Below, in pieces: positions 1 through 41,271 of a stretch of DNA of 41,271 nucleotides. The translations under genes and the position numbers were made by a program. The notes beneath the pieces are model-generated. The model saw only the letters and a list, made by a program, of their open reading frames with translations, made no database searches and had not been told where the DNA came from. How positions within the stretch are numbered: the stretch's first letter is position 1; each line of letters starts with the position of its first letter. This DNA comes from a virus, in the IMG/VR virus record IMGVR_UViG_3300028809_000034, positions 1 through 41,271 of that record; one strand, written 5' to 3'.

Positions 1-180
1 CGGGAGGGGTGCCACTCGCGCAGTGCCGCGCTGCAGGTCGTGCAGGGGGAACGCGGCACAAAGGAATTGGGAGCCTGGGAGGGCAACCATTCCCGGATGG
101 AGATCGCGACCATCCCTGTCAGGTCGCGTGCGGACCGCACCGGTTGCCCCACGCTTGTAGGTGCGGTCCGCTTTCAATTT
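1..180 (+). ncRNA. Candidate structured RNA, left-end part
   Basis: Consecutive stem-loops fill the space left of the first gene. An 8-bp stem (23-30 with 52-59) encloses a 5-bp stem (31-35 with 41-45). A 7-bp stem pairs 105-111 with 122-128, and a 12-bp terminator stem pairs 130-141 with 160-171. The segment 11-21 is the perfect complement of 41255-41265, so one more stem forms if the window ends are joined. No RNA family was recognised; I looked for RNase P, tmRNA, SRP and 6S features without a match. A plus-strand reading frame crosses the same DNA but does not look like a convincing protein. Both strands could be transcribed, and the T-rich tail favours plus. Confidence 0.4.
130..180 (+). 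terminator. Strong intrinsic terminator (plus strand)
   Basis: A perfect 12-bp G+C-rich stem (130-141 with 160-171) with an 18-nt loop is followed at once by TTTCAATTT. The T tract lies on the plus side only, so it ends plus-strand transcription from the window-end region. It sits just past the 3' end of the minus-strand gene at 186-416 and could also slow polymerase from that side. Confidence 0.7.
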
Positions 181-185
181 CGCGC

Positions 186-416
186 TCACGCGTCGAACTC
201 GAACAGAGCAGCGCACATCGTCAGCGTGCGGCCAGGGCTCGGCAGGTCATGACTCCAACGAACCGGCCAGCCGTGATCGCTAGCAACCTCCAGAACGGTG
301 TCCGTGTGCACGCCCAGGCGAGCCGCGACCACGTCGGGGTGAATGCCATCGGCAAGATCGTGTTCTGCCTCAACCCAGCCGTACCCGTTCTGGATGGGCT
401 TGCGTCCCTGGCTCAT
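186..416 (-). CDS. Small HTH-like protein of unknown function
   Basis: A 76-residue protein, the last gene of the cro operon inside this side of the window. The middle of the sequence (DVVAARLGVHTDTVLEVA) looks like a short helix-turn-helix, so DNA binding is possible but not proven. Its ATG overlaps the stop of the DnaA-domain gene as ATGA, so it is probably translationally coupled. Its stop lies 15 bases from the terminator stem at 130-171. I do not recognise the family. Confidence 0.6.
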   Translation of the reverse strand: MSQGRKPIQNGYGWVEAEHDLADGIHPDVVAARLGVHTDTVLEVASDHGWPVRWSHDLPSPGRTLTMCAALFEFDA

Positions 417-1021
417 TGGGTGACCCCCATGTCAACCGGCGGCAGGCAGTCGAAATGCTTCAAGACCTTGAGGGCGATGACATGCATGTCGGCATCGGCG
501 GCCATGATGACCGGGGCGCGGGACAAAGCATGTTTCGCGGTGGTGTGATCGCGACCGCCAAAAGCGCGGCCTATCTGCGGGAGGGAAACGCCGACGCAAA
601 TCTGCCTGCAGAGCCACATGCATAGCTGCCGAGGCTGAGCAAACTCAGCAGCCCGCCGGGGGGATGTCAGATGATCAGTGCACCAGTGAGCCCCTTCCGC
701 GGTACGTCCAGCGCCATTCAGGGCCTCGCAAAAGGCCTCCTGCACGGCCCTTATGGCAACGCGCGCCTTGGGCATCGGCGTGTTGGCCGGCTTGAGTTCG
801 GCAATCATCGCCTGGAGCTGAAGATTTTCGGCCGCCGCGGCCGACAGTTGCGCCCGGAGGTCGTCTATCTTGGCGTTGAAAGCGCCACGCTCGGCTTCCA
901 GTTCCTCTGGGGTGGGGCCGAGATCCCGAACGACCGGCGGCGGCACATAGGCGAGGCCGGCATATCGCGCGCGCCGTTCCGCGTAGTGCTCGACAAGGCC
1001 GGTGGCGTCGATCGGGCGCAT
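413..1021 (-). CDS. Phage protein with coiled coil and DnaA domain IV
   Basis: A 202-residue protein. Residues 38-77 form a likely coiled coil rich in Ala, Leu and Glu. Residues 128-170 match the C-terminal DNA-binding domain of bacterial DnaA, including the signature IGRAFGGRDHTT at 150-161. There is no AAA+ ATPase domain, so it cannot act as a complete DnaA. Likely roles, by inference, are binding DnaA boxes at the phage origin or competing with host DnaA at oriC. It lies four genes after cro in the early leftward operon, where lambdoid phages keep replication functions. The stop overlaps the next start (ATGA). Domain call is firm; role is not. Confidence 0.85.
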   Translation of the reverse strand: MRPIDATGLVEHYAERRARYAGLAYVPPPVVRDLGPTPEELEAERGAFNAKIDDLRAQLSAAAAENLQLQAMIAELKPANTPMPKARVAIRAVQEAFCEALNGAGRTAEGAHWCTDHLTSPRRAAEFAQPRQLCMWLCRQICVGVSLPQIGRAFGGRDHTTAKHALSRAPVIMAADADMHVIALKVLKHFDCLPPVDMGVTQ

Positions 1022-1024
1022 GGA

Positions 1025-1285
1025 TCAGGCCGCCTTCGCCAGTTGCCGCAGCTTGGCGCGCGTATGCAGATGCGGCTTGCCGGTGCGTCGATTGATCGAT
1101 GCCGGGATAAAGCGCGGGCGCAACAGAGGCGCCCAGTCGCCAGTTGGATCCCATTTCCCTTGGAACCCGCGGGGCTTGCGATGCATGCGCGTGAAGCCCG
1201 GCGTGCGTGCCTGCTGCGCGATGCGGCGCTCCTCCAGCATTACGGCCCGTGCGTCGCGAGGCGTCAGCGCATTATCTTGAGGCAT
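1025..1285 (-). CDS. Hypothetical basic early protein
   Basis: An 86-residue basic protein without a recognised domain. Its N-terminus (MPQDNALTPRDARAV) is encoded by a copy of the dispersed repeat at 1257-1268. The same LTPRD peptide recurs at the start of the gene at 3913 and inside the gene at 8917. The gene lies in the cro operon, three bases from each neighbour, and is probably expressed early. Confidence 0.6.
   Translation of the reverse strand: MPQDNALTPRDARAVMLEERRIAQQARTPGFTRMHRKPRGFQGKWDPTGDWAPLLRPRFIPASINRRTGKPHLHTRAKLRQLAKAA
1257..1268 (+). repeat. Dispersed repeat, TCA form
   Basis: Exact CGAGGCGTCAGC. It lies in the first codons of the minus-strand gene 1025-1285, which reads the complementary strand as LTPRD. 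Confidence 0.8.
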
Positions 1286-1288
1286 GAC

Positions 1289-1711
1289 CTATTTCCCCTC
1301 TATCGACTTCAATTGGGCTTCTGCGGCTGCATGCAGGGCAATCAGCGACACGATGGATATCTGCGTGCTCACCACGAACGGGTGTGGCTCGCCGGTCACG
1401 GCTTTGGCGAAGGAGACGCGCTCAGCGCTCTCCCGCAACGCAGCTTTGAGGTTGGCGATTGTCGGGGCTGGCGTCGGCCTCAGGGCCGCGGACACCGCTT
1501 CCAGGAAGCGGGCATCTGCAAACTTGACCTGCCACGTCACCGTCGACGCCATGCCTTCCTTGGCGTCCGGTTCGTTGGCGAGCCATCGAAGGCGCTCGGC
1601 AATCGCCCACAGCTCAGTGCGAGCATTCGGCGGCATAGGCACCGGTTCGGCGCTCACCTCTCCGCCACATGTCACGGCCGTCTCGTCGCGCGGCGAAGCG
1701 GACTCGCTCAT
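1289..1711 (-). CDS. Hypothetical early protein
   Basis: A 140-residue, mostly helical protein with no recognised domain. The N-terminal MSESASPRDETAV is encoded by a degenerate copy of the dispersed repeat. The same extended stretch (ASPRDE-AVTDN-like) opens the gene at 5164. Its ATG overlaps the stop of the membrane peptide at 1708-1806 as ATGA. A short aromatic- and valine-rich C-terminal helix is present, but I do not call it a membrane segment. Confidence 0.6.
   Translation of the reverse strand: MSESASPRDETAVTCGGEVSAEPVPMPPNARTELWAIAERLRWLANEPDAKEGMASTVTWQVKFADARFLEAVSAALRPTPAPTIANLKAALRESAERVSFAKAVTGEPHPFVVSTQISIVSLIALHAAAEAQLKSIEGK
1689..1699 (+). repeat. Dispersed repeat, degenerate
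   Basis: CGCGGCGAAGC, one mismatch to the AA form. It encodes ASPRD at residues 5-9 of the gene 1289-1711 on the minus strand. Confidence 0.55.
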
Positions 1712-1806
1712 CGCATCATCTCCGCGAAGTTGAGCGCCATCCGATACAAGGCAGCAGAGGCCAAGCCGGAGAAGGTCATCATCAGAACGAAGGTGAGGAT
1801 GGTCAT
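1708..1806 (-). CDS. Tiny single-pass membrane peptide
   Basis: A 32-residue ORF whose first two thirds is one hydrophobic segment (starting MTILTFVLMM). The start overlaps the cro stop as ATGA, and the stop overlaps the next start as ATGA. Both junctions are perfectly coupled, which argues that it is a real gene despite its size. It would insert in the inner membrane. Function is unknown; small early membrane peptides of temperate phages often act in superinfection exclusion, but nothing here proves that. Confidence 0.6.
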   Translation of the reverse strand: MTILTFVLMMTFSGLASAALYRMALNFAEMMR

Positions 1807-2045
1807 GCGCGGCTCCCAGCCCGTTTCGGGTTCATGAGCTGCGCCTGCTCTTCACGAGCCTTCTCGGCTGCCGCCTGGGCTGCCGCGACCTTGAACTGGC
1901 TCATGCGCCACTCGAGCGTCGCGCCCTTGCCTGGCAGCTTGTTAGCCTTGCGCCAGTTGTACAGGGTGCGGATCGGGATGCCGGAAAAGCGGTGCAACCG
2001 GTCGATGCCGACGTTGTCGATTGTTTCTGTTACGGCAATGCTCAT
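1803..2045 (-). CDS. Cro-like HTH regulator
   Basis: An 80-residue protein divergent from the repressor, in the position of cro. Residues 15-40 (IDRLHRFSGIPIRTLYNWRK and following) look like a Cro/YdaS-type helix-turn-helix that reads start site DNA. The C-terminal half is an Ala- and Glu-rich helix that may dimerise. It has no clear Shine-Dalgarno. The promoter at 2054-2082 would start transcription within a few bases of the ATG, so the mRNA is probably leaderless. Expected role: repress the repressor promoter and steer toward lytic growth. Confidence 0.75.
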   Translation of the reverse strand: MSIAVTETIDNVGIDRLHRFSGIPIRTLYNWRKANKLPGKGATLEWRMSQFKVAAAQAAAEKAREEQAQLMNPKRAGSRA

Positions 2046-2053
2046 GACGAGCG

Positions 2054-2082
2054 ATCATGCCGGATTGGCATTGCCACGTCAA
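2054..2082 (-). promoter_or_regulatory. Leftward early promoter for cro (PR-like)
   Basis: On the minus strand, -35 TTGACG (2082-2077), a 17-bp spacer and -10 CATGAT (2059-2054). The operator at 2058-2070 fills the spacer and touches the -10, so bound repressor would block polymerase. The predicted start is near 2047, two bases before the cro ATG at 2045. Confidence 0.65.
2058..2070. promoter_or_regulatory. Repressor operator, right cluster, site 1
   Basis: TGCC-GGATT-GGCA, one of four TGCC-N5-GGCA palindromes that flank the repressor gene two and two. Confidence 0.65.
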
Positions 2083-2089
2083 GATGTCT

Positions 2090-2102
2090 AGCCAATCTGG
2101 CA
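2090..2102. promoter_or_regulatory. Repressor operator, right cluster, site 2
   Basis: AGCC-AATCT-GGCA, one base off the consensus half-site. Together with its flank GGCAATA it matches the site at 2891. It overlaps the region where the repressor's own promoter would lie, which suggests autoregulation. Confidence 0.55.
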
Positions 2103-2137
2103 ATATTGAGAATCCGTCCGCCGCGGCATCATGGGGC

Positions 2138-2797
2138 ATGGATGCAAAATGGCTTTCGGATCAACTCGCTAGCTCGGGCAAGAGTCAGGCTGACCTCGCG
2201 CGATACCTTGGGGTATTGCCCACCGCTGTTAACAAGATGGTGAAGGGGCGCCGCAAAATTCTGGCTAGCGAGGCCGAGAAGATGCGAAGGTTTTTTGCAG
2301 GCGGAGCGGAAACACCGGATCAGAAAAGCCGCACACCGAGTGCGCCAAACATTGACGCAGGGATAAACCCGCCCCTACGCTCTACTATGCCGCGGAATGT
2401 TCCGATTCTCGGAACGGTCTCCGGCGGTGGGGGCTTCTTTCAAATGAACGGCGATCCGATTGACTGGGCGCGCCGTCCGCCCAGGTTAGAAGGCCGCGCT
2501 GATGTTTTTGGCGCATACGTAGAGGACCTATCAATGGTCCCGCGATACGAACCGGGGGAACTCGTTTTCATAGAGCGAGCCCGCCCGCCAGCTCCAGGCG
2601 ATCACGTTATCGTGGAAATCGTGGAGGGGCCGACCTCTCGGGATGAGCGCAAGGCGCTGATCAAGAAGTTGGTTGCCGTCACGCCATCCTCGGTCCGACT
2701 GGAGCAGTACAACCCGCCCAAAGTGCTTGAGTATCAGCGTAAGCAGGTACTTCACATGTATCGGGTCATGCCGCTCGCCGATTTGTTAGGTACCTAA
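2138..2797 (+). CDS. S24-family phage repressor (CI analogue)
   Basis: A 219-residue repressor that keeps the prophage silent. Residues 15-41 form the helix-turn-helix (SQADLARYLGVLPTAVNKM). Residues 88-219 are a LexA/CI-type S24 peptidase domain with Ser132 (DLSMVP) and a candidate Lys176 (ALIKKL) as the catalytic pair. The start at 2138 is preferred over 2057 because the upstream in-frame ATG lies inside the operator. The usual self-cleavage dipeptide Ala-Gly or Cys-Gly is not seen; the region reads ILGTVSGGGG (90-99), so DNA-damage-induced cleavage may be altered or lost. The gene is flanked on both sides by matching operators. Confidence 0.9.
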   Translation: MDAKWLSDQLASSGKSQADLARYLGVLPTAVNKMVKGRRKILASEAEKMRRFFAGGAETPDQKSRTPSAPNIDAGINPPLRSTMPRNVPILGTVSGGGGFFQMNGDPIDWARRPPRLEGRADVFGAYVEDLSMVPRYEPGELVFIERARPPAPGDHVIVEIVEGPTSRDERKALIKKLVAVTPSSVRLEQYNPPKVLEYQRKQVLHMYRVMPLADLLGT

Positions 2798-2801
2798 CAA
2801 A
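2782..2801. promoter_or_regulatory. 20-bp perfect palindrome over the repressor stop
   Basis: TTTGTTAGGTACCTAACAAA is perfectly self-complementary and contains the repressor TAA (2795-2797). It has no loop or T tract, so it is a poor intrinsic terminator. It more resembles a dimer-binding operator for a second regulator, or an mRNA-end structure. It differs from the TGCC-N5-GGCA operators. Confidence 0.5.
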
Positions 2802-2866
2802 CTCGAACCTCTGATGTAGGCGCCACAACACCCGCTAAGGTGGTGGATATTTTTTGTTCCTCGTGA

Positions 2867-2879
2867 TGCCATTTTGGCA
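2867..2879. promoter_or_regulatory. Repressor operator, left cluster, site 1
   Basis: TGCC-ATTTT-GGCA. With the next bases it repeats the 12-mer TTGGCATTGCCA found at 2065-2076 in the other cluster. Confidence 0.6.
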
Positions 2880-2908
2880 TTGCCATTTGATGCCAATACG
2901 GCAATACT
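2880..2908 (+). promoter_or_regulatory. Rightward early promoter (PL-like)
   Basis: -35 TTGCCA (2880-2885), a 17-bp spacer and -10 AATACT (2903-2908), each 4 of 6 to consensus. The operator at 2891-2903 covers the spacer and -10. It would drive the plus-strand early operon that begins at 2937. Confidence 0.5.
2891..2903. promoter_or_regulatory. Repressor operator, left cluster, site 2
   Basis: TGCC-AATAC-GGCA followed by ATA; this matches the right-cluster site at 2090-2105 in 13 of 16 positions. Confidence 0.6.
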
Positions 2909-2936
2909 CCCTCCCGTACCAAGACGGGAGACGGGA

Positions 2937-3275
2937 ATGCCGAGGGATTTCGCAAACGAGCAGGAACTGGCTTCGCCTCGCTCGATCGAAGGCCGTTCTC
3001 TTCCTGAAACGAAGCCGGTTGAAACCTACGATCAATTGAACGCCGCCCTTGAAGGGCAGGTGTTGGTTGATATCGGCCAGGTCGGCCCCCTCTCCCGCAA
3101 GGCGCTGGATCGCGCGGTGCGCGCCGGGAAGCTCACCAAGTGGCGCGGCAAGTGGTTTCCGGTTGCGGGCGCTTCTTTTGGCATCGGCCCGGATAAGAAC
3201 TGCTGGAGCACGCCGGAAGTCGCCAAGCAGTTCGCCGACATGAAGCGCGGGATCGAAGCCCGCGACGCTGCCTAA
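2937..3275 (+). CDS. Hypothetical early protein, first of rightward operon
   Basis: A 112-residue protein with a strong purine-rich ribosome site (GGGAGACGGGA) just before the ATG; the earlier in-frame start at 2874 falls inside the promoter. Residues 12-18 (LASPRSI) come from the dispersed repeat. The C-terminal 80 residues (from YDQLNAALEGQ, with GKLTKWRGKWFP) form the conserved-looking part. As the first gene under the PL-like promoter it is a candidate antiterminator or host-takeover factor, but no family is recognised. Confidence 0.65.
   Translation: MPRDFANEQELASPRSIEGRSLPETKPVETYDQLNAALEGQVLVDIGQVGPLSRKALDRAVRAGKLTKWRGKWFPVAGASFGIGPDKNCWSTPEVAKQFADMKRGIEARDAA
2970..2980 (-). repeat. 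Dispersed repeat, AA form
   Basis: Exact GCTTCGCCTCG (complement of the core) inside the N-terminal coding region of the gene at 2937. It continues CTCGATCGAAGGCC, close to the flank of the copy at 5485. Confidence 0.8.
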
Positions 3276-3302
3276 CCACCATCGAAGAGACGGGAGTGAG
3301 AG

Positions 3303-3608
3303 ATGGCGTATCGTGGTCGCAACTTTAGCCAAGGCACTCGCGGCAACCTGAGCGCGACCCAGTGCGCGCCTCAACCGCGTCGATTTCCAGCACCGCATGA
3401 CCCCGCCGATAAGGCCCGATTGATCGCCGCGTCCTCCGAACTCTGGCGTCTTACTCTCGCCAAGGGCCTGACTCTTCCCGAGCGCGCAGCCGCGTCCGCT
3501 GAATATCGCGAAGTCGAGGGGATGTTGGCCGCTCTCGCCAAGGCAACACAGCCGGCCGCGTCGCGAGGCGAAGCCACTCCTAATTCCACCGCAGAGCTGG
3601 GGGCGTAG
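3303..3608 (+). CDS. Hypothetical early protein
   Basis: A 101-residue protein preceded by a good Shine-Dalgarno (GACGGGAGTGAGAG). The central part (residues 32-80) is predicted helical, with repeated Ala and Glu. The C-terminal tail ASRGEATPNS is encoded by a repeat copy at 3564-3574, so the tail may be acquired. No domain is recognised. Confidence 0.6.
   Translation: MAYRGRNFSQGTRGNLSATQCAPQPRRFPAPHDPADKARLIAASSELWRLTLAKGLTLPERAAASAEYREVEGMLAALAKATQPAASRGEATPNSTAELGA
3564..3574 (+). repeat. Dispersed repeat, AA form
   Basis: Exact CGAGGCGAAGC followed by CACTCCTAAT; encodes RGEA near the C-terminus of the gene at 3303. The flank resembles that of the copy at 8889. Confidence 0.8.
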
Positions 3609-3610
3609 AT

Positions 3611-3910
3611 ATGCGCGGCTATCGCACGACCACGCACACCTATCAGCAGGTAAGCCGCCAGCAGCGCGTTACCGTGACGTGCTCGGGATGCGGCAAAGAC
3701 CGCGTCCGCACCGTATCCGTCACGCACACAATCAATCCATTCAATCGCAACGAACTCGGACAGCCGCGCTCGCCTGCCGAGGTTCTGGATCGCGTTCGGA
3801 TTGAGCTTGCCGAATGCGTTCGGGAAGCCGCGGCCCGCACCATCATCTGCAAGACGTGCACGCAGAAGAATGATGCCGCTTCCTATCTCCAGTCTCCCGC
3901 GGAGGCCTGA
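3611..3910 (+). CDS. Zinc-ribbon-like early protein
   Basis: A 99-residue protein with two CxxC pairs, CSGC at residues 24-27 and CKTC near residue 82, the usual spacing for one bound zinc. The segment between holds a predicted helix (PAEVLDRVRIELAECVREAA). It starts 2 bases after the previous stop. A nucleic-acid or protein contact role is likely by analogy with phage zinc ribbons; no exact family is known to me. Confidence 0.6.
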   Translation: MRGYRTTTHTYQQVSRQQRVTVTCSGCGKDRVRTVSVTHTINPFNRNELGQPRSPAEVLDRVRIELAECVREAAARTIICKTCTQKNDAASYLQSPAEA

Positions 3911-3912
3911 CC

Positions 3913-4245
3913 ATGTACACGCACGCCACTCAACTGCGGAACGAGGATAACGCGCTGACGCCTCGCGACGCGACCATTGCCATCGAGCAGGCCACAGGAT
4001 TTCTGGTCGTCTCGTGGTGGCGCGACAAGACCTCGGTCATCCCTCCCTACAAGGGCGGCTTCGACTATGCGCACTTCAAGACGCTGCGTGAGGCAGAGGA
4101 CGCCTACAACGACTACGAGAACAACGAGTATGTGAGGGCCGAGCCCGTCGCGCTCATGGCCTGCAAGCAAGGTGTGCCATTCGCCACCCTGCATGCGGCC
4201 TCGCCTGCCCTCCTGAGCACCCTGATTGCGGGAGACGCAGCATGA
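3913..4245 (+). CDS. Hypothetical early protein
   Basis: A 110-residue protein whose N-terminal NALTPRDA comes from a TCA-form repeat. Residues 30-65 are rich in aromatic and charged residues (FLVVSWWRDKTSVIPP, AYNDYENNEY). Its TGA overlaps the next ATG as ATGA. No family is recognised. Confidence 0.6.
   Translation: MYTHATQLRNEDNALTPRDATIAIEQATGFLVVSWWRDKTSVIPPYKGGFDYAHFKTLREAEDAYNDYENNEYVRAEPVALMACKQGVPFATLHAASPALLSTLIAGDAA
3954..3965 (-). repeat. Dispersed repeat, TCA form
   Basis: Exact GCTGACGCCTCG (complement). It encodes LTPR within the first 20 codons of the gene at 3913 and is preceded by GATAACGC, as in the copy at 1257 read on its gene strand. Confidence 0.8.
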
Positions 4246-4382
4246 GCGCGCTGAAAGTACCGTACTGCAAGAAATGCCAGCGGCATGGCGCAGCTCGTCC
4301 GGCGGACGGATTCAATGACGACAACGAGCCGCTTTGCGAGGACTGCTTGTTTGACTGGGAATGCGGGGAGGATGAGGAATGA
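4242..4382 (+). CDS. Tiny zinc-ribbon protein
   Basis: A 46-residue acidic-tailed protein. CKKC at residues 9-12 and CEDC at 34-37 make a compact four-cysteine zinc site. Both the start and stop overlap neighbours as ATGA, so it is almost certainly translated within the operon. Function is unknown. Confidence 0.65.
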   Translation: MSALKVPYCKKCQRHGAARPADGFNDDNEPLCEDCLFDWECGEDEE

Positions 4383-5164
4383 GCGCCCGCGACGAAGCCG
4401 CTGGTGGGGTGGGAAACGTGGATCGCTGCAAGCTCCAGCCGGCGCTGGCACATGCTGCCGACGCCGCTTGCTCCTACTTCATGACGGATGGCTTCTGCGA
4501 TCCCCGGCAATGCCAGAGCTGCAAGTGCTGGGATCGTGCGAGCGCCGTCATGGATGCGACTGGGCTGTCCGCTCGTGCTGTTGGCTTCCTTTTCCAGCAT
4601 CGCCAGCAGATCGAGAAGTCCGCCGAGGAGCAGGAAGCCAAGACTTGGGACGGCACGCCCTGGTGGTCGAAGCCTGAAGCGCTCGCACGAGACGAGGCCA
4701 ACCGCCGCTCTCCCTCCCCTCGCGATCAAGCCTCCAGTGCGACAAGTGAGACGGCAGAGCAATTGCTAAATGCCCCAGATGGTTTCCCGTGTCGCGTAAA
4801 CTCCGATGGGTCAGTCAGCATAGACGAAAAATTCGTGCGTGATCTGGCCGCTAAATCCGATGTGGAAATGGAACGCGTGAAAGCTTGCGAACACATCGCG
4901 GCCGGAGACGAGGGATGGGAGCGTTTGCGCGATCTCTGCCCCAGCACCTTTGCTGTGGCGGCCTTGCGTGATGCCTCCAGTGCGATGCTGGGGGCGTTGG
5001 AGCCGTTCGCAAGGATAGCCGATTGGTACGACGACACGTCCCGATCTGATGATCACACCATCATGCAGTTCCTTGGCCGCGAGTCTTTCAGGCTAACGGT
5101 CGGCATGTGTCGAGCTGCGCGGATCGCCCGCTCTGCAGGCATAGAGACTGAGGAGAATGGGTGA
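4379..5164 (+). CDS. Hypothetical early protein, cysteine-rich N-terminus
   Basis: A 261-residue protein. The N-terminal 100 residues carry clustered cysteines (CDPRQCQSCKCWD around 40-52) that could bind metal. The C-terminal half, after a Ser-rich linker containing SPRDQ (about residues 112-125), is helical. It ends with TGATG overlap onto the next gene. The linker peptide resembles those encoded by the dispersed repeat, which suggests two originally separate ORFs joined there. No family is recognised. Confidence 0.6.
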   Translation: MSARDEAAGGVGNVDRCKLQPALAHAADAACSYFMTDGFCDPRQCQSCKCWDRASAVMDATGLSARAVGFLFQHRQQIEKSAEEQEAKTWDGTPWWSKPEALARDEANRRSPSPRDQASSATSETAEQLLNAPDGFPCRVNSDGSVSIDEKFVRDLAAKSDVEMERVKACEHIAAGDEGWERLRDLCPSTFAVAALRDASSAMLGALEPFARIADWYDDTSRSDDHTIMQFLGRESFRLTVGMCRAARIARSAGIETEENG

Positions 5165-5532
5165 TGGGATTCGCTTCGCCTCGCGACGAGAGGGCCGTGA
5201 CTGATAACACGGACGTTATTCGGATCATGGAAGCGGGCATGAGTGTGCCGGCGCCGTCCGGTCAGTGGGATGGCTACCAGCCATACAACCGGTTAGCCAA
5301 GCTAGCTGTCGCGGCGCTCGAAGCCGCTGGCTTCCTCATCGTGCCCAAAGAGCCGACCGACGCCATGATCGAGGCTGGCAACAAGCCTTTTGACGAGCCT
5401 TTCGTCGGCGGCCGACTGACCGACCCCTGCCGCGTCTGGGAAGCCATGATCAATGCTGCCCCGATGGGACGGCCGTCAATCGAGCGAGGCGAAGCACGCC
5501 GCCCATCCCTCTCTAAGGGAGAGAGGGGATGA
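5164..5532 (+). CDS. Hypothetical early protein bracketed by repeats
   Basis: A 122-residue protein. The core (residues 15-100) contains PTDAMIEAGNKPF, a motif I have often seen in small phage proteins of unknown role. Both ends come from repeat copies: FASPRDERAVTDN at the start and RGEARRPSLSKGERG at the end. An alternative GTG start after the repeat peptide would give a protein beginning TDNTDV. Start at 5164 is chosen for its TGATG coupling to the gene before. Confidence 0.6.
   Translation: MGFASPRDERAVTDNTDVIRIMEAGMSVPAPSGQWDGYQPYNRLAKLAVAALEAAGFLIVPKEPTDAMIEAGNKPFDEPFVGGRLTDPCRVWEAMINAAPMGRPSIERGEARRPSLSKGERG
5173..5183 (-). repeat. Dispersed repeat, AA form
   Basis: Exact GCTTCGCCTCG at the very start of the gene at 5164. 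It extends CGACGAGAGGGCCGTGAC, shared with the copies at 1689 and 9051. Confidence 0.8.
5485..5495 (+). repeat. Dispersed repeat, AA form
   Basis: Exact CGAGGCGAAGC at the 3' end of the gene at 5164, followed by ACGCC and a hairpin, the same arrangement as at 9466. Confidence 0.8.
5507..5527 (+). promoter_or_regulatory. Hairpin holding the ribosome site of the next gene
   Basis: An 8-bp stem CCCTCTCT with AGAGAGGG, loop AAGGG. The 3' arm is the purine-rich Shine-Dalgarno for the ATG at 5529. The site would be closed unless ribosomes finishing the upstream gene (stop at 5532) open it. Confidence 0.5.
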
Positions 5533-5864
5533 GCAATTGGCGCGACCAATATTGGATGGAGTCGCTTGAGGCGGCGCTTGGCGAACTCGGCATCACCCTG
5601 ACGCAAGAACAGCTTGACGAGGCCGGTGCGGCGCTCGCGGTCAGCGCCGAGAACGAAAGCACAGCAAGAGCCCCGACGCCCAGCCAGCGAGACATCGAGA
5701 GCTGGGAAGTCAACCGCTTGAAAATCGCTCACGCCGCCGAGGTGGCGCGACTTGAGAAGGAGCTTTCTATCTACCGGAGTAGCGTTGCCCGTCGCCACAA
5801 CGTCAACGTCGGCGCTGTCTACACGGACGGGTACAGCGTCCTTATTGATCCGAGGAACGCATGA
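5529..5864 (+). CDS. Hypothetical early protein with coiled coil
   Basis: A 111-residue protein. Residues 5-40 are acidic helical (ESLEAALGELGITLTQEQLD), and residues 60-85 look like a short coiled coil (LKIAHAAEVARLEKELSIY). It overlaps the upstream gene by four bases and the next ORF by ATGA. No family is recognised. Confidence 0.6.
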   Translation: MSNWRDQYWMESLEAALGELGITLTQEQLDEAGAALAVSAENESTARAPTPSQRDIESWEVNRLKIAHAAEVARLEKELSIYRSSVARRHNVNVGAVYTDGYSVLIDPRNA

Positions 5865-5968
5865 CCCTCCACCTAGACCGTCTCTACGCCTCTGGGGCTT
5901 TGTATGAGTGTAGGAGACGGAAACGCGCGCGCTTCGCCGCGCTCTATCGATGGTTGTTCAATTTCTGA
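5861..5968 (+). CDS. Tiny basic ORF
   Basis: A 35-residue ORF, strongly basic in the middle (CRRRKRARFAALYR), coupled by ATGA to the preceding gene. The C-terminal third is encoded by a degenerate repeat copy. Support is only the overlap and open frame. Confidence 0.4.
   Translation: MTLHLDRLYASGALYECRRRKRARFAALYRWLFNF
5931..5941 (-). repeat. Dispersed repeat, degenerate
   Basis: GCTTCGCCGCG, one mismatch, followed by CTCTATCGATGG as in the copy at 2970. It lies between the tiny ORF and the gene at 5985. Confidence 0.55.
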
Positions 5969-5984
5969 TGCAGGAGTGATTGTA

Positions 5985-6374
5985 ATGGATATCGACAGCA
6001 TTCAGAAGCGTCTCGACGCTCTCGCCCAAGGCATGGCTGCCAAGGCTGTGCGCGAACCGTCAGCATCGTTCTCGCTAGACAGCCACAAGGGGCCGTCGGT
6101 CAACGTATCGCAGAAGAGCAAGAACGACAGAAGCTGGCGCGACTACGAGTGGTTTAAGGGTACGCCGGAGCAGGCGCTTGCAGAAGCCGAAGCCTATGTG
6201 GCCGCGCTGCCGAGCCCGGAGCAGGCTCGCATGCAGGCGTTCATGGAATCTCTCGGCGCCACCATCGAGCTCGGCAAGAACGCCGACATAGACGTCGACT
6301 TCGTGAACCCGCTGGTCGTGCTGATGAAGCGTCTCTCCAAGAACGCCCTCACCCACGCGGGACAGACCTCTTAA
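5985..6374 (+). CDS. Hypothetical protein upstream of ERF
   Basis: A 129-residue protein with a clear ribosome site (CAGGAG, 9 bases before ATG); the longer frame from 5904 would begin with repeat-derived sequence and lacks such a site. The protein is acidic and helical, with an N-terminal heptad-like helix (IDSIQKRLDALAQG). It directly precedes the recombination module and may serve it, but no domain is recognised. Confidence 0.6.
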   Translation: MDIDSIQKRLDALAQGMAAKAVREPSASFSLDSHKGPSVNVSQKSKNDRSWRDYEWFKGTPEQALAEAEAYVAALPSPEQARMQAFMESLGATIELGKNADIDVDFVNPLVVLMKRLSKNALTHAGQTS

Positions 6375-6376
6375 CC

Positions 6377-6387
6377 CGAGGCGAAGC
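6377..6387 (+). repeat. Dispersed repeat, AA form
   Basis: Exact CGAGGCGAAGC in the gap right after the stop at 6374 and before the ERF ribosome site. Confidence 0.8.
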
Positions 6388-6420
6388 GAATCCAACCCCA
6401 ACCCTCCACAGGAGATGACA

Positions 6421-7329
6421 GTGCCCGATACCATGCTGACCACAGAATCTCGGCCGCCTGAGAACCACTCCAAGGAAGTGGCGAAGCTGGCGGCGGCGCT
6501 CGCCATGGCCCAGAAGAATTTCGCCCCGATCCCCAAGGATCGCGAGGTGAAGGTGCAGTCCGATCGCGGCAGTTACACCTTCAAGTACGCCACCCTGGAC
6601 GCCATCCGCTCGGCCACCATGCCGGCCCTTGCCGAGCAGACGCTGGCCATCGTGCAGGGCATGATCGAATACGGCAACGGCTACGCGGTAGAAACCAAGC
6701 TGATCCATTCTTCAGGCGAATGGATCCGCAATGTGACGCCGATGTTCGTCAGCGGGCGCGTGAAGGACGGCCGGCAGTATCCCCCGACTAATCAGGAACT
6801 GGGCTCGGCGCAGAGCTACGCGCGCCGCTATGGCATTTCCGCCCTGCTCTGCATTACCGCCGACGAAGACGACGACGGCAACACCGCCGACGGCAATCAT
6901 ATCGAGGGCAGCTCGCGCGCGCCCTACACGCCCCACCGACCCGGCCCTGCAGGCTCGGCAAGCGGCGGCACCGACTTCCGGCCTCCCGGCCCACGCCGCA
7001 CTGGCTGGGCAAAGGAAGCCGAGAACGACGGCACTCTCGACACGACACGCAACAAGGGCGAGATGCCCGGGAAGGCGCCGGCCGCCAACGGCAAGAAGTC
7101 TGCCGCCGAGAAGGCCAAGAGCTGGACCGACACAGCCATCGCGACGATCAAGCTTCCTGGCCAGCATGTCGCCTCGCTCGACAAGTGGTGGAAGGACCAG
7201 AAGGCGGTACCGTCTGGCGCCAAGTTTTCTCCCCTTGGCTGGCTGGAGGAGGCGGCGCCGGATGAATACGAGCGCCTGCAGGCCGCATTCGATGAAGTCC
7301 GCAGCAATGCCCAGCAGGTGGCAGCATGA
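6421..7329 (+). CDS. erf: ERF-family single-strand annealing protein
   Basis: A recombinase of the ERF family that anneals complementary single strands and helps phage circularisation and recombination. The N-terminal half carries the family pattern: YTFKYATLDAIRSATMPAL, then GSAQSYARRYGISALLCI and an acidic DEDDDGN stretch. The C-terminal part is a Pro/Ala linker and a basic end. The GTG at 6421 is favoured because AGGAG sits six bases upstream; the ATG at 6415 would touch the Shine-Dalgarno. It is coupled to the next gene (ATGA). Its substrate may include the many dispersed repeats nearby (inference). Confidence 0.9.
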   Translation: MPDTMLTTESRPPENHSKEVAKLAAALAMAQKNFAPIPKDREVKVQSDRGSYTFKYATLDAIRSATMPALAEQTLAIVQGMIEYGNGYAVETKLIHSSGEWIRNVTPMFVSGRVKDGRQYPPTNQELGSAQSYARRYGISALLCITADEDDDGNTADGNHIEGSSRAPYTPHRPGPAGSASGGTDFRPPGPRRTGWAKEAENDGTLDTTRNKGEMPGKAPAANGKKSAAEKAKSWTDTAIATIKLPGQHVASLDKWWKDQKAVPSGAKFSPLGWLEEAAPDEYERLQAAFDEVRSNAQQVAA

Positions 7330-7949
7330 GCACCCTCGGCCACAACATGCCGCCCTTGGCGGAGCGCCTGGAGATCGACTACGCCAGCCTCGCCCAGCAG
7401 GCGGCCGACGTCCTCGGCCTGGAAGCCCTGCCGCCCATCATGGTCGACGACGACCTCGCCGATTACTCCGAGCGGGCCAAGGCCCTGAAGGGCGTTCTCG
7501 GCATGATCGAGAAGGCCCGTAAGGCGGAGAAAGACGGCATCCTCAAGGACGGCCGCACGATCGACGGCTTCTTCACGAAGATCGCGCAGCCCGTCCAGGC
7601 GGCGGCGGATGCCATCGTGGGTGTAATCAACACATGGCAGCGTGCCAAGCTGGAGGAGCAGCGCAAGCGCGAGGCGGCCGAAGCAGAGGCCGCCCGGGCG
7701 CTCCAGATGCCCGACGAGACCCCGCAGGCGCCCGCTCCGGTCAAGGCGGTGGCGCGCGTCGTCTCCTCTGCCGGCCGCGTGACAGCCTCGGCAAACACCT
7801 TCTGGAACTTCCGCGTCACCGATCCCGCCAAGGTCCCGGCCCGCTACCTGATGGTCAACGAGAGCGCCATCAAGGCAGCCATTGCCGGGGGTGCCCGCGA
7901 GATCGACGGCGTCGAGATTTTCGAAGACGTGCGCACGGCGATCCGATGA
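7326..7949 (+). CDS. Hypothetical ERF-associated protein
   Basis: A 207-residue protein next to ERF. Residues 50-130 form a long helical, probably coiled-coil region rich in Lys, Glu and Ala. The C-terminal 55 residues have a compact pattern, WNFRVTDPAKVPARYLMV then EIDGVEIFED, that I associate with genes next to phage annealases. An accessory role in recombination is inferred from context only. Starts and stops overlap neighbours as ATGA. Confidence 0.7.
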   Translation: MSTLGHNMPPLAERLEIDYASLAQQAADVLGLEALPPIMVDDDLADYSERAKALKGVLGMIEKARKAEKDGILKDGRTIDGFFTKIAQPVQAAADAIVGVINTWQRAKLEEQRKREAAEAEAARALQMPDETPQAPAPVKAVARVVSSAGRVTASANTFWNFRVTDPAKVPARYLMVNESAIKAAIAGGAREIDGVEIFEDVRTAIR

Positions 7950-8350
7950 ACGACGGCCGGCGCGTCTACTCCCTCCGGTCAGAAGGTGACCGCCCGTGGG
8001 CCCAGTCGGCAGTCGCCCGGGCTCCGCTGGGCTTCGTCGTCATCGTCCAGCCCAAGACGCGCAGCCTCGACCAGAACAGCCTCATGCACGACCTGCTGAC
8101 GGATATCTCGCGGCAGTTCAAGTGGCACGGCAAGCGGCTATCTCCAGACGTCTGGAAACGCCTTTGCATGGCCTCCTGGCTGCGTGAGCGCGGCGGGACG
8201 CCCGAGCTTATTCCAGCCCTCGACGGCAACGGCTTCGACGTCATCTACGAGCGCACATCCAAGCTGAACGTCCAAGAGTGCTCGGAATTCATGGAATGGA
8301 TTATCGCCTTCGGACGGCAGAACGACGTCCAGTTCAGGAAGATCCCATGA
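7946..8350 (+). CDS. ninB: NinB-family recombination protein
   Basis: A 134-residue protein of the NinB (Orf) family, which in lambda replaces RecFOR-type mediators by binding single-stranded DNA and SSB. Family marks are TRSLDQNSLMHDLLTDIS, a central WKRLCMASWLRE and the C-terminal LNVQECSEFMEWIIAFG. The start is the ATGA overlap with the gene before; the longer frame from 7634 is a shadow. It pairs with ERF as a Red-like module. Confidence 0.88.
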   Translation: MNDGRRVYSLRSEGDRPWAQSAVARAPLGFVVIVQPKTRSLDQNSLMHDLLTDISRQFKWHGKRLSPDVWKRLCMASWLRERGGTPELIPALDGNGFDVIYERTSKLNVQECSEFMEWIIAFGRQNDVQFRKIP

Positions 8351-8709
8351 CCGACGTCGGCACGACCAAGCGCGGCTCGATGGGCGTCATGCGGCGCCTC
8401 CGAATCTGGGAGGAGCACAAGGGCGTCTGCATCCTGTGCGGGCTCAAGATCGATGGCATCCGCGAGAAATGGATCATTGAGCACAAGCGAGCCTTGGTGC
8501 TGGGCGGCGAGGACACGGACGAGAATTGCGGCCCAGCGCACGAAGACTGCAGGCGAGCCAAGGACAAGAAGGACGTCCACGACGGCGCCAAGGCGAAGCG
8601 GCGCAAGGCCAAGATGCTGGGCATTCGCAAACGTTCCACCTTCCCATGCAGCCGGGACGGAGCTTGGAAGGCGAAAATAGGCGGCGGATTTGTAAGGAGA
8701 GACGGATGA
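8347..8709 (+). CDS. HNH endonuclease
   Basis: A 120-residue HNH nuclease. It has CILCG at about residue 29, the metal-binding EHKRALVLGGEDTDEN segment and the second cysteine/histidine group AHEDCRRAK. It sits right after NinB, coupled by ATGA, so it may be a recombination or DNA-repair nuclease rather than a selfish homing enzyme. A basic C-terminal tail follows the domain. Confidence 0.8.
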   Translation: MTDVGTTKRGSMGVMRRLRIWEEHKGVCILCGLKIDGIREKWIIEHKRALVLGGEDTDENCGPAHEDCRRAKDKKDVHDGAKAKRRKAKMLGIRKRSTFPCSRDGAWKAKIGGGFVRRDG

Positions 8710-8924
8710 GGAACCAATTCGGCGGCGACTGCTACCGCTGTGGGCTGTGGGTCCCGCCCAGCACCGGATATTTCGAGCGCAACAAGGGCGGTTGGCGCGT
8801 CCAACACTGCTACCGCACGCACAACGGCGGCATCACCTGCGAGATGGCGAAGGCTGCCGCAGCCAAGAAAGCACAGGCCTCAAATCAGCGAGGCGAAGCC
8901 ACTAATGGAGACCTCTATGAGTGA
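8706..8924 (+). CDS. Small zinc-finger-like protein
   Basis: A 72-residue protein with CYRCG at residues 9-13 and later His and Cys (HC, TCEM) that could complete a zinc site. The tail NQRGEATNG is encoded by a repeat copy. A good ribosome site (AAGGAG) precedes it and ATGA couples it to the HNH gene. Function is unknown. Confidence 0.6.
   Translation: MRNQFGGDCYRCGLWVPPSTGYFERNKGGWRVQHCYRTHNGGITCEMAKAAAAKKAQASNQRGEATNGDLYE
8889..8899 (+). repeat. Dispersed repeat, AA form
   Basis: Exact CGAGGCGAAGC, encoding RGEA near the C-terminus of the gene at 8706. It is followed by CACTAAT like the copy at 3564. Confidence 0.8.
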
Positions 8925-9513
8925 TGCAGTACGACATGCCCGCTGGCTGGTTGATACTCTCGGCTCGATCCCAAATCACCAGTACAACGCCGTTGAAAGG
9001 CACGCGATGCCCGTCGCCCGCGCCCTCCTAGCAGCAGTAGAGGGGAGCGCGCTGACGCCTCGGGACGAGAGGGAGGTGACTGATAACGGGCTGCTGGATG
9101 CGTTGCGCAACATTCGCCGATGGATGTTGGATCTACCAATCCCTACCGAGGGCGCGACTCATCAAGTCATGCAGATGGATTCTGTCATCGCCGAATTGGA
9201 GGGAGCCGCCTGGCAACCGATTGAGACAGCGCCCTACGGCAAGCCGGTCTTGGCATGGTTGTTCCTTCCCAAGAATCCACAAGCAAGTGGCTGTGTCATT
9301 GCCACTCGCTGTTACGTCGAGAGGGACGACCCGCCAAGCTACCCAGAGCACGAGCGCCAGACGCAAGGGTGCTGGTGGGCGAACGGGCGGTACTATTCAG
9401 CGCGCCACGTCACGCGCTGGAAGCCATTGCCAACACCTCCCAAGGATGACCGGTCCTCAGCGCATCGAGGCGAAGCACGCCCCTCCCTATCCGGGAGAGA
9501 GGGAGAGAAGTGA
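8917..9513 (+). CDS. DUF551-containing composite protein
   Basis: A 198-residue protein. The first 45 residues are one helical unit; SALTPRDEREVTDN (about 47-60) is repeat-derived. Residues 95-180 match DUF551, a common phage domain of unknown role, from WQPIETAPYGKPVLAWLF to TRWKPLPTPP. The tail AHRGEARPSLSGREGEK is again repeat-derived. GTG within the internal repeat (GAGGGAGGTGACT) could start a shorter DUF551 protein. This looks like two ORFs fused across a repeat. Confidence 0.7.
   Translation: MSDAVRHARWLVDTLGSIPNHQYNAVERHAMPVARALLAAVEGSALTPRDEREVTDNGLLDALRNIRRWMLDLPIPTEGATHQVMQMDSVIAELEGAAWQPIETAPYGKPVLAWLFLPKNPQASGCVIATRCYVERDDPPSYPEHERQTQGCWWANGRYYSARHVTRWKPLPTPPKDDRSSAHRGEARPSLSGREGEK
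9051..9062 (-). repeat. Dispersed repeat, TCA form
   Basis: Exact GCTGACGCCTCG in the middle of the gene at 8917. The flank GGACGAGAGGGAGGTGAC matches that of 5173. Confidence 0.8.
9466..9476 (+). repeat. Dispersed repeat, AA form, first of an inverted pair
   Basis: Exact CGAGGCGAAGC at the end of the gene at 8917. It is followed by a CTCCC/GGGAG hairpin (9483-9497) as at 5485. Confidence 0.8.
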
Positions 9514-9516
9514 TTC

Positions 9517-9528
9517 GCTGACGCCTCG
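9517..9528 (-). repeat. Dispersed repeat, TCA form, second of an inverted pair
   Basis: Exact GCTGACGCCTCG, opposite in direction to 9466, with CACGTG at 9540-9545. Both lie in the 57-base gap before the gene at 9571. Confidence 0.8.
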
Positions 9529-9570
9529 CTCAATCAATGCACGTGACAGACACAGAAAGGACCTCTCGCA

Positions 9571-9912
9571 ATGTCTAAGCGGATGACTTGGCGCTGCTTT
9601 CACTGCGGCGACGTGTTCAGGAGCCCCAAGCATGCGGCTTCGCACTTCGGCATCGACGAACTCCAGATGCCCGGCTGTGTGGCGGTGTTGCGTCACGGCG
9701 AAAGCCATCTTCTGGACCGCATTCGGGACCTTGAGCAGCAGCTTGAGCGCTACCGGAACGAAGACAGCGACCTGATGCGCTACTACCAATCGAAGCAGGC
9801 AGACCATGCTCAGGCGCTGATCCGAGAGGAGGAGCGCGGGTATGCGAAAGGGCTTCGGGATGGTCGAATATACCCATCCGATGACGCTTCAGTAGAAGAA
9901 CGGGCCGCGTGA
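9571..9912 (+). CDS. Zinc-finger and coiled-coil early protein
   Basis: A 113-residue protein. The N-terminus (CFHCGDVFRSPKHAASHFG, from residue 9) looks like a C2H2-type finger and is a pattern I know from phage proteins of unknown role. Residues 48-75 (LDRIRDLEQQLERYRNE) form a likely coiled coil. AAAGGA lies about a dozen bases before ATG. The stop overlaps the next start as TGATG. Confidence 0.65.
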   Translation: MSKRMTWRCFHCGDVFRSPKHAASHFGIDELQMPGCVAVLRHGESHLLDRIRDLEQQLERYRNEDSDLMRYYQSKQADHAQALIREEERGYAKGLRDGRIYPSDDASVEERAA

Positions 9913-10190
9913 TGCGAGGCGAAGCGCACCCCATGACCAAGCCACTGACAGAGAGGCTGCGGACGAAAGCCAAGGCCTGCCGGATGTGCGGCCTGGTGAA
10001 GGACGCCGATCTATTCGACGACACCGCCAAGGCGCTGGAGGAAGCGCGAATTGCCCTCCAGGGGGTCCACGACGTGACCATTGATACGGTCGCCTATGGA
10101 ATTGCCCGCGAGTGGCTCACCGCCCACCCGGAGGCACGTGAATCTCAACCCGAGGCGAAGCGCGTTCCTTCCTCTCCTCGCTCTAACTGA
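9912..10190 (+). CDS. Hypothetical early protein
   Basis: A 92-residue protein. The first seven residues (MRGEAHP) are repeat-derived; a second ATG at 9933 (MTKPLTERL) may be the ancestral start. It has a CRMCG pair and a helical middle. The C-terminal PEAKRVPSSPRSN is encoded by another repeat copy. No family is recognised. Confidence 0.55.
   Translation: MRGEAHPMTKPLTERLRTKAKACRMCGLVKDADLFDDTAKALEEARIALQGVHDVTIDTVAYGIAREWLTAHPEARESQPEAKRVPSSPRSN
9915..9925 (+). repeat. Dispersed repeat, AA form
   Basis: Exact CGAGGCGAAGC, followed by GCACCCCATGACCAAGCC, nearly the same start context as the minus-strand gene at 37316. Confidence 0.8.
10151..10161 (+). repeat. Dispersed repeat, AA form, with CACGTG
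   Basis: Exact core preceded by CACGTG (10135-10140) and ten bases. It sits between the gene at 9912 and the excisionase. Confidence 0.8.
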
Positions 10191-10206
10191 GAAAGGGCCT
10201 TCTGCA

Positions 10207-10413
10207 ATGGCAACCGACGCCCAGCTCCTTAAGCGCTTCGGCATGCTCACCGAGGAGGACGTGGCGAAGCTCCTCGGGATCACCGTCAAGACGCTGAAGA
10301 ACCGGCCGAGGGCGGATATCCCCGAGTTCGTGAAGGCCGGGCGGCGGCGCCTGTTCAAGGAGGAGGCCGTCCGGGACTACCTTGAAGCCCACACCGTCAG
10401 GCCAGCCGCTTAA
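10207..10413 (+). CDS. xis: Excisionase-like HTH protein
   Basis: A 68-residue winged-helix protein of the HTH_17/excisionase type. Residues 13-30 (MLTEEDVAKLLGITVKTL) form the recognition unit and residues 40-60 the wing and last helix. It is convergent with the integrase and overlaps its 3' end by 17 bases, the normal position of a recombination directionality factor. The start has a purine-rich site (GAGAAAGGG). Confidence 0.8.
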   Translation: MATDAQLLKRFGMLTEEDVAKLLGITVKTLKNRPRADIPEFVKAGRRRLFKEEAVRDYLEAHTVRPAA

Positions 10414-11428
10414 GCGTCTCATGCACGCTGGCGGGATCGATGCGGGCATAGTGCTTAGCGAGCACCTTCCAATTGCGGTGCCCGGAAATCAGCGCCACCT
10501 GTGGAATGGGTACCCCGGCCTCGAGTAGGCGGCTAAGGGAATAGGCTCGCAGGTCATGGATATGCAGATCAGGGATCTTGCACCGGGCCGCCACATCCCA
10601 GAAGGCGGACGAAATGCTCGCCCGTTTGTACGGGAACGGCCGATCCATATAGCGCGGCCGATCGGCGATCAGCTTGTAGGTATCCACGCCCTTGAAGTTG
10701 ATCAGCGGGACCTCCTGGTCGTTCTTCTCCTTCTCCAGGATATCGGGATGCTTGCGGCCCCGGATGATGACCGAGCGGCGAGATTCGATCAGGTCGGCCC
10801 ATTCGATGCCCACCAGCTCGCCCACCCGCAGGGGGAGCACAGACAGCACCTCGACGATGGCATCCAGATCGATAAAGGCCCGTTGCTGGTTCTGTGCGTA
10901 GGCGCGGATGATCAGCAATTCCTCCTCGGTTGGGCGCCTGGTGCGCGCGCCGGACTTGCCGGCGATCTTGTTCCGCTTGGCTGCCTCAATGGCCTTCTGC
11001 ACCTCCTCGACCGGGACCGAGACCTTCCAGAGGTCGCGCGCGGTGCGCAGCACCTCCTTGAGGTAGCTCAACCGCGAGGAGATGCCGCCGGGGCTGATTT
11101 TCAGGCCGCGCGCATAAGCCAGAAGCGACTGCTGGGTGATGGTCGTCAACAGTTTTGCGCCGAGGTCCCGGCGAAGGATATTGAGCTCCAAGGCCTTGTT
11201 CTGGCCCCAGCGCTTCACTGGCCACATTTCCTTTTCGTATCGAGTGATGACCTGAGCCAGTGTGCCCGTCATCTTGCCCGGGACGACGCCGCCAAGGTCA
11301 GCCTCGCGCTCCTTGGCCGTCGCCCATGCCTTGGCGTCCACGAGCCTGTCGAAGGTCTTGGTTGCCTTCAGGTCGACGCGGCGGATAATCGCCTGCCAGC
11401 GTCCCTTGCGCTTTCGAAACGTCGCCAC
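10397..11428 (-). CDS. int: Tyrosine-recombinase integrase
   Basis: A 343-residue site-specific recombinase. It has an N-terminal arm-binding part, a core-binding domain (about 50-150) and a catalytic domain (about 165-343). Catalytic residues visible: Arg201 (LPLRVGEL), probable Lys226, His291 and Arg294 (HDLR), His317 (SGHRNW) and nucleophile Tyr327 (HYARI). The start is GTG with GGGGGAG upstream. It inserts the phage at attB by acting on the repeated sites just upstream of its own start (11452-11689). Length is typical. Confidence 0.95.
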   Translation of the reverse strand: MATFRKRKGRWQAIIRRVDLKATKTFDRLVDAKAWATAKEREADLGGVVPGKMTGTLAQVITRYEKEMWPVKRWGQNKALELNILRRDLGAKLLTTITQQSLLAYARGLKISPGGISSRLSYLKEVLRTARDLWKVSVPVEEVQKAIEAAKRNKIAGKSGARTRRPTEEELLIIRAYAQNQQRAFIDLDAIVEVLSVLPLRVGELVGIEWADLIESRRSVIIRGRKHPDILEKEKNDQEVPLINFKGVDTYKLIADRPRYMDRPFPYKRASISSAFWDVAARCKIPDLHIHDLRAYSLSRLLEAGVPIPQVALISGHRNWKVLAKHYARIDPASVHETLKRLA

Positions 11429-11451
11429 GGCTCCCCCGATCTGTGTGACAG

Positions 11452-11689
11452 CGTCACAGTGACGGGCGTTGGCACAGTCCCGTCACTGTGCGAGCGTGCC
11501 ACGTTGGGAAACGCTGGGAAAGACCGAGGTTCGGCCAGCCCTTGCGGATTGGGCATCCGGGCCGATTTATCAGCGTTCCGGGATGTTTCAGGAACCGCTA
11601 TAGTACGCCTCGACGCGATAGCCGTCGGGATCGATCCGCCTGTGTTTATTGGCCCAGATCGTTCGTTGGCACAGCTACGTCACAGTGCG
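11452..11689. other. Putative attP region with arm-like repeats
   Basis: The gene-poor space upstream of int holds copies of CGTCAC-W-GTG. One is palindromic (CGTCACAGTGACG, 11452-11464); the others are at 11481-11490 and 11678-11687. The last two belong to 25-bp direct repeats beginning GTTGGCACAG (11468-11492 and 11665-11689, 21 of 25 identical). A 12-bp inverted repeat pairs 11455-11466 with 11479-11490. This is the expected place for integrase arm sites. No tRNA-like core is visible, so the crossover point is not assigned. Confidence 0.55.
11592..11620 (+). promoter_or_regulatory. Possible promoter for the gene at 11700
   Basis: TTCCGG, 17 bases, then TATAGT just before GTACGCC. The -10 is good and the -35 weak. 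It would transcribe across the second arm-like repeat into the small gene. Confidence 0.35.
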
Positions 11690-11699
11690 GAGAAGGGAA

Positions 11700-11978
11700 A
11701 TGATCGACAATCCCATGGTGGAACGCGTGGCACGGGCGATCTGCGACGCGGACCCGCTGGCGCCTGATCCCGACGCGCCGATCTACATCGGCACCAAGCC
11801 GGCCAAGGCGTGGGAGGCGCGCGCTCAGATGGCCCAAGCGGCGATTAGAGCGATGAAGGACCCGCCTGACGCGGCCCTGGACGCAATGAACCCCTCCGGG
11901 CGCTACGCCAGCACGGTGATCCCCGAGGCCTGGAATGACGCTATCGACGCAATGCTATCTCCGCCATCTGGCACGTGA
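11700..11978 (+). CDS. Hypothetical protein next to attP
   Basis: A 92-residue protein with AGAAGGGA before the ATG; the longer frame from 11649 would start inside the arm repeat. The pattern (VERVARAICDADPL near the start, ARAQMAQAAIRAMKDP in the middle) is one I know from many small phage proteins without assigned function. It may be expressed in lysogens because it lies beyond int, on the opposite strand. Confidence 0.65.
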   Translation: MIDNPMVERVARAICDADPLAPDPDAPIYIGTKPAKAWEARAQMAQAAIRAMKDPPDAALDAMNPSGRYASTVIPEAWNDAIDAMLSPPSGT

Positions 11979-11987
11979 CTATCAATC

Positions 11988-11999
11988 CGAGGCGTCAGC
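11988..11999 (+). repeat. Dispersed repeat, TCA form, with CACGTG
   Basis: Exact CGAGGCGTCAGC preceded by CACGTG (11972-11977) and ten bases. It fills the gap between the convergent genes ending at 11978 and 12005. Confidence 0.8.
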
Positions 12000-12004
12000 G
12001 CGCC

Positions 12005-12235
12005 CTAAGGCCCCGTCTTCTCCGGGAACAGAGAGACCGAGACGCGCTTTCCGCATTCCTTGCAGGTGATCCGCAGCATTACATCCCTGGTCTTGGTCTC
12101 TGGGCCGAAGCGCTCGACCAGCGGTTCCATCTCGATCCTGAGCGACCGCTTGCAGTGCGCGCAGTAGCCGCCGATATGCATCCCTGTTCTTCGGGTGTCC
12201 TCTAATGAGGGCCAGTCTTTGCGGGGTGGTTGCAT
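12005..12235 (-). CDS. Zinc-ribbon protein
   Basis: A 76-residue protein with CAHC at residues 25-28 and CKEC at 58-61, a four-cysteine zinc ribbon. No ribosome site is evident. A -10-like TACACT ends seven bases before the ATG, so the message may be leaderless. It lies alone, divergent from the methyltransferase. Function is unknown. Confidence 0.6.
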   Translation of the reverse strand: MQPPRKDWPSLEDTRRTGMHIGGYCAHCKRSLRIEMEPLVERFGPETKTRDVMLRITCKECGKRVSVSLFPEKTGP

Positions 12236-12258
12236 TACGATAGTGTACTTCGTATCGC
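12230..12258 (+). promoter_or_regulatory. Weak promoter candidate for the methyltransferase
   Basis: TTGCAT, 17 bases, TATCGC in the 60-base gap between divergent genes. The -10 is poor and a second A/T-rich box (TATCTAAAT) lies just after. Confidence 0.3.
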
Positions 12259-12295
12259 GTATCTAAATCTGACGAAAATTCGGGGGAAATCATAA

Positions 12296-13225
12296 GTGTC
12301 TGACATGGCCGCCAAAAAGGGCGAACTGCTTGAGCGCGCGGCATCACATTGGGACGCGCACCCTGAATCCAACAAGAAAGCTCTGATCACCCGCTGGTGG
12401 GAAAGCGAGACGCTGCGCCGCCTGGTAGACCTTACTTGGTACAACGCCACGGGCGGCTGCCTGACGTCAGGAGACTACATCCGCCGGGAGACCGGTCGCC
12501 AGACGCTCGGAACCGGCATATCGATCGGTTGCGGCGCGGCCGAGGACGAGATCAATTTGCTGCAGCAAGGGATCCTAGAGCGGCTGATCCTGTGCGACGT
12601 ATCGAACGAGCAGCTCAACAGAGCCGAGGCCTATGCGAGGAAGCTGGGTATAGCCTCCGGCCGGTTGGAGCGCCGTGGCTTGGTCGATTTCGACAAGCCG
12701 CTCGGCGAGAAGGTGGATCTCGTGTACTGGCGGCAATCCCTTCACCACATGTTCGACGTTCGCAAGACCCTCGAATGGTGTCGCGACGGCCTGACGCCCG
12801 ATGGCGCGATCTACTGTAATGACGCCTGCGCGCCCAATTACATGCAGTGGGGTGAGGACGTTCTGAAATGGTCTGAGCTGTACCGCTCGACGCTTCCGCG
12901 TGCCTATCTGGAGAACCCCCACGCGCCGGGGACCTTTTTTGCTACTCGCCCAGACGTTCCAGGCATCGATTTCTGGATGAAACACGACCCTACCGAGTGC
13001 GCGGATTCTGGGAACATCATTCCTGCCATACGGGCCTTGGCGCCGACAGGGCGGATCGCCTTTCTAGGCGGTTGCATCTACGGCTTCGCCCTCAACGATA
13101 TCCTGCACAACTTCAGCGACGATGCCGCCCAGCTAGAGAACGCCATGCGGCTGGACAAGTTCATGTCGGACGCCGGCATGAATTGCTTCTTCACCTGCGT
13201 CCTGAAGAGAAGTGACTTTAGGTAG
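12296..13225 (+). CDS. SAM-dependent methyltransferase (probable conversion gene)
   Basis: A 309-residue class I methyltransferase. The SAM-binding motif I is GTGISIGCGAAEDE at about residues 72-85, followed by an acidic strand end (LILCDVSNEQL) and LVYWRQSLHHMFD. The small-molecule or sugar methylase look, and the lack of DPPY, separate it from the DNA methylase at 39311. GTG start with GGGGGA eight bases upstream. It has its own strand between the integration region and the lysis genes, a typical site for lysogenic-conversion genes that modify the cell surface. Substrate is unknown. Confidence 0.8.
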   Translation: MSDMAAKKGELLERAASHWDAHPESNKKALITRWWESETLRRLVDLTWYNATGGCLTSGDYIRRETGRQTLGTGISIGCGAAEDEINLLQQGILERLILCDVSNEQLNRAEAYARKLGIASGRLERRGLVDFDKPLGEKVDLVYWRQSLHHMFDVRKTLEWCRDGLTPDGAIYCNDACAPNYMQWGEDVLKWSELYRSTLPRAYLENPHAPGTFFATRPDVPGIDFWMKHDPTECADSGNIIPAIRALAPTGRIAFLGGCIYGFALNDILHNFSDDAAQLENAMRLDKFMSDAGMNCFFTCVLKRSDFR

Positions 13226-13231
13226 GCGTCT

Positions 13232-13765
13232 CTACTTCCCTGCAATCTGCCTAAGTGTGTTGTCCTTGCTGGCAGAGCCCGCCGAGCTGCCGACCCAGTA
13301 GCCGACCACGGCCGACGCCATTGCTCCCAGCGTGCCCAGCATGATGTTGGCGATATCCCTGGAGCCCGCTGGGACCTCTTGCTTTAGAACGGCCCACAGG
13401 GCCATTCCGAAAGCCGCTAGCACGATGGCGGAGATGATCGGGGCTCCCCACGCGATGGCCGAATTGGCCTTAGCCAGGTCGACAGTCTGGGTGCGGGCGC
13501 TCTGTACGTCGGCAAGCTGGGCCCGGAAGGAATCGAGCTCCACGCGGCGAGCATCGGCCGCGGCCTGAATGATGGCCTGTTTGAACTGCAGCGCCAGATT
13601 GGGGTCGGCCGCGATGGCGCGCTCAATGCCGCCAGCATCATCTGTGCCGAGGATGTCTTTGGCTATGTCAGTCACCTTGCCGATAGCAGCGCCGGTCTTA
13701 TCGCCAAAGATCCAGTCCGCGACGGTCGGGGCGATACCCAGCAACAGAGGAATAAGGGCCGGCAT
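13232..13765 (-). CDS. Holin, GTA three-TM type
   Basis: A 177-residue membrane protein similar to the three-TM holins first described for gene transfer agents. A short N-terminal hydrophobic stretch (ALIPLLLGIAPTVADWIF), a soluble middle, then two strong membrane segments (WGAPIISAIVLAAFGMALWA and TLGAMASAVVGYWVGSS). It overlaps the endolysin stop as TAATG. It would permeabilise the inner membrane at the end of the lytic cycle. Confidence 0.82.
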   Translation of the reverse strand: MPALIPLLLGIAPTVADWIFGDKTGAAIGKVTDIAKDILGTDDAGGIERAIAADPNLALQFKQAIIQAAADARRVELDSFRAQLADVQSARTQTVDLAKANSAIAWGAPIISAIVLAAFGMALWAVLKQEVPAGSRDIANIMLGTLGAMASAVVGYWVGSSAGSASKDNTLRQIAGK

Positions 13766-14358
13766 TAGGCAGCGCTCCTCTCTTCGGCGGTTGCGGCGAC
13801 CAACGCGGCGTGGAACTGGCGGCCGATATCCGCGATTTCGTCATCCCGGTCGGTCCCGTTGATGATCTTGCGGGCCTTCACCCAATCCTCCGTCTGGTCA
13901 TTGAAGCAGTCCTCCAGCGCCGTGCCCGTGAAGTCGCCCACTCCGCTGTCCGCCCGAAGCATTCCCTCAAACAGGATTTGCGTCGCTGGCCCCAGGCTCA
14001 GAGCCAGATCGGGATTGTCGACCAGATCGACACCCAGAAGGCGCCCCATGCACTCATAGTTGCGCTTCCAGGTGAGCTGCACGAAGCCGCGCCCATAGTA
14101 GATCTGGCCGGTCACCGGGTCCCGCCGTCCGTAGGGATAGCCACGGCCCTTCCCGTACTCAGCAATCGGCTGCATCGTGTGCGCGGTTTCCCACTTCACC
14201 GTGGCCAGCATGTAGGCCAGCCAGCGAAGATCCGTCAGGCCGCGATGCTCCCATTCGTCAAGGATCACGTTCATCCCGTCGACCTGATATTGCGACAGGC
14301 GCCCCATAAACAGGTCGGCACGGACGCGATCGTAGAAGATCCTTCGATTGATGCTCAT
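13765..14358 (-). CDS. Endolysin, glycoside hydrolase family 19-like
   Basis: A 197-residue peptidoglycan hydrolase of the GH19/chitinase-like lysozyme group. Glu57 in the segment ATVKWETAH is the likely acid residue, and YYGRGFVQLTWKRNYE (87-102) is the family signature. No signal peptide is visible, so it depends on the holin encoded just after it. Next to it upstream is a membrane-anchored coiled-coil protein that may complete the lysis cassette. Confidence 0.88.
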   Translation of the reverse strand: MSINRRIFYDRVRADLFMGRLSQYQVDGMNVILDEWEHRGLTDLRWLAYMLATVKWETAHTMQPIAEYGKGRGYPYGRRDPVTGQIYYGRGFVQLTWKRNYECMGRLLGVDLVDNPDLALSLGPATQILFEGMLRADSGVGDFTGTALEDCFNDQTEDWVKARKIINGTDRDDEIADIGRQFHAALVAATAEERSAA

Positions 14359-14361
14359 CTG

Positions 14362-14685
14362 TCACCGTCCCGGCTTGTCTGCCTTGCGATCGAGCTTTTC
14401 CTCGATGCGTACCAAGGCTGCCTTGATTTCCGTGATGTTGGTGGCGTTCGTCAGACTGACGTTCTGGATCATTGCCTTCTGGTCGTTGAGCCGATCCATG
14501 AAGACTGTCTCAATCTTCTTGTCGGCTTCCTTGAACTCCTTCTCTAAGCGCAAGGCATTAGCTTCGTTGCCCTCCACCTTGTGTGTGATGCTGGACCATG
14601 CCAGCGCACCGCTAATCAGCAAGCCAGCAAACGTAAGTGCGTTGTCTAGCCTGATGGATGGATCGAAGTGCACGCGAGAGGTCAC
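14362..14685 (-). CDS. Membrane-anchored coiled-coil protein (spanin-like or holin accessory)
   Basis: A 107-residue protein with one N-terminal membrane segment (LTFAGLLISGALAWSSI, about 17-33) followed by a long charged coiled coil. That is the layout of an inner-membrane spanin, and it lies in the lysis cassette. No outer-membrane partner with a lipobox is seen embedded in it, so the spanin label is tentative. GTG start overlaps the tail-spike stop as GTGA. Confidence 0.6.
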   Translation of the reverse strand: MTSRVHFDPSIRLDNALTFAGLLISGALAWSSITHKVEGNEANALRLEKEFKEADKKIETVFMDRLNDQKAMIQNVSLTNATNITEIKAALVRIEEKLDRKADKPGR

Positions 14686-16154
14686 GGGCAGACCTTCACG
14701 GTGCCGCTATCATTCCAAAGCACTCCTGCGGGCTGACCGCTGCAGCTCGTTGGGGCCGCGTAAACCAACGGCGCCGGAATCGAAACTGAAGCTGCGTCCT
14801 GGCCGAGTGTCAGCCAATCGGCATTGCTGTAGGAGAAAATATTGTGGTCCGCGCTGTTGGCGCCATTCCGCGCTCGAATGACGCTGGAGGCGCCATTTTG
14901 AAGCTGGATCGCGGCGTAGCTCACAGTTCCGGCATAGAATCCAGTCGTTACCGAGCCGTAGTTCCCGAGAACGACAGCGACGGCCGCCCGATTACCAAAC
15001 GCGGTATTGTCGACGCTGTCTTCCGGAACGAGAAACCCCGTCTTGAAGACGGGCCCGCTGGTGAAGGGATTGGTCATGAACCCAGCATCAGCGTTTTTGG
15101 TTCCAGATAGACCAACAGTAGCCAGGTAAGCCGCCGAGACGTGCGTCTTGTCGAATGACAGCGGCGCGGGAGCATCGGCGGTCTTGTTAATGACCTCGCT
15201 CTCGTGGGCAATTAGGTACTTCCAAGCCACACTACTTTCCGCGCCCGCAACCGCAATAGCCCCGTAGCATGCCCCATCCGTCGCTCCAGTCTTCAATATG
15301 CAGTGAAACCGCCCACCTTCCGAAAAGGTCTGATCTCCTCCTGCATAATCTAGAATCTCAGCAAAGATTGACTCGGCCCTGGTGTTCGCCGTCGTTACAC
15401 CTCGCCGCTCTGTCGCAAAAACTGCCGTGGGATTTCTCTCTGACGTTGCTGTGCCGTTGGTGACTTTCTTGAGGTAGATAAGCGCGCTTAGATCAACGAT
15501 GGGCGCCGAGGCATCCCCTCGCTGGCCGGCAAGAAAGGCATTCTTGATGCCGCGGTCTCCATAATTGTCGGTGTTAGGAAAGGGCAGCGTTCCGGCGCCA
15601 GTGAAGCTCGTGCTGCCCTGCATGCTCCAGGACGGGAAGCGGCCGTTGGCTGTGACGTTGGACGCCAAATTGTATGTGCCCGGAGGTACGAAGAGCTGCA
15701 CGGCGGCGCCGCTGCTCACCGAGTTGATGGCCGCCTGGAAGGCCGCCGTATCGTCAGCAACGCCATTGCCAACAGCGCCAAAGTCCTTAGGATTAACGGT
15801 TTCTGCGAGGCGATCTGCCATAGAACGGGCAGTCGTTGAGTTCGTGGCGACTGCGGGCATCCCAGTGGCGCCTTGCATGAACCATCGGCCAGATGGGCCA
15901 GCACCACTCGGTGCAACAATGGTCGTTCCGTTCGCCGTCGCGGCGCTTCCGGCAACCCAGTTGTAGAGGCCACCCTTGAGGTCAGTAGAAGCGTCGTCAC
16001 CTTGCACATAGACTGTGGGCGGCCGCGTCGTCAGCGCGGCTAGCGCCGCGGTTGTGGGGACGGCATAGAATTGGCCTGCGGTCTGGGCGCGAGCCAGATA
16101 ACCTTGAAGCGGCGCGGCGATCAGAAGGGCAATAAAAAGAACAGCCTTTTTCAT
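14682..16154 (-). CDS. Tail spike with pectate-lyase fold and signal-like N-terminus
   Basis: A 490-residue receptor-binding or depolymerase-like protein. The motif NPKDFGAVGNGVADDTAAF (about residues 120-138) marks a pectate-lyase-type beta-helix. Start 16154 is chosen because it overlaps the previous stop as ATGA. The chosen N-terminus reads MKKAVLFIALLIAAPLQGYL followed by ARAQ, a textbook Sec signal peptide with a cleavage-like ARA-Q site. That is unexpected for a virion protein assembled in the cytoplasm. Catalytic residues for sugar cleavage are not assigned. Confidence 0.8.
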   Translation of the reverse strand: MKKAVLFIALLIAAPLQGYLARAQTAGQFYAVPTTAALAALTTRPPTVYVQGDDASTDLKGGLYNWVAGSAATANGTTIVAPSGAGPSGRWFMQGATGMPAVATNSTTARSMADRLAETVNPKDFGAVGNGVADDTAAFQAAINSVSSGAAVQLFVPPGTYNLASNVTANGRFPSWSMQGSTSFTGAGTLPFPNTDNYGDRGIKNAFLAGQRGDASAPIVDLSALIYLKKVTNGTATSERNPTAVFATERRGVTTANTRAESIFAEILDYAGGDQTFSEGGRFHCILKTGATDGACYGAIAVAGAESSVAWKYLIAHESEVINKTADAPAPLSFDKTHVSAAYLATVGLSGTKNADAGFMTNPFTSGPVFKTGFLVPEDSVDNTAFGNRAAVAVVLGNYGSVTTGFYAGTVSYAAIQLQNGASSVIRARNGANSADHNIFSYSNADWLTLGQDAASVSIPAPLVYAAPTSCSGQPAGVLWNDSGTVKVCP

Positions 16155-16522
16155 GCTGGCGTCCATGTTCCTGCGAAAAACTGCGCAACCCACTCCGTGG
16201 CGGAGCGGCACTTGAGGCGAACGGCCGGCCCGGGCGCACTGGCTGTCAGTGTTCCGCCGGCGGTAGAGACCGATTCTCCGAGGTAGATCATCACGCCGGT
16301 AGGGGCGTCGATTACCAAGTCGAAATATTCCATCGCAGTAAATGTGTAAGTCAGACCAACGATTGCGACAGGCAACGCGAACGTGACAGCCCCCGTCGCG
16401 CCGTTGTTGTCGAAATCAAGACCGCTCTCGCTAGGCAGCAAAGTATGGTTAGCCGTCTTTGACACGACTCCCGCGGGAGACGAGTCAAAGCAGCGTACCT
16501 GAGCGCGAGGGCGGATGATCAT
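16151..16522 (-). CDS. Hypothetical tail-associated protein
   Basis: A 123-residue protein of mostly beta character (FALPVAIVGLTYTFTAMEYF). The start MIIRPRAQV at 16522 lies just inside the upstream gene's end. Its position between tail fiber and tail spike genes suggests a virion or adaptor role. No family is recognised. Confidence 0.65.
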   Translation of the reverse strand: MIIRPRAQVRCFDSSPAGVVSKTANHTLLPSESGLDFDNNGATGAVTFALPVAIVGLTYTFTAMEYFDLVIDAPTGVMIYLGESVSTAGGTLTASAPGPAVRLKCRSATEWVAQFFAGTWTPA

Positions 16523-16523
16523 C

Positions 16524-16862
16524 CTAGACCCCGTTGCCGGCGACGATGGAAAGGTTCGTGGTTCCGGACTCGGTGATCCCGGCGACATAGAGACCGCTCG
16601 GAGACACCTGCGGTACCGTGAACGTCTGGGTCGTACCCGGCAGGACCTCCATGCAGTCCAGTGTGGCGACGACGTTCGATTGCCCCATCCGAATGAAGGC
16701 GGAGACAGCGCCTCCGTTCGTCACGAGGATGCGTGCTCGGTTCGTTGCCTGAGTGCCGGGAATGGCCACTCGCGCGCTTACAGATGAGCAGGCCAGCCGC
16801 TTGCCGTTACCTCCCTCGAACGGTTCGAAGGAAAAAGGATCAACCAAGGTTGCGTCAGACAT
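16524..16862 (-). CDS. Hypothetical virion protein
   Basis: A 112-residue beta-rich protein (VSARVAIPGTQ, RILVTNGGAVSAFIRMGQ, TQTFTVPQVSPSGLYVAGI). It resembles small decoration or tail-adaptor proteins found next to tail fibers in alphaproteobacterial phages, but I cannot name a family. It lies three bases from its upstream neighbour. Confidence 0.65.
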   Translation of the reverse strand: MSDATLVDPFSFEPFEGGNGKRLACSSVSARVAIPGTQATNRARILVTNGGAVSAFIRMGQSNVVATLDCMEVLPGTTQTFTVPQVSPSGLYVAGITESGTTNLSIVAGNGV

Positions 16863-16865
16863 TGG

Positions 16866-17072
16866 CTACTCCAGCCCCAATAGTTCTTTCAGGTCGGCTA
16901 CAGAAAGACCCGCAGCCGCAAGCTTCTGTTCTGGCGTGCGTTCCGTCGGCACCAACGATGCGAAGAACGCCAGCAGCTCCGAATCGTCGTCCGGAAGCTC
17001 CTCCTGTCCCTGCCATTGCCGGTTGGTCCAAGCGCCGTAGATCGTTTGGTCTTCCCTGCGGCCGACGAACAT
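16866..17072 (-). CDS. Small acidic tail-region protein
   Basis: A 68-residue acidic protein starting MFVGRREDQTIYGAWTNRQW. The C-terminal half has a short predicted helical hairpin (SVADLKELLG). It follows the tail fiber gene directly, a common place for fiber chaperones, but no chaperone motif is seen. Confidence 0.6.
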   Translation of the reverse strand: MFVGRREDQTIYGAWTNRQWQGQEELPDDDSELLAFFASLVPTERTPEQKLAAAGLSVADLKELLGLE

Positions 17073-18227
17073 TCATCGCCTCCCCCAGATGAAACCCAAC
17101 GTGACGACGACATAGAGATCAGTGAGAGCGCCGCCGCGAGACGCGATCGCGCCTGCCGCGCTAGTGCGGACGAAAAGCTCTTCGGCCACTGCGTCAGCGG
17201 TTGCGATATACAGAGTGACGAGCGGCGCATCCGTCACGCTGGGGGCTGCATCCGCCTCGTCCGGACAGCAGACAACGGCGGACGATCCGCCCGCCGCCGT
17301 GGCGATCAAGGCCCTGATACGCGAGACCACGGAGAATGCTGTCGGCACAGACAGAATGTCCGTTCGGCGAGACGTTGTTAGGGTCGAGGCGAGGTTGACG
17401 TCACGACGCGGCGTCACCCAAGAGAATTCAAGGCCGCCGCCTGCCAGCTCGTAGGTCTTGAAATTGACGTTGGCGCCACTCGCGCGCTTCAGCCAGCCGA
17501 TCAGGCGCTTGAAGTTGTAGTTTGCCGGCATCGTCGGCGCCGTTGCCGAGAGCGAAAACAGCACGTCGACGACGCCCGTATCGGCGCGCTGGATCAGCCA
17601 AATGAAGTAATCGGCATCCGCCACCGATCCCGTGTCGAGGCCCCCTTGCCCGCTACCGACGGCCCAAGCCGCATCCAACCTCTTCGTAATCGCCGCCGAC
17701 AGCACGAGGGAACGGGTGTTGGTGCCATCCATGGCCCCGCCAACAGCAATGTCGACATCATTCGATGCGTCGGAGCCGTTCGGGGCATAGGTGAGACCCT
17801 GGATGTAGGAGCGAGGCACGATCGGATCGCTCCAGGCCACATCCAAGCCATCAGACGTCAGGACCTTTCCCGCCGAGCCGATGGGCAATCGCCTGTAGCC
17901 AGAAGCGTCCCGGGTCAGGAGATCGCCACGGGTCGTGAGCGTATCCCCGGCGCCGAGACCGGGCAGCGGATCGACCGTCCAGACGGTCACGTCCGCCGAG
18001 GTCTTAAGGATCGCCTTATAGTCACCCGAGGCGAGGTAGATCGGGCCAAACAGGCCGTCGCCATCCGCGATCACGGGATTGGCGTTCGGGACCGAAAGGC
18101 CGGCGTCCGAATAGGTGTTCTTCGGCGTCGTCGTTCCGGTCGCATAGAAATAGAGCTTGGCGCCCGGATAGGTAGCGCCGTTGCCGTCGACCGGGGTGTA
18201 GCGCGGGGGTGTGAACAGGGTGGGCAT
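17073..18227 (-). CDS. Tail fiber protein
   Basis: A 384-residue protein. The N-terminal 80 residues (YTPVDGNGATYPGAKLYFYATGT) form the particle-binding module common in short-tailed phages, with IADGDGLFGPIYLASGDYKA following. The rest is glycine- and threonine-rich beta sequence, ending in a conserved-looking VVTLGFIWGRR. It should bind the host receptor together with the tail spike. Confidence 0.8.
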   Translation of the reverse strand: MPTLFTPPRYTPVDGNGATYPGAKLYFYATGTTTPKNTYSDAGLSVPNANPVIADGDGLFGPIYLASGDYKAILKTSADVTVWTVDPLPGLGAGDTLTTRGDLLTRDASGYRRLPIGSAGKVLTSDGLDVAWSDPIVPRSYIQGLTYAPNGSDASNDVDIAVGGAMDGTNTRSLVLSAAITKRLDAAWAVGSGQGGLDTGSVADADYFIWLIQRADTGVVDVLFSLSATAPTMPANYNFKRLIGWLKRASGANVNFKTYELAGGGLEFSWVTPRRDVNLASTLTTSRRTDILSVPTAFSVVSRIRALIATAAGGSSAVVCCPDEADAAPSVTDAPLVTLYIATADAVAEELFVRTSAAGAIASRGGALTDLYVVVTLGFIWGRR

Positions 18228-18243
18228 GTGCTAGGCTCCCGCC

Positions 18244-18510
18244 ATGCGCATCAGTTGGATGGAGCTGTCACAGCTTGCCGTATCGGTTGCGGCGGCTTTT
18301 GCTTTCGACCGATACCAGGCAGCGGTCGATCCGCTGCCGACCACGCAATCGTGGCTGCTCTGGGTCCTCTTCGTCGGCTTCGGCGCCGCGTGGCTATACA
18401 CGCAGGTCATCGTGCGCCTCGCAGACTACGCAATGCGTTTATCTCGCCCTCGCCGCCCGGCAGCGCCTGGAGGGCCTGCTGCGCAGCCGTTGAGCCGTAC
18501 AGTGCGTTGA
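18244..18510 (+). CDS. Plus-strand membrane protein inside the late block
   Basis: An 88-residue ORF in a 179-base gap of the minus-strand genes, running 104 bases antisense into the ejection-protein gene. It has a moderate N-terminal hydrophobic helix (LAVSVAAAFAF) and a strong one (SWLLWVLFVGFGAAWLYTQV). G/C-rich third codon positions in the gap part support coding. Its orientation and membrane character suggest a moron-type gene with its own expression. Function is unknown. Confidence 0.55.
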   Translation: MRISWMELSQLAVSVAAAFAFDRYQAAVDPLPTTQSWLLWVLFVGFGAAWLYTQVIVRLADYAMRLSRPRRPAAPGGPAAQPLSRTVR

Positions 18511-20209
18511 AATTGGTGTTACCTGCCAACTGATTGGTCAGGTAAGCGCGGCCGGCATCCGTGTTGTAGAGACGGGAGATAACCGCAGGCGACGCAGCGC
18601 CGATGGCGGCAGCTGGAATCCCAATGCCGGATGCCGCGCCGGCAGTGAACAAACCACCACCCGTGAGGATGTTCTGCCAGGCCATGCGCTCTGGCGTCCC
18701 CGAATTTGGCACGCGCGCGGCGATGTAATCCCCGATGCGAGCGAGCTCGTTCAGATCGCCTCGGCCACGAGCGTATCCAACCCGGTCGTTACTGCGGACA
18801 GCACCCGTCAGAGCGTTGAACGGAATGTCGCCGGAGGCGCGGCCGGCCTGAGTGCCGCCCTGCATTGCCCGGTCGATCGTCATCAGGCTCGCATAGTGGC
18901 GGCGCGCTTCCTGCCATTCCTGGCGAAGCGCTCCTGACGTGCTGCGCTCCACCACACCATCCAGCGCCTCGACAAGGCCACCAAGGGCGCGACGCAGAGG
19001 CAGATCGTTGGTTTCCCGCATGCGAGTCGTGATATCGCTGCGGATCGTGCGATAGACGTCGCCAGCAACCTGCGGATTTGCGCCCGGCGTGCTGGCCGCC
19101 TGGATGAGCGGGTTCAGGTCGTCGACGTAGGACTGGAAGACGGGCGCGACATCGGTCTGGAGCCGGCGGCCGTAATTGGCCTGCACCCGCGCCACATCCT
19201 GCCCAAAGCGCGGATCCACATTGAGCGTGGTCCGGGTCGACAGATCGTCGAACACCTGCCCCAGCCCCTGAAACGCCCGCTGAAGGGTGTCTGGTGAGGC
19301 ATCGTCAGCCGTCTGCCCAGCGCGCTCCATGACCGCTCGATTGAACTGTGTGCGCTGGTTGGCGAACGCCCTCTGCATAGGCGTATTCGACAGCGGCATG
19401 CGCGCCATCGTCTCTTCCGCGCCCCGTAGGCTGGGGCTACCGGTCATCTGTGCCGGGGTGAGAGGGATTCCCTCGTTTTGCGCCGCCGTGACTAGCCGCT
19501 GCTCCTGCGGGGTCAGGCGGTTCGTGACGGGTGAAATGACGCCACGCCCTGCAGAGATCGCGAGAGGCACCGCGAGGCTAGCCGCCAGGCCGTACAGCGG
19601 ATTGTCGGTCGCGCCCGTGACGCCTCCACCGACACCACCCGCAACCGCTTGAGCCGCCGGCTGTGAGGCCAGCACGTTCGCGACGCCTTGCGTCACGGTG
19701 CCCGCCTGAGCCCCTTGCGCCACGATGCCAGCCGGCAGGGCCACCGCCAGGGCATTTCCGACGCCTTCGCCTGCGCCGTAGACGGCCTTCTCGCCCTGCG
19801 TCACAGGCTCAATCCGCGACGTCCGCGTGTCCGTCAGCGGCTCTGCCGATCCCTGCGAAACGGCGTCGGAAACACGCCCCGGCAGCGTCGCCACGTAGTC
19901 GATGCCACGCTTAATGCTCTTGGAGCCTCCTACTGGGTCGTTAGCCGGTATGCCGGCCTGACGAAGGCCCCACGCCACCGCATCGACCGGCGCGCCAATG
20001 AGCGTCGGCAGGAAACCGTCATTGACGCCCTGCGCCGCCAAACCAACCTTACGGGCAGCCATTTGCGTTCCAGTGAAGCCCTGCGGCTCCCAGTCCTGAA
20101 CTCCGCCACCCGAAGGGCCATTGTCCGATGGGATCAGGTCAGCGAATGCCCCGCCAACGGGCGGCGGTCCGGCTTTCTTCGGGATCAGGTCTTCGAACGG
20201 ATTCGCCAT
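18407..20209 (-). CDS. DNA ejection protein, P22 gp20/gp16-like position
   Basis: A 600-residue internal virion protein. Gly/Ala-rich hydrophobic patches (AVALPAGIVAQGAQAGTV and GLFTAGAASGIGIPAAAIG) could enter the membrane, and the middle is helical. N-terminal repeats FEDLIPKK and FADLIPSD are seen. By position it is the last of three ejection proteins (P22 order gp7, gp20, gp16). They leave the capsid first and form the DNA conduit. Overlaps the previous gene by TAATG. Confidence 0.75.
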   Translation of the reverse strand: MANPFEDLIPKKAGPPPVGGAFADLIPSDNGPSGGGVQDWEPQGFTGTQMAARKVGLAAQGVNDGFLPTLIGAPVDAVAWGLRQAGIPANDPVGGSKSIKRGIDYVATLPGRVSDAVSQGSAEPLTDTRTSRIEPVTQGEKAVYGAGEGVGNALAVALPAGIVAQGAQAGTVTQGVANVLASQPAAQAVAGGVGGGVTGATDNPLYGLAASLAVPLAISAGRGVISPVTNRLTPQEQRLVTAAQNEGIPLTPAQMTGSPSLRGAEETMARMPLSNTPMQRAFANQRTQFNRAVMERAGQTADDASPDTLQRAFQGLGQVFDDLSTRTTLNVDPRFGQDVARVQANYGRRLQTDVAPVFQSYVDDLNPLIQAASTPGANPQVAGDVYRTIRSDITTRMRETNDLPLRRALGGLVEALDGVVERSTSGALRQEWQEARRHYASLMTIDRAMQGGTQAGRASGDIPFNALTGAVRSNDRVGYARGRGDLNELARIGDYIAARVPNSGTPERMAWQNILTGGGLFTAGAASGIGIPAAAIGAASPAVISRLYNTDAGRAYLTNQLAGNTNFNALYGSTAAQQALQALPGGEGEINALRSLRGAR

Positions 20210-22176
20210 TACAGGCCCTCCGGTCCGATGCCCATGCCGCGAAGGCGCTCGATGACGGCTTCGCGCGGCGCCCCCTGCTGAATGGCCTTGCGGGCGTCGA
20301 ACAGCGTGCGCTCTCGATCGGCGCCCTGCTGCGTCGGCTTGGCGGCTTCCTTTCCGTAGGTTGGCCCAGCCGCCCGGGAGATACCCTCGATGGCGATGCG
20401 GCGGTTCTCGGCCTTCTGTTTTAGCGTTTCTGGCTTGTCGCCGGGGCGCGGGAAATATTGCTTCTCTGCGTTAGCAAATTCTTGATCGCTAATGACGGCG
20501 CCAGACTCTCGGCGCAGCACGGCGTTGATGAAGTCGCGGCGCGCCTGCTCAAGCTTTTGATAGGCCTCGGACTGCAGGTAGTTGCCCGCAGGCACATTCT
20601 CGAGGATCTTGCCCATCGGGCTGAGTCCAGAAGACTCGTTCTCAGCGATGACTTTCTCCGACGCTTTCATGCGATCAGCGTAGAGGGCGGCGTTTGCCTG
20701 CCCCTCCGTCATCTTCTCTGGCTTAGGCGGCGTGATCGGGATCATGCCCGTCTGCGGCTGCGCTGGCGCCGGAGAAGGAGCACCACCAGGCGCCGCCGGC
20801 GCGGGCGACCCCGCAGGCGCGGCACTCGGCGCACCGCCGGCCGGACGCTGGAAGATGCCGCTCGGCGTCATAAACATCACTGAGCCGTCGGCGGGGTTGG
20901 TGATCGTCTTGCCCGCTGCGAGCTCGGCCGCCTGCTGCTCCGACAGCGTGCCGTTGGCGATGAGCATGTTGAGCGCCTGCGCTTCAGTGCTCGTGCCGGC
21001 GAACGGGCCGCCGCTCTGCTCCTTTTTCGGAGGCAACCGGACAAGGCCCAGCGAGCCGTCCGGGTGCATGATCTCGGCGATATCGTTCTGGATGTTGTAC
21101 TTGCCGTTGCGGGTGACGAAGCGAGCGCCGGGCGGGAGCGCCGCCGTCAAATCGCGTGCGGCATAACCGTTGAACTGCGCCTGCTGGACAGGATTGCCGC
21201 TGCCGTCCGCTGGCACATTGTCGCCTTGGGCGACCTGCGGTTCCGGAAGCCCCTGTGCGATCTGACGCAGCTTCGCGGCATAGTTCGGATCAGTGGCGTA
21301 GCCAGAGCGGCCCATCGCGTCGATTTGCGCATCCAGGCCTTTGGCGCCGAGAACCGGCGCATAGCGAGAATTCGTCTGCAGAAACTGGGCGTAGTCCTGT
21401 GCGCTGGCCCGCGGGTCCGCATAGGTGCGAAAGGAGTCCCGCGTGGCATACGGGCCACCAGGGCCAACCTCGGTCGTCGCCAAGGTTTGGCCGCCGCCCT
21501 GTCCATGCGATTTGATGCCGAAGAAATTGTTGCCCGGCGCGCTCTTGCCGTACCCCGTCTCCAGAGCCGCCTGCGCGATCACCAGACGCGGATCAAGGCC
21601 GGTCGCCTTGGACACCTCCAGGGCGTGCGGCATCATCATTGAAACGAACTGCTGCTGATCTGGCGCGGGGGCTGCTGGCCCACCACCGCCGGCCGGCCCC
21701 ACGGGCACCGGCGCCTCGTTCATCCGCTTGAAGTGCTCGGCGATCGGCATCGCGCGGTCGACGTTGAACTTCACCCAGTCCGGCATGAACTGGGTCGGCC
21801 ACTTCGACACATCGATGCCGCGCGCCTGCGCATCCTGGCGGGCTCGCTCGTAGAGCTGGGGCTGCTGCGCGGCCGGCGCATTCAGGATGGCAAGCCCAGT
21901 CTGCGTCGTGTACTCGGCGGCCTCCTTGGCTCGAGCCCGTTGGTTGGCGTCCAGGCGCTCCAGCATCGGCACGATCTTCATGAACGTGTCGGGGTGCTTG
22001 GTCGCGATCTGGCCTTGGGCCGTCGTGTCGCCTTGCAGGGCCTTGGGGATCAGTGGCGCAATCTCGGCTTTGGCCGCGCGATCCTGATCGAGCCAGTCGC
22101 GCTGCGCCTGCGCACCCTCCATCGACGCCACGCGCGCCAGGGTGCCGGCCAGGTCCGGAAAGACGAGCCCAGCCAT
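20209..22176 (-). CDS. Ejection protein with muramidase domain
   Basis: A 655-residue internal virion protein. Residues about 178-310 match the FlgJ/glucosaminidase family, with catalytic Glu206 in AALETGYGKS and the following NNFFGIK. A Pro/Ala-rich linker (about 440-480) and a C-terminal helical part follow. It probably opens the peptidoglycan during DNA entry, as seen in other short-tailed phages. Its N-terminal 150 residues are helical and may line the conduit. Confidence 0.82.
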   Translation of the reverse strand: MAGLVFPDLAGTLARVASMEGAQAQRDWLDQDRAAKAEIAPLIPKALQGDTTAQGQIATKHPDTFMKIVPMLERLDANQRARAKEAAEYTTQTGLAILNAPAAQQPQLYERARQDAQARGIDVSKWPTQFMPDWVKFNVDRAMPIAEHFKRMNEAPVPVGPAGGGGPAAPAPDQQQFVSMMMPHALEVSKATGLDPRLVIAQAALETGYGKSAPGNNFFGIKSHGQGGGQTLATTEVGPGGPYATRDSFRTYADPRASAQDYAQFLQTNSRYAPVLGAKGLDAQIDAMGRSGYATDPNYAAKLRQIAQGLPEPQVAQGDNVPADGSGNPVQQAQFNGYAARDLTAALPPGARFVTRNGKYNIQNDIAEIMHPDGSLGLVRLPPKKEQSGGPFAGTSTEAQALNMLIANGTLSEQQAAELAAGKTITNPADGSVMFMTPSGIFQRPAGGAPSAAPAGSPAPAAPGGAPSPAPAQPQTGMIPITPPKPEKMTEGQANAALYADRMKASEKVIAENESSGLSPMGKILENVPAGNYLQSEAYQKLEQARRDFINAVLRRESGAVISDQEFANAEKQYFPRPGDKPETLKQKAENRRIAIEGISRAAGPTYGKEAAKPTQQGADRERTLFDARKAIQQGAPREAVIERLRGMGIGPEGL

Positions 22177-22847
22177 CAGGTGAGCCCCAGCGGCTTACGG
22201 AACATGTAGCCGCCGGCCAACAGGTTCTGACCGCCCTGCATGATGCCGCTGGCGAGCGCGTTGGCGCCGCTCTGGTAGGCCGATCCGCGGGCAACGCCGC
22301 CCTGCATCATGTTGTTGCTGCTGCTCGCCGTCAGGCCGCTGTTGGTGCCAGAAAGCCCGGCCTGGGACTGATTGCCCATGCCGGCGACACCCATCAGGCG
22401 GTTGACGTAGCTGTCGAATTCCTGGTTAGCGAGATTGTCGCCGAACTCCTGTACGCCCTTGATCTGGGCGCCAGAGAGCGTCATGCCACGCGAGGCCGCA
22501 CTCCGATCCAGCGTCTTGACGCCTTCGTCGCGCCGGAACTGGTAGCCCGGCGTCGTCTGGAAGGCCTTGAGGGCGTTCTTCTGGACCGCGCCGTCGTAAT
22601 CGCCCGTGAAGGAGTAGCCGCCTCCATCGCCGCCCTCGCCGACCATCGTGCCGAAACCGAGGATCTGGCCGATCTTGTCGAGCGCGCTGCGGCCGCCCGA
22701 AATCCACGGGCTAGCCTGCGAGTAGTTGAAGTCGCGTTGGGCTTCGTTCGCGGCCGTGGCTTCACGCGTTGCCTGCTCGATCGCAGCCGCGTTTTGATTC
22801 GCGCCGCCTTGGCCGATCAGTCCGCCGAGAGCCGAGAAAATCGCCAT
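22176..22847 (-). CDS. Ejection protein, P22 gp7-like
   Basis: A 223-residue Gly/Ala/Ser/Gln-rich protein, the size of P22 gp7. It has FNYSQASPWISGGRSAL and TTPGYQFRRDEGVKTLDRSA, a pattern I know from proteins labelled DNA-transfer or tail proteins in such phages. It overlaps its neighbours as TGATG at both ends. Confidence 0.75.
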   Translation of the reverse strand: MAIFSALGGLIGQGGANQNAAAIEQATREATAANEAQRDFNYSQASPWISGGRSALDKIGQILGFGTMVGEGGDGGGYSFTGDYDGAVQKNALKAFQTTPGYQFRRDEGVKTLDRSAASRGMTLSGAQIKGVQEFGDNLANQEFDSYVNRLMGVAGMGNQSQAGLSGTNSGLTASSSNNMMQGGVARGSAYQSGANALASGIMQGGQNLLAGGYMFRKPLGLT

Positions 22848-23323
22848 CAGAGCGCCTTGCAGAACGTATGCTCGGCAAGGGAATAACCGGCGCGCTCGTA
22901 GACCGCTTTGAGCGCGTCGTGTCTAAGACCGTGCTCAGACACCATGCCGAAGAATTGGACGTTGCGCGCCTTGGCGGCGGATTCGAGCTGCCGAAGAAGC
23001 TCTTTGCCTGATCCTTTGCGATCAGTGGGTTTAATATATAGAAAGATTTCCTGCCCGATAACAACTTTTTCATTCCAGTAAGCTGGCGACGCAACCCCGC
23101 CGGCCATTCCCACCGGTCCATTCCCCTTGTCGACCACCAAGAGGATGCCATGCTCCATCAAGCGCTTTGCCGTCGCTGTAAAGGAGTCGCGGCAGAATTG
23201 CGCCTTGCTCGCCCAACCAGCCTCTTCGAAAAATGCCTCGCCCATATCAACAATCGAGGATAGATCCTCCGGCTTGGCCGCCCTAATTATGCTACACTCA
23301 TGGTTGCTGTTGGTTGTGGTCAC
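22847..23323 (-). CDS. GNAT-family acetyltransferase-like protein
   Basis: A 158-residue protein with the GNAT fold pattern: IRAAKPEDLSSIVDMGEAFF at the start, then IFLYIKPTDRKGSGKELLRQ, where the acetyl-CoA loop appears as RKGSGKELL. Such genes are frequent between tail and ejection genes of podoviruses and may be a virion-assembly or modification factor. Substrate is unknown. Confidence 0.75.
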   Translation of the reverse strand: MTTTNSNHECSIIRAAKPEDLSSIVDMGEAFFEEAGWASKAQFCRDSFTATAKRLMEHGILLVVDKGNGPVGMAGGVASPAYWNEKVVIGQEIFLYIKPTDRKGSGKELLRQLESAAKARNVQFFGMVSEHGLRHDALKAVYERAGYSLAEHTFCKAL

Positions 23324-23337
23324 TGGAGGTCCTCTTA

Positions 23338-23808
23338 ATGGCGCGAATCAACGCGAAACGGCATTGGACAGCGGCCGACCGGCTCGCCTTCAGGGCAAAG
23401 CGCGACGAAACCACCGGTTGCTTGATCTGGACGGGCGCTGTGGCGAAGGGTGGCTACGGGAACATTGGATGGAAGGGGCGCACATACGGGGCGCACCGTC
23501 TTGCATGGGAACTCGTTAACGGGCCGATCCCAGACGGGATGGTGATCTGTCATCAATGCGACGTGCGTACCTGTATCAATCCAGCCCACATGCGCGTTGG
23601 CACTCCGACCGATAACGGTTCCGACAAAGTAAAACGCGGCAGGCAGCCGAAGGGTGAATTCGCCGCACAGGCCAAGCTTACTGACGCGGCGGTTCGCGCT
23701 ATTCGCTCTGGGGAGATTGATCCGAGGAGTGCAACGCACCGTTTCGACGTTTGCCGGGCGACGGTGCGCGACGTGATCTTGGGCGAGACCTGGAAGCATA
23801 TTCGCTAA
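23338..23808 (+). CDS. HNH homing-type endonuclease
   Basis: A 156-residue HNH nuclease of the free-standing homing type. The first His pair is in AHRLAWELVNGPIPDGMVI, followed by CHQCDVRTCINPAHMRVG and TPTDNGSDKVKRGR. A C-terminal HTH-like tail (LTDAAVRAIRSGEIDPRSA) would read DNA. It has its own ribosome site (TGGAGG) and lies on the plus strand between minus-strand genes, as expected for a mobile insertion. Confidence 0.88.
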   Translation: MARINAKRHWTAADRLAFRAKRDETTGCLIWTGAVAKGGYGNIGWKGRTYGAHRLAWELVNGPIPDGMVICHQCDVRTCINPAHMRVGTPTDNGSDKVKRGRQPKGEFAAQAKLTDAAVRAIRSGEIDPRSATHRFDVCRATVRDVILGETWKHIR

Positions 23809-24077
23809 CCCACTCTCCACGCACTGGCCTCATCGGCGTAGACCGGCACGCAATAGGTGCCGCCGCCCGCCAAGGGGGCGCCGAAGGTCTGGCTATTCGA
23901 ATCGGAGCAGAACGACGTCCACCCGGGCTGCGGCGTCATCGCCAGCAACGCGGCGGCCGGATAGGTCGTCCTCGGGATCACCCCGGAAAGAAGGTTCTGC
24001 AGATAGGCGATCAGCGACCGCGTCGGACGGCCGCCCTGATCAACAATCGGCGCATTGGCTTGAAGAGGCGCGCTCAT
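23805..24077 (-). CDS. Hypothetical small tail protein
   Basis: A 90-residue protein, MSAPLQANAPIVDQGGRPT and RSLIAYLQNLLSG near its start. It overlaps the gp10-like stop as ATGA. It lies where P22 keeps its tail needle gene (gp26), but it is far too short for a trimeric needle and no heptads are visible. Function is unknown. Confidence 0.6.
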   Translation of the reverse strand: MSAPLQANAPIVDQGGRPTRSLIAYLQNLLSGVIPRTTYPAAALLAMTPQPGWTSFCSDSNSQTFGAPLAGGGTYCVPVYADEASAWRVG

Positions 24078-25480
24078 CGGCCGAGGTCCCGAATCTTGGC
24101 GCTCATGTCGTAGAAGGCGCGCTTGACCGGATCGGATATCGCGAATTCGACGGTCCGTTGCCGGAAGGCACCCAGGCGCTCCCACATCACGCGGTTGTTG
24201 CGGACGCCGATGGGGCCGAGGCTGGCGCTGCGTTCATTGCTCCAGGTGTTCGCCCCGTCATCCGAGAACCGCATCGTCACCTGCGGATCGTTGCCCTGCC
24301 CTGAGGGAATGCCGACGCCCAGCTCGCAACCAAGCTGCAGCTCGTCCATGATGGCGCGCTTGGTTTCTGCGTAGAGCGGCAGGCTGGCGATGACGCTCCG
24401 CAGGGGCGCCCCCATGTCTGTATAAGTGTCGAGATCGAGCTCGCCGATGCGGCCGGCCTGCAGCCCTACTAGGGTCTTGCCGAAGGCCGTAAAGATGCAT
24501 TGCACATCCCACACGGCCGGCGTCAGGGCAGTTCCGGACTGTCGCTCGTGCCACTTGTTCGGCGGCGCAGCATCGTAGGCGAAGGTTCGGCCAAGGCTCG
24601 GCAGCGTCAGAACGTAGAACTGGTGGCCGCCTTGGGTGTAGGTCATGCCGTAAGCGTCCGACACAGTGCCGACCCGCAGCACTTCCTCAGTGGCGTGGTC
24701 GGAGATCCTGACGGGGCGATAACCATCAGCCCGGTAGACGATCCGGTCCGAGCCCAGCCAGAAAATGGAATTGTCGAGCTTGGCCGGGCTCAGGGCCGCG
24801 GCGCACCCCTTCTCGAGGAGCGCACCATTCACGCGCTCGAATGGGAACGGCGAAGCCCCGGTGTTCGTCCAGGGCTCGATGGTGTCGGTGCCGAAAAGCC
24901 ACATCTCGCGGTGATCGACAAGGACGCCCAGCAAGCCGTCCGGATTGCTCTCAGCGGTCGCGAAGTCCAAGGGGTCGAACGTCGAGAAGTCGCGAAGGGC
25001 CGAGATATAGAACTGACCGCTCGTGTCGTTGCGCGTGCCGACGGCATAGCCGTCGATGTAGTCGATGCTGGAAAAGCCTTCGGTCGGAATGCCCGACGCG
25101 ATCTTGGCGACCGTCGTATCCGTCACGACATAGAAATTTGGCACTACCAGCAGCCCGACTTGCGTGCCGTTGTTGATCAGCTTGGCATTGCCGGTGTTGG
25201 GGATCAGATCGCCCGTACAGGGCACAGACGCGCCCGCCGAGTCCACCCGGTACAGGATCGCGCCCGAGAGCACGTACAGGTACCCTTGCGCCTCCAGGCC
25301 AGCGCGGATCGTGTCGGCGCCTACGGTCAGGTAGGGCTTTTGGCCCGGCGTGCCGTAGAGCGCGAGCTTTGACCGCGACCCTTCCGGCGCCAATTCGGGG
25401 TATAGATTGACGATCCTCGACGCGTTCAGCGGCTTGGAGCGCTGGCGATCGAAGCCGAAGGCGATAGGCCCGCGAGCCAT
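24074..25480 (-). CDS. Packaged-DNA stabilisation protein, P22 gp10-like
   Basis: A 468-residue tail hub protein of the P22 gp10 family that plugs the portal after packaging. The N-terminal SRIVNLYPELAPEGSRSKLA and the repeated beta-propeller-like segments (VLVDHREMWLFGTDTIEPW, NSIFWLGSDRIVYRADGY) are typical. Length matches gp10 (about 470). Confidence 0.88.
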   Translation of the reverse strand: MARGPIAFGFDRQRSKPLNASRIVNLYPELAPEGSRSKLALYGTPGQKPYLTVGADTIRAGLEAQGYLYVLSGAILYRVDSAGASVPCTGDLIPNTGNAKLINNGTQVGLLVVPNFYVVTDTTVAKIASGIPTEGFSSIDYIDGYAVGTRNDTSGQFYISALRDFSTFDPLDFATAESNPDGLLGVLVDHREMWLFGTDTIEPWTNTGASPFPFERVNGALLEKGCAAALSPAKLDNSIFWLGSDRIVYRADGYRPVRISDHATEEVLRVGTVSDAYGMTYTQGGHQFYVLTLPSLGRTFAYDAAPPNKWHERQSGTALTPAVWDVQCIFTAFGKTLVGLQAGRIGELDLDTYTDMGAPLRSVIASLPLYAETKRAIMDELQLGCELGVGIPSGQGNDPQVTMRFSDDGANTWSNERSASLGPIGVRNNRVMWERLGAFRQRTVEFAISDPVKRAFYDMSAKIRDLGR

Positions 25481-25884
25481 CAGCCACGCGAGAAGTTGAA
25501 GCGCCCGTAGACGCGGGGGCGGATGGCAAGCTCGGGCGCCGCGGTGATCGGCACGAAATAGAACGCCTGAAGAGCCGTCTTGGCTCGCGCAATAGCGTCG
25601 CGGTCGTCCGGCGACAGAGGAACACTGTATTGCCCGGCAAGATCGCGCTGCAGCATCAGGCCAAGGTTGCGGAGCTGTCCGTCGGGCACGTTCACGACCG
25701 TATCGAGGCTCGCCAGATCGGTGTGGGCATAGCGAATGCCCTCCGATTCGAAACCGCTCATCAGGTCGTTGAGCTTCCGCAAGCCGGTTGCCGCCTGAGC
25801 GGCCGTCATCGACTCCTCGTCGGCGACGATATCGAGGTCTTGGAAGGCCTCCAGGATGACGGTTCGGGCAGTCTTGCTGGCCAT
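25480..25884 (-). CDS. Tail accessory factor, P22 gp4-like
   Basis: A 134-residue head-completion protein of the P22 gp4 family. It is helical with AAQAATGLRKLNDLMSGFES and LMLQRDLAGQYSVPLSPDD. Located between the coat and gp10 genes as in P22, it should form a ring under the portal. Overlaps neighbours by TGATG/TAATG. Confidence 0.8.
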   Translation of the reverse strand: MASKTARTVILEAFQDLDIVADEESMTAAQAATGLRKLNDLMSGFESEGIRYAHTDLASLDTVVNVPDGQLRNLGLMLQRDLAGQYSVPLSPDDRDAIARAKTALQAFYFVPITAAPELAIRPRVYGRFNFSRG

Positions 25885-26213
25885 TACGCGCTCGCTAGGG
25901 CTGGACGGATATGGAGCTTGCCGGCCACGAGGACGCCCCCATCAGAAGCCACGGCCTGATGTGTGTAGTCGCCCAGCAAGTCGATGGTGTCAGTGCCGAC
26001 GAGGGATACGGTGAAGACGCCGCCAGAAGGGCTCGTGATCGTCCCCGCCTTGGTGATCAGCGGATAATCGCTGTTCGGATCTGACGGCCCACGCCCGACG
26101 CGCCAGGACACCGACAGACCAGACAGGCTCTTAACCGCATTGCTGGCGTCACGGGCCTTAAGCGTGAAGGTCCGCGTCTCCCCGGCAATCATGTCGAGGG
26201 ACTGGACGTTCAT
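25884..26213 (-). CDS. Hypothetical head/tail protein, Ig-like
   Basis: A 109-residue beta-sandwich-like protein (SLDMIAGETRTFTLKA, LSGLSVSWRVGRGP, GDYTHQAVASDGGV). The pattern is seen in phage head decoration or baseplate-adjacent proteins. The start at 26213 overlaps the previous stop as ATGA. No family is named. Confidence 0.65.
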   Translation of the reverse strand: MNVQSLDMIAGETRTFTLKARDASNAVKSLSGLSVSWRVGRGPSDPNSDYPLITKAGTITSPSGGVFTVSLVGTDTIDLLGDYTHQAVASDGGVLVAGKLHIRPALASA

Positions 26214-26575
26214 GCCGCCTTCCTCGGACGCCCCGGCCCGCGCTTTTCGATGATCCGAGCGAGAACAGCACTGTTCTCCAGAGACCTTTCGATGGGGTCC
26301 GGTGCTTTCACTTTCTTCGGCGAGTCGGCCCAGCCTTCCGGCACTTCCTCTGCGCTGTTGAAAATCGCCTTGGCGCCGTCCGGGCCATAGCGCCACGCCG
26401 GCCAGTAGGAAGGAACCTTCTTGGGAATAGGCGCCTTCGCGTCGAAGGTTGCCTCCACGCGAGCGCGGCCAGCCATCGCCGAATAGACGGCCGCAACGAT
26501 CGCCGCGTCAGGCTGCTTGCGCGTCCGCGCCAGGGCTGCCGTGCCTGCATCCACCATAGCCGCCGTGATCTTCAT
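26210..26575 (-). CDS. Hypothetical head-region protein
   Basis: A 121-residue protein: an N-terminal helical part (ITAAMVDAGTAALARTRKQP), a middle with YWPAWRYGPDGAKAIF and a C-terminal GPGRPRKAA, an AT-hook-like basic tail that could touch DNA. ATGA-coupled to the glycosyltransferase gene. Function is unknown. Confidence 0.6.
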   Translation of the reverse strand: MKITAAMVDAGTAALARTRKQPDAAIVAAVYSAMAGRARVEATFDAKAPIPKKVPSYWPAWRYGPDGAKAIFNSAEEVPEGWADSPKKVKAPDPIERSLENSAVLARIIEKRGPGRPRKAA

Positions 26576-27255
26576 GCCGCCTCCGAAATCGCCGCGTTGC
26601 CTTGGGGCCACATGCCGCGCCATTCCTTGGCGCCCACGTGGCCGAATTCCTGGCCGGCCATCGCGAAGATGCGGCCGCCGATTTCCCGCCAGCGGTGGCA
26701 GAACTCGACGTCCTCGCCGATGTACTGGCCGGCGCGAATCGTGGTCTTGAAGAAGGCGCGCAGCAGGCTATCGGGTCCGGCATAGGCCTCGACATGCTCG
26801 CGCATGGCCTCGAAAACCGCGCGATTGATGCGCAGGAAGCCGGTCGGGACCATCGAGCACTCGACGTTGCCCTCGGCGTCGGACCAGATCTCGTCGGAGT
26901 CGACGGCAACCGGAAAGGCCGCGTCATCGCTCTTCTTTGGGTAGATGCCGGCGATCATCGGCCGCGTCGACCGCACAGCGCGCAGGACCGAATCGGGTGA
27001 AAACGCCACGTCAGCGTCGATGAACAACAGATCTGTGGCTTCGCTCTTCAGGAAGCGGTCGACCATCAGATTGCGCGTGTGATCCAGGTAGCAGCAGCCA
27101 GCCAGATAGTCGGTTTCGACCCGCAGTCCGGCGCCAAGCAAAAGCGGTAAGACCACGTCCATTGAGGACGCGGTCTGTACCGAGAGTTGGCCGGTGTAGG
27201 CCGGCACCGCGATCCGAAGATGCGATGCCGGCGCTACCCGATCCGGGATCGACAC
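26572..27255 (-). CDS. Glycosyltransferase-like protein
   Basis: A 227-residue GT-A type protein. LDHTRNLMVDRFLKSEATDL is followed by the DxD metal motif in LFIDADVAFSPD (about residue 80). It has no membrane segment, so it acts in the cytoplasm. It lies between the coat and the tail-accessory genes, so coat or tail protein glycosylation is possible, though the substrate is not shown. GTG start overlapping TAG as TAGTG. Confidence 0.72.
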   Translation of the reverse strand: MSIPDRVAPASHLRIAVPAYTGQLSVQTASSMDVVLPLLLGAGLRVETDYLAGCCYLDHTRNLMVDRFLKSEATDLLFIDADVAFSPDSVLRAVRSTRPMIAGIYPKKSDDAAFPVAVDSDEIWSDAEGNVECSMVPTGFLRINRAVFEAMREHVEAYAGPDSLLRAFFKTTIRAGQYIGEDVEFCHRWREIGGRIFAMAGQEFGHVGAKEWRGMWPQGNAAISEAA

Positions 27256-27515
27256 TAGGCCGAGCCCTTCATCAGGCCATTTGCCACCAGCGTGGCCCGG
27301 ATCTCATTGACCAGGGTGACGATGGCGTTGGCCTGCGTGGTTGTCGCGTAGCCGGCCGGCGTCGTGGTCGTGCTGGCCGTGGTGCTGACGGCCGCCTGGT
27401 CAGCGCCGGAGCGCTGAACAACCGGCGTCTTGCCGAAGAACCCAACCTTGTCCGTCGCGGACTGGCCGAGGAGAGTCCCGTCAGTGCGGGCGTCGGAGAG
27501 TTGACGAGCTGCCAT
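27255..27515 (-). CDS. Small head-associated protein
   Basis: An 86-residue protein with a strong AGGAGG before its ATG. The N-terminus (DARTDGTLLGQSATDKVGFF) and TPVVQRSGADQAAVS form a pattern I know from genes right after phage coat genes. The C-terminus is helical. It may be a decoration or assembly factor. Confidence 0.65.
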   Translation of the reverse strand: MAARQLSDARTDGTLLGQSATDKVGFFGKTPVVQRSGADQAAVSTTASTTTTPAGYATTTQANAIVTLVNEIRATLVANGLMKGSA

Positions 27516-27529
27516 GATTGCCTCCTGGC

Positions 27530-28741
27530 TCAGGTGGTGCCACTCAGGCGCGTCGCGAGGTCGGGATAGATCGCCTTGGTGCCGTACAGCACGTCCATGC
27601 GGATCTTCTCTTCGTCGTTTTCGCCGTCGTAGTACTTGATGACGCGGATGCTGAAGCCGTTCTTGCTCTCGCGAGCCTTGAACACGGCGCCATCCGGCAT
27701 CTCGAGGTCCGCCATCACCAGGGCGAAGGCGTTCTTGTGGAACACGAGGTTCTGTTTGTAGGCAGTGGAGCCCGTGCCCATCATCGTGATGGCCGCGCCG
27801 TCGGCCGGCACCGAGTTCACCGTCTGGTAGGGGCCAGAAACGATGATCGCGGGGCTGATCGACAGGACAGCATCTGTGCCGGTGGCCGTCAGGTCCGACA
27901 GGATGACGAACTGCTGCAGGATGCCCGTGGCTTCCTTGGAGACCGGGTTGACCGCGTAGACATCGGCGATCGTGAAGACGTCGCCGGCCTTGAAGGTCGT
28001 CGAGGCCGTCCAATCGTCGGTGATCAGGCTCTGCGAATTCGTGTCCTTCGACGCTGCGTAGGTCACGTCCTGGTTGGCGCCGTTGATCAGGCCGCCGCCG
28101 GCCGCTGCACCGTTGGTGTGCGTCCGGATGTTCTGGTCCATCGCCGTCGAGATGTTGGCAATGGTGCCCAGATCGCCGTTGCGGTACGCGCCCTTGGCGA
28201 CGTCCTGCATGTACAGCGCGGTCTGCGAGCCCAGCAGGCCCCAGGTATCGGCCGGCGAGAGTACGGCACTGCGCCCGTCCTGCGGGACCGCCATCTCGTC
28301 CAGACGCTCCGGCGCCTTGGCGAAATCGGCGTAGGAATTGACCGGCGAGGCCGGCGTTCCCACCCAGTTCCAGACGTTCTGGTAGAGGCCGCAGAGATCG
28401 AAATCGATCTTGTTGGCCAGCGCGATCGCGGCGGGCTTGATGTACCGCTCGTTGTACTCCTCGATGCTCAGGGTCAGATCCTGAGTCGAGAAGCTCCAGG
28501 CGACATGCTTGCGCTTGTCCATGGCGAGGGAGAACTTGCCCTCGGTCACGTCCTGGTTGATGGCGACGGCGCCATCGTTGGCCACGAACTTCACGGGACG
28601 ACGCACGCTGATCGTGTCGCCGACCTTGACGAATTCGCGGGTGTAGTCGCGATAGACCTTCTTGCCCATCACGAGATTGTTTTCCAGTTGCGCCAAGCCC
28701 ACCTTCGCGATGATGCTCGGCGTGATGATGGTATTTGCCAT
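27530..28741 (-). CDS. Major coat protein, P22 gp5-like
   Basis: A 403-residue coat protein of the P22 gp5 type (HK97-like fold with an inserted domain). The start MANTIITPSIIAKVGLAQLE with LVMGKKVYRDYTREF and the later GDTISVRRP are family marks. It follows the portal and scaffold genes in the correct P22 order. A 7-bp hairpin lies directly before the ATG. Confidence 0.92.
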   Translation of the reverse strand: MANTIITPSIIAKVGLAQLENNLVMGKKVYRDYTREFVKVGDTISVRRPVKFVANDGAVAINQDVTEGKFSLAMDKRKHVAWSFSTQDLTLSIEEYNERYIKPAAIALANKIDFDLCGLYQNVWNWVGTPASPVNSYADFAKAPERLDEMAVPQDGRSAVLSPADTWGLLGSQTALYMQDVAKGAYRNGDLGTIANISTAMDQNIRTHTNGAAAGGGLINGANQDVTYAASKDTNSQSLITDDWTASTTFKAGDVFTIADVYAVNPVSKEATGILQQFVILSDLTATGTDAVLSISPAIIVSGPYQTVNSVPADGAAITMMGTGSTAYKQNLVFHKNAFALVMADLEMPDGAVFKARESKNGFSIRVIKYYDGENDEEKIRMDVLYGTKAIYPDLATRLSGTT

Positions 28742-28743
28742 GA

Positions 28744-28761
28744 CCTAACCCGATGGTTAGG
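28744..28761 (-). promoter_or_regulatory. Hairpin abutting the coat gene start
   Basis: On the minus strand, CCTAACC-ATCG-GGTTAGG ends two bases before the ATG at 28741. The 3' arm would contain the ribosome contact, and no T tract follows, so translation control or mRNA processing is more likely than termination. Confidence 0.5.
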
Positions 28762-28783
28762 CCCCTTCGATCTCTCGCCTTCG

Positions 28784-29659
28784 CTACCGTCTCGCGTCCT
28801 GGTCACGGACCCACTTAAGGACGTCCTCGTGACCCATTCGCTCGATCGACTGCGCTGGTGCCGCGCCCCCGGACACTGTTGCCGGCGGCGGCGGGGCCGA
28901 TGAAGTCTTCGGCTTCGGCTTGGCGCCCAATCGCGCTTCCACCTTGGCCAGCTCTTTCACGGCCGCGATGTCCCCGAGGCGGGAAATTCGGTTCGCCTCG
29001 TCCTCGTGGTTCATCAGGTACTTGAGGAGAGTGCCCGGATCGTCGGACACCTCACGGACATACTCCGCGATGGTGGGGGTGATCGGCAGCACGCCTGTCT
29101 TGGCGGCCTCGAACGCCTCGCCTATTTCGGGATCAGTCTGCGCCTGCTTCAGCACCTTGGCCTCAAGGGCCTCGTAGCTGGCCTGCACGGCCTGTTCCTT
29201 ACTCTGTTGGCCCTGTTGCTTCTGGAAACCTGCCAGCGCCTCCTTGACGCTCTGCTTGGCTTCCCACCGGGCCTCTGCGCGGATGTACTCCTCGTACCTG
29301 TCGAACTGCTCGGGACGGGGCTTGTCGTCTTGAGCCTGAGTCGCCGACTGCTTGCTACCACTCATGGCCTCTAGGGCCGCGGTGGTCTTTGCCAGCAGAT
29401 CGCGCGTCTCCTGCTCTCGGCGTAACGCCTCGTGCTTCTCGCGGGTGAGTTCTGAAATGCGCTTCTGGAAACCGCCCTTGGGCTTGTCGGGCTTTGCCTC
29501 GGTGGCTTTGCCTTCTTCGCCTTCCGGCTTTTCCGCGGATGCATCATCCGGACCGGGGGTCGCTACCGGCTGCTCTTCGACCGACGCGGGCGGATCCTGA
29601 GGAGTGCCCGAAGTCTTTGCATCTTCGGCGACGATGGCCGCCAAGTCAATGTCGCTCAC
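28784..29659 (-). CDS. Scaffolding protein
   Basis: A 291-residue, highly charged helical protein with an acidic, Pro-rich N-terminus and long coiled coils (FQKRISELTREKHEALRREQ). The C-terminal HEDVLKWVRDQDARR forms a short basic helix, as in P22 gp8, which contacts the coat. Its position between portal and coat supports the call. Confidence 0.85.
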   Translation of the reverse strand: MSDIDLAAIVAEDAKTSGTPQDPPASVEEQPVATPGPDDASAEKPEGEEGKATEAKPDKPKGGFQKRISELTREKHEALRREQETRDLLAKTTAALEAMSGSKQSATQAQDDKPRPEQFDRYEEYIRAEARWEAKQSVKEALAGFQKQQGQQSKEQAVQASYEALEAKVLKQAQTDPEIGEAFEAAKTGVLPITPTIAEYVREVSDDPGTLLKYLMNHEDEANRISRLGDIAAVKELAKVEARLGAKPKPKTSSAPPPPATVSGGAAPAQSIERMGHEDVLKWVRDQDARR

Positions 29660-31749
29660 GCGTTCACCTCACTGTTGCCGATCTCAACCGACGGCGGCAT
29701 CGCGTCGTCGTTGCCGAGTTCGATCGTGGGAATCTGTGCGTCGTTCATCTCGGGCGGGGCCTGCGGAGGGGGCTCGGGCGTTGATGCGCCTGGCGCCGGC
29801 TGCTGGCCGCCCTGCTGCATGGCCATCATTTGCTGCATGCCTTGCTGGAGGGCCGTCATCTGCTGGCCGACCTGCATCATCATCTGCTGAAGCGCGACGA
29901 AGTCGGCGGCGTTCTTGATCTCCTGCCCCTCGGTCTCAGCGCGCGTCTTGTCGGCGTCGGCCGCATCCTTCAGGGCCTTGGCTGCAGCGCCTGGATCCTG
30001 CTGCTGAGGCTTGTCGATGGGGTTGCCCTCTTCGTCGAGGCCCATGGACTGCTTCAGGCGGGCCGCGATCTTATCGGCGCCCGGTACATCCATGTTTTCA
30101 ACCATGATGTCGCCCGCCACTTGGGCCATCTGCGGGAAACTGCGCACGAGCTCGGTCACAAAGGCCGTGGCCTCGGCGCGCTTGGTCGCGTAGCTCGGCC
30201 CGGTGCTGACAACGACGTCGTATTCGCCGGCCGACAGGTCGTTGAGGACGATTTCCTCGCCGCTCTCGTTCACCTGCGGGGAATTGATCTCCACCATCTG
30301 GGCGGAGTCATCCTCGCCCAGCGTGCGGACAATGCGCGTAGAGTCGTAGATGCGGGGGATCAGATCGACGAGGATCTTGCCGGTGTAGTAGATGCCGATG
30401 CCGAGATTGTCGACGAGGTGATAGGTGCCGGTATCGCCCTCGCGCTGGCGGGCCACAATGGCCCTGCCGGACGTTTCGTTGCCTTCCTGGCCCAGTGACG
30501 CATTGAAGATGCCCGTCACGCCCTTGAGGTCGTCAACGGCAATCTGCGACTGGACGTCGAGGCCTTGCGAGGCGATCGGCGGCGCGCTGCGCTGCGGGGC
30601 GCCAGGTGCTTTAGCGTCCGGATTGTACGTGAGGACGGTAACGTTGTCGGTGCCGGCCTTCGCCCACTGATCCTCGAGCCCGGCGATCTGGCTGACGGTC
30701 GCGACGAACGGCGCCTTGGGCTGCATCGCCACAGCCTCGACGGCCGCCGTGCGCGTGTAGTTGTAGACCTTCTGGGGATCCCGCATGTCGTGGATCATGC
30801 CCTTGCGGACGACACGCCCATCCAGGCTGTCCTCCTCGCCGACCACGACCACGATGGGGATATATCGGCCGGCCCAGTCGAAGGGGCCCTCAAGGATCTC
30901 CGCGCCGGAGCAGATGCAGGACTTGATCTGCTCGACGGCGACCTCGCGCGTCTGCACGACGGGCGACGGGTTCGGGTTCTCCTTGGCCTCGTCCGCGTAG
31001 TCGACGGAGCCATTCTCGTGCATCTGCAGCACGCGCTTGCGCGGCTCCCGGTACCAGTACTCGGCAATCTTGACCGTCTTGACCGTTCGCCAGGACAGGG
31101 ACTGATCGCCGATGTTGGTCGGCATGCTCTCCAGGACGGCCTTGGGATAGCGGCGTTTGAACTCTTCCTGGGTGATGTCCTGGAAGATGAACCCATAGCG
31201 CATATCCGACTTGTCGGGCTCCTGCGCCAGAGGGTCGATCAGCACCGAGAACGGGTCGTTGATGCGCTTGATGCGGATGTCCTGCTCGAAAGCGTCATCC
31301 GCGCTGTACTGGACGACGACGCGCCAGGCGCCCTGCCCGGTCTTGGCCGCGTTCTCCGCGCCCTTGGTGTAGGCCGCGCGCGCGAGGCTCTGCTGCTCGA
31401 TGTGCCGGATCAGGCCGGAGAAGATCTCCGCGGCTTCCTTGGTGGCCTTCCCCTTGGCGGGCAGAACCTTGATGCCGGCCGGGTTTTGCCTGACCTCGCC
31501 TGTGAACTGGCGCACAAACGACGGTGCCCGGTTGATCGTCAGGACTGGCCGGTTGGCGTCCTTGCGGCGCTGGGCGGCGTCGGCGTCCCACTGGTTCGTG
31601 CCGCCGATGTAGAAGCGCTGGCAGTCACGGCCTGAGTCGACGTTCTCCCACTCCTGTCCCCACGCCTCGTTGGCATGGTCCATCGCCCGCTGATGCAGGT
31701 CCGCCTTGAGATCAGGAGAGCCGGTGTCGCCGCGGGTTGCCTCAGCCAT
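29656..31749 (-). CDS. Portal protein, P22 gp1-like
   Basis: A 697-residue portal, close to P22 gp1 (725). The N-terminal region has RKDANRPVLTINRAPSFVRQ and FTGEVRQNPAGIKV, and the core has FEQDIRIKRINDPFSVLIDP, typical of the P22 portal family. The C-terminus is Gln/Met-rich (QQMTALQQGMQQMMAMQQGG), probably the barrel end. It forms the dodecameric DNA entry ring. Confidence 0.92.
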   Translation of the reverse strand: MAEATRGDTGSPDLKADLHQRAMDHANEAWGQEWENVDSGRDCQRFYIGGTNQWDADAAQRRKDANRPVLTINRAPSFVRQFTGEVRQNPAGIKVLPAKGKATKEAAEIFSGLIRHIEQQSLARAAYTKGAENAAKTGQGAWRVVVQYSADDAFEQDIRIKRINDPFSVLIDPLAQEPDKSDMRYGFIFQDITQEEFKRRYPKAVLESMPTNIGDQSLSWRTVKTVKIAEYWYREPRKRVLQMHENGSVDYADEAKENPNPSPVVQTREVAVEQIKSCICSGAEILEGPFDWAGRYIPIVVVVGEEDSLDGRVVRKGMIHDMRDPQKVYNYTRTAAVEAVAMQPKAPFVATVSQIAGLEDQWAKAGTDNVTVLTYNPDAKAPGAPQRSAPPIASQGLDVQSQIAVDDLKGVTGIFNASLGQEGNETSGRAIVARQREGDTGTYHLVDNLGIGIYYTGKILVDLIPRIYDSTRIVRTLGEDDSAQMVEINSPQVNESGEEIVLNDLSAGEYDVVVSTGPSYATKRAEATAFVTELVRSFPQMAQVAGDIMVENMDVPGADKIAARLKQSMGLDEEGNPIDKPQQQDPGAAAKALKDAADADKTRAETEGQEIKNAADFVALQQMMMQVGQQMTALQQGMQQMMAMQQGGQQPAPGASTPEPPPQAPPEMNDAQIPTIELGNDDAMPPSVEIGNSEVNA

Positions 31750-31936
31750 GCCCGTTCACCTTGTCGAGCACGACGGACGAAGCTGTATCCATCACCCGGA
31801 TTTTCAGGCGGTGACGCAGTGCATCGATCTCGTCGGCTAGCTCCGTCAGGAAATCCGCCGTCTCCGGGAAGCCTTGCTCGCGGCATACGGCCGCTTGCTG
31901 GCGGCACTTCACGAGGATGTCGCGATTGTCGTTCAT
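31742..31936 (-). CDS. Small hypothetical protein between TerL and portal
   Basis: A 64-residue helical protein (ETADFLTELADEIDALRHRL). It overlaps the terminase stop as ATGA and the portal start by eight bases. Similar short acidic genes occur here in many podoviruses. Function is unknown. Confidence 0.6.
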   Translation of the reverse strand: MNDNRDILVKCRQQAAVCREQGFPETADFLTELADEIDALRHRLKIRVMDTASSVVLDKVNGHG

Positions 31937-33255
31937 GCCGCCATCCACCCGCCTGCACGCTTCGGCAACTTGGGAGGCGCCTTGACGTTCGGCTCCTCAT
32001 AGACAACGCAGCCCAAGCCGAATCCGTCAGCGCCATGACTCGACCAATCGTGATTGGGGCCAAGGCCGATGTTGCGCTTGTCGTCCTTCTTCTCGTGGTA
32101 CCAGCCGAGTGCGTCGAGGCCGCCTTGGGTCGTGGCCTCGTTGAACCACATCTGGGGAAACAGGCGACGGCCGGCCTCAATGCGGGCAGCGGCCGCGCCC
32201 TTCCCCTGGTTGGGAACGACGGTCACCTCGTAGTCGGCCTCACGGAGCGCCGAGGCGTAGCTGACGTCGTAGACCTTGTCGTTGCTGTCGCCGTCGTGCG
32301 GCAGCCAGAATTGCGCCCGTGCGGGCGTGTAGCCGTGCGAGCGGCACCATTCGAGGTGTGCGGCAAGGGGCTGGCCGACCGCCTCGTAGTAGTTCAGCCA
32401 TCGGATTTCACGGCCGATGAACTGAGCCGCCCAGATCGTGAAGGCGTCCGCTCGGGCACCCGTTCCGCCAATGTCGCAGATCAGGCGGATGGTCATCAGC
32501 GGGTCAGCGGCCACGCGGCCAATGCGGCCCTCTGCCCGTGCCTGCGTCAGGGACTTGGCGTAATACGCGCCCTCGATAACCGAGACGTAGGCGCCTTCCC
32601 AGATGTGGTCATATTGATCGGGGCGGTTTTCCTGATCGCGCTGGCGTTCGCGCTCTAGCTTGGCGGGGAACCGCGGATTGTCCCGCCAGTTCATCTGGAC
32701 GACGCGAATCAGGTTGTCGTTGGCGTGGCGGAAACGGCTCTCCACCGCCGCATTCTTGCGCTTGGGGTTCCACGTCACCCAAAGCTCGGCATTCCAGCCG
32801 TCACCCTCTTCACGGAGCGTCGGGATCAGGATCGACCAAGCCTCGGCCGTCACCGGCTCCGCCTCGTCCACCCAGCATAGCAGGATCCGGCCCTTAGACT
32901 TCACGCTGTCGATGCTGCGGTCCAAGCCGGCAAAGGCGAAGCTGATCAGGCCGTCGTGGCTCTTGATGTACTTCTCGCCGACGTCGTAGTAGGCGGCCAG
33001 GAATGGCTCATCGGCAATCGCCCGCTTGACCTCCTCCAAGGAGGAATCATCGAGCGAATTCATGTATTGGCGAGCGCACAGGATGATGCCGGACTGGCCA
33101 GAGCTGCCGAACATGTAGCCGCGAACCGCGGCCATCTTGGCGAACGAGCGAGTTTTGGCCGAGCCGCGGCCGCCATAGGCACCACGGACGTCAGCAGGCC
33201 CGACAAACAGGCTCTTGAGCTTCTGGGGCAGCGCGATCTGAGCTGTTGCGCTCAT
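31933..33255 (-). CDS. Terminase large subunit
   Basis: A 440-residue packaging motor. Walker A GGRGSAKT at 28-35 and Walker B ILLCWVDE at 124-131 (Glu131 catalytic) give the ATPase. The nuclease half has acidic Asp261 and Asp270 (LICDIGGTGARAD). P22-type headful packaging is likely by gene context. ATGA-coupled to the small-subunit candidate. Confidence 0.93.
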   Translation of the reverse strand: MSATAQIALPQKLKSLFVGPADVRGAYGGRGSAKTRSFAKMAAVRGYMFGSSGQSGIILCARQYMNSLDDSSLEEVKRAIADEPFLAAYYDVGEKYIKSHDGLISFAFAGLDRSIDSVKSKGRILLCWVDEAEPVTAEAWSILIPTLREEGDGWNAELWVTWNPKRKNAAVESRFRHANDNLIRVVQMNWRDNPRFPAKLERERQRDQENRPDQYDHIWEGAYVSVIEGAYYAKSLTQARAEGRIGRVAADPLMTIRLICDIGGTGARADAFTIWAAQFIGREIRWLNYYEAVGQPLAAHLEWCRSHGYTPARAQFWLPHDGDSNDKVYDVSYASALREADYEVTVVPNQGKGAAAARIEAGRRLFPQMWFNEATTQGGLDALGWYHEKKDDKRNIGLGPNHDWSSHGADGFGLGCVVYEEPNVKAPPKLPKRAGGWMAA

Positions 33256-33530
33256 GCGCCACCCAGATCAACAAGCTCAATGCGGGCGATGCGAATGGGC
33301 GGGCTGCCGTCGCCGCCACCCACTATGGCCTGGGCCGGCTTCCCATAGGCGCGGTCCAGCAATTCCTTGGACGCCGCTACTCGCGCCGGATCGCTCTCGC
33401 TCGTCTTCATGATCGAAACGAGCGTCTTCAGCGCTTCCGGCGTGTGTTTCTGGGCAAGAGCCTTGATGTCCCGGGTCGCCTTGTTCGGCACGCCCTTGAC
33501 GCGGCCCCCTGTCTTTCGACCGGCCGCCAT
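33252..33530 (-). CDS. Terminase small subunit candidate
   Basis: A 92-residue basic protein immediately upstream of TerL. GRKTGGRVKGVPNKATRDIK (residues 4-23) is a DNA-binding-like basic region, followed by a helical part (VAASKELLDRAYGKP). The sequence resembles the DUF5681 group often found at this place. The call rests mainly on position. Confidence 0.65.
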   Translation of the reverse strand: MAAGRKTGGRVKGVPNKATRDIKALAQKHTPEALKTLVSIMKTSESDPARVAASKELLDRAYGKPAQAIVGGGDGSPPIRIARIELVDLGGA

Positions 33531-33626
33531 CTACTTGGCTCTACTTTGAGAATACCCGAAGGCCATCGCTGACGCTCGATGTTGTTGAGCTTCAGCTACA
33601 GATCACTACGGACTGTGTATTTCGAA

Positions 33627-33650
33627 ATGCAAGCGGTTTCTGCTATCATC
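33627..33650 (+). promoter_or_regulatory. Possible promoter for the lipoprotein gene
   Basis: TTTCGA-like -35 and TATCAT -10 about 18 bases apart, in the 145-base gap before 33676. The -10 is good and the -35 weak. Confidence 0.35.
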
Positions 33651-33675
33651 GCCGCGTGGGGCGGGAAGGACGACA

Positions 33676-33915
33676 ATGGGCAAAGCTGCCGTATTCATCA
33701 TCCTGGCAATTGCATTGAGCGGTTGCGGGCTGGCCAAGAGGAACGAGGCTCGGGCCACCTACGACAAGTCGCGCGAAGTCTACAAAGCCTGCCTCGCCAG
33801 TCAGGCCACGAGCTGTGAACGCCAGCGCCTGGCTATGGAAGCCGATCGACAGGCTTTCGAGAACATATGGTCAGGCGATGACGATGCCGTGGTGATTGTG
33901 GCGCCGGGGCGCTGA
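33676..33915 (+). CDS. Small outer-membrane lipoprotein
   Basis: A 79-residue lipoprotein. The signal MGKAAVFIILAIA leads into the lipobox LSGC at residues 14-17, with Cys17 the lipid site. The mature part is helical with two cysteines (ACLASQATSC) that could form a disulfide. It has its own ribosome site and lies on the plus strand between two minus-strand operons. Conversion lipoproteins of phages such as T5 Llp block receptors; this is a possible role, not shown. Confidence 0.7.
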   Translation: MGKAAVFIILAIALSGCGLAKRNEARATYDKSREVYKACLASQATSCERQRLAMEADRQAFENIWSGDDDAVVIVAPGR

Positions 33916-33925
33916 GCCCGGAAGC

Positions 33926-34159
33926 CTACCAGGGGACACTATCAGCTTCGCTGCCCTTTCCTCGATCGAGAGCGTTGAAGTACCCCATCTCGATATTGAG
34001 CGCTCCGCATCTCTTGCACTTCACTCGGCGAAAGTGCGTCGCCGACGTATTGGGCGAGCGTATCCATGGCTCTTTGACAATCCTGTGTCCGCCGAACCAA
34101 CAGACGAGGTCGACGAACGCTTGCGTTCGCGCCGCGCGCCAAAGCTGGAATCCCGTCAA
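33926..34159 (-). CDS. Small zinc-ribbon protein, TTG start
   Basis: A 77-residue protein (starting MTGFQLWRAARTQ) read from TTG, which overlaps the upstream stop as TTGA. It has CWFGGHR and KCKRCGALN, the spacing of DUF1660-like prophage zinc proteins. The longer frame from 34363 is a shadow of the neighbouring gene. It is the last early gene before the late operon. Confidence 0.6.
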   Translation of the reverse strand: MTGFQLWRAARTQAFVDLVCWFGGHRIVKEPWIRSPNTSATHFRRVKCKRCGALNIEMGYFNALDRGKGSEADSVPW

Positions 34160-34377
34160 GCGGCTGCCCTGCTCTGCAGCCGGCGAAGGCTCAACCGCGC
34201 AAGCACCGCTTGCATGGCTGGGCTCAACCCCCGCTCCACGCCCTTGGCTTGCCGCTTCCGGCAGATGAACGCCCGGTCGCGGCCCATAAGCTCCGCTATC
34301 TGACCGTCTGTCATCCCGGCCATCGACGAGCGGCGCAGGCAGGCATCGTCCTCCGTGGTCCATTGCCGTCCGCGCAT
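34156..34377 (-). CDS. GcrA-like HTH protein, candidate late regulator
   Basis: A 73-residue protein with an N-terminal helix-turn-helix: WTTEDDACLRRSSMAGMTDG then QIAELMGRDRAFICRKRQ. The Trp-rich start and G-x-I-A-x-x-LGR-like layout resemble the DNA-binding part of GcrA, an alphaproteobacterial sigma70 coactivator, but it is much shorter and homology is not proven. Its place right before the late operon is where lambdoid phages keep late-gene regulators. Start has GGGAGA seven bases upstream. Confidence 0.65.
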   Translation of the reverse strand: MRGRQWTTEDDACLRRSSMAGMTDGQIAELMGRDRAFICRKRQAKGVERGLSPAMQAVLARLSLRRLQSRAAA

Positions 34378-34556
34378 TAAACTATCTCCCATCGAAGCAG
34401 GCGACGAAAAACGTCCTCGCTAGACTCCAGATACGCTTTATTCATCGCCGCCAAGCGGTCCTGCTGTCGCGTCGAGAATGGGGCGAACCAAGCGTCTTCC
34501 ATGGATGTCCATGGCATTTGGGTGTCGGAGTCCTTCCATTCTCTCTTGGGCTTCAT
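34377..34556 (-). CDS. Small hypothetical protein
   Basis: A 59-residue protein rich in aromatic and charged residues (MKPKREWKDSDTQMPWTSME, AWFAPFSTRQQDR). The stop overlaps the next start as TAATG. No family is recognised. Confidence 0.6.
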   Translation of the reverse strand: MKPKREWKDSDTQMPWTSMEDAWFAPFSTRQQDRLAAMNKAYLESSEDVFRRLLRWEIV

Positions 34557-34565
34557 GGGGATTAT

Positions 34566-34790
34566 TCACTTCGTATCGGGTTGAGGGGGCCGTGAATTCC
34601 AAGCGGCAATAGCTTCTTCCTCCGTGCCGAAGTCGGAGAACGGCTGCATTGCACAAAGCTCGCCGCGGATGGGGTCGAGGTTGTTGCAAGCCGCTCGCCA
34701 GTTGAGCGTCTTCGGGTCGGGGCGTCGGTATTTCTGGAACACAGTCGCTGGCCCACCGCAGTATGGGCACGGCAATAGCTTGTCCTTCAT
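34566..34790 (-). CDS. Lar-type restriction alleviation protein
   Basis: A 74-residue protein with CPYCGG at residues 8-13, two further cysteines (35 and 46) and the characteristic ending GTEEEAIAAWNSRP. This is the pattern of the Lar/restriction-alleviation group, whose founder (Rac prophage Lar) stimulates methylation and lowers host type I restriction. Whether this member does so is not known. ATGA-coupled. Confidence 0.78.
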   Translation of the reverse strand: MKDKLLPCPYCGGPATVFQKYRRPDPKTLNWRAACNNLDPIRGELCAMQPFSDFGTEEEAIAAWNSRPPQPDTK

Positions 34791-35005
34791 GCCACTGGCC
34801 TCCAGTAGACGCCCGCGACGTTCCAGGTGTCGTTCTCCGGCTTAAGGAGGTCCGCCAGCCGGGAGACAGTGCCCTCTGGGATGCGCCACGTCGGATCGCC
34901 GAACGGGACCCGGATCCATTCGATGACCGCCCAGTAGTCGGGAAGTGGCCGGCAGACGAGCCAGCAGTTCCAGCCGTCCTCGGTCAGGCGCCCAATGTCA
35001 CTCAC
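34787..35005 (-). CDS. Small hypothetical protein
   Basis: A 72-residue Trp-rich protein (GWNCWLVCRPLPDYWAVIEW, WNVAGVYWRPVA). It is probably one small beta domain. Overlaps both neighbours by four to eight bases. No family is recognised. Confidence 0.6.
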   Translation of the reverse strand: MSDIGRLTEDGWNCWLVCRPLPDYWAVIEWIRVPFGDPTWRIPEGTVSRLADLLKPENDTWNVAGVYWRPVA

Positions 35006-35186
35006 TCACTCCTCCCCTTGTTGGGGGTTGGAAGTGGCTCGGCTCGATGGCCTCGCACCTGTTCCTCTCCTGCAACGCAGTCTTCCGCCCCGTTAAGTGG
35101 CCGAGCCCCGCACACATCGGACAATTCATTCCGGGCGCGAGCGTGTGCAGGCCGCAGCGAGAACAAACGAAACGACGCCGGCTCAT
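34998..35186 (-). CDS. Small zinc-ribbon protein
   Basis: A 62-residue protein with CSRCG at 8-12 and CPMC at 22-25, a rubredoxin-like zinc knuckle pair. ATGA-coupled to the previous gene. Function is unknown. Confidence 0.6.
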   Translation of the reverse strand: MSRRRFVCSRCGLHTLAPGMNCPMCAGLGHLTGRKTALQERNRCEAIEPSHFQPPTRGGVSE

Positions 35187-35422
35187 GACCCCACCTTCGG
35201 CGGGATGACGGTCAGGTTAAGCCACGTCAGGTTGTCGTTGGACTTGATGCGGCCCTCGATTTTGGCCTCACAGAGCTCCGTCGAGCCGCTGGCACGATGC
35301 GCCCGCCATCCCTCCACTAGCGCCTTCAGGAAGGGCTCCGTGAGCACGATCTTGCCTGACCAATCCGGCGCGGCTTGGTTGCGCTTTTCCTTGGTTTCGA
35401 AGAGCCGACCGACGGTGTTCAT
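35183..35422 (-). CDS. Hypothetical early protein
   Basis: A 79-residue basic protein with GKIVLTEPFLKALVEGWRAH followed by a beta-like C-terminus (NLTWLNLTVIPP). It is coupled at both ends by ATGA. No family is recognised. Confidence 0.6.
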   Translation of the reverse strand: MNTVGRLFETKEKRNQAAPDWSGKIVLTEPFLKALVEGWRAHRASGSTELCEAKIEGRIKSNDNLTWLNLTVIPPKVGS

Positions 35423-35508
35423 GGTGAGCCTTTTTCTGCGTTTCTGCTTTTGGTGAGCGAAGCGAGCGAATCCATATCCCCTCCCCCTTCACGTGATGGA
35501 TGGGTCAT
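35419..35508 (-). CDS. Tiny ORF coupled on both sides
   Basis: A 29-residue ORF (MTHPSREGGGDMDSLASLTK and so on) that starts in an ATGA overlap with the upstream stop and ends in an ATGA overlap with the next start. A degenerate relative of the dispersed repeat (GCGAAGCGAGCGAATCC) lies inside. The perfect coupling is the only support. Confidence 0.45.
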   Translation of the reverse strand: MTHPSREGGGDMDSLASLTKSRNAEKGSP

Positions 35509-35870
35509 GCGGCTTTGGCCTCCCTGGCCTTGTCGGATGTCTTGGCAGTCCAATCTTCGCGCGTCGTGGCTATGCCCCAACGCTGAGCGATGGCCGCGAT
35601 TTGCTCCCACCACACCTCGAGCGGCATATCCGGCGGTCCCTGCTCGATGCGGCGCTGGGCACTGATGGCCCGATGCTGGGCAATCCTGACCTGCTTGCGG
35701 CTTAGGACGACCGGCTGCGGGAACTCCTTCCGGGCTTCCATTTCCGCGATCGGCTGGGCAATGAACTCGAGCGCCCGCATGACCTCCCGGACACCGTTGG
35801 ATGCCCGCTTGCCCTGGTCCGCGCGCCATGCGTCCATGAGCTTCTGGGTCGCGGTTCGATAGGCGCTCAT
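35505..35870 (-). CDS. Helical hypothetical replication-region protein
   Basis: A 121-residue helical, basic protein (starting MSAYRTATQKLMDAWRADQG, with VLSRKQVRIAQHRAISAQRR). It directly follows the O-like replication gene, ATGA-coupled, where a helicase loader or primosome protein might be expected. No Walker motif is present and the family is unknown. Confidence 0.6.
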   Translation of the reverse strand: MSAYRTATQKLMDAWRADQGKRASNGVREVMRALEFIAQPIAEMEARKEFPQPVVLSRKQVRIAQHRAISAQRRIEQGPPDMPLEVWWEQIAAIAQRWGIATTREDWTAKTSDKAREAKAA

Positions 35871-36847
35871 TGGGCAACCCGTCCACGCCACCGCTCGAGC
35901 ACCTGCTGGGGTGCGTGGCACGCGCCGCTCTCCGGTCTTGGCCCCCATAGATGCTCCTGCCAAAGGCCGCCAGGGTGGTAGCCGCGGAAGCGCGCTTCCC
36001 ACTGAACTTCATCGGTGGACGGTGTTGGGGCCGCATCCCTGCACGCCGCGCCGTAGTTGCCCTCGAGGACCTTGCGGAAGTTCTTGGGCTCGAGAACCCA
36101 ATCCAGCTTCAGGGCGAATTTGGTCCGCAGGAAATCCGATGCTCGAGCATTGGCCAGCATTTGCCGCCAGCCCTCGAGCCCCTGCTCTGCCAGCCGGGCA
36201 TTGAGCTTTTTGCGGCGATCAGGATCGAGGCGCCTGGGTTGTGGCCATCCAAACTCCTCGGCACAGCGCACGAACTCAGCGAAAGCCTTGGCGTCGTCCG
36301 TCTCGTCCACGACAATCGGCGCGGCAGCGCCGGTCTGTTCGTGAGTCTGGTCGTGAGTTAGGTCTTGGTCCTGAATCTGAGTTATAGGTTTTTCTGCCCG
36401 TGAAACCGTATCGATACCGTTCGGCAACCGTTTCGATAGGGTTTCGATAAGGTCTCCATCAAGACCGTTTGCGCTCATCGCCTCGAGCAATGCCGCGTAA
36501 AACGCCACAGTGGATGGCACTTGAGCCAAGAGCTTCTCGATAGCCTTGCCAACATTCCTATTCGGGATGGGATTGTGCTCAAGATAGTCGGTCAGCCACG
36601 TCCAACCGCTCTCCTCGTCCCGATGAATGAAGCCGGTCGCCGCCAACTGCTCGAGCGTGGCGGCCGCGGCGCGCTGGTTAATGCCCAGGTCGTCGCACAA
36701 GTAGGCCATCGGCAGCCGAAAGCAGCCAAGGGAATTGGCATGCGGACATGTCAGGAGGTAGAGCGCCATGGTGCGGGCATCGATCGATAGGCCCTTACGT
36801 TTGGCCCAGTCCCAGAAGCGCACGCGGACGACGCCGTAATCCCTCAT
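35867..36847 (-). CDS. Replication initiator, O-like/replisome organiser
   Basis: A 326-residue protein. The first 110 residues form a winged-helix domain (ALYLLTCPHANSLGCFRLPM, YLCDDLGINQRAAAATLEQL) seen in phage replisome organisers. A Gln/Thr/Asp linker (QIQDQDLTHDQTHEQTG) separates a C-terminal helical domain (RTKFALKLDWVLEPKNFRKV), which is the usual partner-binding tail. It should open or mark the phage origin. No DnaB or DnaC gene is visible, so the host helicase is probably recruited. ATG at 36847 (ATGA) is preferred. Confidence 0.75.
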   Translation of the reverse strand: MRDYGVVRVRFWDWAKRKGLSIDARTMALYLLTCPHANSLGCFRLPMAYLCDDLGINQRAAAATLEQLAATGFIHRDEESGWTWLTDYLEHNPIPNRNVGKAIEKLLAQVPSTVAFYAALLEAMSANGLDGDLIETLSKRLPNGIDTVSRAEKPITQIQDQDLTHDQTHEQTGAAAPIVVDETDDAKAFAEFVRCAEEFGWPQPRRLDPDRRKKLNARLAEQGLEGWRQMLANARASDFLRTKFALKLDWVLEPKNFRKVLEGNYGAACRDAAPTPSTDEVQWEARFRGYHPGGLWQEHLWGPRPESGACHAPQQVLERWRGRVAQ

Positions 36848-37176
36848 GACAACCGCCACTCGATGTCTGGATAGAGGGCCTTTGCGAGAGCCCATTTGAT
36901 CTTGAAAGCCGGCGTCAGGACGCCTTTTCGATCCTCGACGACGCGGAAGGACTTGCCGTCGTCGCTATGCTCGACGTACTGCCAGTCGCCCACGTAGCGG
37001 CAGATTTTCCGGCCCTGGACACACAGGTCGAACCGAGGCTGCCGGCGGATGCCGCTGATTTTGCCGGCCCGCTCGAGCAACTGCAGCTCGGCATCGCGCA
37101 TAGCTTCCGCCTTGCTCGCGAACCTGATGCCGTCGACCACAACAGGGGTGTTGCGGTATTTGCGGATTCCCCTCAC
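36844..37176 (-). CDS. DUF1064 nuclease-like protein
   Basis: A 110-residue protein of the DUF1064 family, related to small phage endonucleases. The start RKYRNTPVVVDGIRFASKAE and the later FDLCVQGRKICRYVGDWQYV with VVEDRKGVLTPAFKIKWALA are typical, including the nuclease-like D-x(n)-ExK layout (E in VVEDRKG). GTG start, GTGA overlap with the previous gene. It may process phage recombination or replication intermediates. Confidence 0.82.
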   Translation of the reverse strand: MRGIRKYRNTPVVVDGIRFASKAEAMRDAELQLLERAGKISGIRRQPRFDLCVQGRKICRYVGDWQYVEHSDDGKSFRVVEDRKGVLTPAFKIKWALAKALYPDIEWRLS

Positions 37177-37316
37177 TTCCGCCTCCCCGCCGCCAGGGCG
37201 GCCGTGCGGGCTGCTTTTAGGCGTGCTGCCAAGGCATGTGGAACCGGGCGCCGCCGATCGATCAGCGCCTGTCTCCTATCCTCTAGGATCTGGACTGCTC
37301 TTTCTGGTTTGGTCAT
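37173..37316 (-). CDS. Small basic protein
   Basis: A 47-residue basic helical protein (ERAVQILEDRRQALIDRRRP, ALAARLKAARTAALAAGRRK). A repeat copy sits just before the ATG, and the start context CACCCATGACCAAACC resembles that of the gene at 9912. The stop is coupled to DUF1064 (GTGA). Confidence 0.6.
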   Translation of the reverse strand: MTKPERAVQILEDRRQALIDRRRPVPHALAARLKAARTAALAAGRRK

Positions 37317-37320
37317 GGGT

Positions 37321-37331
37321 GCTTCGCCTCG
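37321..37331 (-). repeat. Dispersed repeat, AA form, with CACGTG
   Basis: Exact core on the minus strand, ending four bases before the ATG of 37316. CACGTG is at 37342-37347, exactly ten bases from the core. Confidence 0.8.
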
Positions 37332-37349
37332 GATTGAGAGTCACGTGCT

Positions 37350-37796
37350 TCACAGTCCAAGCAGCCGCTTCGCTACCCAGAGCTTGGGTTCGGCAATTGC
37401 GACATAGGCCCAGAAGTCGAGCAGATGGACGACGGCGGCGATCGCACAAACCACCGAAGCGACCGCTAGCCCGATGAGCCCGAAGATGTACGGATCGTCG
37501 CTTTCCTTTGGGCGCGGTGTGTGGCTGGCCCAGTATTGAGACCACGCCGCGGCGACGGGCCTGTACGCTCGGAAGAGGCGCCTCCAAGCAAATGCACCTG
37601 CGCCTGCGAGCGCCGCAAAGACGATACCCATCAGGATCGTCTTCACGCCGTCGAGACGTACGACCAGAAGCGCCGAGTCGATCACTTCCGGCCCGTACTT
37701 GTCGGCGAGTGTAGCGAGCTTCGCCACCATCGCGTCCGTGGCACTCACAATCTTGTCGAGCGCGGTCGCGGCGGCGTTATCAAGCTTATCAGCCAT
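37350..37796 (-). CDS. Two-TM membrane protein
   Basis: A 148-residue protein. The soluble N-terminal helix is followed by two clear membrane segments (TILMGIVFAALAGAGAFAW and IFGLIGLAVASVVCAIAAVV). AGGAG lies eight bases before ATG. An early inner-membrane protein of this kind could be a superinfection-exclusion factor, but no family is recognised. Confidence 0.65.
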   Translation of the reverse strand: MADKLDNAAATALDKIVSATDAMVAKLATLADKYGPEVIDSALLVVRLDGVKTILMGIVFAALAGAGAFAWRRLFRAYRPVAAAWSQYWASHTPRPKESDDPYIFGLIGLAVASVVCAIAAVVHLLDFWAYVAIAEPKLWVAKRLLGL

Positions 37797-37814
37797 TGTA
37801 AAAGCTCCTGCGTC

Positions 37815-38642
37815 TTAGGCTTCACTTGCGTGGATTGAGCGAGGCAAAGCGGATTCCAACCTCTCTCGTGGACGGCGGAGGAAGGGTAAAATGTCCATTC
37901 CATCGGCATTTGGAGTGGCTTCGCCTCGCGTATCGGGAGTTGGTGCATTTTCTGCACATACTGAGTGGACGACCGGCGGCGCGCGCTTGCAGTCTGGTGC
38001 GTGCTCATCCTGCAGGCACTCCGGGCAGAGAATGCCGCCGCCGCGCGTCTCTGAATGGGTATCGTGCGGCCGCAGGGGTGCCGTTGTGAGTCCGCAGCCA
38101 AAAGCGTCCGCCTTAGCCCCCAAGGCGCCCGCGGGCTCGCCGCACGATTCTTGTATGTCACGTGCCTCGCAATCCGAGGCGTCAGCACGGACATGAGCTG
38201 TACGATTTTCTCGTACAACTGAATTTGTGTCAGCCCCTACCCCGCCATTGGGGACTGACGATGCAGAGGGGCCGCCAAGCTCCTCTAACTGCGGTGAGAG
38301 GGGCGACTGGGCCTGCGGGGCCGCAACCTGTTCAGGTGTCCCATTTCGCTCGCGTGGGACAAGACGCTGCAATTTGCTCTTGCTGATGCCGTTCTGCGCG
38401 GCGACGCTCCGCAGGCTCGCGCCAGGGATGGAAAGCTGGGCACGATAGAGCTCGACGTCGGCGTCAAGCTCCGCGTCGGTCTTCCGGCGGCGCTCGGCCA
38501 GCACCTTACGGAGCGCCTTGGCGTTGTAGCCCGCGCTTTTGACCTCGGTGTAGACATCCTTGATGTCGCCGCCGATGGCTTTCCGCTCGTCTTCCAGATT
38601 GTCGAGACGATCAGCAAATGACTTCAGGCGCTTATCGCTCAT
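37815..38642 (-). CDS. GapR/DUF2312 domain fused to a repeat-derived tail
   Basis: A 275-residue protein. Residues 1-70 match GapR (DUF2312), the alphaproteobacterial nucleoid protein that binds overtwisted AT-rich DNA and stimulates topoisomerases: SFADRLDNLEDERKAIGGDI then KDVYTEVKSAGYNAKALRKV. Residues 74-98 (ASLRSVAAQNGISKSKLQRL) look like an added HTH. The C-terminal 150 residues carry cysteine groups (CPECLQDEHAPDC at 206-218) and three segments encoded by dispersed repeats (about 151-162, 236-246, 263-271). The fusion is unusual; normal GapR is about 90 residues. Confidence 0.8.
   Translation of the reverse strand: MSDKRLKSFADRLDNLEDERKAIGGDIKDVYTEVKSAGYNAKALRKVLAERRRKTDAELDADVELYRAQLSIPGASLRSVAAQNGISKSKLQRLVPRERNGTPEQVAAPQAQSPLSPQLEELGGPSASSVPNGGVGADTNSVVRENRTAHVRADASDCEARDIQESCGEPAGALGAKADAFGCGLTTAPLRPHDTHSETRGGGILCPECLQDEHAPDCKRAPPVVHSVCAENAPTPDTRGEATPNADGMDILPFLRRPRERLESALPRSIHASEA
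37840..37850 (+). repeat. Dispersed repeat, degenerate
   Basis: CGAGGCAAAGC, one mismatch, preceded by TGGATTGAG. It encodes the last residues (ALPRSIHASEA) of the GapR fusion. Confidence 0.6.
37918..37928 (-). repeat. Dispersed repeat, AA form
   Basis: Exact GCTTCGCCTCG inside the GapR fusion gene, read there as DTRGEATPN. Confidence 0.8.
38175..38186 (+). repeat. Dispersed repeat, TCA form, with CACGTG
   Basis: Exact CGAGGCGTCAGC with CACGTG at 38159-38164, ten bases before. Inside the GapR fusion gene it encodes VRADASDCEARD on the minus strand. Confidence 0.8.
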
Positions 38643-38842
38643 GTGCCCAGCCTCTTCACTTCATCGAGGCGCAGAGCGTCGGCGACGATCTTGTCCGCCC
38701 ATGTCGGATCGGTTTGATAGCCGGCCTGTTTCTGGGCCCGCTCAAGGGCGCACTGGCGGCACATGCCGGGACCGCCACAGCGTGCCTTCATGCCGTCCGG
38801 GCGCGGATTGACCCAGCCGTGACCCGTATTGAGGTTGCTCAT
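38639..38842 (-). CDS. Small cysteine-containing protein
   Basis: A 67-residue protein (starting MSNLNTGHGWVNPRPDGMKA) with the motif CGGPGMCRQC, which could bind zinc or a similar ion. The tail (WADKIVADALRLDEVKRLG) is helical. ATGA overlaps link it to both neighbours. No family is known to me. Confidence 0.6.
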   Translation of the reverse strand: MSNLNTGHGWVNPRPDGMKARCGGPGMCRQCALERAQKQAGYQTDPTWADKIVADALRLDEVKRLGT

Positions 38843-39231
38843 CGCCGCCACCACGCCTTGAGACGGGAGAGGATGGAGGGACGAACGGCTCCCTTCATCG
38901 CCGCGATGGCTTCCATGGATGCGCCTTCCAGCCGTTCCCAGCGCACACGCGGGGTCTCTAGGTCGTTCAGGCATATGTCACGAGACGGCGCCATAAGCGC
39001 CTTCCGCGCCCCGCGTGAGTATCCGGCCTGCCAGCCCGCCGCGAACTCCGGCGAAACCAACATGCTGTTGCCGTCTCCGAAATGCAGGCGGACGCGCTTC
39101 TGCTTTTCTGCGCCGGCGTCTGCCGCGTAGGTGTATTGCGGCGCTGAAGTCACGGGCGGGTGCGCAGGCGTCTTACGCCGGAGCGAACCCTTCCTAAGCT
39201 TCGCTCGTACTTTCACTGTCTGTTTGCTCAT
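38839..39231 (-). CDS. Hypothetical basic protein
   Basis: A 130-residue strongly basic protein. The N-terminus (VKVRAKLRKGSLRRKTP) is Lys/Arg-rich, and the C-terminus ends in SILSRLKAWWRR. The middle (HFGDGNSMLVSPEFAAGWQA) is more compact. DNA or RNA contact is possible from charge alone. ATGA-coupled to the tiny membrane peptide. Confidence 0.6.
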   Translation of the reverse strand: MSKQTVKVRAKLRKGSLRRKTPAHPPVTSAPQYTYAADAGAEKQKRVRLHFGDGNSMLVSPEFAAGWQAGYSRGARKALMAPSRDICLNDLETPRVRWERLEGASMEAIAAMKGAVRPSILSRLKAWWRR

Positions 39232-39314
39232 ATCCCCCACCACTGCGCGAACTCGCTCCAGGCGATCATCAGGAAGATGATTCCAGTCACGGCGAAAGCT
39301 GCGTACGGGTTCAT
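39228..39314 (-). CDS. Tiny single-TM peptide
   Basis: A 28-residue peptide starting MNPYAAFAVTGIIFLMIAW, nearly all one membrane helix. Both ends overlap neighbours as ATGA. It is similar in design to the 32-residue peptide at 1708. Function is unknown. Confidence 0.55.
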   Translation of the reverse strand: MNPYAAFAVTGIIFLMIAWSEFAQWWGI

Positions 39315-40012
39315 TGGGCGGCGGCCTCTGGCTGTTTGATGAAAAGGTCGGCCTGGCGCTGGGCTTCCTCGACCCGCCTGCAAGCGATGTCGAAGTATCG
39401 GGGCTCGATCTCGATGCCGATGAAGCGGCGGCCGAGCCGCGCGCAAGCAACACCCGTGGTGCCGCTACCCATGTATGGATCAAGGATCGAGTTTGCATCT
39501 GGCAAAAAGCCGAGGCACCATTCCATGAGTGCTACAGGCTTCTGTGTCGGGTGATGCCGTTTACCGTTGTCCTCGCCAATCTTGCGGCTGACGATGCCCT
39601 TCCACATGTAGTTGAAGATGCGCGCCGCTCCTTCGGTAGAAAGCCACGCGAATTCCACATCGGTAAAGCTGTCGTAGCTCTCCAGCTCGCCGAGCTTGTT
39701 CCACGCTAGAAATCGGCCGTGGTCGGGAAGACGCCGATAGAAATGATCCGCACCCCAAATAATTTGGGCAGGGAATTTCAGCAGCGCAGATGGGTCAAAT
39801 GGCTTGTCGTCGCCGCGGATGGCTTCAAATTCCGGCCTATAGGTGCGCCCGCCATTGAGGCTACCTCGCCCGCCGCTCACACCTTTCTTGTAGCCGATCC
39901 CATAAGGCGGGTCCGTCACCACTGCATCGACCCTGCCGAGCGCTGGCAGAATCTCGCAACAGTCACCCAAGTAGAGCGTCGTGGCGCCGATCTGCATCAC
40001 TCTGTTCATCAT
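39311..40012 (-). CDS. DNA methyltransferase, probably N6-adenine
   Basis: A 233-residue DNA methylase. DPPY at 34-37 is the catalytic motif IV, HPTQKP at 154-159 is typical of this class, and DPYMGSGTTG at 178-187 is the SAM motif. The order (catalytic first, SAM motif later) fits the beta class. The target site is unknown; GANTC (the CcrM site) is one possibility in such hosts. A role in protecting phage DNA from host restriction is likely. No cognate nuclease is adjacent, so it is an orphan. Confidence 0.9.
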   Translation of the reverse strand: MMNRVMQIGATTLYLGDCCEILPALGRVDAVVTDPPYGIGYKKGVSGGRGSLNGGRTYRPEFEAIRGDDKPFDPSALLKFPAQIIWGADHFYRRLPDHGRFLAWNKLGELESYDSFTDVEFAWLSTEGAARIFNYMWKGIVSRKIGEDNGKRHHPTQKPVALMEWCLGFLPDANSILDPYMGSGTTGVACARLGRRFIGIEIEPRYFDIACRRVEEAQRQADLFIKQPEAAAQ

Positions 40013-40596
40013 CGTCCCTCTCCGCTATCGTTCGGAAACAACGGCAAAGGACGGTCGATCCGCGCAAAGGCCGCCGTCGCCCGCTCCGTCTTCGGTTCTT
40101 CAAACCCGAGCTTTGCGATCAGCGCGCGAACACCCTCAAGCTCAGCAACCTCGACACGCGAGCGTTCCCCATAAAACAGCTTCTTTACTCTCGACTCGTG
40201 GAATCCAAGCTGGCGGGCGGTCCGAGAAATGAACTGGCGGCGCGTCTCGAACTTGTCAGTGCGCGCATATAGGCCGTGCAGCATCGCGCGCATATCTTCC
40301 GCGGCCTTAAGTCGAGCCACTCGGATAATATCCTTCAGTGCTGGGGCAGGTGCCGGCTCTGTCGGCACAAACGTCAGCATTTCTGCAACGAAGGTGAACC
40401 ACTCCCCGCGAATGCGCTGTGCTGCGAAGCGCTCGTGGAACGCCGCTTCTGTGTCGAAGTGGGTATCCACAATCCGCAACAGATTTAGCGGCTCATGGTG
40501 AGCTGTTTGAAGAGCGGCCATCCGCCCTTCCACATCCTCGGCTTTCCCGATCTTCACAGGACCGCTCTCACCTACGCGAAGAATGTATGTTGGCAT
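40009..40596 (-). CDS. T5orf172-family GIY-YIG-like protein
   Basis: A 195-residue protein. The N-terminal 75 residues match the T5orf172/MUG113 group of GIY-YIG-related nucleases: YILRVGESGPVKIGKAEDVE, then HERFAAQRIRGEWFTF. The C-terminal part has an HTH-like segment (ISRTARQLGFHESRVKKLFY). This pairing suggests a sequence-guided nuclease or regulator. Upstream and downstream genes overlap by TGATG and ATGATG. Confidence 0.8.
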   Translation of the reverse strand: MPTYILRVGESGPVKIGKAEDVEGRMAALQTAHHEPLNLLRIVDTHFDTEAAFHERFAAQRIRGEWFTFVAEMLTFVPTEPAPAPALKDIIRVARLKAAEDMRAMLHGLYARTDKFETRRQFISRTARQLGFHESRVKKLFYGERSRVEVAELEGVRALIAKLGFEEPKTERATAAFARIDRPLPLFPNDSGEGR

Positions 40597-40778
40597 CAGC
40601 GCTTCCCCTCGTCCCTATCGAATAGCGGGCCTGCCGGCGGTATCGAGTTCTCGCGGATCAAGCGTTGCGCTTCCGCCTTGATCGCGGCTGCCTTCGCGTA
40701 GAGCCGAGGGACTCGCTTCAGCATCCGCGTTGCCCGCCAGATGAGAAAACGCCGCCAGAGAGGTCGTCGCGTCGTCAT
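40596..40778 (-). CDS. Small basic protein overlapping the next gene
   Basis: A 60-residue basic protein (MTTRRPLWRRFLIWRATRML; then KAAAIKAEAQRLIREN). The stop overlaps the T5orf172 start as TGATG. It shares about 160 bases with the 3' end of the gene at 40615 in another frame. In the shared part this frame has the more G/C-rich third positions, so it is probably a true gene. No strong ribosome site is seen. Confidence 0.5.
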   Translation of the reverse strand: MTTRRPLWRRFLIWRATRMLKRVPRLYAKAAAIKAEAQRLIRENSIPPAGPLFDRDEGKR

Positions 40779-41025
40779 AGACGCGCTTGATCGCAAGGAA
40801 TTCATCGGCCGATAGCCTTAGTTTTTCGCCGGAGAGGATCGCGCGGACGCGGCGAGGATTGAGGAGCGCCACCTTGCGAGCGATGCGCGCTCGCCAAGAC
40901 TCCTTGGTATCGTTCCACCTGCGTGGACCGCCGATGGCGATAATCATCGCCCTGGCTTGTTCGTTTGCCGTAACCGCGGCAGACATTGCCGTACTCCCGT
41001 CAGACTTTGACGACTTCTCGTCCAT
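40615..41025 (-). CDS. HTH-type DNA-binding protein
   Basis: A protein of about 136 residues from the ATG at 41025 (GGAG six bases upstream); 40986, with GGGAG eight bases upstream, is an equal alternative, and 41058 is possible. The core (AMIIAIGGPRRWNDTKESWR, KVALLNPRRVRAILSGEKLR) is a helix-turn-helix-like unit. The last 45 residues lie over the next gene and have codon use unlike the rest. It heads this side's early operon and may regulate it. Confidence 0.65.
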   Translation of the reverse strand: MDEKSSKSDGSTAMSAAVTANEQARAMIIAIGGPRRWNDTKESWRARIARKVALLNPRRVRAILSGEKLRLSADEFLAIKRVYDDATTSLAAFSHLAGNADAEASPSALREGSRDQGGSATLDPRELDTAGRPAIR

Positions 41026-41160
41026 CGGCTGCTCCATAGTTCTCGCTATGGAACGCACTCACCGAATGGAGAGATTGGGCACCATCACGGGTCGCCTCGC
41101 CGCCAAGCTGAAAGCGGCCCGTGTTGAAATTCAGGGCGCGGATGACGCCGCCCTTGGGAA

Positions 41161-41188
41161 GAAAAGTCCCGCGCGTGAAGCAGCGGGA
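41161..41188 (-). terminator. Possible minus-strand terminator
   Basis: A 6-bp stem (TCCCGC at 41167-41172 with GCGGGA at 41183-41188) followed on the minus strand by CTTTTCTT. It points away from the window-end hairpins, opposite to the terminator at 130-180. Confidence 0.45.
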
Positions 41189-41203
41189 AGTTTGCCGACC
41201 GCT

Positions 41204-41271
41204 CACGACCGGGAGGAAACCGTCGTGGATGCCGCAGTCGGGGTTGGAAGGGGCGCGCGAGTGGCTGGGAC
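41204..41271. ncRNA. Candidate structured RNA, right-end part
   Basis: A bulged stem pairs CACGAC (41204-41209) with GTCGTG (41222-41227), with two more G-C pairs inside. The segment 41255-41265 is the exact complement of 11-21. A plus-strand reading frame from 41048 runs off the end here; on the minus strand another open frame (41000-41206) overlaps. Neither shows a recognisable protein. See the left-end entry. Confidence 0.4.

Follow-up and report, generated by a model that had tools for sequence, protein, structure and literature searches.

Lambdoid phage modules meet at joints with short shared boundary or linker sequences, where homology starts and stops. Rickettsia palindromic elements are repeats inserted in genes and translated in frame as parts of proteins. 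The SAS/ESAS repeats of cluster K mycobacteriophages have a 13-bp consensus, GGGATAGGAGCCC, that contains a Shine-Dalgarno sequence (PMC3203893). SAS are confined to the non-structural half, with 11–19 copies that lie 3–7 bp ahead of the starts of genes from various families and almost always point the same way; they are nearly absent from the host (PMC3203893). According to PMC4503421, the PeSL cassettes known from T4-type phages (Arbiol 2010, Comeau 2014) consist of an early promoter and a stem-loop in an intergenic element.

The window analyzed in the present study is a stretch of 41,271 nucleotides from a bacterial virus, the host of which is probably the soil bacterium Reyranella. It contains approximately 21 copies of an approximately 40-bp element with an 11- to 12-mer core as its conserved middle. 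Similar to SAS/ESAS, the copies are numerous and short, are restricted to non-structural genes, lie ahead of genes of different families, and are nearly absent from the host. However, the consensus of the element, CGA(GG/TA)CG(A/TC)AG(C/T), is not that of SAS. Furthermore, the core is located 54 nt upstream of a start or overlaps it, the Shine-Dalgarno sequence is separate from the core, and approximately half of the copies are found in the inverse orientation at gene ends. The element resembles PeSL in being a repeated junction element amid dense shuffling of small early genes; unlike PeSL, it forms no stable single-copy hairpin, and its copies in 1–12.4 kb have no promoter-like site, although a non-consensus promoter type is possible. 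Lambdoid linkers differ from joint to joint, whereas one family covers approximately 20 joints here. The repeats are translated in frame within proteins, as are the Rickettsia elements; however, single copies are non-palindromic, phage-borne, and mostly at gene ends and junctions.

An earlier note on this DNA reported 11 exact copies of CGAGGCGAAGC and six of CGAGGCGTCAGC, a chance expectation far below one, and the absence of the core from the structural block. We reproduced both counts. The numbers expected by chance were 0.11 and 0.005, respectively, after first-order resampling of the window, and no exact core was present between 12.3 and 33.3 kb. A reversed-pattern control yielded no matches. 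Resampling, shuffles, and this control ruled out chance or base composition as the origin of the repeat. The earlier note also counted three one-mismatch copies; we found ten, only three of which (1689, 5931, and 37840) were retained by a profile HMM. The other seven (8589, 10260, 28990, 29491, 32251, 32856, and 40601) lacked the flanks and were at approximately the chance level (mean of 3 and maximum of 7 in 100 shuffles). A third core variant, CGATACGAAGT, brought in the copy at 34558–34598 and a weak match at 12239, at the border of the early region. The profile had 22 matches above 9 bits in the window, namely, 21 copies and the weak match, apart from which none was located between 12.3 and 34.5 kb (P of approximately 4e-8 if placement was uniform). 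The copies, with the positions of exact cores, and three phage genes are as follows.

1240–1277, plus strand: element copy (CGAGGCGTCAGC at 1257); N-terminal MPQDNALTPRDARAVM of minus-strand gene 1025–1285
1670–1710, plus strand: element copy (CGCGGCGAAGC at 1689); N-terminal MSESASPRDETAVT of minus-strand gene 1289–1711
2057–2797, plus strand: CI-type repressor; S24 peptidase domain, weak HTH_3
2958–2998, minus strand: element copy (CGAGGCGAAGC at 2970); N-terminal ELASPRSIEGR of gene 2937–3275; counterpart in the Reyranella prophage degraded
3548–3586, plus strand: element copy (CGAGGCGAAGC at 3564); C-terminal SRGEATPNS of gene 3303–3608
3945–3974, minus strand: element copy (CGAGGCGTCAGC at 3954); N-terminal ALTPRD of gene 3913–4245; prophage homology begins here
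5160–5208, minus strand: element copy, D-type with GTGACTGATAAC (CGAGGCGAAGC at 5173); N-terminal MGFASPRDERAVTDN of gene 5164–5532
5467–5500, plus strand: element copy (CGAGGCGAAGC at 5485); C-terminal SIERGEARR of gene 5164–5532, past the end of the PHROG match
5919–5985, minus strand: element copy and S-type leader; 54 nt from the core 5' end to the ATG at 5985
6360–6396, plus strand: element copy (CGAGGCGAAGC at 6377); at the stop of 5985–6374, ahead of the Erf gene; retained in the prophage; homology stops at 6387
6421–7329, plus strand: Erf-family single-strand annealing protein, candidate recombinase
8870–8904, plus strand: element copy (CGAGGCGAAGC at 8889); C-terminal NQRGEATNG of gene 8706–8924
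9042–9087, minus strand: element copy, D-type (CGAGGCGTCAGC at 9051); within gene 8920–9513 (EGSALTPRDEREVTDNG)
9446–9487, plus strand: element copy (CGAGGCGAAGC at 9466); C-terminal AHRGEARPS of gene 8920–9513
9503–9571, minus strand: element copy (CGAGGCGTCAGC at 9517) and S-type leader; 54 nt from the core 5' end to the ATG at 9571
9898–9936, plus strand: element copy (CGAGGCGAAGC at 9915); between the stop at 9912 and the downstream start ATGACCAAG at 9933
10132–10173, plus strand: element copy (CGAGGCGAAGC at 10151); C-terminal part of gene 9933–10190 (PEAK frame), upstream of the gene for an excisionase-like protein, 10207–10413
10397–11428, minus strand: integrase; phrog_1
11968–12008, plus strand: element copy (CGAGGCGTCAGC at 11988); at the stop codon of gene 11700–11978
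34558–34598, minus strand: element copy, core variant CGATACGAAGT; between minus-strand genes
37317–37348, minus strand: element copy (CGAGGCGAAGC at 37321); after minus-strand gene 37350–37796, directly before small ORF 37173–37316
37796–37862, plus strand: element copy (CGAGGCAAAGC) and S-type leader of minus-strand gene 37350–37796; 54 nt from the core 5' end to the ATG
37907–37947, minus strand: element copy (CGAGGCGAAGC at 37918); C-terminal DTRGEATPNADG of minus-strand gene 37815–38642; kept in the prophage
38155–38194, plus strand: element copy (CGAGGCGTCAGC at 38175); within called ORF 37815–38642

Nearly all copies sit at joints of two accessory or early genes, in both orientations. 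Backward copies are found at gene starts, where they are often read as an N-terminal ASPRD or LTPRD tail, and forward copies at gene ends, where they are read as an RGEA tail; these tails are as the earlier note described them. Among the coding copies, which were tallied by hand on gene starts from a simple caller, the first half of the gene contained 13 of 17 backward copies, and its second half 11 of 13 forward ones (p=0.0025). The reading frame was the same in 26 of 30, with the frames of related copies being non-independent. DERAV and DTRGEANP are recurrent peptides. The PHROG matches of tagged proteins end ahead of the tails. A PAPS-reductase-like protein provides an example of an untagged homologue: it starts with MSAPVDYVIFASYGNDS in viral contig G055 and with MSMERASPRDDRAVTPVHVIFASYGNDS in the Reyranella prophage.

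Two arrangements of the element include start signals. The S-type leader, comprising the core, a spacer, a Shine-Dalgarno sequence, and AATG, precedes eight genes in three phages. The distance from the core to the ATG was 54 nt in six of the seven copies measured and 52 nt in the seventh, and the eighth leader aligns with them. The genes behind these leaders had no significant mutual similarity, except for the orthologues W5985 and R27108. The D-type joint reads ...CGCGACGAGAGGGCCGTGAC, the GTG of which is a possible start codon.

A Reyranella prophage (R), the terminase of which is 91% identical to that of the window, also has the element in its early region; profile matches above 9 bits in R were confined to 542.7–558.6 kb. 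It occurs in viral contigs G055 and G048 and probably in contig L122, and the family is common to at least four phages. In 65 Reyranella genomes, the TCAGC core clustered nowhere but in the prophage, and the prophage was the sole match to the extended pattern in 385 alphaproteobacterial genomes. These scans reject a host repeat as far as tested. Known phages and plasmids only had 17–18-nt chance matches to the element patterns tried, and 14–17-mer scans of collections mostly returned unrelated chance matches. The structural relatives searched (terminase identity of 68–89%), many of which were fragments without early regions, included no second element-bearing genome.

We consider, with moderate confidence, that phages carry this repeat as a gene-junction element that acts as a portable start/joint module and provides homology for Erf-mediated exchange. 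An element-flanked gene would bring its own ribosome-binding leader or start. The near-identity over approximately 30–40 bp would offer the Erf annealing recombinase homology for the exchange of single small genes between phages; an Erf recombinase has been shown to efficiently recombine 78%-identical DNA (PMC3945230). The tails ASPRD, LTPRD, and RGEA would be by-products where joints fall within reading frames, not selected peptides. In both the window and R, the element is enriched solely in early and accessory regions, which supports this reading.

The earlier note proposed a recombination linker and asked whether copies sit where gene content changes between relatives. Several observations favor the proposal. 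Homology between the window and R breaks within elements at 3952 and 6387, and the gene that follows element-bearing junctions differs among three phages. One prophage junction has the appearance of two half elements fused together; at a fused joint, window 5180–5208 and R 558771–558799 are identical (29/29 bp). However, element junctions were not more rearranged than other early junctions (16/17 versus 23/27, p=0.63). Breakpoint clustering at elements had p=0.08 when conditioned on gene junctions and p=0.005 only against uniform placement. Direct statistics do not separate exchange at the element from that at gene junctions in general and are suggestive at most. An empty and filled pair of one junction was not found at high identity. 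WQPIETAP-type genes of the window and prophage share only motif-level similarity, and, thus, we do not claim cassette movement from them. Some orthologous junctions in the window and R both retain the element between diverged flanks, which a pure exchange linker does not require.

It is possible, but doubtful, that the element is purely regulatory, namely, a translation-initiation signal, a signal of the mRNA leader, or a site bound by a phage-encoded RNA or protein, similar to SAS, and that the shuffling is ordinary mosaicism. The SAS-like tag suggested in the earlier note holds in so far as the leader has a usually constant 54-nt spacing (six copies), a Shine-Dalgarno sequence, and AATG before mostly unrelated genes. 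Moreover, most copies lie within approximately 60 nt of a start codon, the element is limited to non-structural genes, and it is kept at the orthologous junctions described above. On the other hand, its sequence is unrelated to SAS, and approximately half of the copies are oppositely oriented and sit at gene ends, with a variable distance to the next start (mostly 5 to 46 nt). The two orientations and these variable distances fit a simple leader poorly. No conserved RNA structure was found among the S-type leaders, and no copy in 1–12.4 kb has a promoter-like site.

We regard as unlikely a reading in which backward copies at starts and forward copies at ends frame mobile single-gene cassettes with inverted ends. 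These ends would supply a start (GTG, or Shine-Dalgarno and ATG) and open read-out at the stop, and a phage could acquire, fuse, and express arbitrary short ORFs. The internal copies (8920–9513; G055 10333–11067) would be fused cassettes, and an empty cassette would be represented by the near-empty unit of 48 codons in G048.

Less likely again is that a non-autonomous element of the REP or MITE kind adds tails by inserting at gene ends, as the palindromic elements do within Rickettsia genes. The translated tails extend past normal domain ends, a homologue in another phage lacks the tag, although no matched empty site was found, and some plus/minus pairs form long palindromes (R 35040–35200, z=-2.7; G048, z=-4.0). 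However, a copy taken singly does not form a palindrome (mean z of 0.17, by which a single-element hairpin was also rejected), the other Reyranella genomes have no TCAGC-core cluster, and the 384 other alphaproteobacterial genomes have no extended-pattern match. Random insertion is not expected to produce the fixed S-type spacing.

Operators or stoperators for the phage repressor or Cro across early operons are very improbable. The element is dispersed in the early operons of a temperate phage with a CI-type repressor; however, it occurs in both orientations, and the immunity region has its own palindromes (TTGGCATTGCCA and neighbours) at 2056–2110 and 2863–2907, which are unrelated to the core. 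The latter stretch is identical in the window and prophage. Two of the three promoter-like sites in 1–12.4 kb were in the immunity region and none was at an element. Promoter-like sites, searched as consensus-type promoters only, and terminator-like sites were no commoner than in shuffles, and only one terminator-like site (8877–8894, antisense) touches a copy. The analysis gives no support to the element being an operator, a promoter, a terminator, or a single-copy hairpin. Least probable of all are peptide tags (N-terminal ASPRD and C-terminal RGEA) selected at the protein level: the shared frame and recurrent peptides agree with selection, but the fixed distance to the start codon accounts for the frame bias at starts, the core is present in both orientations with third codon positions that coincide on both strands, and its retention in leaders that do not need translation argues against it.

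The repeat bears on how temperate phages swap single small early genes yet keep them expressible. SAS and shuffling elements of other phages were already known; on our best reading, a portable start leader and Erf-type exchange homology are combined here. The element family is a defined, countable joint with built-in start signals, and Erf is encoded in the same genome, which makes the linker and leader ideas directly testable. In such phages, called gene starts and stops, as well as seeming conservation at N- or C-termini, can be repeat artefacts and need caution. The element may help phages to express and swap single genes.

The repeated sequence in the window is a real, lineage-limited gene-junction element. 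Exact cores occurred 11 times in one variant and six times in the other, as the earlier note had counted, and these numbers were far above chance: first-order resampling predicted about 0.1 exact cores in all in the window, and the reversed pattern had no match there. Alignment of the copies showed that the element is longer than its core, with the following parts:

Arm: 18-20 nt, variable, frequently beginning CACGTG or CACGG
Core: CGAGGCG(A or TC)AGC
Tail: frequently GAATCC

A third core variant, CGATACGAAGT, had the same arms as the others.

The window record is a P22-like temperate phage, and its 41.3 kb encode a portal, terminase, CI-type repressor with an S24 domain, Erf annealing protein, and integrase. 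Its terminase shared 91% identity with the one encoded by a prophage, R, in Reyranella MAG L286:

Contig C48, about 540-580 kb: prophage R

Terminase similarity to R is the sole ground on which Reyranella is assigned as the putative host.

Above 9 bits, the profile picked up 22 copies in the window, one of them a weak hit at 12239; the structural genes, up to 34.5 kb, had none, which upheld the previously noted absence from the structural block. R carried 19 copies, all at 542.7-558.6 kb, with none in its structural genes. The viral contigs G055, G048, and L122 had seven, four, and three copies, respectively; all L122 copies and some of those in G055 scored more weakly. In the host genome of R, 6 of 36 exact AAGC cores and 3 of 5 TCAGC cores were no more than about 12 kb from the early region of the prophage, and no comparable TCAGC-core cluster was present in other Reyranella genomes. 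The extended pattern matched one of 385 alphaproteobacterial genomes, inside R itself, annotated phages and plasmids gave only chance-level matches, and structural relatives of the window mostly lacked the element. In the genomes searched, the element is thus a rare, phage-borne family and not a host repeat.

Comparisons with gene calls, which were partly hand-corrected, placed the copies at gene boundaries. As claimed earlier, they occurred at starts and stops in both directions and supplied protein tails: backward copies (GCTTCGCCTCG against transcription) at starts gave MGFASPRDERAVTDN, MSESASPRDETAV, MPQDNALTPRDARAV, and others, and forward copies (CGAGGCGAAGC with transcription) at ends gave SRGEA, ERGEA, and DTRGEA. 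Among copies wholly within called genes (hand-tallied), 13/17 backward copies were in the first half of the gene and 11/13 forward copies in the second half (Fisher p=0.0025). The same reading frame was used in 26/30, a descriptive figure only because the copies are related to one another. A PAPS-reductase-like gene began with MSAPVDYVIFASYGNDS in G055 versus MSMERASPRDDRAVTPVHVIFASYGNDS in R:

L301:15137-15937, prophage: PAPS-reductase-like gene (PF01507, phrog_424), between elements
G055 477-1277: homologue without an element-derived N-terminus

The PHROG match of window gene 5164-5532 stopped at residue 100-101 of 122, and that of a 143-residue R gene covered 25-127, leaving the element-derived ends outside. 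The tails are additions. Peptide selection is not needed to explain them because leaders that do not require translation retain the same core.

In three phages, seven backward copies were followed by a spacer, AGGAG or AAGGA, and AATG (S-type leaders), the core-to-ATG distance being 54 nt in six and 52 in one. An eighth, at R 541683, was located through its 3' part and aligned with the other seven. The downstream proteins had no significant mutual similarity, except for the orthologues W5985 (window) and R27108 (R), both behind S-type leaders. D-type copies terminate in GTGAC, the GTG of which would be usable as a start codon. Window 5180-5208 and R 558771-558799 were identical over 29 bp through GTGACTGATAAC, and the genes behind them differ.

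The earlier note had also proposed a linker for recombination. Window-R homology ended within elements at 3952 and 6387, and R 558.7 kb looks like an in-frame fusion of two half elements (ATPVGEAN-TRDERAVTDN). The last gene of the conserved Erf block (window 8347-8709) is HNH-like, judged by eye from its translation; the gene after it differed among the window, R, and G055, with elements nearby in each. The window Erf protein belongs to a Rad52-like class; on 78%-identical DNA, the D3 protein of this class is roughly as efficient a recombinase as Red (PMC3945230). An element lay within 30 bp of 7 of the 21 homology ends, versus 2.2 expected at random places (p=0.005) but 4.3 at random gene junctions (p=0.08), and a junction-level breakpoint test gave p=0.63; therefore, a linker role is only suggested.

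Single copies showed no hairpin (mean z 0.17; control, 0.07), and no consensus promoter or terminator was found at copies above the shuffle level. A few facing pairs fold strongly, including one that forms a stem with some 16 perfect base pairs (z=-4.0):

L307:16462-16608, minus: 48-codon ORF, almost purely a backward and a forward copy

A C-terminal tail (NADTQVEPSGRKIG / NADTRIEPSGSKIE) recurs in two adjacent minus-strand frames, L307:14464-14742 and 14717-15205, and may represent a further family of terminal repeats. The immunity-region palindromes differ in sequence from the element. Palindromes of the TTGGCATTGCCA type are on either side of the repressor gene at window 2056-2110 and 2863-2907; both stretches overlap promoter-like sites, and the Reyranella prophage has an exact match of about 45 bp to the latter. 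They are likely CI/Cro operators.

The element resembles in role the start-associated sequences of cluster K mycobacteriophages and the promoter/stem-loop cassettes of T4-type phages; however, it is outside both families. A portable start/joint module is the reading that fits it best.
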